Below, one piece after another: positions 1 through 64,000 of a stretch of DNA of 64,000 nucleotides. The first letter of the stretch is position 1. Every line of letters starts with the position of its first letter. Position numbers and translations under genes: made by a program. Under the pieces are notes generated by a model, which worked only from the letters and a program-made list of their open reading frames with translations, was not told the origin of the DNA and made no database searches. The stretch covers positions 7,266,481-7,330,480 of the forward strand of contig NC_092631.1 in the NCBI RefSeq assembly GCF_039555335.1, written 5' to 3'. This stretch comes from Amphiura filiformis (taxonomy: Eukaryota > Echinodermata > Ophiuroidea > Amphilepidida > Amphiuridae).

Positions 1-1115
1 CCTGAATTCAAATTGGTGTCAGCTACATGTAATACTATGGAAAATGTACCATATTAGATTGTCACTCATAGGGACTAACATAATGTACCTCTGGCATTTT
101 ACAGTGAAGGCCTGAATTCAAATTGGTGTCAGCTACATGTAATGCTATGGAAAATGCACCATATTATATTGTCACTCATAGGGACTAAAATAGTGTACCT
201 TTGGCATTTTACAGTGAAGGCCTGAATTCAAATTGGTGTCAGCTACATGTAATGCTATGGAAAATGCACCATATTAGATTGTCAGTCATAGGGACTAAAA
301 TAGTGTACCTCTGGCATTTTACAGTGAAGGCCTGAATTCAAATTTGTGTCAGCTACATGTAATGCTATGGAAAATGCACCATATTAGATTGTCACTCATA
401 GGGACTAAAACAGTGTACCTCTGGCATTTTACAGTGAAGGCCTGAATTCAAATTGGTGTCAGCTACATGTAATGCTATGGAAAATGTACCATATTAGATT
501 GTCACTCATAGGGACTAAAATAGTGTACCTCTGGCATTTTACAGTGAAGGCCTGAATTCAAATTGGTGTCAGCTACATGTAATGCTATGGAAAATGCACC
601 ATATTAGATTGTCACTCATAGGGACTAAAATAGTGCACTTCTGGCATTTTACAGTGAAGGCCTGAATTCAAATTGGTGTCAGCTACATGTAATGATATGG
701 AAAATGCACCATATTAGATTGTCAGTCATAGGGACTAAAATAGTGTACCTCTGGCATTTTACAGTGAAGGCCTGAATTCAAATTGGTGTCAGCTACATGT
801 AATGCTATGGAAAATGCACCATATTAGATTGTCACTCATAGGGACTAAAATAGTGTACCTCTGGCATTTTACAGTGAAGACCAGAATTCAAATTGGTGTC
901 AGCTACATGTAATGCTATGGAAAATGCACCATATTAGATTGTCACTCATAGGGACTAAAATAGTGTACCTCTGGCATTATACAGTGAAGGCCTGAATTCA
1001 AATTTGTGTCAGCTACATGTAATGCTATGGAAAATGTACCATATTAGATTGTCACTCATAGGGACTAAAATAGTATACCTCTGGCATTTTACGGTGAAGG
1101 CCTGAATTCAAGTTG
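1..1115. repeat. 110-bp tandem repeat (satellite), about 10 copies
   Basis: Units beginning cctgaattcaaatt recur at 1, 111, 221, 331, 441, 551, 661, 771, 881 and 991, with a partial copy at 1101. Copies differ by only a few bases each, so the array is young or homogenised. It runs off the left edge of the window, so its full length is unknown. No open frame is conserved. It ends about 165 bp before the DIRS element. Confidence 0.97.
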
Positions 1116-1279
1116 GTTTCTTAAAGCAGCATTGTAACATTGACTGAGGAGGACACCCTCATGTTTTTTCAAAATTATGGTTTTTACTTGATTGGAATGT
1201 ACATACATTATATTACAGAACTAACATACTTTGCAAAAATCATGCTGGATTGTGACAAAATTCAATATTTGAAATAAAA

Positions 1280-1488
1280 TAGTCCAAAACAGAAATGTTT
1301 TGTAGACTCATAACCGGAGCGATCTTACCTTTCCGATGTTGATTAAGATACTTCTTGCATCGATCCGAGATGCGGAAAAAACAATAGTCATTTTGTCCCA
1401 CATAAATGAATAAATAACAAAAAACCCGATCCCCGGTGGACTCACCCAAATTGGTGACGCCACACCAGATGATCTTCCTTATCCGACT
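1280..1488. repeat. DIRS left inverted terminal repeat
   Basis: The reverse complement matches 8087-8280 almost base for base, including the stretches around tgatcttcc/ggacgatca, gggacaaaatgact and gcatcgatcc. In coding orientation this is the 3' terminal repeat. The last bases (tagtccaaaacag) are absent from the right repeat but appear complemented in the internal complementary region. Confidence 0.92.
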
Positions 1489-1534
1489 TGGGATCCCCTA
1501 CCGAACTTGTAGGGGTGGCGGGAGTCCGGGAATA

Positions 1535-1655
1535 ATCAACATCGGAAAGGTAAGATCGCTCCGGTTATGAGTCTACATAACATTTCTGTTTTGGACTAGA
1601 CTCAGTACACCGGACGATCTTACCGTTTCCGATGTTGCTTAAGATACTTCTTGCA
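1535..1655. other. DIRS internal complementary region (circle-junction template)
   Basis: The first half is the reverse complement of the left terminus (caacatcgg to ttttggacta). It is followed without a gap by the reverse complement of the right terminus (gactcagtacaccgg to ccgatgttg). In DIRS elements this region is thought to template the joining of the two ends into a circular intermediate; that function is family knowledge, the complementarity is seen directly. Confidence 0.88.
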
Positions 1656-1925
1656 TCAACATCTGAAAGATCGATCTAGCAAGTAACCGACGGATGGAGG
1701 TACAAGATTGGTCAGCATCTGATCAGGGATCGGGAGCGGTAACGATGGTTTTCGCGAGGTCAGAAAATATTTTCCCCCAACGGCCGGGAAAACAAAAAAG
1801 ACCACGCGATCACAGACATAAACCTCCTTACTTATTAAGTTCGGTGGTTAAGAATAGAAACACTGGTTCTTACCATGCTGAGTATTCTGTATAGTCTGAA
1901 AACCTGGTACCCGTACACCACCGTA

Positions 1926-3066
1926 TTATGATCGCCCGAACAATGTCCTGGTAAACCTCCCGCCCCGCCTCTGATTACTCACGTAAACGGAAGTATATCG
2001 TAGAGAATGGCGAAGGTGGCTTCCGGGACACCGCCTGCTAGATCTCCTCAAGGGACAACCGAATGGTATACTCAAGATGATGAGATTGCTGCGTGTCGAG
2101 TGGGCCGTGGGACGCTTGAAACCTTCGCGATCGCCGGACTCCACCAATACCTGGACCAGCCATTGCGACAGCGGCTGGACCGAAAGGCTCTGTAAGGGTG
2201 ATGAAATGCGGTCGTGAGTCCCTCGCAAGGCTTGTGTTCGTAAGAAATAGTGCTGCAGCGCCCTATCGGACACCCCAGCCTATCTTCGGCTTCAGACGAA
2301 CCTTGCCCAACCCTGGGGATGGAGAGGGGCGAATGTCGGTATGCACCGCGCCCGTTCAGAGTCACGAGAACAGAGCGCCCGAAACAGTGTCGCTCCAGTG
2401 TTTGTGAACACGGAAGCAAACTTCGAGACCGCGTGCAACTCAGCACCGCCGTCCCAAAGCCAACGCCAAACCGGAAAGCCATCTTGAGAGTTACGTTTAC
2501 GTATTTAAGCGTCCCTTTTTACGGAGGCTCAAAAGGGTGACCCTTAAAGTAATCTAAGACTGTGTTGGGATCCCTTAGGAGGATCACTTTCCTTTTCGGC
2601 GGACACTCGTTGAACATACCATCGAGGCGTAGACTGAGGTAACCATCGGCTATGATAGTCGACCCGTCTCGAAACCTCGGTGAATGGAGAGGATAGCTGA
2701 CTTATAGCTGGCCCCAGTGGCCCGCTGAAGTCTTGCTTGGAACTTTTCTGTCAGAAACTCCGGAACTAGCAGCACAGAGGCTCTAGCGGGAGAGCTATTT
2801 ATCTCATCGCACCAAGCGTAGTATGGAGCCAGACGCTGGCTATACGTATGGAGGGTAGACTTCCGGCTAGGCCGGGCGGTGAGAAAAAGAGCGTGGGATG
2901 AAAAGTATCCCGCCGCTGCGTGTCCCCTGGGAAGGGCCGTGCAGCTAACTGCAGGTGCTCTAGTGATAGACTGGGTACCTCCCCTCTCCTCGGGGAGTGC
3001 CCGCGGCCTTGCCGCTAGCAGAATGACAATGCAGTCTTCCCACCCGATCTTGGCCACCACCCTCAT
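1926..3066 (-). pseudogene. DIRS tyrosine recombinase, frameshifted
   Basis: The frame at 3066-2650 resembles the helical N-terminal domain of DIRS/Ngaro recombinases (YsqRLapYyaWC-like stretch, then YKSAILSIHRGF). Further on the minus strand, near 2112-2090, AHSTRS matches the catalytic H-x-x-R box, and the remainder to 1926 looks like the shifted C-terminal part. At least one frameshift near 2650 and another after the HSTR box prevent a full product. The enzyme would integrate the circular DNA copy without a target duplication. It lies directly after RNase H, as expected for the family. Confidence 0.85.
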
Positions 3067-3097
3067 GAGTAGTGAGATCGGAGGAATGCATAAGCTG

Positions 3098-3490
3098 TCA
3101 TCCTCCCCAGTCTATGGACAGAGTGTCCACGGTGAATGCTTGGGGGTCCGCGACCCTTGAGCAGTACACCGGCAGTGGATGATTGCGATGAGATGCGAAC
3201 AGATCTATCGAGGGGTGGTACATCCCCTTGAAGATCGTCTGAGCGACCTGCGGAGCAAGGGACCATTCTGTTGGTCCCGACACCCTTCCTCGTGACCGAT
3301 CGTGCGCGAGGATGCTGGTGACGCCCGCGATGTGTATCGCTCTCATCGTAATCTGCCTGAACTTGCACCACCCTATCAGGTGCCGTGCATGCAGGCACAA
3401 TCGTGGTGGCCTGGAGTCCCCTTGTCTGTTGAGGTAGGCTACCACGGTTGTGTTGTCCGTCTGGACAACGATATGTGATCCCATGATCAC
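3098..3490 (-). pseudogene. DIRS/Ngaro-type RNase H domain
   Basis: The 130-residue frame contains QTDNTTVVAYLNRQG, HIAGV followed by a degenerate LAHDRSR (family: N-x-x-AD-x-LSR), the EWSL turn and the IDLFASHRN block typical of DIRS and Ngaro RNase H. It would degrade the RNA strand of the hybrid during reverse transcription. It lies between reverse transcriptase (higher coordinates) and recombinase. Part of the domain also reads in an overlapping frame to 3539, so the joint to the reverse transcriptase is shifted. Confidence 0.9.
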
Positions 3491-3605
3491 CTCCTCGTAA
3501 GCGAGGGAGGTTGATGTGAAACTCTGTCTCTATGGCCACCGTAGGCCCGAGACGGAGTCTCCGTGGATGTGGACCCCCAGCCCCGTTTTGACGCTATGGT
3601 CGTCA

Positions 3606-4731
3606 CTACGTGACATACCGGGGGTGCAGGAAAACCTGACACCCTGGGTCAAATTGGGCTGATGGGTCCACCACCAGAGTTCCTCTCGCGCGATCTCCGA
3701 CAACGGAACCGCGAGGGATATTGGGTGACGACTGGGCCTGCAAGCAGGCTAGAAGGTGCAGTTGGGTAAGCCTAACGTAGAAAGCGGCAGTACGGCGAGG
3801 TCTACCATACTGGCCATTAGGCCTACCACCTTCATCCATGCCACAGCGGGTATTGCCCGAGACTCGGCCAAGAGTCGGGCACACCGCACCATGTTCATCA
3901 CCCGCTCGGGTGAGGGCACCACGATCCCCTCCGTGAGGGTGATCTGGGCCCATACAAATAGTGGTGTCTGCGTCGGGACCATGCTGGACTTTTTGAGCTG
4001 ATCAAAAAATCCAAGGTCCCGCACCCTACGGACTATCAACCCCACGAGACCCTTAGTCTCCAGTAGAGTGCGTCCGTATATGAGCCAAACGTCCAGGTAG
4101 CAACCGATGTTGACACCCCTGTGCTTCAGGTACGCTGCCACCGCTCTGACCACGAGTGTAAACACCCTGGGAGAGGTGGACAGGCCGGGTGGCCGGAATC
4201 AAAACTGGTAATTTTGATCCTGTACCTAGAAGCGCAGATACCTCCGGTCTTGAGAGGCGATTGGCATATGCAGATAGGCGTCCGAGAGATCCAGTGATGC
4301 TGTTCCCATACCCCTGATGGGGCAGGCTAGCACCGAGGCGAGAGTCTCCAACCTGAACCTCTTGGGCCTGAAGAACTAGTTCAACAGCCTACGGTTCCGG
4401 ATGGGACTCCCGTCAACGGTCTTCCTTGGAGTCAATAGCTCCAAGATCACCCGTAGAACGGGGGGGTAGACCGGGACAATCGCCCGCTTCGTGAGAAGCT
4501 GTGTGATCCCTGTCAGTAGTGCCCGACGCTGGGGGCCGTCTGACGGCACTACTGTGGACCTCTGACATGTGCAGACGAATGTGGGGAGACTGGGCTGCCA
4601 GTCTGTAACCCCCACTCACCACTGACCATACCCAGGCGCCCAAAGAGATGGTTTCCCACCTCTGGGCGAAAGCCATAAGCGGTCGTCCACTGGGAGAACC
4701 CCCTGTGGACAAATCCAGTGCCTGTCGGCAT
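3606..4731 (-). pseudogene. DIRS reverse transcriptase, frameshifted, catalytic box changed
   Basis: From 4731 down, the minus strand shows the DIRS pattern LMAFAQRW, a VVSGGYRL stretch, the LLTKRAIVPV region, and then the palm. The palm box reads YLDVWLI where the family has YLDDWL, so the second catalytic aspartate is replaced by valine. The pieces lie in different frames (about 4731-4413, 4615-4376, 4165-3749, 3953-3606), so no full polymerase can be made. Confidence 0.85.
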
Positions 4732-4767
4732 GGACCGTCGACCGCCGAGCCCCCAGGAATGCTCCGC

Positions 4768-5660
4768 CTAGCCTCCCTTGGAAGAGCGCTTGCCAGCTGT
4801 TCCTGTGCTACCCTTGCGCCTCCCAGAAATGGGCGCTGCAGAGGTAGTGGGCTCGGGTACTGTTGGTGGTGCACGGCCTGCTGGAGTCGGAGTATTCGAA
4901 GCCGCATTCTCGCTAGAAGACCTGGTCTCCCTGCGCTTGTGCTTCGACTTGCTGCTCCTACCCATGGTAAGGGCAATGTCCGACTCCTTCAGAGTGCTCC
5001 CGTTGGTAGCTTCTTTGCACGGTCCTACACCGTATCGCAAAAGCATCCAACGAGAAAAGGACCTTGCCTTTCCATCGCGTTGAGCGATTGGAGTGGCAGG
5101 CCCCCCCGGGCGCTGAGTGGACACCCTATGGGCTAGGCCCATGGAGCTCTCGTTGAGGCTAGCTGTTAGCACCGCTAATAGGCTCACCTCGCGGAAGAGC
5201 TCAGATGTTGCCTGAGCGTGATACGCTTGACGACATCTGGGTCCCTCTCGGATCCCCTCAGGTAGGTCCCGTGGTCCTCCCGCGTTACACGCAGAGGAAG
5301 CGTGCAAGCACGCGGCGTCATAGCTCTACTGAGCTCGACAGCCCCACGATATCTACCCTGAGGTTTGCCGGGAATGAGAGTGCAGGCGTCCCCTGTGAGG
5401 AAGCAGCAGCTGAGCATCCTACTGAAAGGATCCCCTGGTCCTCCTCAACGGACTCCCCCTAAGGGGGGTGTCTGGAGGAAGATCAGTGCTGGTGCTCCCC
5501 TCGTGGGGCAGCGGGGGAAGGAGATTGTAGTGTTGTCGTTAGACTCACTACCGGACTCAGCTTCCGACTCCTTTCCCTCGCCCACAGTATCCGTATCATG
5601 CTCCGATGATGACGGTAACTGGGGACGGGCATCTGAAAGCGGGTAAGAAGGCATAGCCAC
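4768..5660 (-). pseudogene. DIRS Gag-like / N-terminal ORF remnant
   Basis: Frames at 5307-4768 and about 5660-5184 are rich in Ser, Arg and Pro. They include a helical stretch (SELFREVSLLAVLTASL) and a basic Ser/Lys-rich patch (SSKSKHKRRE). They lie upstream of the reverse transcriptase on the coding strand, where DIRS elements keep their Gag-like ORF. There is no recognisable zinc knuckle. The assignment rests mainly on position. Confidence 0.5.
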
Positions 5661-6670
5661 CGTGTGGCTCGCCGACTACCTGCCAGCAGAAGAGGAGTAC
5701 TCCCGAAGACCCTGAGGTACCCGCCATGGCACCACTGGGTCCGCATGCTCTCGCAGCCGTCGCCCTAGCGCTAGCAGCACGGGCCTACCCTGATCAAGAT
5801 CTGGGTTAGCCCCACGCCGGCCGGCCTGGTCAACAGCTGATGGTACTGCGTGGCCATCACTAGGCGACACTTGCCACGTTGCTAGACCGTGGAAGAAAAC
5901 ACCCTGCGGCGGGTACCACGGGGCAGATGACCCTGAAAGGATCCGCCACCAGGGTAACCCCATGGTACTGCAGTACCAGCACCCCCCCTGTTGTCACACA
6001 GACTGTGGCGACTAGGGCGGGTGCTGCGGTACCGGTGCCGTACCAGCGTGGGTACCCGTAAGGGTTCCCGGCTGTGGACCGCTGTACCCTCGCCACACTG
6101 CGTTCCCTACTGGGGGATCAAGCTGTGTGCTGGCGTGGTACCGGTTCGGTACCAGCGTGGGTACCCGTGAGGGTTCCCGGCTGTGTACCGCTGTACCCTT
6201 GCCTCACTGCGTTCCCCGCAAAGGGATCAAGCTGTGAGCCTGGGTACCCCGTGTTACCGGTTGTTCCTTGGCTAGAGGAAACCTGCCGTGCTAACACCGG
6301 CAGCCTGTCGTGTATACCCGCGGCCAATAACCTCGTCACGCCTATTCAGTGAATAGGGTGCACTGATCTGTGAGGACAGACCTTGTTGATCAGAGGGTAA
6401 TTGAGCATAACGGGATAACAGGTCTATTGACAGCGTCAATTAACCATCCACGCAAGGCTGGTTCTCGAGAACAATGGAGGTCGGTGAAAAGGCTAGCTGT
6501 TCACACTACCCTCTCAATTCTTGACAGCAAATATCGGTGCGTGCATAGTGGATACTACTGAAGTATGGCCATGGCCTACCTCGGTTGTTACCACAGTATG
6601 CACTGGGTTCGCTGTCCCGTGAGAGACTGCTGACCCAACCCCTGAATAATCGCTAGCCAGTCCCGGAGGA
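5661..6670. other. DIRS leader region with GGTACC-rich 109-bp duplication
   Basis: No supported coding frame. Stretches from about 6042 and 6151 share an almost identical sequence (accagcgtgggtacccgt onwards), a duplication with a 109-bp period. GGTACC-like hexamers are unusually dense from 5700 to 6260. The composition is GC-rich like the rest of the DIRS element. Confidence 0.6.
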
Positions 6671-7138
6671 CAGCCACGGTTGTTTGATGGGATCATTTAT
6701 TAATTTTTAAAACAAAACATCATGTACAACCAAATTTTAGGCCTAAACAACTAAAGGTGATATCATGCTAATGTATTCAGATGCTTTTGAGCCATTCTCA
6801 ACTTTAATTTCCCCTCCTTTACAAAATTATTCACTTTTATAGTATATTTTAAAGCTTTTTCGGATATAAAATGTAGCTATTAATGACAAAATTGGTGGCG
6901 CTATTTAGTTACTGGAAATTACCCTTTCAAGCTTTTAATACAAATACTTCCTTTTATTGTATGATAAAATATGTTTATAAAATTTTCTCGTTGCTTGTTT
7001 CACCTATTCCAACTGTTATACTGACAGTATTAATCACCAAACCCTTTCAAATATGATTTCGAATAAATAGCGCCATCTATAGTTTGCATTTAGTTAATAA
7101 TGAAGCCCATTCTATATACATCAAACAACCGTGCAGCC
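6671..7138. mobile_element. AT-rich inverted-repeat element nested in the DIRS leader
   Basis: An abruptly AT-rich block is bounded by acggttgtttgatg (6676) and its inverse catcaaacaaccgt (7119-7132). The pentamer cagcc occurs just outside each end (6671-6675 and 7134-7138), a possible target duplication. No coding frame. The composition break and paired ends support a later insertion into the DIRS element. Confidence 0.65.
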
Positions 7139-7322
7139 AGCATCTACCCTGGGGCCCGGGGTATCACTCAGAGCTCCCGCTACGGGACGGCCCTGTGTGA
7201 ACACCCCAGTTGGTTCTGCACTGGCTAATACCACGGTGTTAACCATAGTTTCGCCTATGCTGAACCCTTGTACGCTCCCGCTCAACCCGTGCCCTTGTAG
7301 GCTCAGGGAATGAGAGGCGTAC

Positions 7323-7625
7323 TGCGTGCTATGGATCAACCCAGGCAAGCCCAGGGTTCCATTGGCACACTGCGTGCTATGGATCAACCCAGGCAAGCCC
7401 AGGGTTCCATTGGCACGCGCTATGCGTGCTATGGATCAACCCGAGCAAGCCCAGGGTTCCATTGGCACGCTGCGTGCTATGGATCAACCCAGGCAAGCCC
7501 GGGGTTCCATTGGCACACTGCGTGCTATGGATCAACCCAGGCAAGCCCAGGGTTCCATTGGCACGCTGCGTGCTATGGATCAACCCAGGCGAGCCCAGGG
7601 TTCCACTGGCACGCTGCGTGCTATG
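7323..7625. repeat. 48-bp tandem repeat, six to seven copies
   Basis: Units starting tgcgtgctatgg recur at 7323, 7371, 7423, 7471, 7519, 7567 and 7615; one unit carries 4 extra bases. Because 48 is a multiple of three, several frames on both strands stay open through the array, which produces misleading repetitive ORFs. I do not regard these as genes. The array lies in the leader of the DIRS element. Confidence 0.95.
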
Positions 7626-8086
7626 GAGCAACAGACGGGTGTCCTCCTGTTAAAAACCCGTGAGGATTTTCGCTAAAGGACTGGTATCCTCCTGCTACAA
7701 ACCCGCTAGGTTTTTCGCCGGTGGTTACCGCTCTGCTGCCTGCTACTTGCTACGACGTAGAGTCAGTGCTTTCGCTGGCTGCTGAGCCTTTGGACGCGCT
7801 TAGCAGTCCCCAAAGGAACCGCCTGCTTGTCCGGGGACCGGAGCCCCCTTAAGCAGACCTGCCATGACCCATAGGGGCTGTCACAGCAGAATCTACCGAA
7901 TCGACCTTACCAGTGCCCTTGTCACTTTTTCGCCAGAAAATGTCGTCAAAACTATCCTCAGCCGAACAAAACCGGTTTGGTTTTACCTAAGGTGTGAAAC
8001 TACAACCGTTTATCTCGCCTTGGTCGAGAAAATGATACTCAGTGCTATGAACAATCGATAGGCACGTCTGTGTCAGTCGGAGACCA

Positions 8087-8280
8087 AGTTGGATAAGGGA
8101 CGATCATCTGGTGTGACGTCACCAATTTGGGTGAGTCCACCAGGGGATCGGGTTTTTTGTTGTTATTTATTCATTTATGTGGGACAAAATGACTATTGGT
8201 TTTTTCCGCATCTCGGGATCGATGCAAGAAGTATCTTAATCAACATCGGAAACGGTAAGATCGTCCGGTGTACTGAGTCT
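8087..8280. repeat. DIRS right inverted terminal repeat
   Basis: Inverse of 1280-1488 with small indels. In coding orientation it is the 5' terminal repeat. The terminal bases tccggtgtactgagtc are found complemented in the internal complementary region, placing the end at about 8280. Confidence 0.92.
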
Positions 8281-8330
8281 GATGTATCCCGTTGTTTAAT
8301 TCATGCGATCGAAATATTAGTTGAATGATA

Positions 8331-9227
8331 TGCAAGGTTGAAAACACATACATGGCGTCCGTGATGGACATAACCAAAGTCATAGCACATCAACAGGACC
8401 AGCCTTGCTGCATGACTGATGGAGTGATACATGCATTGGCGACATCAGCACTAGAATGCGAGGTTGAAAACACTGTACATACATGGTGTCTGTGATGGAC
8501 ATAACCAAAGTCATAACACATCAACAGGACCGGCTTTGCTGCATGACTGATGGAGTGATACATGCATTGGCGACATCAGCACTAGAATGCGAGGTTGAAA
8601 ACACTGTGCATACATGGTGTCTGTGATGGACATAACCAAAGTCATAACACATCAACAGGACCGACCTTGCTGCACGACCGATGGAGTGATACATGCATTG
8701 GCGACATCAGCACTAGAATGCGAGGTTGAAAACACTGTGCATACATGGTGTCTGTGATGGACATAACCAAAGTCATAACACATCAACAGGACCGACCTTG
8801 CTGCATGACCGATGGAGTGATACATGCATTGGCGACATCAGCGCTAGAATGCGAGGTTGAAAACACTGTGCATACATGGTGTCTGTGATGGACATAACCA
8901 AAGTCATAGCACATCAACAGGACTGACCTTGCTGCACGACCGATGGAGTGATACATGCATTGGCGACATCCGCACTAGAATGCGAGGTTGAAAACACTGT
9001 GCATACATGGTGTCTGTGATGGACATAACCAAAGTCATAGCACATCAACAGGACTGACCTTGCTGCATGACCGATGGAGTGATACATGCATTGGCAACAT
9101 CAGCGCTAGAATGTGAGGTTGAAAACACTGTACATACATGGTGTCTGTGATGGACATAACCAAAGTCATAGCACATCAACAGGACCGACCTTGCTGCACG
9201 ACCGATGGAGTGATACATGCATTGGCG
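8331..9227. repeat. 131-bp tandem repeat, about 7 copies
   Basis: The phrase gaggttgaaaacactgt recurs every 131 bp (8460, 8591, 8722 and on to about 9115), with shared catcaacaggaccgacc and gatacatgcattggcg blocks. The first copy lacks a few bases. It is unrelated in sequence to the 110-bp array on the other side of the DIRS element. No coding frame is conserved. Confidence 0.96.
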
Positions 9228-9759
9228 TCAGAATTAAATTGTGATTTTCTTTGCTTGTTGTTCGGCTCAAAATTAAAATGTGACATATCTGACAGTAAAA
9301 ACTAACATTTTGTGGAAAAGAAATGCAAAATCTACTGTGTAAATATATTATGACTTTAATTACCATCTTTTAATAGACTGTACACTCATGCTTTAAAAAG
9401 CATGTGTGTACAGTGCTATTAAAAAGTGTTGAATGTAGAGTTGTAGGTTAAACATGCAGCAATTAACAGGCATGTCAGTCAGTGCTTGCAAATGGCATCC
9501 GATGCAGAGCTGCCAACCTTTTAAAACACTTCTCAGTATTCTCAAGACATAAAATGTTTTATACCGTAGATCAATAATTTCACACTTTCACAAACAAAAT
9601 TATCCTTTAGCATTTTCTGTACTTATGAAGAGTGCACACCAGTAAATACAAGTCTCCTGGGAGGTAAAAATCATCAGTGTTTCAAACTAGGAAAAGTGCA
9701 AAATGACTTAATGTAATACATTAGAAAAGGTTTAAAAACCAACTATTAGGCCCTGATTC
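9228..9759. other. No gene seen; contains a 57-nt near-perfect palindrome
   Basis: AT-rich sequence. At 9368-9424 two arms of about 25 bases (ttttaatagactgtacac and its inverse) meet at ctttaaaaag and would form a stable hairpin or cruciform. Otherwise nothing recognisable. Confidence 0.6.
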
Positions 9760-11135
9760 ACCAGCTGTTGAAGATCTTGCTATCATCACTAAGCCCCCAA
9801 CTCTTGAAGAAGCAGTTGAAGTAATAGCAGCCATGAAGACCAAACAAGGCAGCAGCATTGGACTGTACTATAACTGCTGAAGCACTTCAGGGAGGAGGGG
9901 ATAGCATGATTGATATGATCCTCGAATTCTGTATGGAAGTATTCTCAACGCTGACACCGCCACGTCATTGGGTCACAAATGTAATCATTCCTCTACCAAA
10001 GAAAGGCAACCTCTCTCTCATGACAAACTACCATGGTATTTCGCTTATGTCCATTGCCACAAAAGTGTACAACAAGATCCTTTTGAACAGGATCGGACCG
10101 CACATTGATCCTTTACTGAGAAGCAACCAGGCTGGCTTTAGATCAGGTCGCAGCTGTGCTAGCAAATACATATTTTGAGGAGGATCATGGAAGGCTTCAA
10201 GGAGTACCAACTACAATTGACAGTCACTTTTGTGGACTTCAAAGGACTCCAATAGTGCCGTTATGATACATTGAAGTATCTCAGAGCCTTTCCAAGTAAC
10301 AACTGGAGTGCTTCAGGGTGATGTGTTGGAACCATTCCTGTTCATTATCCTGGTAGACTAGCTTCTGAAGAAATCAACTTCTGGAATTGTTACCTTCCCA
10401 CGTCGGGCAAGCAGGTATCCTGCTAGGATGCTGAATGACCTGGATTTTTCTGATGATATTGCCCTGTTGGAATCTTCCATAGCCCAGACCCAGTTGCAGC
10501 TTACTAGGACTGCAACTGCAGCAGCAGATCTAGGCCTTGTCATCAGCGCACCCAAGACAGAATATATGACTGCAAACTGTAACGCCAAACCAGCACTTGA
10601 AGTCTATGGTAGTACCATCAACCATGTCACAGACTTCAAGAACTTGGGTTCCAAGATGGGCTCTAGTGCTGGAGATCTAAAAAGAAGAAATGCACTAGCC
10701 TGGGCAGCTTTCTGAAAACTGGAACGCCTTTGGCGAAGCCCATCCCTGCCAATTGAAACAAAAATCAAGCTGTTTGAGACAACCTGTGTTACTGTCTTTC
10801 TGTATGGGTGCGAGTCATGGATAATCACAAAGGACATGGAAAACAAGATCAATGCCTTTGCAATATCTTGTTGTTAAACATCAAGCGTGTGGATTGGATT
10901 CCAAATGAAACCATCTACAATCGGACCAACCACTCCACTGGTTGTCAGAGTCAAGATTCATCAACTCAAATTTCTCGGCCATATACTGCATCTTGAAGAC
11001 AACGAGTCTGTGGAAGAATATGCCCTTTATATTCCACCATGCTGCAGCCAAACAAAATTGTTTCGCTTGCCCAAGATCGCAATAATTGGAGAAAGCTTGT
11101 AGTCGCCTGCTCCGCAGCCGACTGATGATGATGAG
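9760..11135 (+). pseudogene. RTE-type LINE reverse transcriptase remnant with ATG-repeat tail
   Basis: Reverse transcriptase pieces occur in order but in changing frames. Around 9940-10150 there are VIIPLPKKGN, a degraded NYrGISLMS block (NYHGISLMS) and QAGFRSGRSC. The fingers/palm stretch TVTFVDFK follows at about 10220. The palm box is degraded to FSDDIALLE (about 10448), then KTEYMT and a FKnLGS thumb box near 10640. A C-terminal piece follows at 10740-11060. It ends in tgatgatgatgag, like the short trinucleotide tails of RTE elements. Stops and frameshifts show it is dead. A second copy of the tail lies at about 32040 on the other strand. Confidence 0.85.
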
Positions 11136-11351
11136 GCCCTGATTCATATTTAGTCCTGATTTAGGCAGGCTGGGCCAGATCCAAAAATGGTCATCACTCA
11201 ACCTAAAATTTAGAAATTGTTACAGAAGTGAATTTCTCCTCTGGTTTAATAGACCACTTACCAACGATTAAAAAAAAAAAAAAAAAAAGTAAAATTTGCC
11301 CGTCAATTTTGGAATACAAGCAATAAAATACACACGTAAGCGCCCTCTCGG

Positions 11352-12298
11352 TGTGGCGGGACGGAATTGTTAAATTTGATGTTACTGCGAATTAAAAAAA
11401 GATAGGATTTTTTTGTTTATGGTATTATAAAGGTCTTCTGTATAGACAATTTAATAAATAAAAAAAATGTCAGTGGACTTTGCAAAATAAAGAAATAAAT
11501 TAAAATTAGGTGTAAAATTCCGTCCCGCCACATTTTGAGGTGATTTTTTATGTTCGGAAGGGACGAAAAACAAAATTTTAGTCAAAACTTTCCAAAATAT
11601 CAACTATTATGGTAATAAACATTCCTGAGTACATAAAAATTGAATTCATCAACTTTGCTAGGCTCAAAACCATTTTAACTTCTTCTATTTCAGGCCTTTT
11701 GTGGTAGGATGCCAGCAATAATGCTATTTTCAGGGTCTTTGGTGTAAAACACGGCGCCGCCACATTTTGAGATGATTCAGGAATCTATGAAAAATTTCTT
11801 TCTCAGTCAATATTTTTTCATTGGAAGTGAAAGAAAAACCAATTTCGTCAGTTTTAAAGTGAATCAATTGCTTTTTTTCTTGATTTTGACATGGTGGACA
11901 AAATTCCGTCCCGCCACATTCCGTCCCGCCACATTGACATGATTTAAAAAAATTAATGAATTACTATAAAGAAGGGGTGAATTTTATAATTCCTCCCATA
12001 ACAAAAGAAGGATAGTTGAAGTTAATACCAATGTTAGAAACAAATGTTTTATCCCAGTACTTTTGATAAAAATTCAACAAATGTACTGTGTTCTCAAATA
12101 CATGAAGTTTATCACTCCGTCCCGCCACATCAATGAATTTGTGTTTCCGTGGCAACGTGTTGATTCTTAGGACTATTTTTCTTGTGTGTGAATGTAGTCT
12201 GTAACTTACTTGTTTATATTAAGAACATAAAGAATCCATAAAATAAACAGGCACAGAGCTACAATTTAAAAGGCCTATCAAAATTCCGTCCCGCCACA
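11352..12298. mobile_element. Inverted-repeat element with internal copies of its end motif
   Basis: Ends are TGTGGCGGGACGGAATT (11352) and its inverse (12282-12298). The same motif recurs inside, near 11519, 11902, 11920 and 12115, plus a degenerate copy at about 11750, several followed by cattttgag-gtgatt. No transposase frame is present, so it would be non-autonomous. No clear target duplication is visible. The internal repeats look like subterminal binding sites, which is inference. Confidence 0.8.
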
Positions 12299-13456
12299 AA
12301 CGGGAATTTTGGCTCTGGCCCGCCTGGGAAATAGATTGTCTGTGAAAAATGAGCAGGATCCAACTTTTTATGACAATTTGGCTAAACTTTCTTGAAACAA
12401 CAAGTTATTTGTGAGGTGGCGTAATCTGTATGGGCTATAGGGTGCTCTAGTCGGCATTTTTCTGAAAAAAGTCCCTGGACTCCGTATATTTTCTCTACAC
12501 TGGATGTCTGTATCTGACCTTCAGCTTGCAGAAAGTGTAAGTTTTGAAGAACTAAGTCGCTCCGGAGTCAAGAAAATGATGTTTTCCCGGACCCTGTTTG
12601 TATAGAGAAGTCAATGGAGGCTATATTTACTGGTGAGCACCCTGTAGTGTTCTTTAGTAATATCAGTACAAAATACTGGAATCAGTATTAGTAGACAGCT
12701 GTGCCAATGGTGTGTTTAGTAGCTTTTGTGTGACATTTAGTAATGTCACACAAATATACTGCGCACAAAAAGTATATGAACACTTAAAAGATACTCAATC
12801 TAAAGTACCAAATAAAGTGATCATTTATGGGTAATTTTGTTCTGTTATTTTGATTTGGCATGAGCCGACTTCATTTCCCCAAGTTATACCGAATTGAATG
12901 GAAAAGAGAGCTTTTCAAAAGTGATAAATTTGGGCTATTTCCTCCTTCACAGGGGTAGCGCTGGCAGGTTAAAACTAGGGTCACAGATGACCCCTTAACT
13001 GACTTTAAATAAAAAAACTTAGGGGTCAAATGATTTTTAAGGGTCAAAGTGAACAATTCTCATGATGTAACTATGCTTATGCTCCCCAACCTCTGGACCC
13101 CCACAAGGTATTTATAGTTGGATTTTTCATAATTTTTTTTATTGATTTTTGATTTTATCTATTTCATTTTAAAATTTATGTTATTTCCTTTGTTTTACTA
13201 TTATTTATATCAATTTTGCATTTTCTTATTTTATTTTGGTTTTTGATTTTATCTAGTTCATTCAAATGTATTTCTTTTATTCTTTGTTTTAGTAATTTTG
13301 CATTTTCTTATTTTATTTTATTTGGAGCTTTCATAATTTCTTTTTTTATTTCATTTTTGATTTTATTAACATTTATTTGCTTTATATTTTTTGTTTTACT
13401 CTTATTTATTTTAAGTTTGCATTTTCTTATTTAATTTATTAATTATTAGGTTTTTA
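12299..13456. other. No gene; possible small inverted-repeat element and T-rich tract
   Basis: tatagggtgctc (about 12437) and gagcaccctgta (about 12637) are inverted and may bound a 210-bp MITE. The stretch 13130-13440 is low-complexity T/A sequence (tttattttatttt-like) whose apparent hydrophobic ORF is a composition artefact. Confidence 0.5.
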
Positions 13457-14192
13457 CCCGGGGGGACACTTCAATTTGAAATGGATATAGGTGTTGGGCT
13501 GGCGCTTTCGCACTAAGGGGCATTCGGTGAGAGCAACATGTAAAAAATATGGGGTCATGCGGCGGATGACATGATCGAGCCGGCAACCCGTGAAACCGCC
13601 CGGCCGTATGGCATTTTCCATATACTCGGTTAGTTTTGTGGGGTTCATTATCGAACCCCAACGGTTTTAGCTTGTATTTATATTATTTATCAACATAGGC
13701 CTATTTGTTTGTGATATTTCAAGCGTTTTAAAATTCCAAAAAACCCCTTTTAATTACACGGTTGACGATGAAAATTTACTGAATTTAGGGACTGCACGTC
13801 ATACACCACCTGATTTTTGGCATTCGGTGAGAGCAAAATGTAAAAAATATGGGGTCATTGGGTGAGAACATGACCTTTTTTTAAATGGAATCTTTGGGTG
13901 AGAACCAAAACAGCGCCACAAAAACCTTGAAAATCGAATTTCTAGTTCTAAATGGCTTCAAATTTCTTTATTTTTTCAAAATAAGTAACAAAATCAGTGA
14001 TAAATGAAAGTTACTGTTCAAATTGAACTTGTAAGGGTCTTTGGGTGACAGATCAAATGGAAAAATAGGGGGTGACAGAGCGAGCATGTGTTCCTAAAAA
14101 AAATATGGGGTCTTTGGGTGACAGCGATGCTGAAAAGGGGGTCTTAACAGCCCTACATACGCGTCACCTCCAAAGTTGAGAGTACCCCGGGG
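13457..14192. mobile_element. Inverted-repeat element with 'gggtgagaac/gggtgacag' internal repeats
   Basis: Starts cccggggggacacttcaa and ends ttgagagtaccccgggg, imperfect inverse matches. Inside, short phrases such as atggggtcattgggtgaga recur with drift. The right end resembles tccaaagttgagtggccccc at about 19470-19492, where related gggtcatcgggta phrases also occur, so it appears to be a dispersed family. No coding frame. Confidence 0.55.
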
Positions 14193-14471
14193 TTTTATTT
14201 TCATTATTTATCTCTTTAATATTGTTTATTTTATTTATTTACAAGTTTTCAGCACTTCTGATAGAATTATGAATATTCATTAGCTGTTAGCATGTAATGA
14301 ACCAATCACTGCCCGTTATTGAGCAATGTGTGCATTATGGCAATAATGGCATACAGGCTTGATATAGCAAAGTCTGAAAATGGTCAAATTTTGCTCTACC
14401 AACTGAGCTAATAAGTCATGGGTATTGAACTGAAGGCCTATAGATACTAATATCACTGCTCTTCTCCATCT

Positions 14472-14543
14472 GACTTATTAGCTCAGTTGGTAGAGCATCG
14501 GTCCGGTGATCCGAAGGTCCCAGGTTCAAATCCTGGATAGTCA
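14472..14543 (+). repeat. tRNA-like sequence, copy 1 (probable SINE head, not a confident tRNA)
   Basis: Contains a perfect A box (TAGCTCAGTTGG) and a B box (GGTTCAAATCC) at tRNA-like spacing, a 5-bp T stem (ccagg/cctgg) and a D stem gctc/gagc. The acceptor arm has at least two mismatches, the anticodon stem has one, and the base before the putative anticodon (GGT) is C rather than T. A working tRNA is therefore unlikely; a pol III promoter of a SINE fits better. Confidence 0.65.
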
Positions 14544-14768
14544 GTGGATTTTTTTCACTGGCTGTCATTTATGTATGTGTTGACTTGTGTTAAAAACCTT
14601 TCTCATATTTAATTTACCACATAGATTAAATTTTATTTCTCCGTCTCGAATATGATTTCGGAATGATTTCCAAACCTCTTTCTTAAAGCTTCTTGGATGA
14701 GAAGATGATAGAGGGCGGGTATTGAACTGAAGGCCTATAGATAATAATATCACTGCTCTTCTCCATCT

Positions 14769-14840
14769 GACTTATTAGCTCAGTTGGTAGAGCATCGGTC
14801 CGGTGATCCGAAGGTCCCAGGTTCAAATCCTGGATAGTCA
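14769..14840 (+). repeat. tRNA-like sequence, copy 2
   Basis: Identical in the tRNA-like part to the copy 297 bp upstream, with the same stem defects. The antisense strand gives an apparent short ORF that is only a shadow of this repeat. Confidence 0.65.
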
Positions 14841-14902
14841 GTGGATTTTTTTCACTGGCTGTCATTTATGTATGTGTTGACTTGTGTTAAAAACCTTTCT
14901 CA

Positions 14903-15900
14903 TAGTTGATTCTTAATCTACAGTAAAATCAAGCGCGTTCGTCAATATTGATGAAAACCAAGCTAAGAATGATGATAGTTTTGACATGGTTTCATTGTTT
15001 ACATGTTTTATTTGATACAGTCGGCCCGGAAAGTCTGCGTTATTCTTTGACGCACAGGTTTTACTGAAACAAATTTCTGTGCGTCCGAAGCTCCAGAAAC
15101 GCGTCCAATGACGCAGGTTAGTGCGACCCTTGCTCCTTCAGGGGGATTCCTGGCGGCTATTCTAATGGGCTCATTATAGCCTGATAGATCAACACTCACT
15201 CGCCATGCTCATCATGTTTTGAGAGAAAGTCCTATGTAAATTTTGTCACTTTTGAAATTGCTATTTTGTATTCAAATTGGTATAACTTGGGTAAATAAAA
15301 TTGCATCATGCCAAATGAGGTATCATAATATGCAGAACAAAATTCTCAATCCATTGAATACTTCATTTGGTAAATTAGATTTAGTGTCTGAAAAATTTTG
15401 CCAGACCTTTGCCACTAAATCATGTCAGCTTGCCAGCGCAGAAGAATCTGCTCCTGAAGTTCAGCATTCAGCAACTGCTCAATGGAAAAGATAGCCTTCA
15501 AGGTCAAAGATGTTAGGAAGCTTCTCAGGGATCTAAAATCAAGTAAAGCTATTATGACCCTGATGAAATCCTTGCAAGAGTCCTGAAGGAGTGCAGCATA
15601 GAAAATAGGAAGTGAATGGGTGGTGTGCGGTCCACTTGCAATTCGCTCTCCTAAAATTTTGTGCCAATTGACCCAAAATCTTATCTTTTTGGAAGCATTT
15701 TTGAAGGGAAGGGTTTCTTGTTCATCAAGCCACCTTGCAAAGTGTCTTTTTTGGGAAGAAATCAACGCTGAGCAGACTTTTAGGAGCAATCTTGACCACC
15801 AAAGATGGCTACTGTGACAACATCAACATGACACTGCTGAATTTGGAAACCTTGCTCACTTCATGTACACATTGAGATTTGTGTTGGACATACTTTCTGT
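14903..15900. other. No recognised gene; one unexplained 124-codon frame on minus (15415-15789)
   Basis: The minus frame 15789-15415 reads through 124 codons with mixed composition (LPIFYAALLQ, IFSIEQLLNAELQEQ) and no low complexity. I recognise no domain, see no matching neighbours and no clear splice pattern. It could be a decayed transposon ORF or chance. The rest of the stretch shows nothing. Confidence 0.3.
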
Positions 15901-16766
15901 TTACAACTTTTTTCTGCAATCCCTCTTCACCAGCTGAGGTAGGACCTTTCTTTTTTATCAGTCACCATTCTCTTACTGATGATGGAAGACCTGCTGAAGA
16001 TTAAGCTTATGTTGACAAGACTTGTGTTCTTTAATCTTTGTTTAGCAATTTACTGTTGGGCTCCAGCCACGCCCTGCCATGAGCTAGAACTAGCATGGGT
16101 TAGATCAGGGTCAGAATGTATTGCTGTTTCACTGTTACAACCAGAAACAAACAAGTTTACAACTTTTTTCTGCAATCCCTCTTCACCAGCTGAGGTAGGA
16201 CCTTTCTTTTTATCAGTCACCATTCTCTTACTGATGATGGAAGACCTGCTGAAGATTAAGCTTATGTTGACAAGACTTGTGTTCTTTAATCTTTGTTTAG
16301 CAATTTACTGTTGGGCTCCAGCCACGCCCTGCCATGAGCTAGAACTAGCATGGGTTAGATCAGGGTCAGAATGTATTGCTGTTTCACTGTTACAACCAGA
16401 AACAAACAAGGAGGACTCAATACAATTTAAGCTTTCTTCACCTGATGTTTACGATTGTGTAGCAATTTATTGTTGGGTGCCATATGCCACGCCCTGCCAT
16501 GATGATCTTGAACTGGCATGTGTAAGGCCAGGGTCAGAATGTATTACGGTTTCACTGTTTCAACTAGAAACTAGTAAGGAGGAGACAGTACAATATAAGG
16601 TCTCAACACCTGATGTTTACAATTGTGTAGCAATTTTTTTTGGGGGGCGCCGTCAACATTTGCCACGCCCTGTCATGATCTAGAACTGGCATGTGTAAGG
16701 TCAGGCACAGACTGTATTGCTGTTTCATTGTTACATTCACATACTAGCATGGAGGACACAATACAA
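15901..16766 (+). repeat. Tandem repeat of a Cys-containing open unit
   Basis: A block of about 255 bp (tacaacttttttctgcaatccc onwards) is present at 15901-16154 and 16156-16410 almost unchanged. Related shorter units of about 165-177 bp follow (gccacgccctg at about 16072, 16321, 16486, 16663). The plus frame 15979-16683 stays open through most of it and repeats CVAIYCW, ATPCH-LELA-VR-GSEC and VSL-Q-ET-K motifs. It may be a decayed multi-repeat protein or a non-coding repeat that happens to be open. No domain recognised. Confidence 0.6.
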
Positions 16767-17717
16767 CTTAAGAGTAGTATTGCGTACCAATCAAAGAAAA
16801 TCAAAAATAGTTGGCAGACTTCAAAAATGGAATTTCTTCTTACTTTATATCAGGATGCAACTTTGGTCAAAGTCTACAAAAATCAAAATTATTTCATCAC
16901 TGCACCTTCGTTACCATAGCAACGGCCAAAACATCAAAATGACCGGTTTTAGACTATTTCGCACTTTTACAAGGCTAAAAAATAACAAGTTTCAGGATTC
17001 ACCATATAAAGGAAAAATAGAGGTAAACCTTGAGAGTTTCACGACATAATTGGCAACATCAAAGCTTTCTAAAAATACAGTTGTTTTAACAAACAGTCTG
17101 TCCTACTTGGGATATTCCATTGTTTCAAATAGGGGTGTTTTTCTTAATTTTTGACTTTCTGAAATATAGCAATATTCAATGAGCTGTAACCCCCAAAGTG
17201 GTGCTTTTTATATGTTATATTTTTCAGTGTGGCTGGACCAGATAGTACTGTACCCAAATAAATAAAAAAAAGTTTTGGTAATTTTAATATAGACAAACAG
17301 TGTTGCCATAAAGATAGGTATTTTTCCATTAAATAAGAGTTAGACCAGGTTAAAAATGTTACCACACATGAAAGGAAACATTCTCACATAGTTTTTCTGG
17401 ACCAGTTTTTCATGAGCAACAAGAATTTATGAGGTAAAAATAAAACCATGTATCCTGAGAACTTCCTGTGAGGGCGCTTTATTCAAAATGGCTGCCAAAA
17501 TCCAATAAAAAGCTACTATACGTTTAAAAAGGTCGCATAAAAGATAAAAGTGACTAGATTTCGGATTTGTATTGATGAAAGTAATGTATAACTATGTCAA
17601 GGTATTAATAGAATGGTACCAACATGTCACAGTTGGGAGCGCTTTTTCAAAATGGCCGCTTAAAATCCAATGAAAAGCATATATATGGTTAAAATAGTCA
17701 CTTATGAGGTATGATTG

Positions 17718-17851
17718 CAGTGGCGTAACATCATAGGGGCACAGGGTTACATGGCCCCCAATCGATCTGAATTTTAAGAATCCCAAAAAACGGACTGCCA
17801 CCCATATTGGTTGGTGCCCCCTCCCATATGATAACTGGTGCTACGCCACTG
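17718..17851. mobile_element. hAT-type MITE, 134 bp, with 8-bp target duplication
   Basis: Starts CAGTGGCGTAAC and ends gctacgccactg, flanked by the 8-bp direct repeat tatgattg (17710-17717 and 17852-17859). An 8-bp duplication and CAGTG-type ends are characteristic of hAT elements. It is nested in the left arm of the foldback element and has no counterpart in the right arm, so it is younger. Confidence 0.88.
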
Positions 17852-18349
17852 TATGATTGACCAGATTTTGGTTAAGCATTGATAGCAGTAATGTAAATAT
17901 ACGTCAAGATATTAATAGGAAGGTGCCAGGAGGTCACAGCTGAGGGCACTTTTCTAGTACACCGTTAAACTTAAAATAGTCACTTAAAAAGAGGTATAAT
18001 TGACCAGATCTTGAATTAATATTGATCCCAGTACAGTAAAATTAAGTCAATGTAATAATAGGAAGATACCGGGGTCACAGTTGAGGTTGCCTTTCAAAAT
18101 GGCCACCAAAAAAGCGGCATGATATCAGCCACAAAGCCACAGATAAAAGTGTTAAGAAAGAAAGTTGTCTTTGATAAGAAAATGTAATAGTTGTCTTTGA
18201 TGAATCATTCAATAGCTGTCTTTGATCATTGTCACCTCTAAGCAAGTGTTTCAGAGTGCTATATAGCGAGCTACAAAGTGCTATATAGCGAGTCAAGATG
18301 GCTAATATGATCACCAAATCTCCAAAATGACCACCAGAGAATTGTCCCT

Positions 18350-19600
18350 ATGTATTGACAAAGGGCAGGATATTTACTTCATACTCTTCTTGGTTTCACT
18401 GAATTCTTTTATTGTGTGTTTATCTTTGAGATCACTCACATCGATATCACTACATTAAGAAAATTATTCTTCATTATCTAGCCTATCTGAAATCAAAGCG
18501 GCATATAGGTCATATATATCTTCTTTTGTGAAAGCGTTGCATTCTCTGAAAAGAAGATAGCTGCACTTTGAGTCTGCTAAAACCTTTTCCTTCTTTGACA
18601 CCAATAGACTGCTTTGTTCTCGATGTTGGTAAAGAAACTGTTGAAATCACAAGACAACTGTGATTACCTGGCGATAACTTTGGATGTCATTATTGTCATA
18701 CCTCTTGTTTTTCTCTCAACATACTTGATGCTTTATGTCAAGGAAAAATGCAACAATGATCAATTGTCTTGCATATAGGCCTACTGGCAAAAGCGAAATC
18801 CTCATACATGACTGGTAGGTGTAAATGTCCTGACTAAAGCCATCGGGTCAACGGCACATGCAATGCCAGTTGCCTCTGCTGTAACTTCAAGAAGCAAAGT
18901 TAAAAAGTGACACACTGGCCTATTCAAAACAACACGGACTAGACATCTGGTTTGAGAGTGGTAAATGGCTAATTTGTGTGTGCCTTTGATTTAAAAGAAA
19001 AGGAACAAAAGAAAACTGAAACAAAAGAGCTGACAAAAATACAAGTTATGAAAAGTACAGAGAAGTAAGAACTGAAATAAATATTGCTTTAAAATAAAGC
19101 TTCATTGAAGAAACTGTGTAGTCTCTTTGTTGCGTTTGTTGGAATCTTTTTGCACATCGTATAGGCCAATTTGTCACTTTTCAAAAAATTTCAAAAAATG
19201 GGTCATCGGGTAGAAATTTTTGAAAAAATGGAGCAAAATTTGAAAGTTTTGACATTATTTTGTTGCATTTTGATGACGTTCTTCTAGAAAAAAGGGGGCA
19301 TTGGGTAGCCGCAACCAAAAGGGGGGTCATTGGGTAGCCGCAACTAAAAAAAGGGTGGTCATCGGGTATGACTTTAAAAAAAGGGGGGTCATCGGGTATG
19401 ACTTTTAAAAAAGGGGGTCATCGGGTATTAGTCGACTTCAAAAGAGGGTTGACAGGCACATACCGTCGCTTCCAAAGTTGAGTGGCCCCCCGGTAAGGAT
19501 ACTTTCTTGGCGCAGTATATTTAGTTAATATGTTGCCCTTCGTGAACATAAATTATTCCTGTGGACATTTTAGTGGTCATCTTGACTTGGTGACTCGTTC
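18350..19600. other. Centre of the foldback element; no gene recognised
   Basis: Unique sequence between the two inverted arms. No frame of useful length. From 19180 to 19492 the phrase gggtcatcgggta recurs at least five times, and the block ends tccaaagttgagtggccccc, resembling the right end of the element at 13457-14192; a copy of that family may be nested here. Confidence 0.45.
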
Positions 19601-21081
19601 TTTTGCACCCTCAAAACGATAACTTAGAGGTGACAATGATTGAAGACTACGATTACATCAAAGACAACTATTTCAATGTTTCAATAACATTATCTGAGGC
19701 TTTGTGGCTGATTATACTGTACTTTGATAAATATTAATCCAAATTCAGATTAATTATGCCTCTTAAGTGACGGTGTACCATATATATAAGCTTTTCATTG
19801 GATTTGGCAGCCATTTTGAAAAGCGCCCTCATCTGTGACCTCCTGGTAGCTACCTATTGAAATCTTAATTTAGCGTTACATTACTGTCATCAATACTTAA
19901 ACCAAAATCTGGTCAATTATACCTCATAATTGACTATGGTAACCGTATAATGTTTTTCTTTGAATTTTGGCGGCCATTTTGAAAAGCGTCCCCAACTGTG
20001 ACCTCCTGGTACCTTCATATTAATATACCGACTTATTTATACATTACTTTCATAAATACAAATCCATAATCTAACAAATTCTATCTTTTATCCACCTATT
20101 TTAAGAGCATAATTGCTTTTCATTGGATTTTGGCAGCCATTTTGAAAAAAAAAGCGCCCTCACAGGAAAGTTTTCAGGATACAGGATTTTTACCTTATAC
20201 ATTCTTGTTCCTCAGTTTCTCCTTTCATGTGTGGGACCTAGCTCATTTTTAACCTGGTCTATTTGGCCATTTTTCAGCATAGCTGTATGATAGGTAATAA
20301 CAAGATGAGCAACAGCTTCACTGAGAGACGTTTTTCTGGCAACACTGTCATTAAAATTTTATCAAATCGTGGCTCACTTTACGGTGTATTGATGCCAATT
20401 TCTTTTGGTACATTATCAACCCTAATCAGGATTTTCAGTGCAAGTAAATGCTCAAAATCCCTATTTTTCCACACTACCTTATAATGTCAACAATCCTAAA
20501 AAGTTCAAAGTTTCTGGCAACACTGCTCTCCAGTAAAACAATTAGCAGAACTTTTTTTTTCTATCGATAGGTAGACCAATACCTTATCTACCTACCCTGC
20601 AAAAAATAATTTAAAAAAAGCACCACTTTGAAGGTTACGTCATTTTTAAAAAGATCATTTTTTTCATAATTAAATTAATGAAAAACACCCCTATTTTACA
20701 AAATGGTATCTACCATATTGAAATAATTAATTGTTATGTTTACTTCATTTTTGGAAAGGACAAGGATGGATACTTTATTGTATGGGAGAAGATTATTTTA
20801 ATTCAAGTTCTTCATACAGAAATATGACCTAATATTTAAGCATTTTTCCAGTTGTGAATAGGGTAAAAATAGTGAAAATTGGGTCAATTCATATTTTGGC
20901 CGTTACCATGGTAACCATAGATGAAGAGGTAAAATTTTAACCAAATTTATACATGTTGACTCAATGTCTAACCATGTGCAATGTATAAAGAAAATCGATT
21001 TTTTGAAGTCTGCCACCACATCTTTGATTTTTATACACAAGGTCTCTTAAGCTTTCTCCTCCTGAGTTCGATCCCAGACAT

Positions 21082-21477
21082 ATGTTCAAACTTGCCTTGA
21101 GCCTGACACAAAGTAAAAGAGCATTCTACCAATCAATTTCGTATGACAATTCAAATCTACAAACCAAACCAATAAGAACTGGTATCTCAAGAAAATTTGT
21201 TCTTCTAGCATTACTGCTTAGTGGCCAAATTGAATCCAACCCAGGCCCAAAGTTCCCTTGTGGTGTGTGTGATAGGGAAGTGAAGAATACCGATCAAGCT
21301 ATTTCATGTGACCATTGTGATTTGTGGATGCACTCCCGCTGTGTTGGGATGACAAATGCAATCTACAGTGCTTTGTGTAAGCAGTCAAGTTTTTCATGGA
21401 TTTGCTGTAATTGTGCATTACCAAACTTTTCATCTACATTCTTCCTCACTAATTCCTCGTTGGAGATAAATAATTAA
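21082..21477 (+). CDS. CR1-type LINE ORF1: 2A-like peptide plus PHD finger
   Basis: A 131-codon open frame. Residues 40-56 form a hydrophobic run ending GQIESNPGP (residues 48-56), matching the C-terminal core of 2A ribosome-skipping peptides (ExNPG|P). A PHD-type zinc finger follows from about residue 60: C-x2-C (CGVC), C-x2-C (CDHC), H-x4-C and W-x-C-x2-C (WICCNC). 2A peptides at the N-terminus of LINE proteins are known from sea urchin CR1-like elements. The usual aspartate before I/V-E is glutamine here, so activity is uncertain. The endonuclease/polymerase frame follows but is broken, so this may be only the remaining open part of one longer ORF. Confidence 0.7.
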   Translation: MFKLALSLTQSKRAFYQSISYDNSNLQTKPIRTGISRKFVLLALLLSGQIESNPGPKFPCGVCDREVKNTDQAISCDHCDLWMHSRCVGMTNAIYSALCKQSSFSWICCNCALPNFSSTFFLTNSSLEINN

Positions 21478-21599
21478 TTTGATATTCTCAACGACACTCA
21501 TGATTCTTCTGAAACCTATGAGGAAGATCTTGATGAGCCAATAGCAACTTCCACCCCATCCAAGGAAAAGAGTTCTGTTACAAGTAAGCCTGCTATCAG

Positions 21600-24070
21600 A
21601 TCCAAGCCTAGAAAACTTAAGCCAATCCAAATCAACTGCAATGGTCTGAAGGGTATAAAAACAGACACAAATTTGAAGCTGAACTTGAAATGTATAAACC
21701 TGACATAGTATTTGGATGTGAAAGCAAAATTGATGGCTCCTTTCCTACATACTCCATCTTTCCGAAAACTATTCGGTTCTCCGTAATGATAGGAATGCCT
21801 CTGGTGGAGGTGTATTTGTCGCAGTAAAGAATGACATCATTACTGTCGAGAGAACAGAGTTTATTACAGACTTTGAAATTGTATGGACGTCTATTGAGTT
21901 TGTGAGAAGTGGTTGTCTCTACCTAGCCAGCTATTACAGGCCCCCAGGATACACAGCAGTAGCAGCTCAGCTTGCCCAATTACAGGATAGTTTTGCATTA
22001 ATTGTGAAGAAACATCCTCATACCTTGCCTAATATCATTCTGGCTGGGGATTGTAACTTTCCAGATATTGATTGGGAGAACATCAGTGCCACTTCATCTA
22101 AGACTAGGGGTGCACACCAGTCTTTCATTGATTTTATCAATGAGCATGGATTGACTCAGCTGACAAATGTTATCACTAGACCAAGCTCCAACAGCATTCT
22201 GGATCTGATTATGACAACAAATTCTAGTCTCATTTCAAACCTGTTCACCACCACAGGTATCAGTGACCATGACTTTGTGCATTTTGACATTGATGTGTCT
22301 CCACAGCCTCGTAAGATATGGAACTACAAGAGAGCAGATTCTGACCAAGTTAAGTTATCTCTCCAGCAAGCTACAGAGAATTTTTTCTCTTCGTCACCTG
22401 ATTCAAGATCTGTTGACGAGAACTGGGAGTTCTTCAAGTGTAGTATTTTCAGTGCTATGGAAAACATTCCACACAAATTTTCCAATGGGAAAATATCACA
22501 CCCATGGATATCTCCTGATATCAAGCGCCAGATGAGTAAGCGTGACAGACTGTACAGCAAAGCTAGAACATCAAAGAACCATGATGCCTGGACGAAATAT
22601 AAGACTCAACGTAACCTGGTAAAGAAAATGGTCTCCACAGCACACACAAACTACATAAACAATGTTGTAGGTTCAAGCCTTACATCTGACTGTAAAAAGT
22701 TCTGGACATACATAAAATCCAAGCGCAAAGACAGTAATGGTATACCCACATTGAGCACTAACAACAGAGTTCATGTCACCAACAAGGCCAAGGCAAATGC
22801 TCTTAACAGTCAATTCGCATCTGCTTTCACCAGGGTTGAGTCAAATACAAGTCTAACCAAGGAGGACATCCATTCACCCTATGTACCCATTGCTGACCTC
22901 GTAATTGAAGAGCACAGTGTTATCAAACAGCTTCTGGAGCTGAAGACAAATAAGGCGAGTGGCCCAGACGAAATTCCCGCCAGAATGCTGCACGATTACG
23001 CCAGTGATGTGTCTGCGATGCTGACAAAGATCTTTCAGCAATCCTACAGTGAAGGGTGTATACCATCTGACTGGTCCAAGGCGAGAGTCACATGAATCTT
23101 CAAAAAGGGTGACAAGACCAGCCCTGAAAATTACAGGCCAGTGAGCCTCACATGCATATGTTGTAAAATTCAATAACATATAATTCTCAGTCACCTTGCC
23201 AAACATCTTAGTAGCCAAAATATCATCATAGACAACCAGCATGGTTTTAGGGAGAAGCTGTCATGTGAGACACAACTTATCCAGGCAGTAGATGACTGGG
23301 CATATACCCTCAACATACATGGCCAGTCGGATGTCCTTTTCCTAGACTTCAGCAAGGCATTCGACAAAGTGCCCCATGAATATCTCCTTCACAAGCTGCT
23401 CTACTATGGTGTGACTGGGAAAACAAATGGCTGGATTAAGAGCTTCCTGACAGGCAGGTCACAGTGCGTTGTGGTAGATGGAGAAGAGTCGGACTGGTGC
23501 CCAGTGGTATCTGGAGTCCCCCAGGGATCAGTATTGGGGCCAGTTTTGTTCCTTCTATTCATCAATGATATCGCCGATAATGTAACATCTAATATCAGGC
23601 TCTTCGCTGATGATAGCATGATCTATCGAACAATCAAGACACCACAGGATCAGATTCTCCTTCATCAGGACTTGCTCACTGTGTTCTCCTGGGCCAAGAC
23701 TTGGGGCATGAGTTTCAACGTCAAAAAGTGCGTCCATCTCACAATTACCAACAAGCGCCAACCTCTTGAACATGCCTATACCATTGATGAGGATGTTATC
23801 CCCAAGGAAAATTCCACCAAGTACTTGGGTGTCACCATTACATCAACCCTGTCTTGAACCAAGCACATAGAAACCATCAGAGCTAAAGCTTCTAGGACGC
23901 TGGGATTGATATCTGAAGAAATCTTGGGCCGTGGACGTCTCTGTCAAGGAGCGAAAGCGTACCAGAGCCTTGTTAGACCACAACTCGAATATGCACCTAC
24001 CATTGGAAGCAGTTACAGCAACAACACACCAGGGCTTCAGTTCGGCAGCTTTACCAGCCATCCGAAGACT
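21600..24070 (+). pseudogene. CR1-type LINE endonuclease-reverse transcriptase, broken
   Basis: The apurinic-type endonuclease begins near 21620 (INCNG), is shifted about twice, then runs open through 21902-23094 with ASYYRPPG, the metal-binding GDCNFPDIDW and the catalytic ISDHDFV. Reverse transcriptase follows: SGPDEIPARML, FKKGDK and ENYRPVSLT around 23100-23145. Next come LDFSKAFDKVPH (about 23345), SGVPQGSVLGP (about 23510), the palm box FADDSMIY (about 23605) and KYLGV. In-frame stops at about 23093 and 23856 and a shift near 23160 inactivate it. The tail lacks a clear poly(A) or microsatellite. It directly follows the 2A-PHD frame and belongs to the same copy. Confidence 0.9.
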
Positions 24071-24229
24071 GCAGCCTCCTGCTTCCATTAACGGGTGGTA
24101 AATCCCACATCAAGTTTTTAGCAGCACCCTATGTTTTTCATCAGCCTTTGTTGTTCACCGTTTTTGTATATAAGTTGCACTTGGACCGCACTGCACCATT
24201 CAACATCCGGGACAGCAAGATTTGCTTTT

Positions 24230-25300
24230 AAGGATGATAATGAATCAAGAATCAAGAAAACTTTCATTACCACCCAGCCTGCTGTTTCAGCTTTGCTTCT
24301 GCAAGGGAGTTTTCCCAAGCCAATGGGAGACTGCATCTGTCATCCCTTCCCACAAGAGAGATTTGAAGTCTAATCCGTCTATGTACCACCCCATTTCTTT
24401 GCTCTGCATCATCAGCAAGGTCATGGAGGCTGTTGTACAGAACCAACTTCAGGAGTACCTCCTTGGAAACCAACTGATATCAGATGGACAGTTTGGATTT
24501 AGACCACACAGAAACACAACTGACATCCTCACCATTCCGACCCAAGAGTGGTTCAATTCCCTGGACAAAGGCAAATAAGTGCACCTGATTGCCCTGGACA
24601 TCAAAGGAGCATTTGACAAGGTCTGGCATAATGGCCTTTGCTTGAAGCACATGGCAAAAGGCGTATCCACCAAGCTGCTCACCCTGAAGCTATTACTGCT
24701 AGACTGAACAGATAGAGACCTGGAGAAAATGAGGATCTGGGCAGACTGATGGAAGGTGACCTTCAAGCCATCGAAATGTGAAGCAATGACAATATCAAGA
24801 AAGAGGAATCCTACCAAGCTAGATCTTCTGTTTGGCACCACCAATCTGGCTGAGGAGGAGCATGGGTCTGGAGATCCTGGGAGTCACAGTTGATAGCAAG
24901 CTGTCCCAGACAAAGCACATTAACATCTCATCTAGAGCAGGACAGCTGGATACTCTGAGGAGAGTTGCAAATTTATTCCAGGATTACTAGACTCTATCAA
25001 GAGGAAGGCCCTTACGAATCATAGGCGTGAGCAAAGAGGGAGCAAGTACAGAAGCTGAACATCACATCTCTCCATCAAAGACATCAAGTGGCTGCAGCAA
25101 CAGTCCTCTACAAAATGCACACCAGCTTGTGCCCATCAGATCTGAAGGCACTGCTACCAAAGCCATTTGTAGTCAGCAGAGCTACCTGCTCCTGCTTGTC
25201 CATGCCTTGCCATGCTCTCACAGTACCAGTTTCTAGAACCATATCTAATGGCATGACCTTCATCCACACTGCAGTACATGTTTGGAATATGTAGTAGTCG
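24230..25300 (+). pseudogene. Second CR1/L2-type LINE remnant, internally deleted
   Basis: Fingers motifs FPSQWETASVIPSHKR, a degenerate YRPISLL (YHPISLL), SKVMEAVV, QFGFRPHRNTTD and LDIKGAFDKVWH run to about 24630. The sequence then jumps to the thumb (WKVTFKPSKCEAMT, about 24755; LGVTVDSKLSQTKH, about 24880), so the palm with the catalytic aspartates is missing. The C-terminal segment (SLHQRHQVAAATVLYKMH, GMTFIHTAVHVWNM) ends near 25293. A stop follows GKK-type residues at 24578. It is a different subfamily from the copy just upstream. Confidence 0.85.
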
Positions 25301-25735
25301 GGACATATCTGACAATGGCGCACCATTCTTCATGAGCAGAGTAAATAAGCGTCTTATTTCATGTGTCTGATGCTTTTCTGTACTCTTCACTAAGCTGCTG
25401 TGAACCACTGATAGGCCCTTGTGGTTCTCTTTTATAGTGCATAGGTGCCTATATAAGTTCTTGACATGTGTCACTCATCATGAGCTACTGGCATGACCTT
25501 CATCCACACTGCAGTTCATGTTTGGAATATGGAGTAGTCGGAGACATATCTGACAACGGCGCACTATCCTTCATGAGCAGAGTAAATAAGCGTCTTATTT
25601 CGCCCATGTGTCTGATGCTTTTCTGTACCCTTCACTAAGATGCTATGAACCACTGATAGGCCCTTGTGGTTCTCTTTTATAGTGCATAGGTGCCTAGATA
25701 AGTTCTTGACCTGTGTCACTCCTCATGAGCTACTG
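25249..25735. repeat. 240-bp direct duplication at the LINE 3' end
   Basis: tggcatgaccttcatccaca and the following 235 bp occur at 25249 and again at 25489 with few differences. The unit covers the last codons and 3' untranslated part of the LINE remnant. Confidence 0.92.
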
Positions 25736-25866
25736 TTCACTATAGCATTTTATAAAAAAAGCTATTGCTTTTGTTATAAAGTCATATCGTAACATTTCCA
25801 TAAAAATAGATTAGTATTTCTTTATTTCCATAAAATGTTAGCTTTTACTCTCAGACATCGCCGGCT

Positions 25867-26496
25867 GTATTCCATAGTGGCGTATAGTGATTTTTGGTCA
25901 TTTTTTGAAAATTGGCACATATGTTTTTAATGATGTTCTCTTTCATTTTTTCTAAGTCTCATTAGTCATAATTAGCTAATTAATTAGTAATTAATTAATT
26001 AAATGTGGCGTATAGTTACAAAGTGACATTTTTGTATTCCATAGTGGCGTATCGACCATACGCCACTTTTTATACACATTTTATAATTATGAAATATCGG
26101 CAAAATGAAAAACATCGTATGTCATAGTGGCGACGCGTGATCGGACCTATACGCCACTATGGAATACTGAACGACGAAAAAGTAACGCCATAGGGATTAC
26201 ACGGCGACCGAGGTGGCGTCACGGTTAACGTAAGGTTAGGGTATTGCGTTTTGTTCGTTTTCCATAGTGACGTATAGTTTTATTGTCAGTTTGCCAGCAA
26301 TAGTATGTATTTATTTCTTTTGAAAAATATATAACAATAAAATCTATTTAGTTTACTACAGAAATGTCACATCATTTACAAAATATAATGAATGTCTGAT
26401 TTACACAACTCGATTTTAAATTGGCATTTCTTCAAACCCGATTTTCTCGAAAAGTTGTTTATTCGCGGCGCCCCACTATACGCCACTATGGAATAC
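25867..26496. mobile_element. Inverted-repeat element with 'ccatagtggcgtat' motifs
   Basis: Ends are gtattccatagtggcgtatag (25867) and its inverse ctatacgccactatggaata (26476-26496). The motif also occurs inside in both orientations (about 26037, 26060, 26118, 26148, 26267). No transposase frame and no clear target duplication. It shares the core catagtggcgtat with the element at 34744-35388, but the outer bases differ (attc versus atca). Confidence 0.8.
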
Positions 26497-27216
26497 GGAC
26501 GACGACATATCCTCTTTTAATTTTGAGCCGAACAAATGAGGTAAAGCAAAGAAAATTGGAAGTTACTACACGTGCCGATGTCGCCAGTGCGTGTCACTCC
26601 GTTGGTTGTGCTATGGTATGATCCTTTGATGTGTGTGACCATCCCGCACGCCATGTACGTACTGTGTTATGAACATCGTGTATGTGTTTGACTAATATTT
26701 CCATCGTAATAATTAAACAATGGTTCCTGCGCTTTATTCAAAATCTCGGATTTTGACAAAACTACAGCACCTAAAGTCTTACTTTTTGCAGGGCGTGTCA
26801 GTTTAATAAAGTACATTTCAATCGAGTAAAAAACAGAATTTTGAAAAACACTGTAAAACCGTGTTTGGTGTAGCGAGACAGAGGCGTGAGACAGAAGCAT
26901 ACCAGGATTTTCCGACAACAATGTTCATTTTGACCTGTGAGAATCTGAAAGAGCGGGGGGGAGGTGGTAGGGACAACAAATTATTTGGATGATGCGTGAG
27001 ATTTTACTCATTTTCCAGCTTTTTATGTGAGATTTACTACCAAGGCGTGAGATTATACTACCTTGGCGTGAGACCGTGAGAAAGTGACCCAATGCGTGAG
27101 ACTCACGGCCAATGCGTGAGAGTTGACAGCCCTGCATCAGCCCCCAGCATACATGTACTACTGATCCAGAGATCCAGATATACACTATTTGACCTCTCTA
27201 TGAAGGATATAACCCA
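26497..27216. other. No gene; 'gcgtgaga' repeats
   Basis: Between about 26994 and 27122 the phrase gcgtgaga recurs about six times among unrelated bases, ending ttgacagccctg. This is probably a degenerate dispersed repeat. Nothing else recognisable. Confidence 0.45.
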
Positions 27217-29707
27217 CTGAGTGCACCAAATTAATCGGCGTAACTTACTAGTTTAGTAGCTTACTTCTTTAGTAGCTACTCCGCAACTGCCGAGTACAGG
27301 TATCTTACTAAACTAATATTTTTGGGACTTTAGTACAACTTCTTTAGTATCTTCATTGGAGCAGTAAATCCAAATCAGCACCTTTAATATCACATTTTTA
27401 ACCACGCAGTCTTACGTCGACAATTGTTATTCAATATTAATAGACAGTGTTATGTCACGAAATACCCGGTAAAAACAAAATCAGTGTATTTTGCGTGCCT
27501 TGTGATTTTGGAGTAGGCCTATTATAATAGGTTTGATTATGATATCTATTCTATCACACCATGGCAGAAGGGCATAACCTGCTAGGGTGGGGGACAGTTG
27601 TAGGAGGGGGCAAAGACAAACAAAATTCTGGTGGGCATCAGTTTGTTCCTGTGTTATTGTGATAATTGCTTGCGAAACGCAAAAATAATTTTCAATTGTA
27701 CACCATTTTAGCCCAAAATTAAGGTGCTATTTATTGTTTACTATGCCAATATTCAAGTTTACATTATTTTTTGCAAAAATAAAGGTAAAATTGTGTGTTT
27801 ACCAGGCCAATTTTCAATTTTACACTGGAGTCAGGGGGTTGAAATTTCTAGGGTGTTTATATTTTCTTTTGTGAGGTTGGTTTTAGGGGTTGGAATTTTT
27901 TTTGGGGGGGGGGTAGGTTGTGTTAGTAAACCAACTCATTAAAAGGGGTTCAAAGACCACCTTAGTGCTCAGTTCAAATGACCATATGTCACAATAAGCT
28001 GCAAATAAGTGTCTCATTTTGGGGCCTCTTGTATAATAATGGCTCCCCATTTATATACAATTTTGCATTTTTCAAAAACATCACAAATTTCACTAAATAA
28101 TTTTTTTTTAAATGATATTTGGTAACAATGTGGTGAAATTGTTTTCCATTTGGCCAAAATATCTGACAATCATAGGCATGGTACACTATTCAAGCATTAA
28201 GTGGATGGTGTGCCCCAGGGGTGGGATGGGGGGGGTATATAGCGTTTTGTGATATTGTATTGAAGTATGTAGGCCTATATTAGAGATAGAAGATATCTTG
28301 AGTTTTGAAAACATGTTTCCCCAGACATGAAAATATTTGTATAGATTCGAATTATTACTTAGTGTAGTAGAATGCAATTGTCATCAATATGTAAGGCATA
28401 CAATAAACGCATAAAATAACAGGACTTTGACTCTATAGTGAAATTTAAATGGTAGGCCTACTATAACTCTGCTATCTACTGAAGATAAAAATGGAATCCA
28501 ACATGCATTCGATAATCACTATGTGACACATCACAGGGAATGAATATTGATTGACTGATAATTGATTGATGGATGAGAGGTTATACTAATTAACAATGAT
28601 CACCCCCTTCCAACTGCCTTGTACCCCCTTCCAGAATAAATGACATCACCGGCATTTCGAGAGATGTTTTTTCATGATGGCAACCTGGATCTCATCGCTT
28701 GTGATTTACCATTTCCTCAAGTGTTTGCCATTCTAAATATTTGTACTTGTATATAGGCCTACAATTTAGGGTGATGTCATTTTCTTCCGAAGGTGGGCTA
28801 AATATTTTTTCGACCCCCCTATCTTGGGTCGAAAATTTTTATGACCCCCCCTTCCGCCTACACAAACTCAAGACAAATGATACATTGCCGGAACTAAGGC
28901 GCGTAGCGCCCCAAAACTTTAGAGCAAATTAAGTGAGCGGAGCACATTAAAGTTTTGATTGTATGTGCAAAGAAGGCGTGCTGAGCGCGTAAAAATGTTG
29001 CATTATGTAACTAAAGATTGTGCGCACATTTTGATTGTTAAGGTAAAGAATGCGTGCACAGCGTGTCAAAATTTTGAGTCACCAGCCCTTTCTATAACCC
29101 CCCTATTTTGGGTGTTAAAAAAATTATAACCCCCTTATTTTTGGTCTTAAAATTCTATGACCCCCAGTATATTCATGACCCCCATATTCCGAAGAAATTG
29201 ACAGCCCCCTTAGCAGTAACAAGGTTTCCATAGTTCCAGGGTTAAGACCAACCTTAATTTAAAATGTTCCGTCAGTAGGCCTACACGAACGACTTGCGGC
29301 CTTGCATACAATACGCTCCACACACAAAATATGCTCTATTGCCAAATATCTTATTATATACTTTCAAAATCTCATCAATATCAATGATTTTCTCCTCTAT
29401 CTATGAATCGATTTGCGTACTCGCCAACTTACTCCTCAAAAGATGAAGAGTACGTTGCCTAATAAATAACAATAGCTGCGGTGTAACTTTACTAGTCTAG
29501 TAACTTACGCTCATTTGGAAGTCACAAAATTCCGAGAAACTCGCCAACTTACTCCGCAAAAGATGAAGAGTAAGTTGCAGAGTAAATAACAATAGTACTT
29601 ACTAGTCTAGTAACTTACGCCGATTTGGAAGTCACAAAATACGAGATACTCGCCAACTTACTAGACTAGTATCTTACTCTGAAGTTATTCGGATTTGGTG
29701 CACTCAG
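27217..29707. mobile_element. Composite inverted-repeat element, about 2.5 kb
   Basis: CTGAGTGCACCAAAT at the left (about 27217) is inverted at the right (atttggtgcactcag, about 29692-29706). Both ends continue into ttactagtctagtaa-like phrases; on the right the block gaaactcgccaacttactcc is repeated (29424, 29540, 29646). The interior is mostly unique AT-rich sequence with a nested element (28770-29213). No transposase seen. The right end lies 69 bp from the stop codon of the host gene. Confidence 0.7.
28770..29213. mobile_element. Nested inverted-repeat element with runs of 'gaccccc'
   Basis: tgtcattttcttccgaagg (28774) is inverse to ccgaagaaattgaca (about 29190-29204). Inside, tatgacccccc-like phrases flank both sides and the centre has gcgcgtagcgc-type small palindromes. 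Non-coding. Confidence 0.65.
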
Positions 29708-29775
29708 CGGAAAATACTATAGACAAATGTAATAAACCAACTAGTTTTGCCAGTTGTTGGTGAGGCTACTTGACT

Positions 29776-30026
29776 CTACTTACTTTTTGCTGTTGTGGAA
29801 GCTACTGCTTTGTCATCACTGCCAGATTTGGCCCCCAAGCCACTGTCGTTTCCTGAAGCCAATGTATCTGTGGTTTTACTCCCTGTTGTAAGTGTAGGAG
29901 CTGCTGTTTTGTCCTGACCCCCCACACTTCCAGACTTGGTCCCACTGTCGTTTCCTGAAGCCAATGTATCTGTGGTAGAAGCTACTGTTTTGCCCGCATC
30001 AACACTATCCAGTCCAGACTGGGCCC
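29776..30026 (-). CDS. Exon 29: Ser/Thr/Gly-rich C-terminal tail, apparent stop
   Basis: Encodes a low-complexity tail with an imperfect repeat of TTDTLASGNDSG. The ORF ends AAA AGT AAG TAG at 29776, but AAA|GTAAGT is a perfect donor (gt at 29783-29782). The stop may therefore be read only if this site is skipped. No clear poly(A) signal found before the composite element that starts at 29707. Confidence 0.78.
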
Positions 30027-33000
30027 CTAAATCAACAAAAAATAAAAATTAAATAAAAATTAAGCTACACATTACAGTATGTGATCTGGCAGTCCACATG
30101 AATAGTAAGGCCTCAAGGATTTATTTCTTGTAGATTTTCAAATGGATGTACACAAGTCACATTCATGAGGATCTGGTGCCCCTTTCACTCTCTGGTGATC
30201 ATGATTATACTAAACAGCTGATTGTGGGATTGGGCAAGTAGCAACCATCCACGCTTTCAGATTGTTGATTATGATTTTTAGTTTACATTAAAGCCACTAT
30301 ACAGTGTAATTTTGAACAATGAAGCAATGATATGTAATGTGTGTGTGTGTGCTGTCTGTGATGACACATTGGCAACTCTTTTATCCCGACTGGGGAATGG
30401 GCAATTAAATATTGGGTGTATGTCTGCCGCATTCATGATGGTTTGAGCTCTGATATGGGCGCTGATGTGCATATTTTGTCTACATAACCGGTAACGGTGA
30501 GACTAGACTATACTTAGGTCAGCAAGCTTTGAACCAATCAGTTTTGATCAATTCAGAAACAGCAAAAGTGTTGCTGGATTTCAATGGCTCCCTCTAGGGT
30601 TGCCTGGTTTTATACTTATTATTGTGCATCGTTCCCTGCCAGGCTTTTTAATTGACGTTTTAATTGTATAATTGACTGAATCACTCATCATTGGGTGAAT
30701 TGATGTTATGTATAAAAATTGAGTTATAATAATTATTGTTACAGAGAAAATGTTGTGTATTAATTTCTTTCAAATTCAAACAAACAAAATGTGGTTCAAA
30801 CAGAGTGTTTATAATAAGATAAGAGTACTGGACCTATCTGCAATTCACAGTCATCTGACAATATTGTGAGTATTAGCATACTGGATCCGCTATGTCAAGT
30901 TGACTCTACACCCACGCAAATTTGGTATCTCATCAGCTGGAAAACTGAATGATTATTCCAAGGTCATTTTCCCTTTGTTACTTGAGCTACTGAGCAGTTA
31001 TTTACTCTTTATCAACTAGCCTAATGGAAACAGGACACTTTACATCCGTGCACGATATGGATGTCAGTTATTTATGCAAGCAAGCAGTTATGATGGTTCT
31101 CCTTTGAACACATAACCGAGGATGATGTTGGCAGTGGAATTTCCCTCTTGAAAAATGGTAAAAGTGCTGGTATTGATCATTGATGGAATACCAGGTGAAA
31201 TGTTTAAATGTTGCAGTGACATTCTGGTTCTAATTATCACTAAGATTTCCAGTGCTAATTTTATCATGACAAACATTCCTAATGACTGGAAAAGGGGCAT
31301 TATAGTCTTTCACAACAGTTTTTTTGAAAGATAACTACCATGCAGTATCTATCCTTCCAATATTCAGTAAACTTTTCACACATGTACTTATTTAATTGAA
31401 TTGGGCAAATAAGTTCAATGCTATCACGGAAATGCAAGGTGGATTTTGAAAAGGTTTCAGTACAACTGATCATAAATTCACACTTTATATACTTGAGGAG
31501 GAAACAAGATAAACTGTGGTTCAAATTAAATAACTCAAGTTCAGCTTGGAATTGCTGGTCTTTTTAAAATATACTTAAAGTCCCATTCAGTGATCCCAGC
31601 ACAGATGTAAACAAATTGAATTGTTTATAAATTGCTTAAAAGTGAAGTCATTCAAATTGTCATTTGGTATTTTTAAAATGAAAAATTTGGCAAAAAACAG
31701 TAGTATTGACTAAGTTGAAGCCCCATGCAAATACATGTAGCTAATTTATATTACATTAATTACAGATTCATATAAATGCCTTATTTTGTCTTAAATACAC
31801 AGCTTTTGACTGAACCACTAGCAAGCTATGTTAGCACATCTATGATAATGACAAAGGTACCAAAATCTGAATTTTGATGATTTTTACGATCATCCGGATG
31901 AGGAAATCACTGAGTGGGCTTTTAAGCAGTACTGCACCAGTATATCATTTTGTGTTAAAACAAGGTTTTTGGACCAGTGGGCTAAAGAGTTTATAAATAA
32001 ACCACAGTGGGCATATTTTTGCTTAGGAAATTGTATTTGAGGTCATTCATTTCATTCGGCTGCGAAGCAGGCGACTACAAAGTTTCTCCATGTACTACGA
32101 TTTGAAGCCAAAGTGGTAATGGCATCTGGCAGTAAAAAGTTGTCGAAGTCCCCCAACAGTTTTTGCACAAAAGACAAGTAGGATGTTCTTTGCCTTCCAG
32201 GTCTTGCTCTCGGATTCCTGAGGTCTTGGTCTCTGACTGTGAAGCCAAAGCTCCAAAACTGGTAAATGGTATTAGTTGGTTCATAAATGCCATGTGCATG
32301 CTTATAGTATTTTCTTCTGCAGCAAAAGTTCTAGTTGAAGGTATTATTGCAAAACCACATGTAGTTAGGCCTATTTAAAAATAATTAATACTTGCTGTTG
32401 GTGCCTACCTTCAGGATAGCTCTGGATGTCCTTTATGATGCCAGGCAAGTTTGCCGACATGGAGTTTTCAGTCTGTACATCATAATAGAGTAAGCTGCAG
32501 ATTAGAAGTCCTAACCAACCGTCAGGACTGTGCTTGTCAAATTTTAAAGGAATTATTGGTTTTCCTTTGTACTTTGCATACTGGGCCTCTGTAAATAATA
32601 ATAACAATAACAATAACTATAAAGATAATTGCAAAATATTGCACAGGTGGATTGAAGGAGACATGGGAAAATTCTATAACCATAACCCTAAACCTAACCC
32701 TAATCTAACACACATTGCAAATGGGAGAACTGGTTGAACCAGAATTCTGAAAGGAGGCAGTTTACATCAAAGTTAACAGGCCAGTACTCAAACAAAAAGG
32801 ACAGGGAGATATTGTTAATACTTCCAGGAGTCTTGTCTGTGATCAAGTCTAAGGTCATTAACTGAGATCACATACACACGCTCTCGCTGATAAACTTATG
32901 TTTGTGTTTGGATCAAAAGTTTAATCCTCAATCAATAATTGATTTGTTTAATGGTGACAGGCACCTGCCACCATATGTGGACACTGTGTATTGCCGGACA

Positions 33001-36000
33001 ACCGAGGATGTCTGAATCGATGTTTAATCACCAAGCCTAGGATCAAAATGGAGGACTTTTAGTGTATATATATATAGCTGTGCAATTGGGACCTACTGCA
33101 GACCTAAAACTAAGGAAGGTGCTCGTTGCAGGTAGGTCCATGGTTTGAATACAAAAAGTCTTGTTTGTGTTGCAAGTAAACATGCGCATGCACACACCAC
33201 CACAAAAATAAATACAAACCAAACACACTGCAGGTATAAACCAATTATGAAATTGGCTTTACTTGCTGATGTAGTACAAAAGCTGAAAAACAGTGTGAAA
33301 TTGGCAAAACTGACCCAACATTGGTCTGAAAATAACTAAAAACTTGTATATTTGATCAGTTAAGGGATCTAGAATGAGCGTTTATGGCGTTTTGACAGTA
33401 TTTTTTGTGGGATTTGATATCTTTTCATACCTATCGAATTGCATTTTTAATATGAAGCATGTCTTTCTGATATTAAATAATTTTAATTTTTTGAAATTCA
33501 CGATATAATACAAATTTTATGACAAATTATTGAAAGTTGATATTTTTCAAATTTTTGATATATAATAGTCATTGAAGTAAATTTTATAAATCTAATGATA
33601 TAATTATTCTTAAAGTGTATGTAGCTGGGAGGAAAAGCCAACGATCAATTGAAAATGTTGACCTTTTATATTGAAGATATGGATTTTTTTCCCAAAAGAC
33701 CTAATTTTTTTTGGTGTTTTGGGAAAAAAATCCATATCTTCAATATGAAAGTCAAAATTTTCAATTGATCGTCGGCTTTTCATCCCACCCACATACACTT
33801 TAAGTATAAATCATCAGATTTATAAAGTTTACTTGAGTACTGTTAAATATCAAAATATCAATTTTAATGATTTGCCATAAAATGTGTATTATATTGCTAA
33901 TTTCAAAAATCAAAATTATTTGATATCAGAAGGACATTCTTCGTATACAGAATGCAATTCGATATGTCTGATGTGCTCTAATGTCCCACAATAAATACTG
34001 TCCAAAAAGTATAAAAGCTAGACCTTGTGTTAATACAAAAACCAATCAAATACTAGGGCTAGGCATACCTTTTTTGCAGCTTCCACTCTTTTGATAGTCC
34101 TTTGAAAAGCAGAGCAGAATGACAAAAGCACCATCAACAGCTTCTGCCATACGATCATCCATGTTCCCCCCTGTGGAACAAAAGCAACAATTTTTATGTT
34201 TATGCAAGGTCATATCTGAAATTCTGAATATCAAACATTTGAGTTACCCTTTGTAATTCAAATTGATTCACTGTGAAGATATGGGAGTAACTATAGAACA
34301 AAGCATAAAAGCATATGGTTGTAGACCAAGCACATAATTATTTACTTCGAAAATATATACTATCAAAATTTCAAACAAATATTTTAAAATCATTTATTCA
34401 TTCATTAATGTACTATTAAATGTGCATCTTTAGCAATTTATTTTAGTTGTAAAGACATAGCATGTGAAAATTTCTATGAGTATGTGTGGCCTTAAAAAAA
34501 TTAAGTTGCATTACGCATACTTTTAAAACCTTAGCAAAACTATGTTGGCTTGGAAATGCACATCTTTCTTTGATATTGCTTTGAAAGGAATAAATAAAGC
34601 TCCTGAAGTGACAATATTCTGTTAGATCATAGCATGTATTCTGCTTTTGGCATTTGGTACCTTGAGTCGAGAACCAAATCAAACAGATGGTAGGAATGCT
34701 TTTATTCTGTGTTATGAATGACTAGTCAATATAATTCGTCGGGTTCATCACATAGTGACATATCATCATTTTTTGCAATTTTTGTTATATAGGTTTTGAA
34801 TATCGTTTTCTTCAATTACACCAAGTCCCAGAGCTAAAAGTAAAGTAATTAACCTGTAATTAACTAGTAATTTAATAATTAAAATGGCGTAAAGTACAAA
34901 AATTGTACACATACACAAAGTAGAAAAAGCCGCATCACATAGTGGCGTATCTACTATCGTGATCACATGACCAAGATACGCCACTATGTGATGCGCCTTT
35001 TTCGTAAAAAGCGTATCACAAAGTGGCGCATCTTGATCACATGATCAAAATATGCCACTATGTGATGCACCTTTTTCGTAAAAGCGTATCACAAAGTGGC
35101 GTAGAGTAGATACGCCACTATGTGATGCACTTTTTCCTATGTTTACGGCATTTTTCTGTTTCATATACTGACGTATAACTTTGGAATCCTTTTTACCTAT
35201 TTAAAAGCTAAAATATGAAGTAAATATAGTACAATAAGGTGCTTTGAACACTTGGGAACAGTTTTCATACAATGAATTCAAAATTATCACAACAAAACAA
35301 GCTTGTTGCAAATCACCATTTTTTCAAAATCATTTTTCTCCGAAATGCACTTTACAGTTTTCTTTACAATACGCCACTATGTGATGAACATGATAATTAG
35401 AGAATATAGGTCTGTTTTGTTAGGAGAGCATTATAAGTTATTACTCACGCATCTCATCTACGTCAAGCCAAACTTGAAAACCGGCTGTCTGCAATTGATC
35501 TCTCAGTGTTATCATCCGTTTCTGGCATTCCTTTCTTTGACCCCAACTGTAGGATATCATGACATGACGTCCTGTAATAAAATATATAGAAAGGAAAGAT
35601 ATCACTTGATAAGACACATTGATGGGTGCTATATAGATGACTACCTGCATGCTAGTCATCTATATAGAAAGGTGTACCTGAATTTATTTGGCACTAGCCA
35701 GTTCAACAAGTACTAATAAAAATACATTTCACCTGCCCAACATAAAAGTACAGAGTCATACTAAACAGGTTGAATCCCTATTATTGCAATACTCAAACTA
35801 CCAGCCAACATTTAACTTAACAGCCACATGGCTGACAGTTAAAGGTCAACAAGTTCCAAGTCACCCACCAAGACTTTTGCAAAGAAATTGTTTTTTTTAA
35901 GATATTTTATTAGATATTAAATAATTACTTGTTACTTTAATAATGTAGTTTTGAAAGTTGCACATGCCACCCAGTCAGAGATCTTGACCCCTCCTCCTGC

Positions 36001-39000
36001 CCATTTGACCCCAATCAAATTTACAATTTTTGCCACAATTTCACAGAAATGTCATGTTATTTCCCCCCTTCACTTCTCTTTACAGCATAATTCCCTAGAA
36101 CAAAATTTCTGGTGTCCACCCTTCCCCATCTTTCAATGTTGGAGGGTCTCACAACCCTGTGGACAATATGGATTTGTCTAACATTGAGTGGGAGCAGAGA
36201 CATATTAACCAAAAGACAATGTATGCAAACATTCCTTTTGCAAATATTCCTATGCAAATATTCCTTTTCTGATTGTAGTTGCCAGGCAGAAATTGTAGTT
36301 GCCTTGTAGTTGCATTAAGTATACCAGTAATAAGTATTCAAGAACTGTATGAATACCATTTGAAGCCTTATCAGAAAATGCCATACTACCAAAATCTAAA
36401 TTCAATAACTCTTGAGGGAATTGGCCAAATAACACGAGTGGGTTTAAACAAAATAGCCTGGTCCGCAATCCAGGGACCTCAGAGTCGGCCAAATGAAGCA
36501 TATAGAATTTTATGACAACCAAGTTGCCTTCAACATGAATGCACATCATATTGATGGCTGGTAGAGCTCTGAAGGTTATCGATGCTGGAGGTATTCACCA
36601 ATGATCCATGAATGCACATCATATTGATGTCTGGTAGAGCTCTGAAGGTTATCAACGCTGGAGGTATTCCCCAATGATCCACTTCTCTCTCATGCAATAT
36701 GCGACACATTCCATTTAAAAAAGTGAATCTTATTAATTTGCTTTACATACTGTTGCTTTTGTAGAAACTAAAAATAATAGCTTTCAACAGGACAAGGAAC
36801 AAATTAACATTCATCCACTTTCATAATCTCACCTTGCTTTGGCTTTGGCTTTTCAGTTGAGGATGATACACCTGTATAGGTACCAAACAAAAAATGATCA
36901 GAATAATATCAGTGCAATGTCATATTCATGTTTCACAAATGAAATATTTTGGTAAGATGGAACAGACATCACTGTGAATATAAAGGCAATACCTTTGTCT
37001 ACTTGGGCTGTATTTCCAGCAGGCCATATTGCATCAAGTTAAATACTAAAATTTTCTGGTGAACAGCCCATGCTTTATCTCACTATAAATAGGGAAATGT
37101 TGTATGTGTGTGTGTATGTATGTATGTGGTTTATGTAAAAGGCTCCGTCAGTTTCGATCCACATGTCGCCAAATTCATACGGGAGATCGAGAAATATACG
37201 GGAAATTGCCTCGACTTTATTTGGTTGAAATCGGTCAAGAATTGGCTGCAAAAACAGTGAAAATATGGGTAAAACGGGGTTTTTGTTATGAAAATCAGTT
37301 ACCAGCCCTGGCGTCACTGCAGCTGGCAGGCAGCAGCGCTGGCGCTGTAGCAGCGCACTCAGACTACGCCAATGCGCGCAGAACGGCGCAGAGCCACGCG
37401 ACTTGCGAGCCAGAGACCAGTGGACATGATAATACAGAAAGAAGGAAAAATAAATAAAAATTAGGCCTAAAGGACAAAAAGGTACATGGACGGGTCACGG
37501 GATTATGATAAAGATGAACATGTCCGCATACACGCTCTGAGAGGACGTATACGGGGAAAATATGTGTGCTGTATAAACAAAATGAAGCGGTAGACCTATA
37601 CTATATATAAAGAAAAATGAAATTAAAATGACAAAAGAGGTACGAGTAATTAGGCCAACGGGTTAAATTAACTAAATGAAACAGGAACGAAACAAAGAAG
37701 GAAAGAAACTAATCAGGAAATGTAAGAAAAAAAAGAAGCTATAATAATGATAACAGAATTAAATAAAAAATGAAGCTAAAAGGGAAATGTAACAAATAAC
37801 AGATTTAGAAAAAAATGGGAACGGGTTTAAATAAATAAATAAATAACATGGAAACGGAAAATCAAAATGTATCTTTTCGATGATTCTACCTGTCCAGTAA
37901 TTCTTCCTGTTATAGTGAACGCTCCCATTTACTCATCTAGCGGGGACCCGCGCGAAGCGCGGGTATCCCGCTAGTGTTTGATAAATTCTCCTAAAACTGA
38001 AGCTATGTTATCTGCCTGTTTTGCCACCAAAGTAATTTGCTTATTGAGTCAACAATGAACAAGTAATATCATATCACAATTATATAACCTATTCACTACA
38101 GTTGTTTTCTCAACATGACACATTCTGTGCAAAGTCAGACCAATACTCCTTGTCAAAATTGTGTCATATGTCCCTAATATAATTCCTGTGTAGCATGGTG
38201 ACCTTGTGAATCCAGTCACCCCACTAAATAACTTAAAGCCTTAATGTACGATCTTTTTAAATTTTTAGATTTTTCTTTTTTTCTTCTAAAATGATAATAT
38301 GCAATCATTATGAAAGTTCCCAATACATTTGGACGCTTGAAAAACATTGGGAATTTGCAAAGAAACAACATCATAAACTTCACCTCTATCACTCGAAACA
38401 TCTCGCACTATTTGGATTAGGACAGCGAAAAGTGCGGCTTCAGAGTTAGTCTCCCACGCCAGTTTGGTTACGCTCCCTCCACATGTGGAGGGAGCGTAAC
38501 TAAGCTAGTTTTGTATGAGACTACGGTTTGCGATCGTGGCCGACATAAAGTCATAATCTAAAAAAATTATGACTTTATGTCGGACCAACAGAAAATCGTC
38601 CTGTTTTACGACAAATAGGACGAATTTGACAGTTTGCTCATAGATTTAAGTTAGAACATGTGTAAGTATTACAAATATGCCAAAAAATCGGTTTTGAAAA
38701 AAATAAAGGTAAATTTTGAAAAAAGATCGTACATTATGACTTTAACCTAGCAGGTGAATTGGCAGCAGTTGCCCTGGCCAAACTGAAAAAAATTACACTC
38801 TATGAATATATGTATTTTGGTGCAAATTCGTAATAAAATCATAAAATAAGGGCCTATTCCGCCAGGACTAAATCAGTGGACATTACTTTCTTAATTTGTT
38901 TCAAGATTCTGCTGCAAACATACAAAGCTCTTAATGGACATGCACCCAACTACATCTGCAACCTCATATCATTATCCACTAACATCTCTCTCCGTTCCGC

Positions 39001-42000
39001 TCACCAGCTCGCTTTAAAACCCGGACCGCTTGTCATAACATCTTCCTATGGCGACCGGGCCTTTGCAGTGCCTCTGGAATAATATCCCTTTCACCATTCG
39101 TTCTGCTGTCTCCATTGATCAATTCAAAACCAAGCTCAAAACTTTCTTGTTCAATTAATTGACTCTGTATTTATTGCTTATCATGTTCATGTCATTTTGT
39201 AGTAGTTTAAGTTGTAGTGTAAGTTGTAGTTAGCGCTTAGAAACCTTTGTATTTTGCGCTTGATAAATGTTGTTAATTATTATTATTTATAATTATAATT
39301 ATTATTAATTTTCTGTGTTATATTTACGCAAATTATGTGGTATTTAAGAGATACAAATTTACTGCAGTAAGGTGGATTCAGGTCATGGCACTTACAAAAC
39401 ATTGAGCCCATTCGACGGTTTATCTGTATACTTTTTTCATCTTTTGTGACTACCTATATCTTGGACTTTAAAGCAACCAGTCGATTTACAAAATCACATT
39501 TTAATCAGTGGCATGTCCGGGGGCTTTTGTTAAAAATCATGTAAAATCAGCCGTTCTTTAGTGATTTTATCCATTAAGCCCCCGTATAACTCTGAAGCCC
39601 CTCTGAGCCCCCCGCAGGAAAAGATCCTGGACACGCCGGTGTTGATAGCTATCTTTTACACAGTAACATATAGACGAATGCATTAGTGGTGTAGACCCTT
39701 GTGGTACCATGGTTGGGAATCGCTGCATTTTGAATTTAGTGAGAACTCACCAGTGTCTGCTTTCCAGTACAGTTGTTTTGCAGGAATCTCTGTATCTGTA
39801 TTCCTACAGAGATATGAGCCACTGCCACATTCTTCCATTGGTATTAGGTGAAGTTTTTGTTTCCCTTCTTCCCTGCAAGCCACACAGCCCACAGTCATTG
39901 TGTACTTGATGCCTTTGGCCCATTTGTCTCTTAGCTCATGCAATGTCTTGCTCATGAAATCAAACACCTGAATGACATGTACAACAACAAAATACATTTA
40001 ATTTCAGTAACATAGATACTGCACACATGCACCCCTACCCACAGAAAACATGCGTAACAAACAAACAAATAACAATTCATATGTAATCATATGAATTGTT
40101 TATACAGAATTTCTTCCTGTCATATATTTGAAACAATTCATGCCAAATTGGTACCAACATAACTTAAATACAAATGGTTGAGAATTCTTACACCTGGTTT
40201 ACATTACCCTATTCAAAGTGTTTCAACACTCTTTTCCTGTCATGCAGGTACCAAGAAAACACCTTGGAAAGATTTCAAAATGCTAGAGATTTCTAATAGA
40301 GTACTGGCACCATAAAATAATCTTGTTGGTTGCATCACATATACAGTTTTATTCAAGGTTTTTTTACTCTTTTGGTGTGTAGCAATATGATTTTGAGCTC
40401 TTCAAATCCACCAACGTACATACTTCAATTCTTTCTAATTAATCAGATATTAAACTTTGATTTGGACTTTTGCTGTTTTTTTTTCAATTTTGTGTTTCAC
40501 ATACAGCACTATTCAACGCAATAAGCTACATCTACCAAAGACATTGGTACAAAAATCAAATACAGATCTATACAGTGAACGATGCATCACATACAGATCT
40601 ATTTACAGCTTATTTATGTTCATAACCAATACACTCATCACATAGAGATCTATACGTATAAAGAAGAACATAGCAAGACTGTAGCATCATATATGGCGAC
40701 AGAGTTAATAAAAATAATCGTTTCACATACAGTCTACAGATCTATAAGTTTAATACCATATTAAACTATTTTACTTCAAAGATGTCAATTTCACCAAAAT
40801 GAAACTTCCAAGTCACTTCTTTATACCCGGTCGAGGAAATTCTATTGAGAAATAAGTACGTATGAAGCCAAATCCAACAACAGAATTTTCAATAGTGATT
40901 TTCTCGAAAAGCGTGTTGCATCAAATAGAACTGTATCAGGCTAGGATATAGGGTTGGTGGTGGGGTAGGTTATGGGTGGGTTAGGGGAGTGAGAACTAGA
41001 TCATGGAACTACCCCGAATATTCTTCATGCTGCTCCAAAATTACAACTGTCTTAAGATGGTGCTTTGCAGGCTACGGACTAGTCTATAGATGTATTAATT
41101 ACTTACCGTTGTGCATACTTCTGGGTCTGGTTCACCTGTACTACTTCCTGACTTCTTTCCATGCTCAGCTACTTTCTTGAGCGTAATCTATAATGACAGA
41201 AATATGACTTTTTTTGATTTCACCCAATCATACCAATGATTCTGGTACAAGACATCTAAAAGAATACAAACATTTAACCATCAAATGGGGCCTGTTTGTA
41301 AGAAAAACCATTCAGCAAAATAACCTGATGCCAGCTTACAAATTACAACTATAAAAAATGATTAGCACCAATGAGTTAGCAATGCTTACTGCTTCTTAAA
41401 AATGTATATTTGGTATTTCTTTGTATCAAACATTTTGATACTTTTCTATTATACTAATTGTGATTAATTTGCAAAATCTCTCATAGTTTTCAGTTTTCAA
41501 GTTTTGTATGATTAATCAAAACATACCTTGATGCATGCACTGTTCTTTTCACTACTTTGAATCATCTGCAGAGAGCACACATGTCTTTTGTTCTCAGGGC
41601 CTACGATAGATTTACAAAATCGGTAGAACAGCTCGGGGGCTTTGTCTGTGTGTTGAGATGACCAACGTGCGAAGTGTACAAGTACACGATGAAAGAAACC
41701 ATCTAAGAAAAAAACACCAATTAACAGTTCATAGATTATATAGTATAATACACGTTACAAAGTTCATGATGATAAAGTGTGAGGTATATAGAACTTCTCT
41801 TAGATGATATAAGATTTTTAAATCTTAAAAGAGTAAAAAGTAAATTTATCAGATAACTGAATTAATTACAACATCAGTGCTTACCAGGTAGGAAGGTGTC
41901 AAAGTCCACATAGAATATGCCATCAGTTATATCCACATTCCCTTCTGTTGGATGCAGACATGCAGGCACACAATATTCCTGTTGTCCTTTCTCTTCTGTT

Positions 42001-45000
42001 TGGCCATTCGTATCCTGTGTACTCACACAAACAAACAAACAAACATATCCTTATGAATAAGGCAGATTGACGAATCAAAAATTTTGAGCAAATTGAGTTA
42101 ATGCATGCCTTTGTTGTTTTAGATCATCTTCCATTTCCACCAAATATTAATGGAAAATATTACTCCACTATTGTCTAGATATCGAAATTTGGATTTGGAT
42201 GAATTGCACCAAACTGCAATATATGAATTAGACAAAGAGACAAATCATATACTTAGCTGTACAAAATAGGCAGATCCAGTGCATAGTACAGCTGGAACAC
42301 CCAGATTTTCTATATTAAATGCTCTATAAATGCTATATTTGACATCAATGTATAGCTATAGGACTCCTCTATCCAGTGATACCAAAATAAGTACAACCCT
42401 GGGAGTACAAACATTCCCCACATGTTGCTATGATGCAATAATATGAGTGCGCCCTGGGAAAGTGGGAAATCCCAAATTATGCACAAAATATCTTTTTTTT
42501 TGTGATCCTGTTTTCTGCTTTAAAATCCTATAGGAAAATGCAACTGGATTTGTCACCTAAATATGACAGGAAATGACTATTTACCTTTAATGACAAGTTT
42601 ACAGTCTATATCCATAGGAAAACTAGCAAATTCTACACAAAAACCCTAAATCAATGAGGAGTGCTATGGTTTATACATATTTGACCCCAAATACTACTTT
42701 AGGCACAGCAGTTGAGACTTTTTGGATTTGTCATAAGCCAAATAGCTGTAAAAACCTGTTTTCATGGCTATTTCATGGCTATATCAATGGTATTGTAATT
42801 AAATAATGTACATATACATTTCAAATGATTGCCACAAAGCGATGTTTATTAAACTGAGTGAGTTTATATTGATTGGGAAATTATTCAACACAACATTAAC
42901 ACACCAATCTTCACATTACCCTTGGTTAACTATCACTAATTCCTATAAAATATATATTAAGGTATATACATTTAAAATAGACTTGGTGATTTATTAAAGC
43001 ATTATTTACAATATTGTAGACACAGGAAGAAGCATCTCTTGATCAACTACAACTGATCAATATATCAAGTATTGACTGCCTTCATGAACTTGAATTGCTT
43101 ATATTATGTTATGTAACCATTTTTGACCAGTAAATTTATGCCAATTAAACTGTCTAAATATCTAGCACTAGCTCCGCCGCTTTACGCCGGTGAATGCACT
43201 TCAGCGCTCGCTGTCGCCTCCGCCACTTCAAGCGGCGTGAGCATTCCGGGCATCATAATCAGTTTCCAGTGATAAGCATATTCTGATGAGTGTAGGTCGG
43301 CTTCGGCTGGCTTGCATGAAACAATATTGTAAATAATGCTTTAATAAATCACCAAGTCTATTTTAAATGTATTCCAGCTCCCTTCTTGGTTGAGCACTTT
43401 ACTGTGGATGATTTACCTTACTTGGATTTATTTATTAAGGTATAAATTTACTCTATTTTATTGCTTGTTTTCAAACTGAAAGAACTGTGCCTACCTTGGC
43501 AGGTTGTCTGAACAGCATGTCAAACCTTTCCATCAACTCCAGTAGTTCCTGCTTAATACCTATCCATTTCACCCACACATGGTCTATGAGTTTGTTGCAC
43601 AGAATACCATGGTCTCGAAGTTCCTGCCACATCTTGACAAACTTAGGATCCTGTAAAATGATTAGGTTTTGATTAGCATTAAGACTTCACTTCCTCTTAC
43701 CTATTTATAATTCAATATGTGCAAGAACTGAATGATATGAGATGAAGTGCAAGACACACACACACACCCCCACTTAGATATATGACCAACAAACATATGC
43801 ATGCAGACACACACATTTAACCCTAACATGGCTAGACACCACAAAACACCACAGTGATGGCCATGGCGCATGCATGAATCCCACGGGATGCGATGACGCA
43901 ATCACCCTAAGTGCTATTTGCTCAAGGAATCGCTAGCCGGTCCATCGCAACCCATGTGACTACCAGCCGAGGATCGTGTGCTTGGCATGCGAGGGGCCTA
44001 AGGTTAGAATCCCAGGGGTGCCAAGTGACTTCTTTGTTCATCTTCTCTCCTTTTTCGTTTCTGATTTAACTTCAATAGCAGTGTCTGGTGTTAGGGTTAG
44101 TTAACCAGTATTTTCCTAGATTGAGGCCTATGTTAACCCTAACATGGCTCGAAACCACAAACACCACAGTGATGGCCACCGCTCATGCATGAATCCCACG
44201 GGATGCAATGATGCATATTACTTTAAGTGCTATATGCTCAGGGAATCGCTGGCCAGCGCAACCCCTGTGGCTACCGGGCGGGGATTGTGTGCTTGGCATG
44301 CGAAGGGTCGAAGGTACCAAGTGACTTCTTTGTTCATCTTCTCTCCTTTTTCATTTCATTTTTTCTTTCTTTCTGGTGTTAGGGTTAATCACTTAAAACT
44401 GATTACTGTCTCTTTCTGTTTTAATATATTCTAGGTAATACCTACTTTGTATATACTAAGTCTTTCTGTTTTTATATTATGTATCCTCTTGTATCATCTT
44501 TTGATTCTTGGTGTGTTTTGTACCTTGTCCGTTGGAGACACTGTTACCTACTTTGTATATCTAAATCTTTCTGTTTTCATATATTGTAGGTATCCTCTTG
44601 TATCATCTTTTGATTCTTGGTGTGTTTTGTACCTTGTCAGTTGGAGACACCATTACCTACTTTTATGCATATTGCATTGTGAGAAGGAGTTTCGGTACAA
44701 ATTGATTCTGAAGAACAAACAGAAAATCCATATAAGGAAGGTCGAAAACTAACAAAAGTGTCTTGACTTGCCTGTTTTTCATCAGGTAGAACTGTAATAA
44801 CTGCCTTGAACACATCAATGAGCCACTGCGGGTCCAATATGACGGTATTCCTCAAGATCTTATCTTCTCCAAACCAGATGATGGTTCCCAAATCATGATA
44901 CAGACCCAGCATGGTGGTAAACTGTGACTCATCTGTAATGTCACATTCAGCTGCTAACTTTCGTGTCTACATAAAATTCAAATATGAATGAAATCACATG

Positions 45001-48000
45001 AGACTTGTAACTTGTGTTGTGGATTTAGGCTGCAAATGGGAGGTGTAGGATATCGTTATGAACACGGCAGAGTGCCGAATACACAATAGCTGTTATGAGT
45101 AAACAGTGTTTGAAAATCTTGGTACCATTTCATTGGTCATTCTAAAAATTGAGAACATTCGTGAGCACTCACTTGAACTGTATATTATAGAAGTGAATGT
45201 GCACCAATTATTAATGTTATGAAACTAATCGATATATCCCTCAAAACAGGTATTTACAGCTATTCGGCTTTATGCTAAATCCAAAAAGTGTCCACCACTG
45301 CGCAGAGAGTTGTACGTGGGGACGAATCTGCATTTAACACATGTAAACTATAGCACTCATCCTTAATTTGGGGCTTTTATGTAAACATTAACTACTGGTT
45401 GTCCTAAGGCTACAGATTCTAAACTTGGTATGTAAGTTAAAATTAGAGCAGAAATATCAATATTGGCCTATATTTTGTGTATAATTTTCTGTGATTTCCC
45501 AATTTTGGGATGGCACTCTGACATAATTATGCCATAGCGATAGCACATGGGGAATGATTGAACTTATTTTGGTATCACTGGTATCAAATATAACAGTATA
45601 GGACATGTAGTATAGAAACTTCGGAGTTTCCAGCTATACTATACAATATAGAACAACCTGATTTATTTATATTCATTAATCGCACTTAGGTGCGATTCGT
45701 CCAAATCACAATTGCAATATCTACATCATTTTTTATGGAAATGAAAGATCGCCTGAAACATAATCGCAAGCATACAATAACTCAATTTGCTCAAAATGCT
45801 TGATTCGTTACTCTGCCGAATTCATAATGATATGAACTGCATGACCACCTTCCTGCAAATGGTAGTGTTTATATGATCTGTATGAGCACCTTGCTGCATT
45901 TGGCATAGCGTCGATATTCTTCCCCTTAAACTGATTGCTGGCTGTTTTTAAAATTGGACAAACCTGATTCCATTTGATCATGGTTGACTACAATGCCTGT
46001 GGCAGCGGAAGATTTTTTTTTGGGGGGTCGGGAGCATGGGAGTGGCGGGCAAATGAATTTCAGGGGCGTAAAATGGGTTTTTTTTTTGCCTTTTAAACCC
46101 TAAATCACCAAAAATTTCCACTTTCCAGTTTGGGAGGCAAACTTCCCCAGTAGTGCCGCCACTGTACAATGCGAACTAGCAACCACATGTTCCTCTCAAT
46201 CAATGAGGTCCAATTAATAACTTGTAATTAATAAAATGTATATGTATACAGCAGAGAAATAATTTAAGTTTGATGTACCTTATCTAATGTCATGTAGGGT
46301 GTGTTGTCACACCTTTCAATCACAGCTTTATGAAACTGAAGCCACTTGATGGGGTACTTTTCTTTCATGTGAGGTGCGTTTATTGCTGCCTTCGCGACAG
46401 CAACTTTTGTAGCCTTAAATGCCTGAAAATACAAATTGCATCAAATATTTCATATTAAAAACTAATAATTTATACCAGTTTTCTCAACACAAAATGTCAT
46501 GTTCAATTTAGGCAAAAAGTCATACAAATATTGAATGATTTTCCGATAATTAAAAATTCAGTCACTTCGGTAGGTCAGCTTGATCACATCAGCTAATTGT
46601 GTTAAGAAAGTATTGTAAGAAATGCCTGCAGATGCGAATGGTTATCCATCATTCTATATTCAGCATGGTTTCTGAATTTTATTACCTCATTGTAAATTGT
46701 TGACATTCAACTCAACTCAAGTCCACTCAAGTCTTGCCTGGATTATCAGTAAATAAAATCAAATCAAATTAAATCAAATCCACATCATCAGGGCTTAATT
46801 CCAATAAATCAAAATAAAATAAGCTGCATGTGTTCATATTTACCTCCTCATCAGATGGCTGCTTCTTTGTTGGGTCATTCTCTAGAAAATGAAATTGTCT
46901 TCTAACATATTTCTCGTATTTCTTCTCTTTTAATATGCCAAAGATTTTACGCTTCACAGCATCTTCCTCCTGAAACAAATACAGAAGGTAATCACAATAA
47001 GAAAACTTGCACCTAAATGGCTGGTAATGGAGGGACACAAATGTGAACATCTTCCTGTACACATTCAAAATATGCTGGTTTACACCACTCATACCAGCTG
47101 TTCCTAGCCTGAAAGTAGAATGGAGTGCCCACCAGAGTTTGGCCCTAAGTCCAGAGACCTCAGAGAATTGTTTGATGCCTACCCAAGACAAGGAGATATG
47201 CAGCTCAAGAAATACTTCCCGAGACAACTTCAAAGAGGCATTATAATGGAGTGCTTATCTAAGTAAGAGTGAAATAAGGGTATGAAGGTGACTGCGCTGA
47301 TATCTACCAATGAATTACTTCTCTTCTTTCCCCTGCACATTATACATGTAGGGATCTTTAATATATCAATCCATACTAATTAGTCACCCCCACCCCCACA
47401 TACAAATGACAACACAATTCCATTATACGTCACATGATACATCTTTAGTAAGGAAAAAGTTTTTCAAGTTCTGTTTTATTTGCAACAAGATAGTGATCTA
47501 CATTAGGAAAATTATAATCTATCAAAACATAAATTTGTCAAAACCAGGAAAAATCTTTCTAACTTCATAAAAAGTAGTCAAATTCCCCACAAAGAATCCA
47601 TAATAAAGTACACATTGTGACCAATGAAAAGAATGACAGAGTTATTAAATAGAAAAATAGCAGATCCACATGCAGGGACCCTAAATCTAATATAATACAG
47701 AATGAAAGAAAGACCTTCAATATTACAGATTGGGTCACTTAGTTTAAACAACAACAAACAAAAAGGACAACAAAAGTGGAAGCAGGAAGAGAAATACTAA
47801 GATTACAGCTATCTATGAATATTCTCAATCATCCAGGTAGTTGAATAAAGTTAGATTAGGTTATAAATCTTTGCAACTGCACTTACTGTTTTTGTTGACT
47901 ACAGTATTACGTCATATCTCTGATGCTTCATCAAGATTACAGCTGCTCATCTATCTTGTGAGATGAATTGTCACAGCATTATCTAAAACATTATTAACCC

Positions 48001-51000
48001 TAATCGACTCTTTGGGTGCCACACCCATGCACGGGCCTACCTTGGCACAGGGGTGTAGCTTGCCCGGCCAAACTTTCCGTCGCCATATGACTGTTCGCAT
48101 GATGACGCAATCGCATCATGTGGGATACCTGCTTGTGCCTACACTTTGTGAATTGAGGTTTTTTGATGTTTCATTTGGTTAGGATTAATATACACATATT
48201 ATTATTTATTAGCCCTAACGTCCCAGTTGCTTTTTGGCGAGGGGGAAGGAAAGAAGCCTGGAAGAAAGAAAGCAAGAGAAGAGAAAACTTTTCTCGGGTG
48301 CGGTGTTGAACCCCTGACCCCTCGGTGCCACACCCGTGCACAGGCCTACCTTGGTGTAGCTTGCCCGGGCCAAACTTTCTGTCGCCATATGAATGTTCGC
48401 ATGATGATGCAATCGCATCATGTGAGATACCTGCTTGTGCTTACGCTTTGTGAATTGAGGTTTTTTGATGTTTGGTTCGGTTAGGGTTAAAAGAAAGTAT
48501 ATCTTACAACTGGTGAATCTCGTTTGTGTGTCCCAATGATGAAGATTGGTGGATATCCTTTATCATCGGCAGAATCTTGTGCTGCATAAGTATAGATAGA
48601 CTGCAACCAAAACTTGATGAAGTCTTCCCCATTGAAATCATGGAATCGAGACGTTTCCTCCTTAACAAAACAAAAAGGAAAACAAGACAAAGTGAACAGA
48701 ATCTTGTGCTGCATAAGTATAAATAGACTGCAACCAAAACTTGATGAAGTCTTCCCCATTGAAATCATGGAATCGAGACGTTTCCTCCTTAACAAAACAA
48801 AAAGGAAAACAAGGCAAAGTGAACAGGACATGTCTTAAAAAAACTAGTTAGTTTAAAATGTAAACTTCTTTTGTTGTGATGCTCAAATCAAGTAAAAAAC
48901 AGGCAAGCACTTTTATGAAGCATGGTCAAACATTATCATTATTTCAGTTGTCCTAAACAGCTTTATAAATGATGACATAGACTTGACAGTTTGTGCAAAG
49001 GAGAAATGCATATGCCATAGAGAAAATATAGGATAGACTGCAGGTGTGTTACTTCCCATAGTGGTGGGAAACAGAGGCTTGTACAACACATCATCAGCAA
49101 TTGCCTGGCTTCCCATGGCAACCCAAATGGAAAGATAAAATCCATCATGGACAAAGCATCCAAAACTGCCCTTACAGTTAGCTACACAATCTCAGAAAAC
49201 CAGTTTACCAAAATCTGGTCCGTAGTCTCAGAGCATGCACATAATATAATATTATAATTCATAGATGTTCTGTATCTTCACAGAGAACTGCATCAGGAGT
49301 TCTAATCAAAAATGTGAAAGACTGGCTGTGAAGATAGCTGGTGATCTATTAATTAATTATTCTCCCTCAATAATAATTCCATAGTGTAATTTTGACTGCT
49401 ACTGCATATTTGAATTACACTTTTGATCTGTGAAAGTGCCATGACCATTACACAACTGTTGATCGTAAAACATCCTAACCCATTTCTTAAATACTTCAAT
49501 AACAAAAAACTGTAAATAATTAATACTTACCTCTATGGAGAAATCCCGAACTTCACATGACTCTTCTAGTTTCTTGCTCATATCAAACACAAGGGCAAAG
49601 ACGGCTCTTCGATTAAAGAACACCTGCAACAAATATATAAAAAGGTTAATAAGGATGAAGACAAGTCCTGAACTGTGTACAACTCTGCTTCCTTGTTGCA
49701 GACACTTTCAAGTACATCACATAATAATCGCTGTTGCCCTGTGGGAACTCATAATATTGTTGGAAGTGATTTTGTATAGAAAATGCAGACAGAAAAAAAA
49801 ATATGTTGATCATGCCATACACCCACCTGCTTAGGAACTTTAAAGGCCCATTCAGTGAAATTGTGTATACATTATGAAAAGGTATTTTTGAAATGAAACA
49901 TTTGGCAAGAAACAAGGAAAACAGCAGTATTGACACAATTAAAGCCCCATTCAAATACATGTAGTTAATTGTTCTACTTAAGTAGTGATATAACAATTTC
50001 ATGTAAATTTAATTATTTTGTCTTTTAATATACAGCTTTTGACTTAACCACTAGCAGGCTATGTTAGTACATCTATGCTACAAACAAAGGTGCACAATAC
50101 TGAATATGTGATTATGGCCCCTGGACCATAACTCACCTGGTGGGTCGTGTAATATAAGTCTTGCCTTGCGAAGTCCCAGAATAAATTGGTTCATAACTCA
50201 CCTGGTGGGTCATATAATATAAGTCTTGCCTTGCGAAGTCCCAGAATAAATTGGTTCATAACTCACCTGGTGGGTCGTGTAATATAAGTCTTGCCTTGCG
50301 AAGTCCCAGAATAAATTGGTTCATAACTCAACTGGTGGGTCATATAATCTGTTTTTCCGTATCACGGAGAAATCGTGGCTTTACCCAAAAGTGAGGAAGA
50401 AATAAAGTGGAAAATTGGGGTGGAATACTTAAATAAATTGGTTCATAACTCACCTGGTGGGTCGTGTAGTATAAGTCTTGCCCTGCGAAGTCCCAGAATG
50501 TAACTTCAAGATCATCTGCTTGCTCCGTAGCCTTTCTGATATTTTCTGGAATTTCAGCTGGTTGTTCTTTAGCCTTTATATACAAAAAATATACACCTTT
50601 ACTATATATCTGCTTTGCTGGACCAATAAATATAAATTAAAATTTCAAAACTGCTTATCCCACTATGCAATGATTAACCCTAACTGAACCAGGTCTCTCT
50701 CACTAATTCTCACATCGCATTGCCTAAGTCATATACACCCAGGGAATCACTGGCCGGGCAAACATCACCCATGTGGCTACAGGTCGGTGATCTTCTGCAT
50801 GGCATGCGAGGGGTCCGAGGTTCGAATCCCGAGGCACCAAGTGACTTCTTTGTTCATCTTTTTTTTCATTTCTTCTTTCCCTTCCAAAAGCAAAAAAAAA
50901 CCTTGTGTTCAGTTAGGGTTATCATACCCAAATATTGGAGACATACTTTGACTGGTCACCTTTTGTTCTGATCTCGGAAAATTTATTGATGATATTACCT

Positions 51001-54000
51001 GTCTGTTAACATGTTTCTCTTTGTTACTTTTAATTTTTTCACCCTAATTTAGTTCTTTATAAAATCATTATTAACACCCTCTGTAATGTACATACCTTGT
51101 TTGGATCTTTGGATTCTTCAATTGGGGTTGTCTCATCCTTTGCAGAGGTAGAGGCACTTTCCTGTTGCAAAATAAAGCCAATGAAATAGATGCCTTTTTA
51201 TAAATATTCAAAATATATCTAGAAATATTTATATAGTTATATCTAGAAATATTTCATTCAGGTGGTAACCATCTTTACACAATTATACATAGTGTCTTAA
51301 ATCTCACAATTCTGAATTATTGCTCACCTCACATTATATTATAATAACGATGAATGATTCTTCCCATTTATACAATTTCATGAAATTACCTTCTATTGAG
51401 TCCACTTATGTGATCCAGCAAATTCATTATACACTAAGAATTCTCACTTGATCATTTCTGTACATGTCTACTGTCTGTCAAAGTGACAGCCTCGTTCTGG
51501 TGAAGAGCATCAACTACTGATCAATCTTGATTTGTCTTAAAGTAGGTTGCTCCAAGATATGTAGCATGAAAGAGTGAAGCTATTACCTGTCTGTTAACAT
51601 GTTTTTCTGTGTTACTTTTATTTTTTCAATCTAATTTCCTTTATAAACACCCTCTATGTAATGCACATACCTTGTTTGGATCTTTAGATTCTTCAACTGG
51701 GGTTTCCTCATCCTTTGCAGGGCTAGAGGTACTTGTCTGTTGCAAAAAAACACACCAAATAATGATATGTGCCTTATTTCTATTTTTTATAAAATTCAAA
51801 CTATATCTGGAAATAATTCATTAACCATCTTTACACAATCATACATAGATTCTGTAGTATTGCTCAATAATATAATAATAAATTTATTATACACTTTAAA
51901 TTCCCACTTGATCATTTGTGTACATGTCTACTGTCTGTCAAAGTGACAGCCTCATTCTGGTGAAGAGCAACTATCTACTGATCAATCTTGATCTGTCTTA
52001 AAGTAGGTTGCTCCAAGATATGTAGCATGAGTCATTCAGTTGGCAGGGCACAATTCTCAGGCTTTGATTGACCCATTTTTTGGACAAAGGGGCTGTTCTC
52101 GGATTTTGACATCAAGGGGTCAGTTGGGGGACCTGCATCCTTATCAGCTCTCTAAATGATTCTTTGATGCTACATGCCAATGTTAAATTGCTACAAAATG
52201 TCACTCTATCTTCCAAAAATGAAGCATTGTTATGATGCTGTGTTATCAAGCGATTCTTACTTACCGTCTTCGTCTCAGGCACTTGTTTGTCATCACTCTT
52301 CTGCTCTTCTGATTCTGTATACAAAATAATAATAGTAAATTAAATTTCTCATCATAATTGTCAAATTCAAAATGTATTATCTGGCTTCCCTAAATCACAA
52401 CATTTGTAACAGTTTTACTTTCTTTCTTTTTCGGTAGTTCAATGCTACGAGAATGGGGATCTTATTGATTTATTGATTATCAATAGTAAAAAAAGGAACT
52501 TTACCTAATAATTGAACATTGAACTATCCAAATGAACTTATTCCAGAAAATTACAAGAAGGGTCTCTTGAATTGGCTCACATCTGAAAATGGATGACTAT
52601 CTGGTGGTACATCAGCAAATACTCTATAATGAGTATAATGGTTCCCAGAAGAGTGAAAATTGGGAAGGGTTTAATAGGCCAAAACGGTTTGTCAATTAAA
52701 TATGTTTTATGGCTGCATACCTTGCTTGGAAACTGTGTCTTTGTTCAAAGGTTCACTTGTTGGTGCAGTTGGCTGTACTGGAGTTTTTGATGATTCAGGT
52801 GTCTGATAGTAATAAAAACAAACATAAAAATACATTGACGTCACTAAAGCTCAGATTTCTGGCGTTTAAAAAGTAATGTGATTTAAAATATAACACATAC
52901 TAGGTGATATAATGCAAGAAAATTGTATATTGTCCATAAATAATTATAAATTGTAAAACATCAATCTTGAGTTAGGTTAGAATACATTGTTTAGCTTATG
53001 TGTGAAAGACCCTTTGACCTTTATTTTAAAGGTATAACACATTCAAATAGGATTATAAAGTTCCAATAGTAAACCCTGCTCTTTTCAAAACTGACTACAA
53101 ATGCAATAATACTCTCATGGTTCATTTAGCAAATTCTAAATACATCATGGAGTGAGCATAAGTCTGATCTAAAATTCACACTTCTTCAAAGAAAATATAC
53201 CACATCTACTGGCCATTGATAAGAATTGAACCCGTACCAATGTATATGTTACATTGTACATAATGAACTTGAATCAAAATCTGGAAGGGCAATAGAACTG
53301 AGTTTGAATTAGTCAGTCATTGATTTCTTTAATAATCTCATCACACTCACTCACCCAAATCCTGCATGTACCATATCACTTATATATTTTGAAGGGAACA
53401 CATTATACTGATGTCTCCTCTGAACTTGACTAAAAAGTTAAATGATTACAGAACATTACCTATTAAAACTTTTGACTCACCATGATTTTCTTTTCTTTAT
53501 GACTCTCTTGTTCAGATTCCTGTGGAGGATGTTGGCTGACGTCCGTGTCCTCAGGTGGACCTGTTTGATGTATATTTAAAATTAAAGTAACCACTTTTAA
53601 TAATCTGCAAGATTCTTATTGGATAGCTGTATGTCAGCCTCAATCATTCATTTCATTCCATGCAAGGGAGATTTGGCTATCATATACAAGCTCAAATTTT
53701 GGTAAGAATTTCAAGATCGTAAAATTTGTATGTGAACAAACATGAACTAAATATTACTGAACATTTTCCTCAGGACTGTTATTGATAACTAAATGAAGAG
53801 ATTTCATCGTTTTTGACGATTTTCTTGGAAAACCAACTGGTAACTGCGTTACTAAGCAACCAGTATCATCAGCGGTAAACAGAAGAACGTCACAACAACA
53901 TCAGTGTTGAGAAAGAAGTCTGCTAGACTTCGAAACGTCCACAGTGAGTACTGTTTTATTGGACTAGAAATATGAAATCTCTTCATTTATGAACTAAATA

Positions 54001-57000
54001 TGCTACAGAGTTTAGAGTATACAGACTTATTTCCATTGTCATCAACATATGTTACTTTCCATTTGAGTTGTTGAATCACCCATATTAGATCAATCAGGTA
54101 ACATAATAATGTAATACATTATGATGCATAATTCAGTAAAATGTGCATATAGCCTGCGGCAGAGTTTAGAGTATAGAGATATATTTCCATTTCCATCAAC
54201 ATATGTTACTTTCCATTTGAGTTGTTGAATCACCCATATTAGATCAGGTAACATTATAATGTAATCCATATTGATGCCATGATTCAGTAAAATGTGCATA
54301 TATATATTATATATATATATAGCCTGCAGCAGAGCATCCTGCTCATTGAACTATTGGATATTACATATTACATTGTCTTACTTGGCGGTGTTCCTGCAAC
54401 CTTTGGTGGTAAGTGTTCTTGTTCTTCCTCTGGGACAGGAGTTGACTGTTGTCAAATAAAACAAAAGGAAAATGCTGATAAACTCTCTTTGCAAGAGATT
54501 TAAAGATCAAAGGCTCTACACAATGCATGTGTTAAGGGGTGGTGCAATAATTATGTGTATCCGGGGTGAATTGGGAGGTGGAGCAAGCAGTTTTTTGGAA
54601 ATTCAAAAAAATTCAAAGGGAGGCAAAGATTTTTTGGCACATCATAATTGGGGCCACACAATTTTGAGCGCAGATTTTGGTGGCATCGTTTCGATAATAT
54701 GCCCAAAAAGGCATAGAAAAAGTAGTACATTATTTTTAAATATGCAAAATCTTGCTGCATTTGTACCACATATCCCTAGTCACTAACTAAATGTAACACC
54801 CCTTTACAAAGAATGACTTAACTTTATGTATCTCATTACTCGTATTGCAAACAATTCAGTTTTTCTCCTACCTTATCAGCAAGAGTTGGGTCCATCATGG
54901 TTGCAGCTGCATGCGCCACTCCCCAGTCATGCTTTTTATCAAGTTGTTTGATATGTTCTAAAGTAAAATTCAAATTCAAAATATATAACACCTAATTACA
55001 TATATGCATGCAACAAAATGTTGTTTTGTTTTTCTGCATTAATTTTGAAAGTTCAATAGCTATGAACATAAAAATGAACAATTACAGAAAGTTTAAGGTA
55101 CTGTTTCTGTCTATTAGGTTGTAATCTTACAAAGCCTACCTTCTACCTTACTTGTAGCTAACTGGGTATGGGAAAACCTGTATAAATGACCTACTTTGGG
55201 CCCTTTAATTTAAACACTGGACATGAATCAAATTTCTGGTATATAATACTCAGTAAAGTATCAATCAACATCATTGTACCAAAATATGTGTCCTGGTGAG
55301 TATTCTAATAAAGTCCATTGCATATGGTGATCCCAATGGGCCTGTTGCAGGTCCACCAATTTTCAGGGCATATGCTCAGCCAGTTTCTGAAATCATTAGG
55401 CTCCATCAGGTTGCATTTCAGATACACAGCTTTACCTTAGTTTTAATCCCAAGTAACAGGAGGATAAGACAGCTAAACAACTTAAGCTCACAAAATGCAT
55501 TGTTGAGGTTTAATCGTGGATGCTTGAAAACAAGTTAAAAGCTGAACGACTCAAAAGCCAAGCTTTTTCTTGATTTCTTCTCTTAGATGTGCAGTTTCTA
55601 TATCCTACCTTGACTTGAATATCGGAGGGTCTGTAATCACATTTGATTACAGACCCTCTGATGCTAAAATTAAATAAACCTTTTGAAATTCAAATTTCTC
55701 ATTCAATCCAGAGCCCCTCTATGGGGTGCTACTCTGAGTACATAAACAGGACAGGATAAGAAAGAAAGGTTTGAGATTTCACCACCGGGACGTCCCTTTT
55801 TAATGATCAGTAGTTACTTAATCAAACCAGGAAGTACTTGTTAAATTTTGTTGTTGATTTATCTTGCTATCTAAGTGCAGTTCATTAGCATTCAGTTAAA
55901 GTTGCCTCTGTGTTACTGACCAAGACCAAGAACTGTTTGCTGAAAGTCTTACACAACAGCCTGTGCCTGCATATTAGCTAGAATTAATAACTGTAAGTGT
56001 TTCTCATTGACCAAATGGTCCATAGCAAGCTATAGATACCATGGAATAGTTTGCGAGCTTTAAAAAAAAAAGATCAACCTACCCCCTGACCCAAATAAAT
56101 TTTGGGCTGAAAGGGCAAACAGACCTTTTATTTGTTTGGCCTTAAATGTACGTAATCAAGTATTCAACATCGCTAATACACATTTGTTTTGAAAGACAAG
56201 TACATAAGCAAATGTCATTAAAGTCATGCTTGAGTGGAGATAAATAATGATTGCGGGAACTTATTGACCATCACCCATACTTTCAATCTCCCCATGGTGT
56301 ATGTATTCTAACCTTTTCGATTACGCTGAAGTGGCTTCCACATGCTGGGGTCTGCAAAGGCTACAGAACAACACTTAGAGGCATCAACACCATCCGTGAT
56401 TTCTTCTCCTGATTCAAATCTGTAATGATTTGTAAGTTTTGTGTAAATTACTCTGGTGGAATTAAACATCTACACACATTACTTCATGTGAACTTCAGTT
56501 CCAATGAGTAAAATATATTTTGGACTTAATAAGCACCCCTTCCTTGTTAATTAGCACCCTGCGAACTTCTTAAACTTGAATCTGTTTAAATGCCCCTTGT
56601 AAATGTACTTTTAACAAGATAAAGGGTAAAAATGCTAGTTTTTCTATGGAAATTATTCTTGATTAAGTTTGACTCTCAACAGATGACTTAAGTCAGTGCC
56701 TGAGCGCTAATTAGGTAGAATACAGTCAGCAGCAGCAATCATTTGCATCATCATCATCATAATAATAATATTAAATGATTATAAGAGCAAATATGGGGCA
56801 ATAAGGCAACTGGTTATTATGCTGTTCTCTCAAGCACTGGCATACCAACAAACCAGCTGCTAATGTTTGTTTGTGGTCAACTCATTTATAGATCAGAATG
56901 ATTCACTTTGTAGTAAACCTACTTTTTGTGTAATTGTTAAGACTGCTATTAATTAAGTTACATTTTTTTGCAAATATACCTAGAAAATTAAGCAAAAACA

Positions 57001-60000
57001 ATATGTCAGTTGCAAAGGGCCATGGTTATATAATATTGCTTTGTCATGAATCTTTAGCTCATGCAATCAATATTTCCCTCCTCTAAATAGTTTTACTTGT
57101 TCTTACCTATCTTCCATAAATGCTTTCACCAAGCTTGTCTTTCCAACTCTCTCCTGGCCCACCAGCATCAGTCTTATGCTCCGTATTTCTTTCTTTCCTT
57201 CTTTAGATGCTTCCAGATATGCAGCTAAGGCCTCTGCTCCTCTTAGTCTGATTTCTAGTGGTGTTTCATCTAGTAAAGAAAATGGTGAAGAGTTAATTAT
57301 ATGTACTGTAAGTGTGCAAGGCTCACAAAATGGCTATTGAATAAGCCTTTTGATCAATTTTGGCTCCACATGCTCTGAACTTCCATATCTGAACATTGAT
57401 AAGTAATAAACAAGCAATTGACGGCTGTGTGAATGAACTGCGACTTTTTGGGGATTTCACTTTTCATTGACATTATTGAATTAAACATAAAACTGATCTA
57501 CTGGACTCACATTTATTTGAGAGGCTACAGTATCGCACCTTATCCAAGGTGCATCTTCAGGCCGTCTGATGATCTGGCGGCAAAAGGTTGTTGACCTGTG
57601 ACAAGGTGGTGTTGCCAGAGGTCGAGGATCTTGAGTCGAATCTTGAGAAGATGCACCTTGGATTAGGTGCGATACTGTAGCCTCTCAAATAAATGTGAGT
57701 CCAGTAGATCAGTTTTATGTTTAATTCAATATTTATTAAACCTGGATGAATGACAACCTTCACAAACGTTTCATTGAAATTATTAGCAACATTGTAAAGT
57801 AAACATTAAGTTGTAGTCAAGTTACAAAGGTGCACATGGCTTAGGAAAAGTTTCTTGATCTGTTTATCTTCATGCTGTCTTCATTATACATCAATATTTG
57901 TTCCCCAAGATCTCTGGTCCTTGGACAAAACTATATGTTGAGTCAAACATGTTTAATGAGAGCTCTTTAACCCATGTTCCTTCCCTTTTGTCAATATAAT
58001 CATATGAAGTAACTGGTTCTAAGTGCATTTTGTGAATCTCTGACCATGTTGATTTATCTCTTGCTGATTAGGACTCCTTGAGCAGACAGGCATTTGCTGG
58101 GTGACTTGTTATAGCTCTATCTGCTTTCAAATTACAATTTAGAAATTAGAAATCATTAGGTGCACCCTCTAAAATTTAACTTGCACATTCAGTTAAGGTT
58201 TGAATATTGAGAATTTGCCAGAATAGCTTTATTATGTATGTACAATGTAAGTACATCAGATGGGTTTGCATGCTTGTGTATGTTTGTTTGTTTTCCTGTT
58301 TTTTGGTTTTGTTAGTTTAATTTTCATGTGTATGTTTAGTATTTGTTTATGACAACAGCTAGAATGGCAAACAAAAATAATATTTAGATATTTATTTAGA
58401 TGGCACAGCTTGGTTTAATTCACAATAGAGCATTTAATTAATGTGCAAGTATAATCTCATATCTAGCTATGCAAAGTCTTTAACTTTCTCGGCACATCAC
58501 TTCATTTGCAATAACTTCTCAAGTCTCTGTAGAACCTCATGGGAGCAATTAAAAAGAAACCTTACCTTCCGGGGTAATGCCTTCAGATGGTTGACTTGGT
58601 TCACTAAGCCCTAGCTTGTTCCTAGCACACACACGGAATTGGTACTCTGTGTCCGCCTCTAAGTCGTCAGCAGTGTAAGTAAGCCCAGGAACCTAGTGAA
58701 CACACATCACATACAATAATTACTCATACAAATATTACTCAAAAGCGAATTCATTAATATATATCAGAAAAAAATGGTTAATAGAGGAGGTTATCATGAT
58801 ACATGACATTCCATATTTTACTGTGACAACCTGAGACAACTATCTGACGACAAATGGGAATAGAGCAATGGCAGTCAAAGCTTTTCTTAACACAAATCAC
58901 CATCATGCTGATCCAGCACCAGTTCTGCTCTTGGATCACCACAAGCTTAATCATCAATCCTTAACTAAAAGATGCCACAGAAAAGGCTCTCTTCCCAGCA
59001 CCATTCTTGGAAAGAGGTAATAGGTAAAAGGAAATACTATCCGCCGAGCGGGTCTTCATTGCCCTCTGGGATGATCTTTTCACAGTAAGCAGTCAACATT
59101 AATAGGTAAATTTTCACGGGAAAATTTTCTGGACACGTGACCATTGCGTATCAATGTGAGTGTAACCTCGAGCCTGATCTCTGACCCCCGGCGGTGACCT
59201 CGCTATTCAAGTCTTAGTAATTTTGAATTGGAATAGTATTTTTGACCATAATTTTGATAGAAATTTGTGCATTGCAAATTTATTGAATATTATGTTATCT
59301 TAATTTTTTCACAATATCATCAAAACGTAATTTCAAAAATATCTATCTCACGGAAAAAAATATTTATCACGGAAACCCTTACCATAACATTATTAACTTG
59401 CGACAAGTAACTTATTTTGCATCAAAGGAGGAATTCTTCCTATTCAAATACATTGGAAGAACACCGCTGTGCTCGGGGTCACATTCCATAATGCTAATAT
59501 GTCTGCCCATGGGTGTCACGTGTCCAGAAAATTTTCCCGTGAAAATTTACCTATTAATTCTGACTGGTAAGGCAGTTATTTATGTACTGGGGAGAGAGCC
59601 CATTCAGAGATTTAAACACATAAAGCAATCCTCTCACTGACAGGGAGCCAATGAAGGAAGTTACATTTTGTGATGTGTTTACATACCTTTTCACACAGTA
59701 CTGTCTGCCATTCACCCCACTGACTGTCTTTAGGTTTACTTCTGTACTCAATAGTATAGCCTGTAACATCTGACCCAATAAAGGGGCAAGTTACTTGTTG
59801 TGATGTGTTTACATACCTTTTCACACAGTACTGTCTGCCATTCACCCCACTGACTGTCTTTAGGTTTACTTCTGTACTCAATAGTATAGCCTGTAACATC
59901 TGACCCAATAAAGGGGCAAGTTACTTGTTGTGATGTGTTTACATACCTTTTCACACAGTGTCTGCCATTCACTCCACTGACTGTCTTTAGATTTACTTCT

Positions 60001-63000
60001 GCACTCAATAGTATAGCCTGTAACATCTGACCCAATAAAGGGGCAAGTTACTTGTTGTGATGTGTTTACATACCTTTTCACACAGTGTCTGCCATTCACT
60101 CCACTGACTGTCTTTAGGTTTACTTCTGCACTCAATAGTATAGCCTGTAACATCTGACCCAATAAAGGGGCAAGTTACTTGTTGTGATGTGTTTACATAC
60201 CTTTTCACACAGTGTCTGCCATTCACTCCACTGACTGTCTTTAGGTTTACTTCTGCACTCAATAGTATAGCCTGTAACATCTGACCCAATAAAGGGGCAA
60301 GTTACTTGTTGTGATGTGTTTACATACCTTTTCACACAGTGTCTGCCATTCACTCCACTGACTGTCTTTAGGTTTACTTCTGCTCTCAATAGTATAGCCT
60401 GTAACATCTGACCCAATAAAGGGGCAAGTTACTTGTTGTGATGTGTTTACATACCTTTTCACACAGTGTCTGCCATTCACCCCACTGACTGTCTTTAGGT
60501 TTACTTCTGTACTCAATAGTATAGCCTGTAACATCTGACCCAATAAAGGGGCAAGTTACTTGTTGTGATGTGTTTACATACCTTTTCACACAGTGTCTGC
60601 CATTCACCCCACTGACTGTCTTCAGGTTTTCTTCTGCTCTCAATAGTATAGCCTGTAACATCTGATCCGCCATTACTCTGAGGAGCTTTCCAGCTGATTT
60701 CAATCTTCTTGATGCCAACATTCTTTACATCAGGTTTGGCTGGTGCATCAGGTTTATCTATAGATTGTAAAGAACATGCAATACATACTACTGTTACATA
60801 GCTGGGGGATCAGGGCCTATGATCGGACATGAAGCATATAATTGTTACAGTTTTGTTGTTGTAATACACGATTCGAAATAAGGTGGTTTGTAAATAATAC
60901 AGCTTTGTAAATACAAAGAATATGCAAATAATGCATTAATATTCATAAATATAAAAATAATTTGACGCATGAACAATTTGAGACCATTTTGGAAAGACCA
61001 AGGTCAAAATATGACCTTTGACCTCATGTCTTATAACTCAAGAAATAATTAGATAATTGGAATGGGACCCAGTCAGTATCATTTAAATAATGAAAATTAT
61101 TGGATTTTCCTGCTTAATATTATATAACGTTATGAATGTAATTAACACTTTAAGTGGCCAAACCGTCCACAGTGAGTAGATGGTAGTAAATGCCTGAATA
61201 GATTCTCAGGACTGTTTGTAGTCTGGTTCCAGATGTTTCTATTACATCAATCAATTCTGACTCCTAGAGCAGTGAATTGGGTGACTTGTTGTACTCTGCC
61301 TTCAAATGCAAATTACAAGAGAACTATCCTCTAGTTTCAATTTCATTAGTTTTGTCTTGAATATTGGAAATTTGTTTGAACAGTGTAAGTATGTATATAA
61401 AGTATTTTGTGTGTGTATGTGGGGTGGGGTGTGTCTATTATATATGTGTGCATCTGTTGGTTTGTTTCTTTGTCTTGGGAGTTAGTTTAAACAAACAATA
61501 TTTATGGTCAGGCTTAGATTTCACATTGGGATGTTGAATGATCATGTGATATAATTTGGCAAAAAATTCACACATAACATACCTAGATTTCAATTGATAA
61601 ACCACATGGAATTCTCTCACATTTTCCAAGTTTCTGTAGAACATTATGAGAGCAATTAAAAAGAAACCTTACCTTCAGGGATAATGCTGTCTGATGGTTG
61701 ACTTGGTTCACTACGCCCTAGCTTATTCTCAGCATACACACGGAATTGGTAGTCTGTAGCTCTCTGCAGATCTCCAGTGGTACTGTAACTATGCGTAGTA
61801 ACCTAGTGAACACACACCACATACAAACACACAAATATTACTCAGGAGCAAATGCAAGATTTATTAGACAAAATGGGAGGTTGATATTATGATACACAAA
61901 ATTTTATATTTTACCATGTTTACTATTTCTCAGGTGCTGAATTCCTCTGATTTCCTATTGGTATGCACCTAATTACAACCCCTGATAAATATACCTAGCA
62001 CTAGTGGACACATGTTTCTTTCTATGAGCGCAAACAGGCCAGCTAAAGGCAATCAAATTGATTCAAAATACCACAAAAGTGTGAGTGTAATCTGACAGGT
62101 TTGTAAAATACAAATCCTGAGATATTTGGAACTGTCACAACCAGATATTGTGTTTTCACAGAAATTCCATACCTTATCCTTGCTAACTTGTTTACCAACT
62201 ACTAAAACATTAAACTTATCGCAGTTATCTAATATCCACAGTCAAGAAAACAATGATGCAATGTCTGACATATTTTGAAGCTCTATTTTGAAGTCTTTTT
62301 AGGTCACTAGCAAGAAGAACGATGTCATTGGTCCAAAATTAACAACCTTTTTTTGAAGATCAATTGGAAGAATTCAAAAAGAAAAATCCAATTCTTAAAA
62401 TCTAAAATGCATAAATAGAAATGATATTCACAAGGTATCAAATGTTGCAGAACATAACTGGGGATTTTGCTGCTTTAGTTTGAAAATTGTACAGTTTGAT
62501 ACATAGATGTTGAGTCATATCTCCCAATAAGGCCAATAAAAAAAAATTCCATAGATCACTTTCAGAAGTTTGGTCGGTCGGTCCGAAAAAGTTTTACTTG
62601 TTATGTAAAACACTCACTGACCACAGAATATCCACCAAAAAGACAAATTCAAGGTAAACCTGGTTTTATTTGCATGTACATGTCTGGCAGACTTAAAATG
62701 CTGCATTTTAAAGTTCAATTAGAGCCTACAGCGTGTAGACGCTGAGGATGATAATACGAAATAGCCAGATACGACTAGGCAAGGGGAAACCGGCGGGTAG
62801 CACTAGGTTTTAAAAGCAGGGGTTCTGAACTCCCAGAAATCCAAAATACAGGGGTACAAACCAAAAACTAGGGGCTTTTTATTTGAAATCCTGTCTTAGG
62901 GGCTTTTTATCATGTTTACAAATGTATTTAGCCAGAACAGTGAGAACACCAACCCTTAGGCCTACCAAAAAAAGAGTCCTGACCTTCACCTAACCCTAAC

Positions 63001-63599
63001 CATAGTCCCTTCCAGCCTAACCTCCTGAAAAACTTGCAGAGTTGAAAAATTACAATCACGCTGGATCTGACTATGTTGTGTAAAGTCAAACATTGTCAAT
63101 GGTGCAGAATTCGGCACCCCAAATATCACACATGAGCCACTAATTTACTGCTATTTTATACCTACATTAAAATATTACCGCAAATTCTTTTATAACTTCA
63201 GTTTTTAGACGAAAAGCTCATGACTTTTTTGGGGAAATTAAAAAAAAAAACTTTAAAAAAAAAAAAAGAAGTTTTATGGTCGGGACTGCCGAGACGGTTG
63301 TCGGACGAGGACAAGCAAACAACTTTTATTTTGGCCTAAAGGGGGGCAGTTACTTTTTGTGATATGTTTACATACCTTTTCACACAGTGTCTGCCATTCA
63401 CCCCACTGGCTGTCTTTAGGTTTACTTCTGCACTCAATAGTATAGCCTGTAACATCTGACCCACCATCACTCTGAGGAGCTTTCCAGCTGATTTCAATCT
63501 TCTTGATGCCAACATTCTTTATATCAGGCTTGGCTGGTGCATCAGGTTTCTTGATGCCAACATTCTTTACATCAGGCTTGGCTGGTGCATCGGGTTTAT
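29776..63599 (-). CDS. FN3-FN3-Roc-COR-TIR protein, 29 exons, 5' end outside window
   Basis: Twenty-nine exons joined in order give 1,234 codons without a stop; every junction agrees in phase. Residues (1 = first full codon): FN3 about 1-117 and 118-218; Roc GTPase 219-337 and about 490-600, with P-loop GQERVGKTS at 256-264, ITDGV near 280, DFAGQ at 501-505 and THKRD at 588-592; an acidic Pro/Ser/Glu-rich insert at 338-490; COR about 630-1003; TIR about 1017-1152; Ser/Thr/Gly-rich tail to 1234. Roc-COR proteins are GTPases that dimerise through COR; TIR domains assemble signalling complexes or cleave NAD+. The FN3 repeats are of the intracellular GGS-vtgY-ie type. There is no signal peptide or membrane segment in the visible part. 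An immune or cell-death signalling role is inference. The terminal stop overlaps a GTAAGT, so a further 3' exon cannot be excluded. Confidence 0.9.
31085..31540 (+). pseudogene. Degraded non-LTR reverse transcriptase fragment
   Basis: Plus strand shows ISLLKNGKSAGIDH, then in another frame an NDWKRGI-like stretch (about 31280). These match the N-terminal fingers of LINE polymerases (family: l..nKSaGiDgIp.E, p..Wk.giIvp). Several frameshifts. Subfamily undetermined. Confidence 0.55.
31579..31921. mobile_element. TTAA-flanked inverted-repeat element, 343 bp
   Basis: agtcccattcagtgatccc (31579) and its inverse ggaaatcactgagtgggct (ending 31921), each followed outside by TTAA (31575-31578, 31922-31925). 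A truncated relative begins taaaggcccattcagtga at about 49840 and shares internal blocks to about 50100. TTAA targets are typical of piggyBac- and Kolobok-type elements. Confidence 0.78.
32040..32300 (-). pseudogene. RTE-type LINE 3' fragment
   Basis: The minus strand contains gtagtcgcctgc and the cgcagccgaa tail also seen at the end of the RTE copy at 11090-11125. The preceding bases resemble the C-terminal RTE coding part but are heavily shifted. Confidence 0.65.
32409..32588 (-). CDS. Exon 28: TIR domain, last part
   Basis: Encodes EAQYAKYKGKPIIPLKF, then PDGWLGLLICSLLYYDV. The K-K-E-A-x-Y-A joint with exon 27 puts a Glu where NAD-cleaving TIRs such as SARM1 have their catalytic Glu. Box GWLG follows. 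Confidence 0.92.
32589..33359. other. Intron sequence, no gene
   Basis: Contains a short AAT/AAC microsatellite (32595-32625) and the phrase taaccctaaacctaacccta near 32682; nothing else recognisable. Confidence 0.5.
33364..34029. mobile_element. TTAA-flanked foldback element, 666 bp, nearly a full palindrome
   Basis: Outer TTAA at 33360-33363 and 34030-34033. The two halves are imperfect inverses over almost their entire length: tttgacagtattttttgtggga with cccacaataaatactgtcc; cgaattgcatt with aatgcaattcg; tccatatcttcaatat on either side of the centre near 33700. No coding capacity; the apparent ORF at 33610-33798 is part of the hairpin. Confidence 0.88.
34069..34170 (-). CDS. Exon 27: TIR domain, middle
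   Basis: Encodes GNMDDRMAEAVDGAFVILLC and FSKDYQKSGSCKK. The M-x-x-A-V/I-x-x-A-x-V strand and C-F-S-x-x-Y-x-x-S pattern match TIR. The last codon (Glu) is completed in the next exon. Confidence 0.92.
34744..35388. mobile_element. Inverted-repeat element with 'cacatagtggcgtat' motifs
   Basis: Ends TTCATCACATAGTG (34744) and CACTATGTGATGAA (35375). The motif recurs internally at about 34933, 34975, 35020, 35050, 35090 and 35110 in both orientations. It shares the catagtggcgtat core with the element at 25867-26496. It lies between the first two TIR exons. Confidence 0.8.
35449..35571 (-). CDS. Exon 26: TIR domain, first part
   Basis: Encodes HVMISYSWGQRKECQKRM, a helix, then GFQVWLDVDEM. The SYSW box 1 and the G-F-x-V-W-L-D-x-D-x-M BB-loop region are typical TIR. 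Acceptor attacag, donor gtgag. Confidence 0.93.
35572..36832. other. Intron 25: hairpin and small duplication
   Basis: Perfect 15-bp stem ctatatagatgacta/tagtcatctatatag at 35630-35668. A 73-bp direct duplication (gcacatcatattgatg onwards) at 36541 and 36614. The rest shows nothing recognisable. Confidence 0.65.
36833..36871 (-). CDS. Exon 25: COR-TIR linker microexon
   Basis: 39 nt encoding VSSSTEKPKPKQ between COR and TIR. The 2+36+1 phase links exons 24 and 26 exactly, with acceptor atacag and donor gtgaga. The shortest exon, so less certain than its neighbours. Confidence 0.75.
37078..37974. mobile_element. Probable non-autonomous Helitron, 897 bp
   Basis: Begins TC (after A, 37077) with ctataaatagggaaatgttg and a TG/TATG-rich stretch, and ends in a GC-rich hairpin (cccgcgc-gaa-gcgcggg, 37947-37963) a few bases before CTAG (37971-37974), followed by T. 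A^T insertion, 5' TC, 3' hairpin and CTAG are the Helitron rules. No Rep/helicase ORF inside. Confidence 0.7.
38237..38741. mobile_element. TTAA-flanked inverted-repeat element, 505 bp, with two strong hairpins
   Basis: agccttaatgtacgatcttttt (38237) is inverse to the right end aaaaaagatcgtacattatgact (ending 38741). TTAA lies outside both ends (38233-38236, 38742-38745). Inside are a 34-nt perfect palindrome (38467-38500, centre cacatgtg) and an 18-bp-stem hairpin (38540-38557 with 38566-38583). Non-coding. Confidence 0.82.
38872..39310 (+). pseudogene. CR1/L2-type LINE 3' end
   Basis: Plus strand reads FKILLQTYKALNGHAPNYIC and LVITSSYGDRAFAVPL, the C-terminal signature of CR1/L2 polymerases. 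A 3' tail follows with tagcgcttagaaacc, gcgcttgataaatg and an ATT-rich end. Antisense to the host gene. Confidence 0.85.
39751..39967 (-). CDS. Exon 24: COR C-terminus
   Basis: Encodes FDFMSKTLHELRDKWAKGIK, TMTVGCVAC and KLHLIPMEECGSGSYLC. Helix then Cys-containing strands at the COR end (family: vGCp.C). Acceptor attcag, donor gtgag. Confidence 0.88.
39968..41106. other. Intron 23: palindrome and 'catcacatacagatctat' repeats
   Basis: A 13-bp-stem hairpin at 40071-40100 (aacaattcatatg, loop taat). From 40336 to 40750 phrases like catcacatacagatctat recur about six times, perhaps a degenerate dispersed repeat. No gene. Confidence 0.55.
41107..41187 (-). CDS. Exon 23: COR loop
   Basis: Encodes ITLKKVAEHGKKSGSSTGEP, a polar loop. 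Short, but phase 0-0 with good acceptor (attatag) and donor (gtaagt). Confidence 0.8.
41527..41702 (-). CDS. Exon 22: COR, after FLP
   Basis: Encodes DGFFHRVLVHFARWSSQH and LFYRFCKSIVGPENKRHVCS. FLP-x-G-F-F-x-R-L-x-V completes the conserved COR motif across the junction with exon 21. Confidence 0.92.
41885..42014 (-). CDS. Exon 21: COR, strand region
   Basis: Encodes QEYCVPACLHPTEGNV and DGIFYVDFDTFLP; fits the YxVPxxL... -Y-x-F-x-x-FLP pattern of the C-terminal COR subdomain. Confidence 0.9.
42050..42800. repeat. Dispersed repeat, inverse of 45050-45833, one end missing
   Basis: From tccttatgaataaggcag on, it matches the reverse complement of the element in the neighbouring intron (ttttgagcaaattgagtta, accaaaataagtac, gaaatcccaaatt blocks in mirrored order). 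The right terminus is not recognisable. Confidence 0.65.
42967..43432. mobile_element. 12-bp-TSD element, copy 1 (466 bp)
   Basis: Flanked by tattaaggtata at 42955-42966 and 43433-43444. Contains inverted arms tacatttaaaatagacttgg (42967) and its inverse (about 43353-43372), then an extra 60-bp right tail from ccagctcccttcttgg to cttggatttatt. A second copy in reverse orientation lies at 63653-63975. The centre is GC-rich (ctcgctgtcgcctccgcc). Non-coding; class unknown. Confidence 0.85.
43495..43650 (-). CDS. Exon 20: COR core
   Basis: Encodes MWQELRDHGILCNKLIDHVW and IKQELLELMERFDMLFRQP. The G-I-L-x-x-x-L-I/L-x-x-V-W pattern is typical of COR. A 12-bp-TSD element lies only about 60 bp past the donor. 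Confidence 0.92.
43821..44096 (+). mobile_element. TTAA element with CCCTAAC ends, copy a
   Basis: Starts CCCTAAC after TTAA (43817-43820) and ends GTTAGGG followed by TTAG. Inside, gcatgcgagggg and a damaged B box (ggttagaatccc) precede gtgacttctttgttcatctt and a pyrimidine-rich stretch. Confidence 0.8.
44137..44384 (+). mobile_element. TTAA element with CCCTAAC ends, copy b
   Basis: TTAA on both sides (44133-44136, 44385-44388), CCCTAAC/GTTAGGG ends; same order of blocks as copy a 40 bp upstream, with a deletion at the B box. Confidence 0.85.
44772..44966 (-). CDS. Exon 19: COR core, GC donor
   Basis: Encodes FTTMLGLYHDLGTIIWFGED and VILDPQWLIDVFKAVIT. The LGxYHDLGxI and DPQWLIDxFxxVI blocks are hallmark COR motifs. 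The 5' splice site is CAG|gcaagt, a GC donor with otherwise perfect consensus; phase and the next exon fit. Confidence 0.93.
45050..45833. mobile_element. Inverted-repeat element, 784 bp
   Basis: atatcgttatgaacacggcagagt at the left and its imperfect inverse actctgccgaattcataatgatat at the right. No coding capacity. An inverted relative lies at 42050-42800. Confidence 0.75.
45997..46164. mobile_element. hAT-type MITE, 168 bp, 8-bp target duplication
   Basis: Ends ctgtggcagcgg and ccgccactg; flanked by tacaatgc at 45989-45996 and 46165-46172. Interior has two poly-T/G tracts and no ORF. Confidence 0.8.
46279..46422 (-). CDS. Exon 18: COR domain start
   Basis: Encodes APHMKEKYPIKWLQFHKAVI, matching the COR entry pattern (M-x-E-x-x-P-x-x-W-L-x-F/L). 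Phase 0-0, 48 codons. Confidence 0.9.
46844..46969 (-). CDS. Exon 17: Roc C-terminal helix / Roc-COR junction
   Basis: Encodes EEDAVKRKIFGILKEKKYEK and VRRQFHFLENDPTKKQPSDEE; a basic amphipathic stretch after G4. Acceptor ttcag, donor gtaaat after GAG. Confidence 0.87.
46970..47997. other. Intron sequence, nothing recognised
   Basis: AT-rich. An open frame at 47043-47246 (+) overlaps no known domain and is not supported. Confidence 0.5.
47998..48184 (-). mobile_element. TTAA element with CCCTAAC-like ends, copy d (deleted core)
   Basis: TTAA at 47994-47997 and 48185-48188; ends ccctaat / gttagga. Opposite orientation to copies a-c; lacks the B-box part seen in copy e. Confidence 0.72.
48216..48486 (-). 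mobile_element. TTAA element with CCCTAAC ends, copy e
   Basis: ccctaac (48216) to gttaggg (48486) followed by TTAA; the left flank is TTAG. On minus: gatgcgattgcatcat, ggcccgggcaagct, gaggggtcaggggttcaac (B-box-like), then a CTTT-rich tail. It ends 21 bp from the donor of exon 16. Confidence 0.8.
48508..48660 (-). CDS. Exon 16: Roc G4 motif
   Basis: Encodes DFIKFWLQSIYTYA then PPIFIIGTHKRD. THKRD takes the place of the N/TKxD guanine-specificity motif, in the TH-x-D form usual for Roc. Acceptor gttaag, donor gtaag. Confidence 0.92.
48698..48829 (-). repeat. Partial duplicate of exon 16 with its acceptor (127-bp period)
   Basis: The first 90 nt of exon 16 and part of its upstream intron are repeated upstream in transcription order. 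This copy keeps the acceptor but lacks the 3' half and any donor. Using that acceptor would add codons and reach a stop before the true exon, so it is likely not used productively. Confidence 0.88.
48830..49530. other. Intron 15, nothing recognised
   Basis: AT-rich, no repeats or domains that I can name; open frames near 48913-49163 on minus have no recognisable motif. Confidence 0.5.
49531..49623 (-). CDS. Exon 15: Roc strand after switch II
   Basis: Encodes VFFNRRAVFALVFDMSKKLE, the hydrophobic strand after switch II that Roc domains keep (family: F...aiyllvfdl). Phase 0-0, 31 codons. Confidence 0.9.
50131..50355 (-). repeat. 65-bp tandem copies of the end of the switch II exon
   Basis: The last about 45 nt of exon 14 with its GT donor and some intron recur at 50131, 50196, 50261 and (partial) 50326. 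In all full copies the codon for the Gly of DFAGQ reads Arg (DFARQ), so they derive from one variant. No acceptor precedes them; I read them as intronic debris, though each offers a duplicate donor site. Confidence 0.9.
50454..50573 (-). CDS. Exon 14: Roc switch II
   Basis: The end of the polar insert runs into the DxxG strand: LEVTFWDFAGQDLYYTTHQ. DFAGQ is the Walker B/switch II motif of Roc domains. The family's WDFAGQ-x-x-Y-x-x-THQ pattern is fully kept. Confidence 0.93.
50678..50918 (+). mobile_element. TTAA element with CCCTAAC ends, copy c (intact B box)
   Basis: ccctaac after TTAA (50674-50677) to gttaggg followed by TTAT. Contains gcatgcgaggggtccgaggt leading into a perfect pol III B box GGTTCGAATCC, then gcaccaagtgacttctttg and a pyrimidine tract. 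Lies between exons 13 and 14. Confidence 0.83.
51096..51161 (-). CDS. Exon 13: linker insert, duplicated exon copy 2
   Basis: 66 nt, phase 0-0, encoding ESASTSAKDETTPIEESKDP. Differs from exon 12 at a handful of codons. Shared intron blocks (cctgtctgttaacatgttt at about 51000 and 51588; ctactgtctgtcaaagtgac at about 51469 and 51929) show the unit was duplicated with its intron. Confidence 0.82.
51671..51736 (-). CDS. Exon 12: linker insert, duplicated exon copy 1
   Basis: 66 nt, phase 0 at both ends, encoding TSTSSPAKDEETPVEESKDP. Close paralogue of the next exon; flanking intron sequence is shared too (period 575 bp). Being phase 0-0 and 22 codons long, either copy could be skipped without a frameshift. 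Confidence 0.82.
52265..52314 (-). CDS. Exon 11: linker insert
   Basis: A 50-nt microexon encoding ESEEQKSDDKQVPETKT. Acceptor atacag, donor gtaag. Supported by phase on both sides. Confidence 0.75.
52721..52802 (-). CDS. Exon 10: linker insert
   Basis: Encodes TPESSKTPVQPTAPTSEPLN, Thr/Pro/Ser-rich, with no predicted fold. Acceptor tatcag, donor gtatg. Confidence 0.78.
53481..53560 (-). CDS. Exon 9: linker insert
   Basis: Encodes PPEDTDVSQHPPQESEQESH and KEKKIM, acidic and polar. Acceptor aaacag, donor gtgag. Confidence 0.78.
53790..53988. mobile_element. Small inverted-repeat element, about 200 bp
   Basis: aaatgaagagatttcat (53791-53807) and its exact inverse (53972-53988) bound a segment with gacttcgaaacgtccacagtg. 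Non-coding. Target duplication not clear. Confidence 0.7.
54007..54330. repeat. 154-bp tandem duplication in an intron
   Basis: agagtttagagtata starts at 54007 and 54161, with shared caacatatgttactttccat and cacccatattagatca blocks; a third partial start follows near 54325 after a TA tract. Confidence 0.9.
54382..54445 (-). CDS. Exon 8: start of acidic linker insert
   Basis: Encodes STPVPEEEQEHLPPKVAGTP, low-complexity Pro/Glu-rich. Acceptor caacag, donor gtaag; phase fits exons 7 and 9. Confidence 0.78.
54872..54957 (-). CDS. Exon 7: Roc, after switch I
   Basis: Encodes a His-, Lys- and Ala-rich helix (KHDWGVAHAAATMMDPTLADK). It sits between switch I and the disordered insert. No catalytic residues assigned. 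Acceptor tttag, donor gtagg. Confidence 0.8.
54958..56312. other. Intron 6: one perfect hairpin, otherwise nothing
   Basis: gagggtctgtaatca and its exact inverse flank catt at 55625-55658. No other recognisable element or gene. Confidence 0.6.
56313..56419 (-). CDS. Exon 6: Roc switch I region
   Basis: Encodes EEITDGVDASKCCSVAFADP. The T-D/E-G block corresponds to the switch I Thr-containing stretch of Roc domains (family form S-T-x-G-I/V). Split codons on both sides match the neighbours. Confidence 0.85.
57107..57269 (-). CDS. Exon 5: Roc domain start with P-loop
   Basis: A charged helix (LRGAEALAAYLEASKEGKKE) precedes the first strand and Walker A motif IRLMLVGQERVGKTSLVKAF. The GxxxxGKTS spacing is intact, so nucleotide binding is expected. 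Acceptor actag, donor gtaag. Confidence 0.93.
57474..57731. mobile_element. MITE with about 90-bp inverted repeats, 258 bp
   Basis: tattgaattaaacataaaac (57474) through ccaaggtgcatctt is inverted at 57645-57731. The loop between the arms has aggtcgaggatcttgagtcg. No ORF. Confidence 0.85.
57732..58565. other. Intron 4: paralogous to the intron at about 61000-61672
   Basis: Blocks such as gtgacttgttatagctct (versus gtgacttgttgtactct), tcaaattacaa and caattaaaaagaaaccttac are shared with the intron next to exon 2, showing that introns were duplicated with the FN3 module. Confidence 0.7.
58566..58692 (-). CDS. Exon 4: second half of FN3 domain B
   Basis: Encodes DLEADTEYQFRVCARNKLGLSEPS, the FN3 E-G strands. 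The split codon joins directly to the Roc exon (57107-57269), so the second FN3 domain abuts the GTPase. Acceptor cactag, donor gtaagg. Confidence 0.9.
59102..59554. mobile_element. Tc1/mariner-like MITE, 453 bp, TA target
   Basis: About 40-bp terminal inverted repeats (ataggtaaattttcacggga at 59102 and its inverse ending 59554), each flanked outside by TA (59100-59101 and 59555-59556). No transposase. Its right edge abuts the LINE fragment. Confidence 0.82.
59560..59655 (-). pseudogene. Short CR1-type LINE 3' fragment
   Basis: The minus strand reads LHWLPVSERIALCVFKSLNGLSPQYI, the C-terminal signature of CR1/L2 polymerases (family: LHWLPV..RI.YK...K.LNG..P.Y). It is squeezed between the partial-exon array and the TA-flanked MITE. 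Too short to say more. Confidence 0.7.
59641..60581 (-). repeat. 127/130-bp tandem array of a partial FN3 exon, seven extra copies
   Basis: The last 80-83 nt of exon 3 plus about 47 nt of its intron are repeated with ends at 60455, 60328, 60201, 60074, 59947, 59817 and 59687 (period 127; the two leftmost 130). Each copy keeps the GT donor. The duplication joint placed gcccctttattgggtcag before the exon piece, which looks like a splice acceptor. Lengths of 80 or 83 are not multiples of three, so single inclusion would shift the frame. I treat them as intronic. Overlapping 94-codon ORFs here are artefacts of the period. Confidence 0.93.
60582..60757 (-). CDS. Exon 3: first half of FN3 domain B
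   Basis: Paralogue of exon 1 with a single KPDAPAKPDV linker; encodes IEISWKAPQSNGGSDVTGYT and SQWGEWQTLCEK. The 3' part of this exon plus the start of its intron is the unit of the 127-bp array that follows (59641-60581). Confidence 0.88.
61673..61802 (-). CDS. Exon 2: second half of FN3 domain A
   Basis: Encodes L-x-RATDYQFRVYAENKLGRSEPS, the E to G strands with the YxFRVxAxNxxGxSxPS signature of FN3. Acceptor cactag, donor gtaag. Exon and flanking intron sequence closely resemble 58566-58692. Confidence 0.9.
61803..63375. other. Intron 1: no gene
   Basis: AT-rich intron with poly-A tracts near 63240-63268 and the phrase aggggctttttat repeated around 62870-62910. No coding frame with recognisable motif. 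Confidence 0.5.
63376..63599 (-). CDS. Exon 1 in window: first half of FN3 domain A
   Basis: Acceptor ..catag, donor gtatg. Encodes a proline-rich linker then IEISWKAPQSDGGSDVTGYT, the A to C strands of an FN3 fold (core Trp and Tyr present). The 16-residue segment KPDAPAKPDVKNVGIK is present twice in tandem (48-bp duplication at 63504-63599), unlike the paralogous exon at 60582-60757. It begins in the middle of a codon, so another coding exon lies beyond the window. Confidence 0.88.
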
Positions 63600-63652
63600 C
63601 TATGTATAGGCATTAGGTTGTAAAGAACATACAATACATATTACTACAGTTA

Positions 63653-63975
63653 AATAAATCCAAGTAAGGTAAATCATCCACAGTAAAGTGCTCAACCAAG
63701 GAGGGAGCTGGAATACATTTAAAATAAACTTGGTGATTTATTAAAGCATTATTTACAATATTGTTTCATGCAGGTCATGCCTTGTGCTCGGTCACACGCT
63801 TCGCGCTCGCCGTCGCCACTTCGCGGCGTGAGCGCTCCGCGCTAGAAATCGAAGCATCATAATCAGTTTCCAGTGATTAGCATATTCTGATGAGTGTAGG
63901 TCAACTTCGGCTGGCCTGCATGAAACAATATTGTAAATAATGCTTTAATAAATCACCAAGTCTATTTTAAATGTA
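63653..63975. mobile_element. 12-bp-TSD element, copy 2 (323 bp, reverse orientation)
   Basis: Flanked by ttactacagtta at 63641-63652 and 63976-63987. Same inverted arms and 60-bp tail as copy 1, in reverse orientation and with a shorter centre. The paralogous intron at 60780-60815 (acatactactgttacatagctg) lacks the element and shows the empty site. Confidence 0.9.
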
Positions 63976-64000
63976 TTACTACAGTTATATAGCTGGGGGA

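Follow-up and report, generated by a model that had tools for sequence, protein, structure and literature searches.

Does this region of the Amphiura filiformis genome hold a single gene in which FN3 repeats, a Roc-COR GTPase and a TIR domain are joined, and if so, what kind of protein does it encode? In the whole stretch analysed (64,000 nucleotides, called here the window), a first-pass annotation had proposed 29 exons in one frame, with the order FN3-FN3-Roc-COR-TIR. The 29-exon chain running from 63599 to 29776 on the minus strand indeed forms a single open frame, 1,234 residues long, and both the domain content and the order hold. AG precedes all 29 exons, and the 28 internal donors are GT in 27 cases and GC in one (after 44772). 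An automatic pass had returned 33 exons; this chain, built by an unconstrained scorer and passing partly through a 127-bp tandem array, was rejected, as it broke the second FN3 domain and omitted two exons, the COR exon that precedes the GC donor and the first of the TIR exons. The correction was made by hand, with phases matched. A 25-exon draft (1,156 aa) was likewise superseded by the 29-exon model; the Pfam scan, the PDB scan and the first homologue search were carried out on this draft, not on the final 1,234 aa.

All exons lie on the minus strand. Exon 1 (63376..63599), preceded beyond the window by a further exon and read from phase 1, encodes the first half of FN3-1; it contains a 48-bp in-frame duplication and is identical to residues 107-180 of P0034, an NCBI model discussed below. 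Exon 2 (61673..61802) completes FN3-1, and exons 3 (60582..60757) and 4 (58566..58692) supply the two halves of FN3-2. The 127-bp array (59658..60665, minus strand, 7.9 copies, 98% match) copies the 3′ part of exon 3, half an FN3 exon, splice donor included. Exon 5 (57107..57269) brings a linker and the Roc P-loop GQERVGKT, and exon 6 (56313..56419) the part of Roc past the P-loop, with its ITDGVDASK stretch. A low-complexity charged insert within Roc is then encoded by exons 7-13 (51096..54957), with exons 7-10 at 54957-54872, 54445-54382, 53560-53481 and 52802-52721, and exons 11-13 at 52314-52265, 51736-51671 and 51161-51096; K, E, D, S, T, P and Q make up 76% of this insert (residues 309-478). 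Roc continues through exon 14 (50454..50573, DFAGQ motif), exon 15 (49531..49623) and exon 16 (48508..48660, THKRD motif), and ends in exon 17 (46844..46969). The start of exon 16 is duplicated just upstream (127 bp, two copies, 48570-48826), and this unit differs from that at 59658-60665. Another repeat, at 50127-50348, consists of 3.4 copies of a 65-bp unit of the DFAGQ exon end, in which the motif reads DFARQ.

COR-A is encoded by exons 18-20 (43495..46422; 46422-46279, 44966-44772 and 43650-43495), with the GC donor after 44772, and COR-B by exons 21-24 (39751..42014; 42014-41885, 41702-41527, 41187-41107 and 39967-39751). After a linker in exon 25 (36833..36871) come the three TIR exons, 26-28 (32409..35571; 35571-35449, 34170-34069 and 32588-32409), with a conserved glutamate in CKKEAQYA, and exon 29 (29776..30026), a low-complexity linker closed by a TAG at 29778-29776. 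Elsewhere in the window, at 21028-24100 on the plus strand, a LINE-like retrotransposon was recognised by eye from its translation, which includes a PHD-type finger and a reverse transcriptase.

The first-pass annotation had called for a domain search of the spliced protein. On the 25-exon draft, Pfam returned fn3 over two stretches, Roc (E 9e-17), COR-A (1.8e-21) and TIR_2 (9.7e-17), each over its curated cut-off, and the product is thus a TIR protein. The P-loop, DxxG and THKxD motifs of Roc, at 256, 501 and 588, are all present, as expected of a ROCO G domain and as had been claimed. The COR domain follows Roc directly, and its predicted structure gave a fold match to Roco and LRRK that spans COR-A and COR-B; PDB sequence matches to the Roc-COR part of the draft were with C. 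tepidum Roco (3dpu, 6hlu). No LRR or Death domain was found in the Pfam scans of the draft and of the NCBI models P0034 and P0001, which sets the protein apart from the TLR and MyD88 types. A check for transmembrane segments in the 29-exon model gave no hydrophobic window > 1.6. AlphaFold models (mean pLDDT 48.8 and 47.1) were poor outside single domains, and the TIR had no confident fold in either; no conclusion given here draws on a TIR model. We conclude that the locus is very probably a real gene, which had been read correctly inside the window.

In a profile alignment the glutamate of the TIR falls over that of the SARM1 KEIV motif, which we take to be the catalytic residue of SARM1, and the residue is invariant in 11 of 11 aligned TIRs, a chosen set outside which many other TIR-bearing homologues, P0053 included, were left. 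A TIR profile search moreover placed Cat1 and SARM1/TIR-1 above MyD88. Both results argue against a mere scaffold or adaptor of the MyD88 type. Such a non-enzymatic TIR is nevertheless a real possibility, although not the reading that we favour: some TIR domains are not enzymes, and the similarity to SARM1 is weak (E 0.00077 with the profile, 0.026 with the single sequence). The likeness to SARM1 is limited to a TIR with an aligned glutamate, as SARM1 is regulated by ARM-SAM and not by Roc-COR.

Two NCBI models of Amphiura filiformis match the chain. It is identical to residues 107-717 of P0034, save for a 67-aa insert that P0034 takes from the array at 59658-60665, and to residues 37-725 of P0001. 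The window therefore contains the locus that NCBI annotates as two genes. P0034 and P0001 are predictions on the same DNA, and their identity to the chain is no proof of splicing. They do extend further at both ends: P0034 begins with a CARD (4e-8), and P0001 runs past the stop into another domain. The boundaries first given to the gene, 29776-63599, thus hold for the domains inside the window and are probably incomplete on both sides. No match to the CARD part of P0034 was found within the window. At the other end, P0001 apparently splices from a GTAAGT donor (GT at 29783-29782), which overlaps the TAG at 29778-29776. The domain reached in this way is represented in P0001 by its first 67 residues only; in P0005, a paralogue on another contig, it is predicted to fold as a six-bladed NHL-type beta-propeller of 271 residues, complete, and preceded by a TIR and a low-complexity linker.

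This arrangement in P0005, together with the full donor overlapping the stop, speaks against a protein that would end at the TAG of 29776 with a low-complexity tail and no propeller, P0001 having wrongly borrowed the propeller exon of a neighbour. We regard this shorter protein as possible but rather doubtful. In its favour, nothing in the window matches the propeller part of P0001, and the same propeller is carried by CH-ZU5 proteins (P0055, P0056 and P0058) listed on an equally long contig (86.0 Mb). Joining the propeller would require a last intron of more than 29.7 kb, whose length would be over ten times that of the longest intron in the model (2,879 bases). The chain seen in the window is probably only part of the gene, whose full order is likely CARD-FN3(n)-Roc-COR-TIR-propeller. 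The propeller tail is a mobile C-terminal module in Amphiura filiformis: it occurs on CH-ZU5 proteins that also contain Death or CARD, and on kinases (P0055, P0056, P0058, P0057 and P0060). In P0059, a COR end and a TIR are followed by a different C-terminal part, NHL-like by eye.

The existence of two separate NCBI models would fit two genes, one encoding CARD-FN3-half-Roc (P0034), the other half-Roc-COR-TIR (P0001). The boundary would then split the Roc G domain between DFAGQ and THKRD. P0034 departs from the chain after exon 15, and the cut falls at exon 16, whose start lies in the tandem duplication at 48570-48826; the start ATG of P0001 (48768) falls, in a different frame, within the extra copy, and the first 36 residues of that model are translated from this copy and from the bases leading up to exon 16. 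We rejected the two-gene reading, which we hold to be quite unlikely, on account of this start. The paralogues P0002 (CARD-FN3x5-Roc-COR-TIR) and P0070 (FN3x3-Roc-COR-TIR-kinase) are uncut at the same position, which suggests that the cut stems from the annotation. As far as sequence can tell, the two-gene annotation is probably wrong, and a single gene is retained.

Other models seem to suffer from similar breaks. P0002 stops inside the TIR, before the glutamate, and this end looks misread, since the letters of its 11-residue tail match another frame of exon 28 of the window. The GC-AG intron in COR-A (44772) is apparently common to paralogues and seems to be a second recurrent cut point, breaking several NCBI models: P0006 and P0106 end as the window would read with the GC donor unused (...EKQASQ...), and P0005 and P0004 begin just past the intron (MWQELRD...). 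P0006 and P0005 are each listed on a 65.3 Mb contig, and we infer that they belong to one gene. Possibly a fused gene model, P0004 (COR-TIR-diacylglycerol kinase) was left out of the evidence on architecture.

To what extent is this architecture shared? When draft residues 440-1075 were searched against 5.8 billion proteins, 54 were returned, with P0001 and P0002 of Amphiura filiformis at the top; according to a precomputed Pfam list, COR-A and TIR_2 occur together in 4 of the 54 (P0001, P0002, P0038 and P0053). In a second search (E up to 1e-10, with scoring limited to the 7,992 candidates that had the most words in common), 5 of 59 proteins had both domains (P0001, P0002, P0070, P0071 and P0102), all from Amphiura. 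Because these searches depend on shared five-residue words, and the published Aplysia proteins were not among the matches listed, absence elsewhere proves little.

A COR tree grouped P0001, P0002, P0003, P0006, P0070, P0102 and P0106, all from Amphiura, in one clade with a support of 100/100, separate from the sea-star Roc-COR proteins and from P0071. It comprised 23 of the 25 proteins named (P0038 was unmatched, and P0053, with 113 residues, was below the length cut), and its rows are gene models rather than loci, some pairs of which may be halves of one gene. The end branches of Amphimedon, Mytilus and Sinanodonta are long and their placement unsure, and two corals and Amphimedon were possibly joined falsely, according to a program warning. 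P0070 belongs to the same clade and shares FN3x3-Roc-COR-TIR with the window gene, from which it differs by a C-terminal kinase and by having no CARD in the Pfam scan. Among other Amphiura models, P0071 has an unlike order, Death-TIR-Macro-Roc-COR, where Macro beside TIR suggests ADP-ribose handling. P0007 combines CARD_2, a RIG-I-like helicase, the RIG-I C-terminal domain, Roc-COR and Death, and could be either a genuine fusion or the product of merging gene models. TIR is associated with NACHT (PF05729), and in some cases LRR, in P0026 and P0028-P0032. A non-immune protein in which the titin-like FN3 repeats set a structural or cytoskeletal role would agree with the titin FN3 domains that led the PDB sequence matches of this part of the draft, but is improbable in view of CARD and TIR, which are death- or immune-type domains, and of the related Amphiura models bearing Death, Macro or kinase domains.

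The Roc-COR core and the COR fold are shared with LRRK1/LRRK2 and C. tepidum Roco, which have LRR and (for LRRK) kinase/WD40 where the window gene would have CARD-FN3 and TIR-propeller. The order had first been thought undescribed. This does not stand for Roc-COR with TIR, judging from the accessible parts of the following sources. ROCO domains occur in Aplysia in two TLR-like, two MyD88-like and one other TIR protein (PMC9334734); there Roc, COR and TIR are likewise in one predicted invertebrate protein, but with LRR, Mbt, EF-hand or death-like domains as partners, and the word fibronectin is absent from the main text. A TPR-ROCO-TIR protein of Chondrus crispus (PMC11378527) also has ROCO then TIR; it comes from a red alga, with TPR in front and CARD, FN3 and propeller unnamed. 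ROC-COR accompanies CARD or death domains in Trichoplax, where the legend of Fig. 1 lists TIR, without assigning it to a particular protein, and CARD, but not FN3 (PMC4104024). ROC-COR proteins are also reported in bacterial conflict systems (PMC7159879), and ROCO and COR domain are mentioned once each in PMC8195603. No mention was found of ROC, COR, GTPase, fibronectin or FN3 in an amphioxus paper (PMC2575513), nor of TIR, CARD or Roc in the Ophiura genome paper (PMC11959729), and Roc is absent from the main text of a brittle-star genome paper (PMC11310086). Since Roc-COR with TIR has been published before, the window gene is best seen as a variant within the ROCO family, not as a new kind. 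The FN3 (and CARD) version was not found in one open-access library, in which subscription journals are mostly absent; we did not find the full combination, CARD-FN3-Roc-COR-TIR, described in the texts available, its core being known from other organisms.

Domain content, order in the window, the intact frame and motifs and the paralogue models are read directly from the sequences. They lead us to propose, with moderate confidence, that the locus belongs to a family of ROCO GTPases in Amphiura filiformis and has the architecture CARD-FN3(n)-Roc-COR-TIR-NHL-type beta-propeller, acting by a GTP-gated immune or cell-death mechanism. Roc-COR dimerises in a nucleotide-dependent manner, and CARDs and TIRs signal via clustering; a GTP-gated switch would fit these domains. 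The protein would be cytosolic, with the propeller and the FN3 repeats as sensor or docking parts binding a ligand or partner, and Roc-COR as a GTP-controlled dimerisation switch like that of bacterial Roco and LRRK. Activation would gather CARDs and TIRs, the CARD recruiting a death-fold partner and the TIR oligomerising and probably cleaving NAD+, and the outcome would be an inflammatory or cell-death response.

More tentatively, a single cytosolic polypeptide might be a whole immune receptor, sensing by its NHL propeller and FN3 repeats, gated by Roc-COR, and firing CARD and an NAD+-cleaving TIR together; the brittle star might have diversified it by swapping end modules (propeller, kinase; in related ROCOs Death, Macro or a RIG-I-like helicase) into a ROCO-based equivalent of the NLR repertoire. 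ROCO proteins have been studied largely via LRRK2 in Parkinson's disease. With a natural Roc-COR hard-wired to CARD and TIR, one could test directly whether Roc-COR is able to gate immune or death signalling, and the brittle-star proteins would form a parallel to NLRs built on ROCO.
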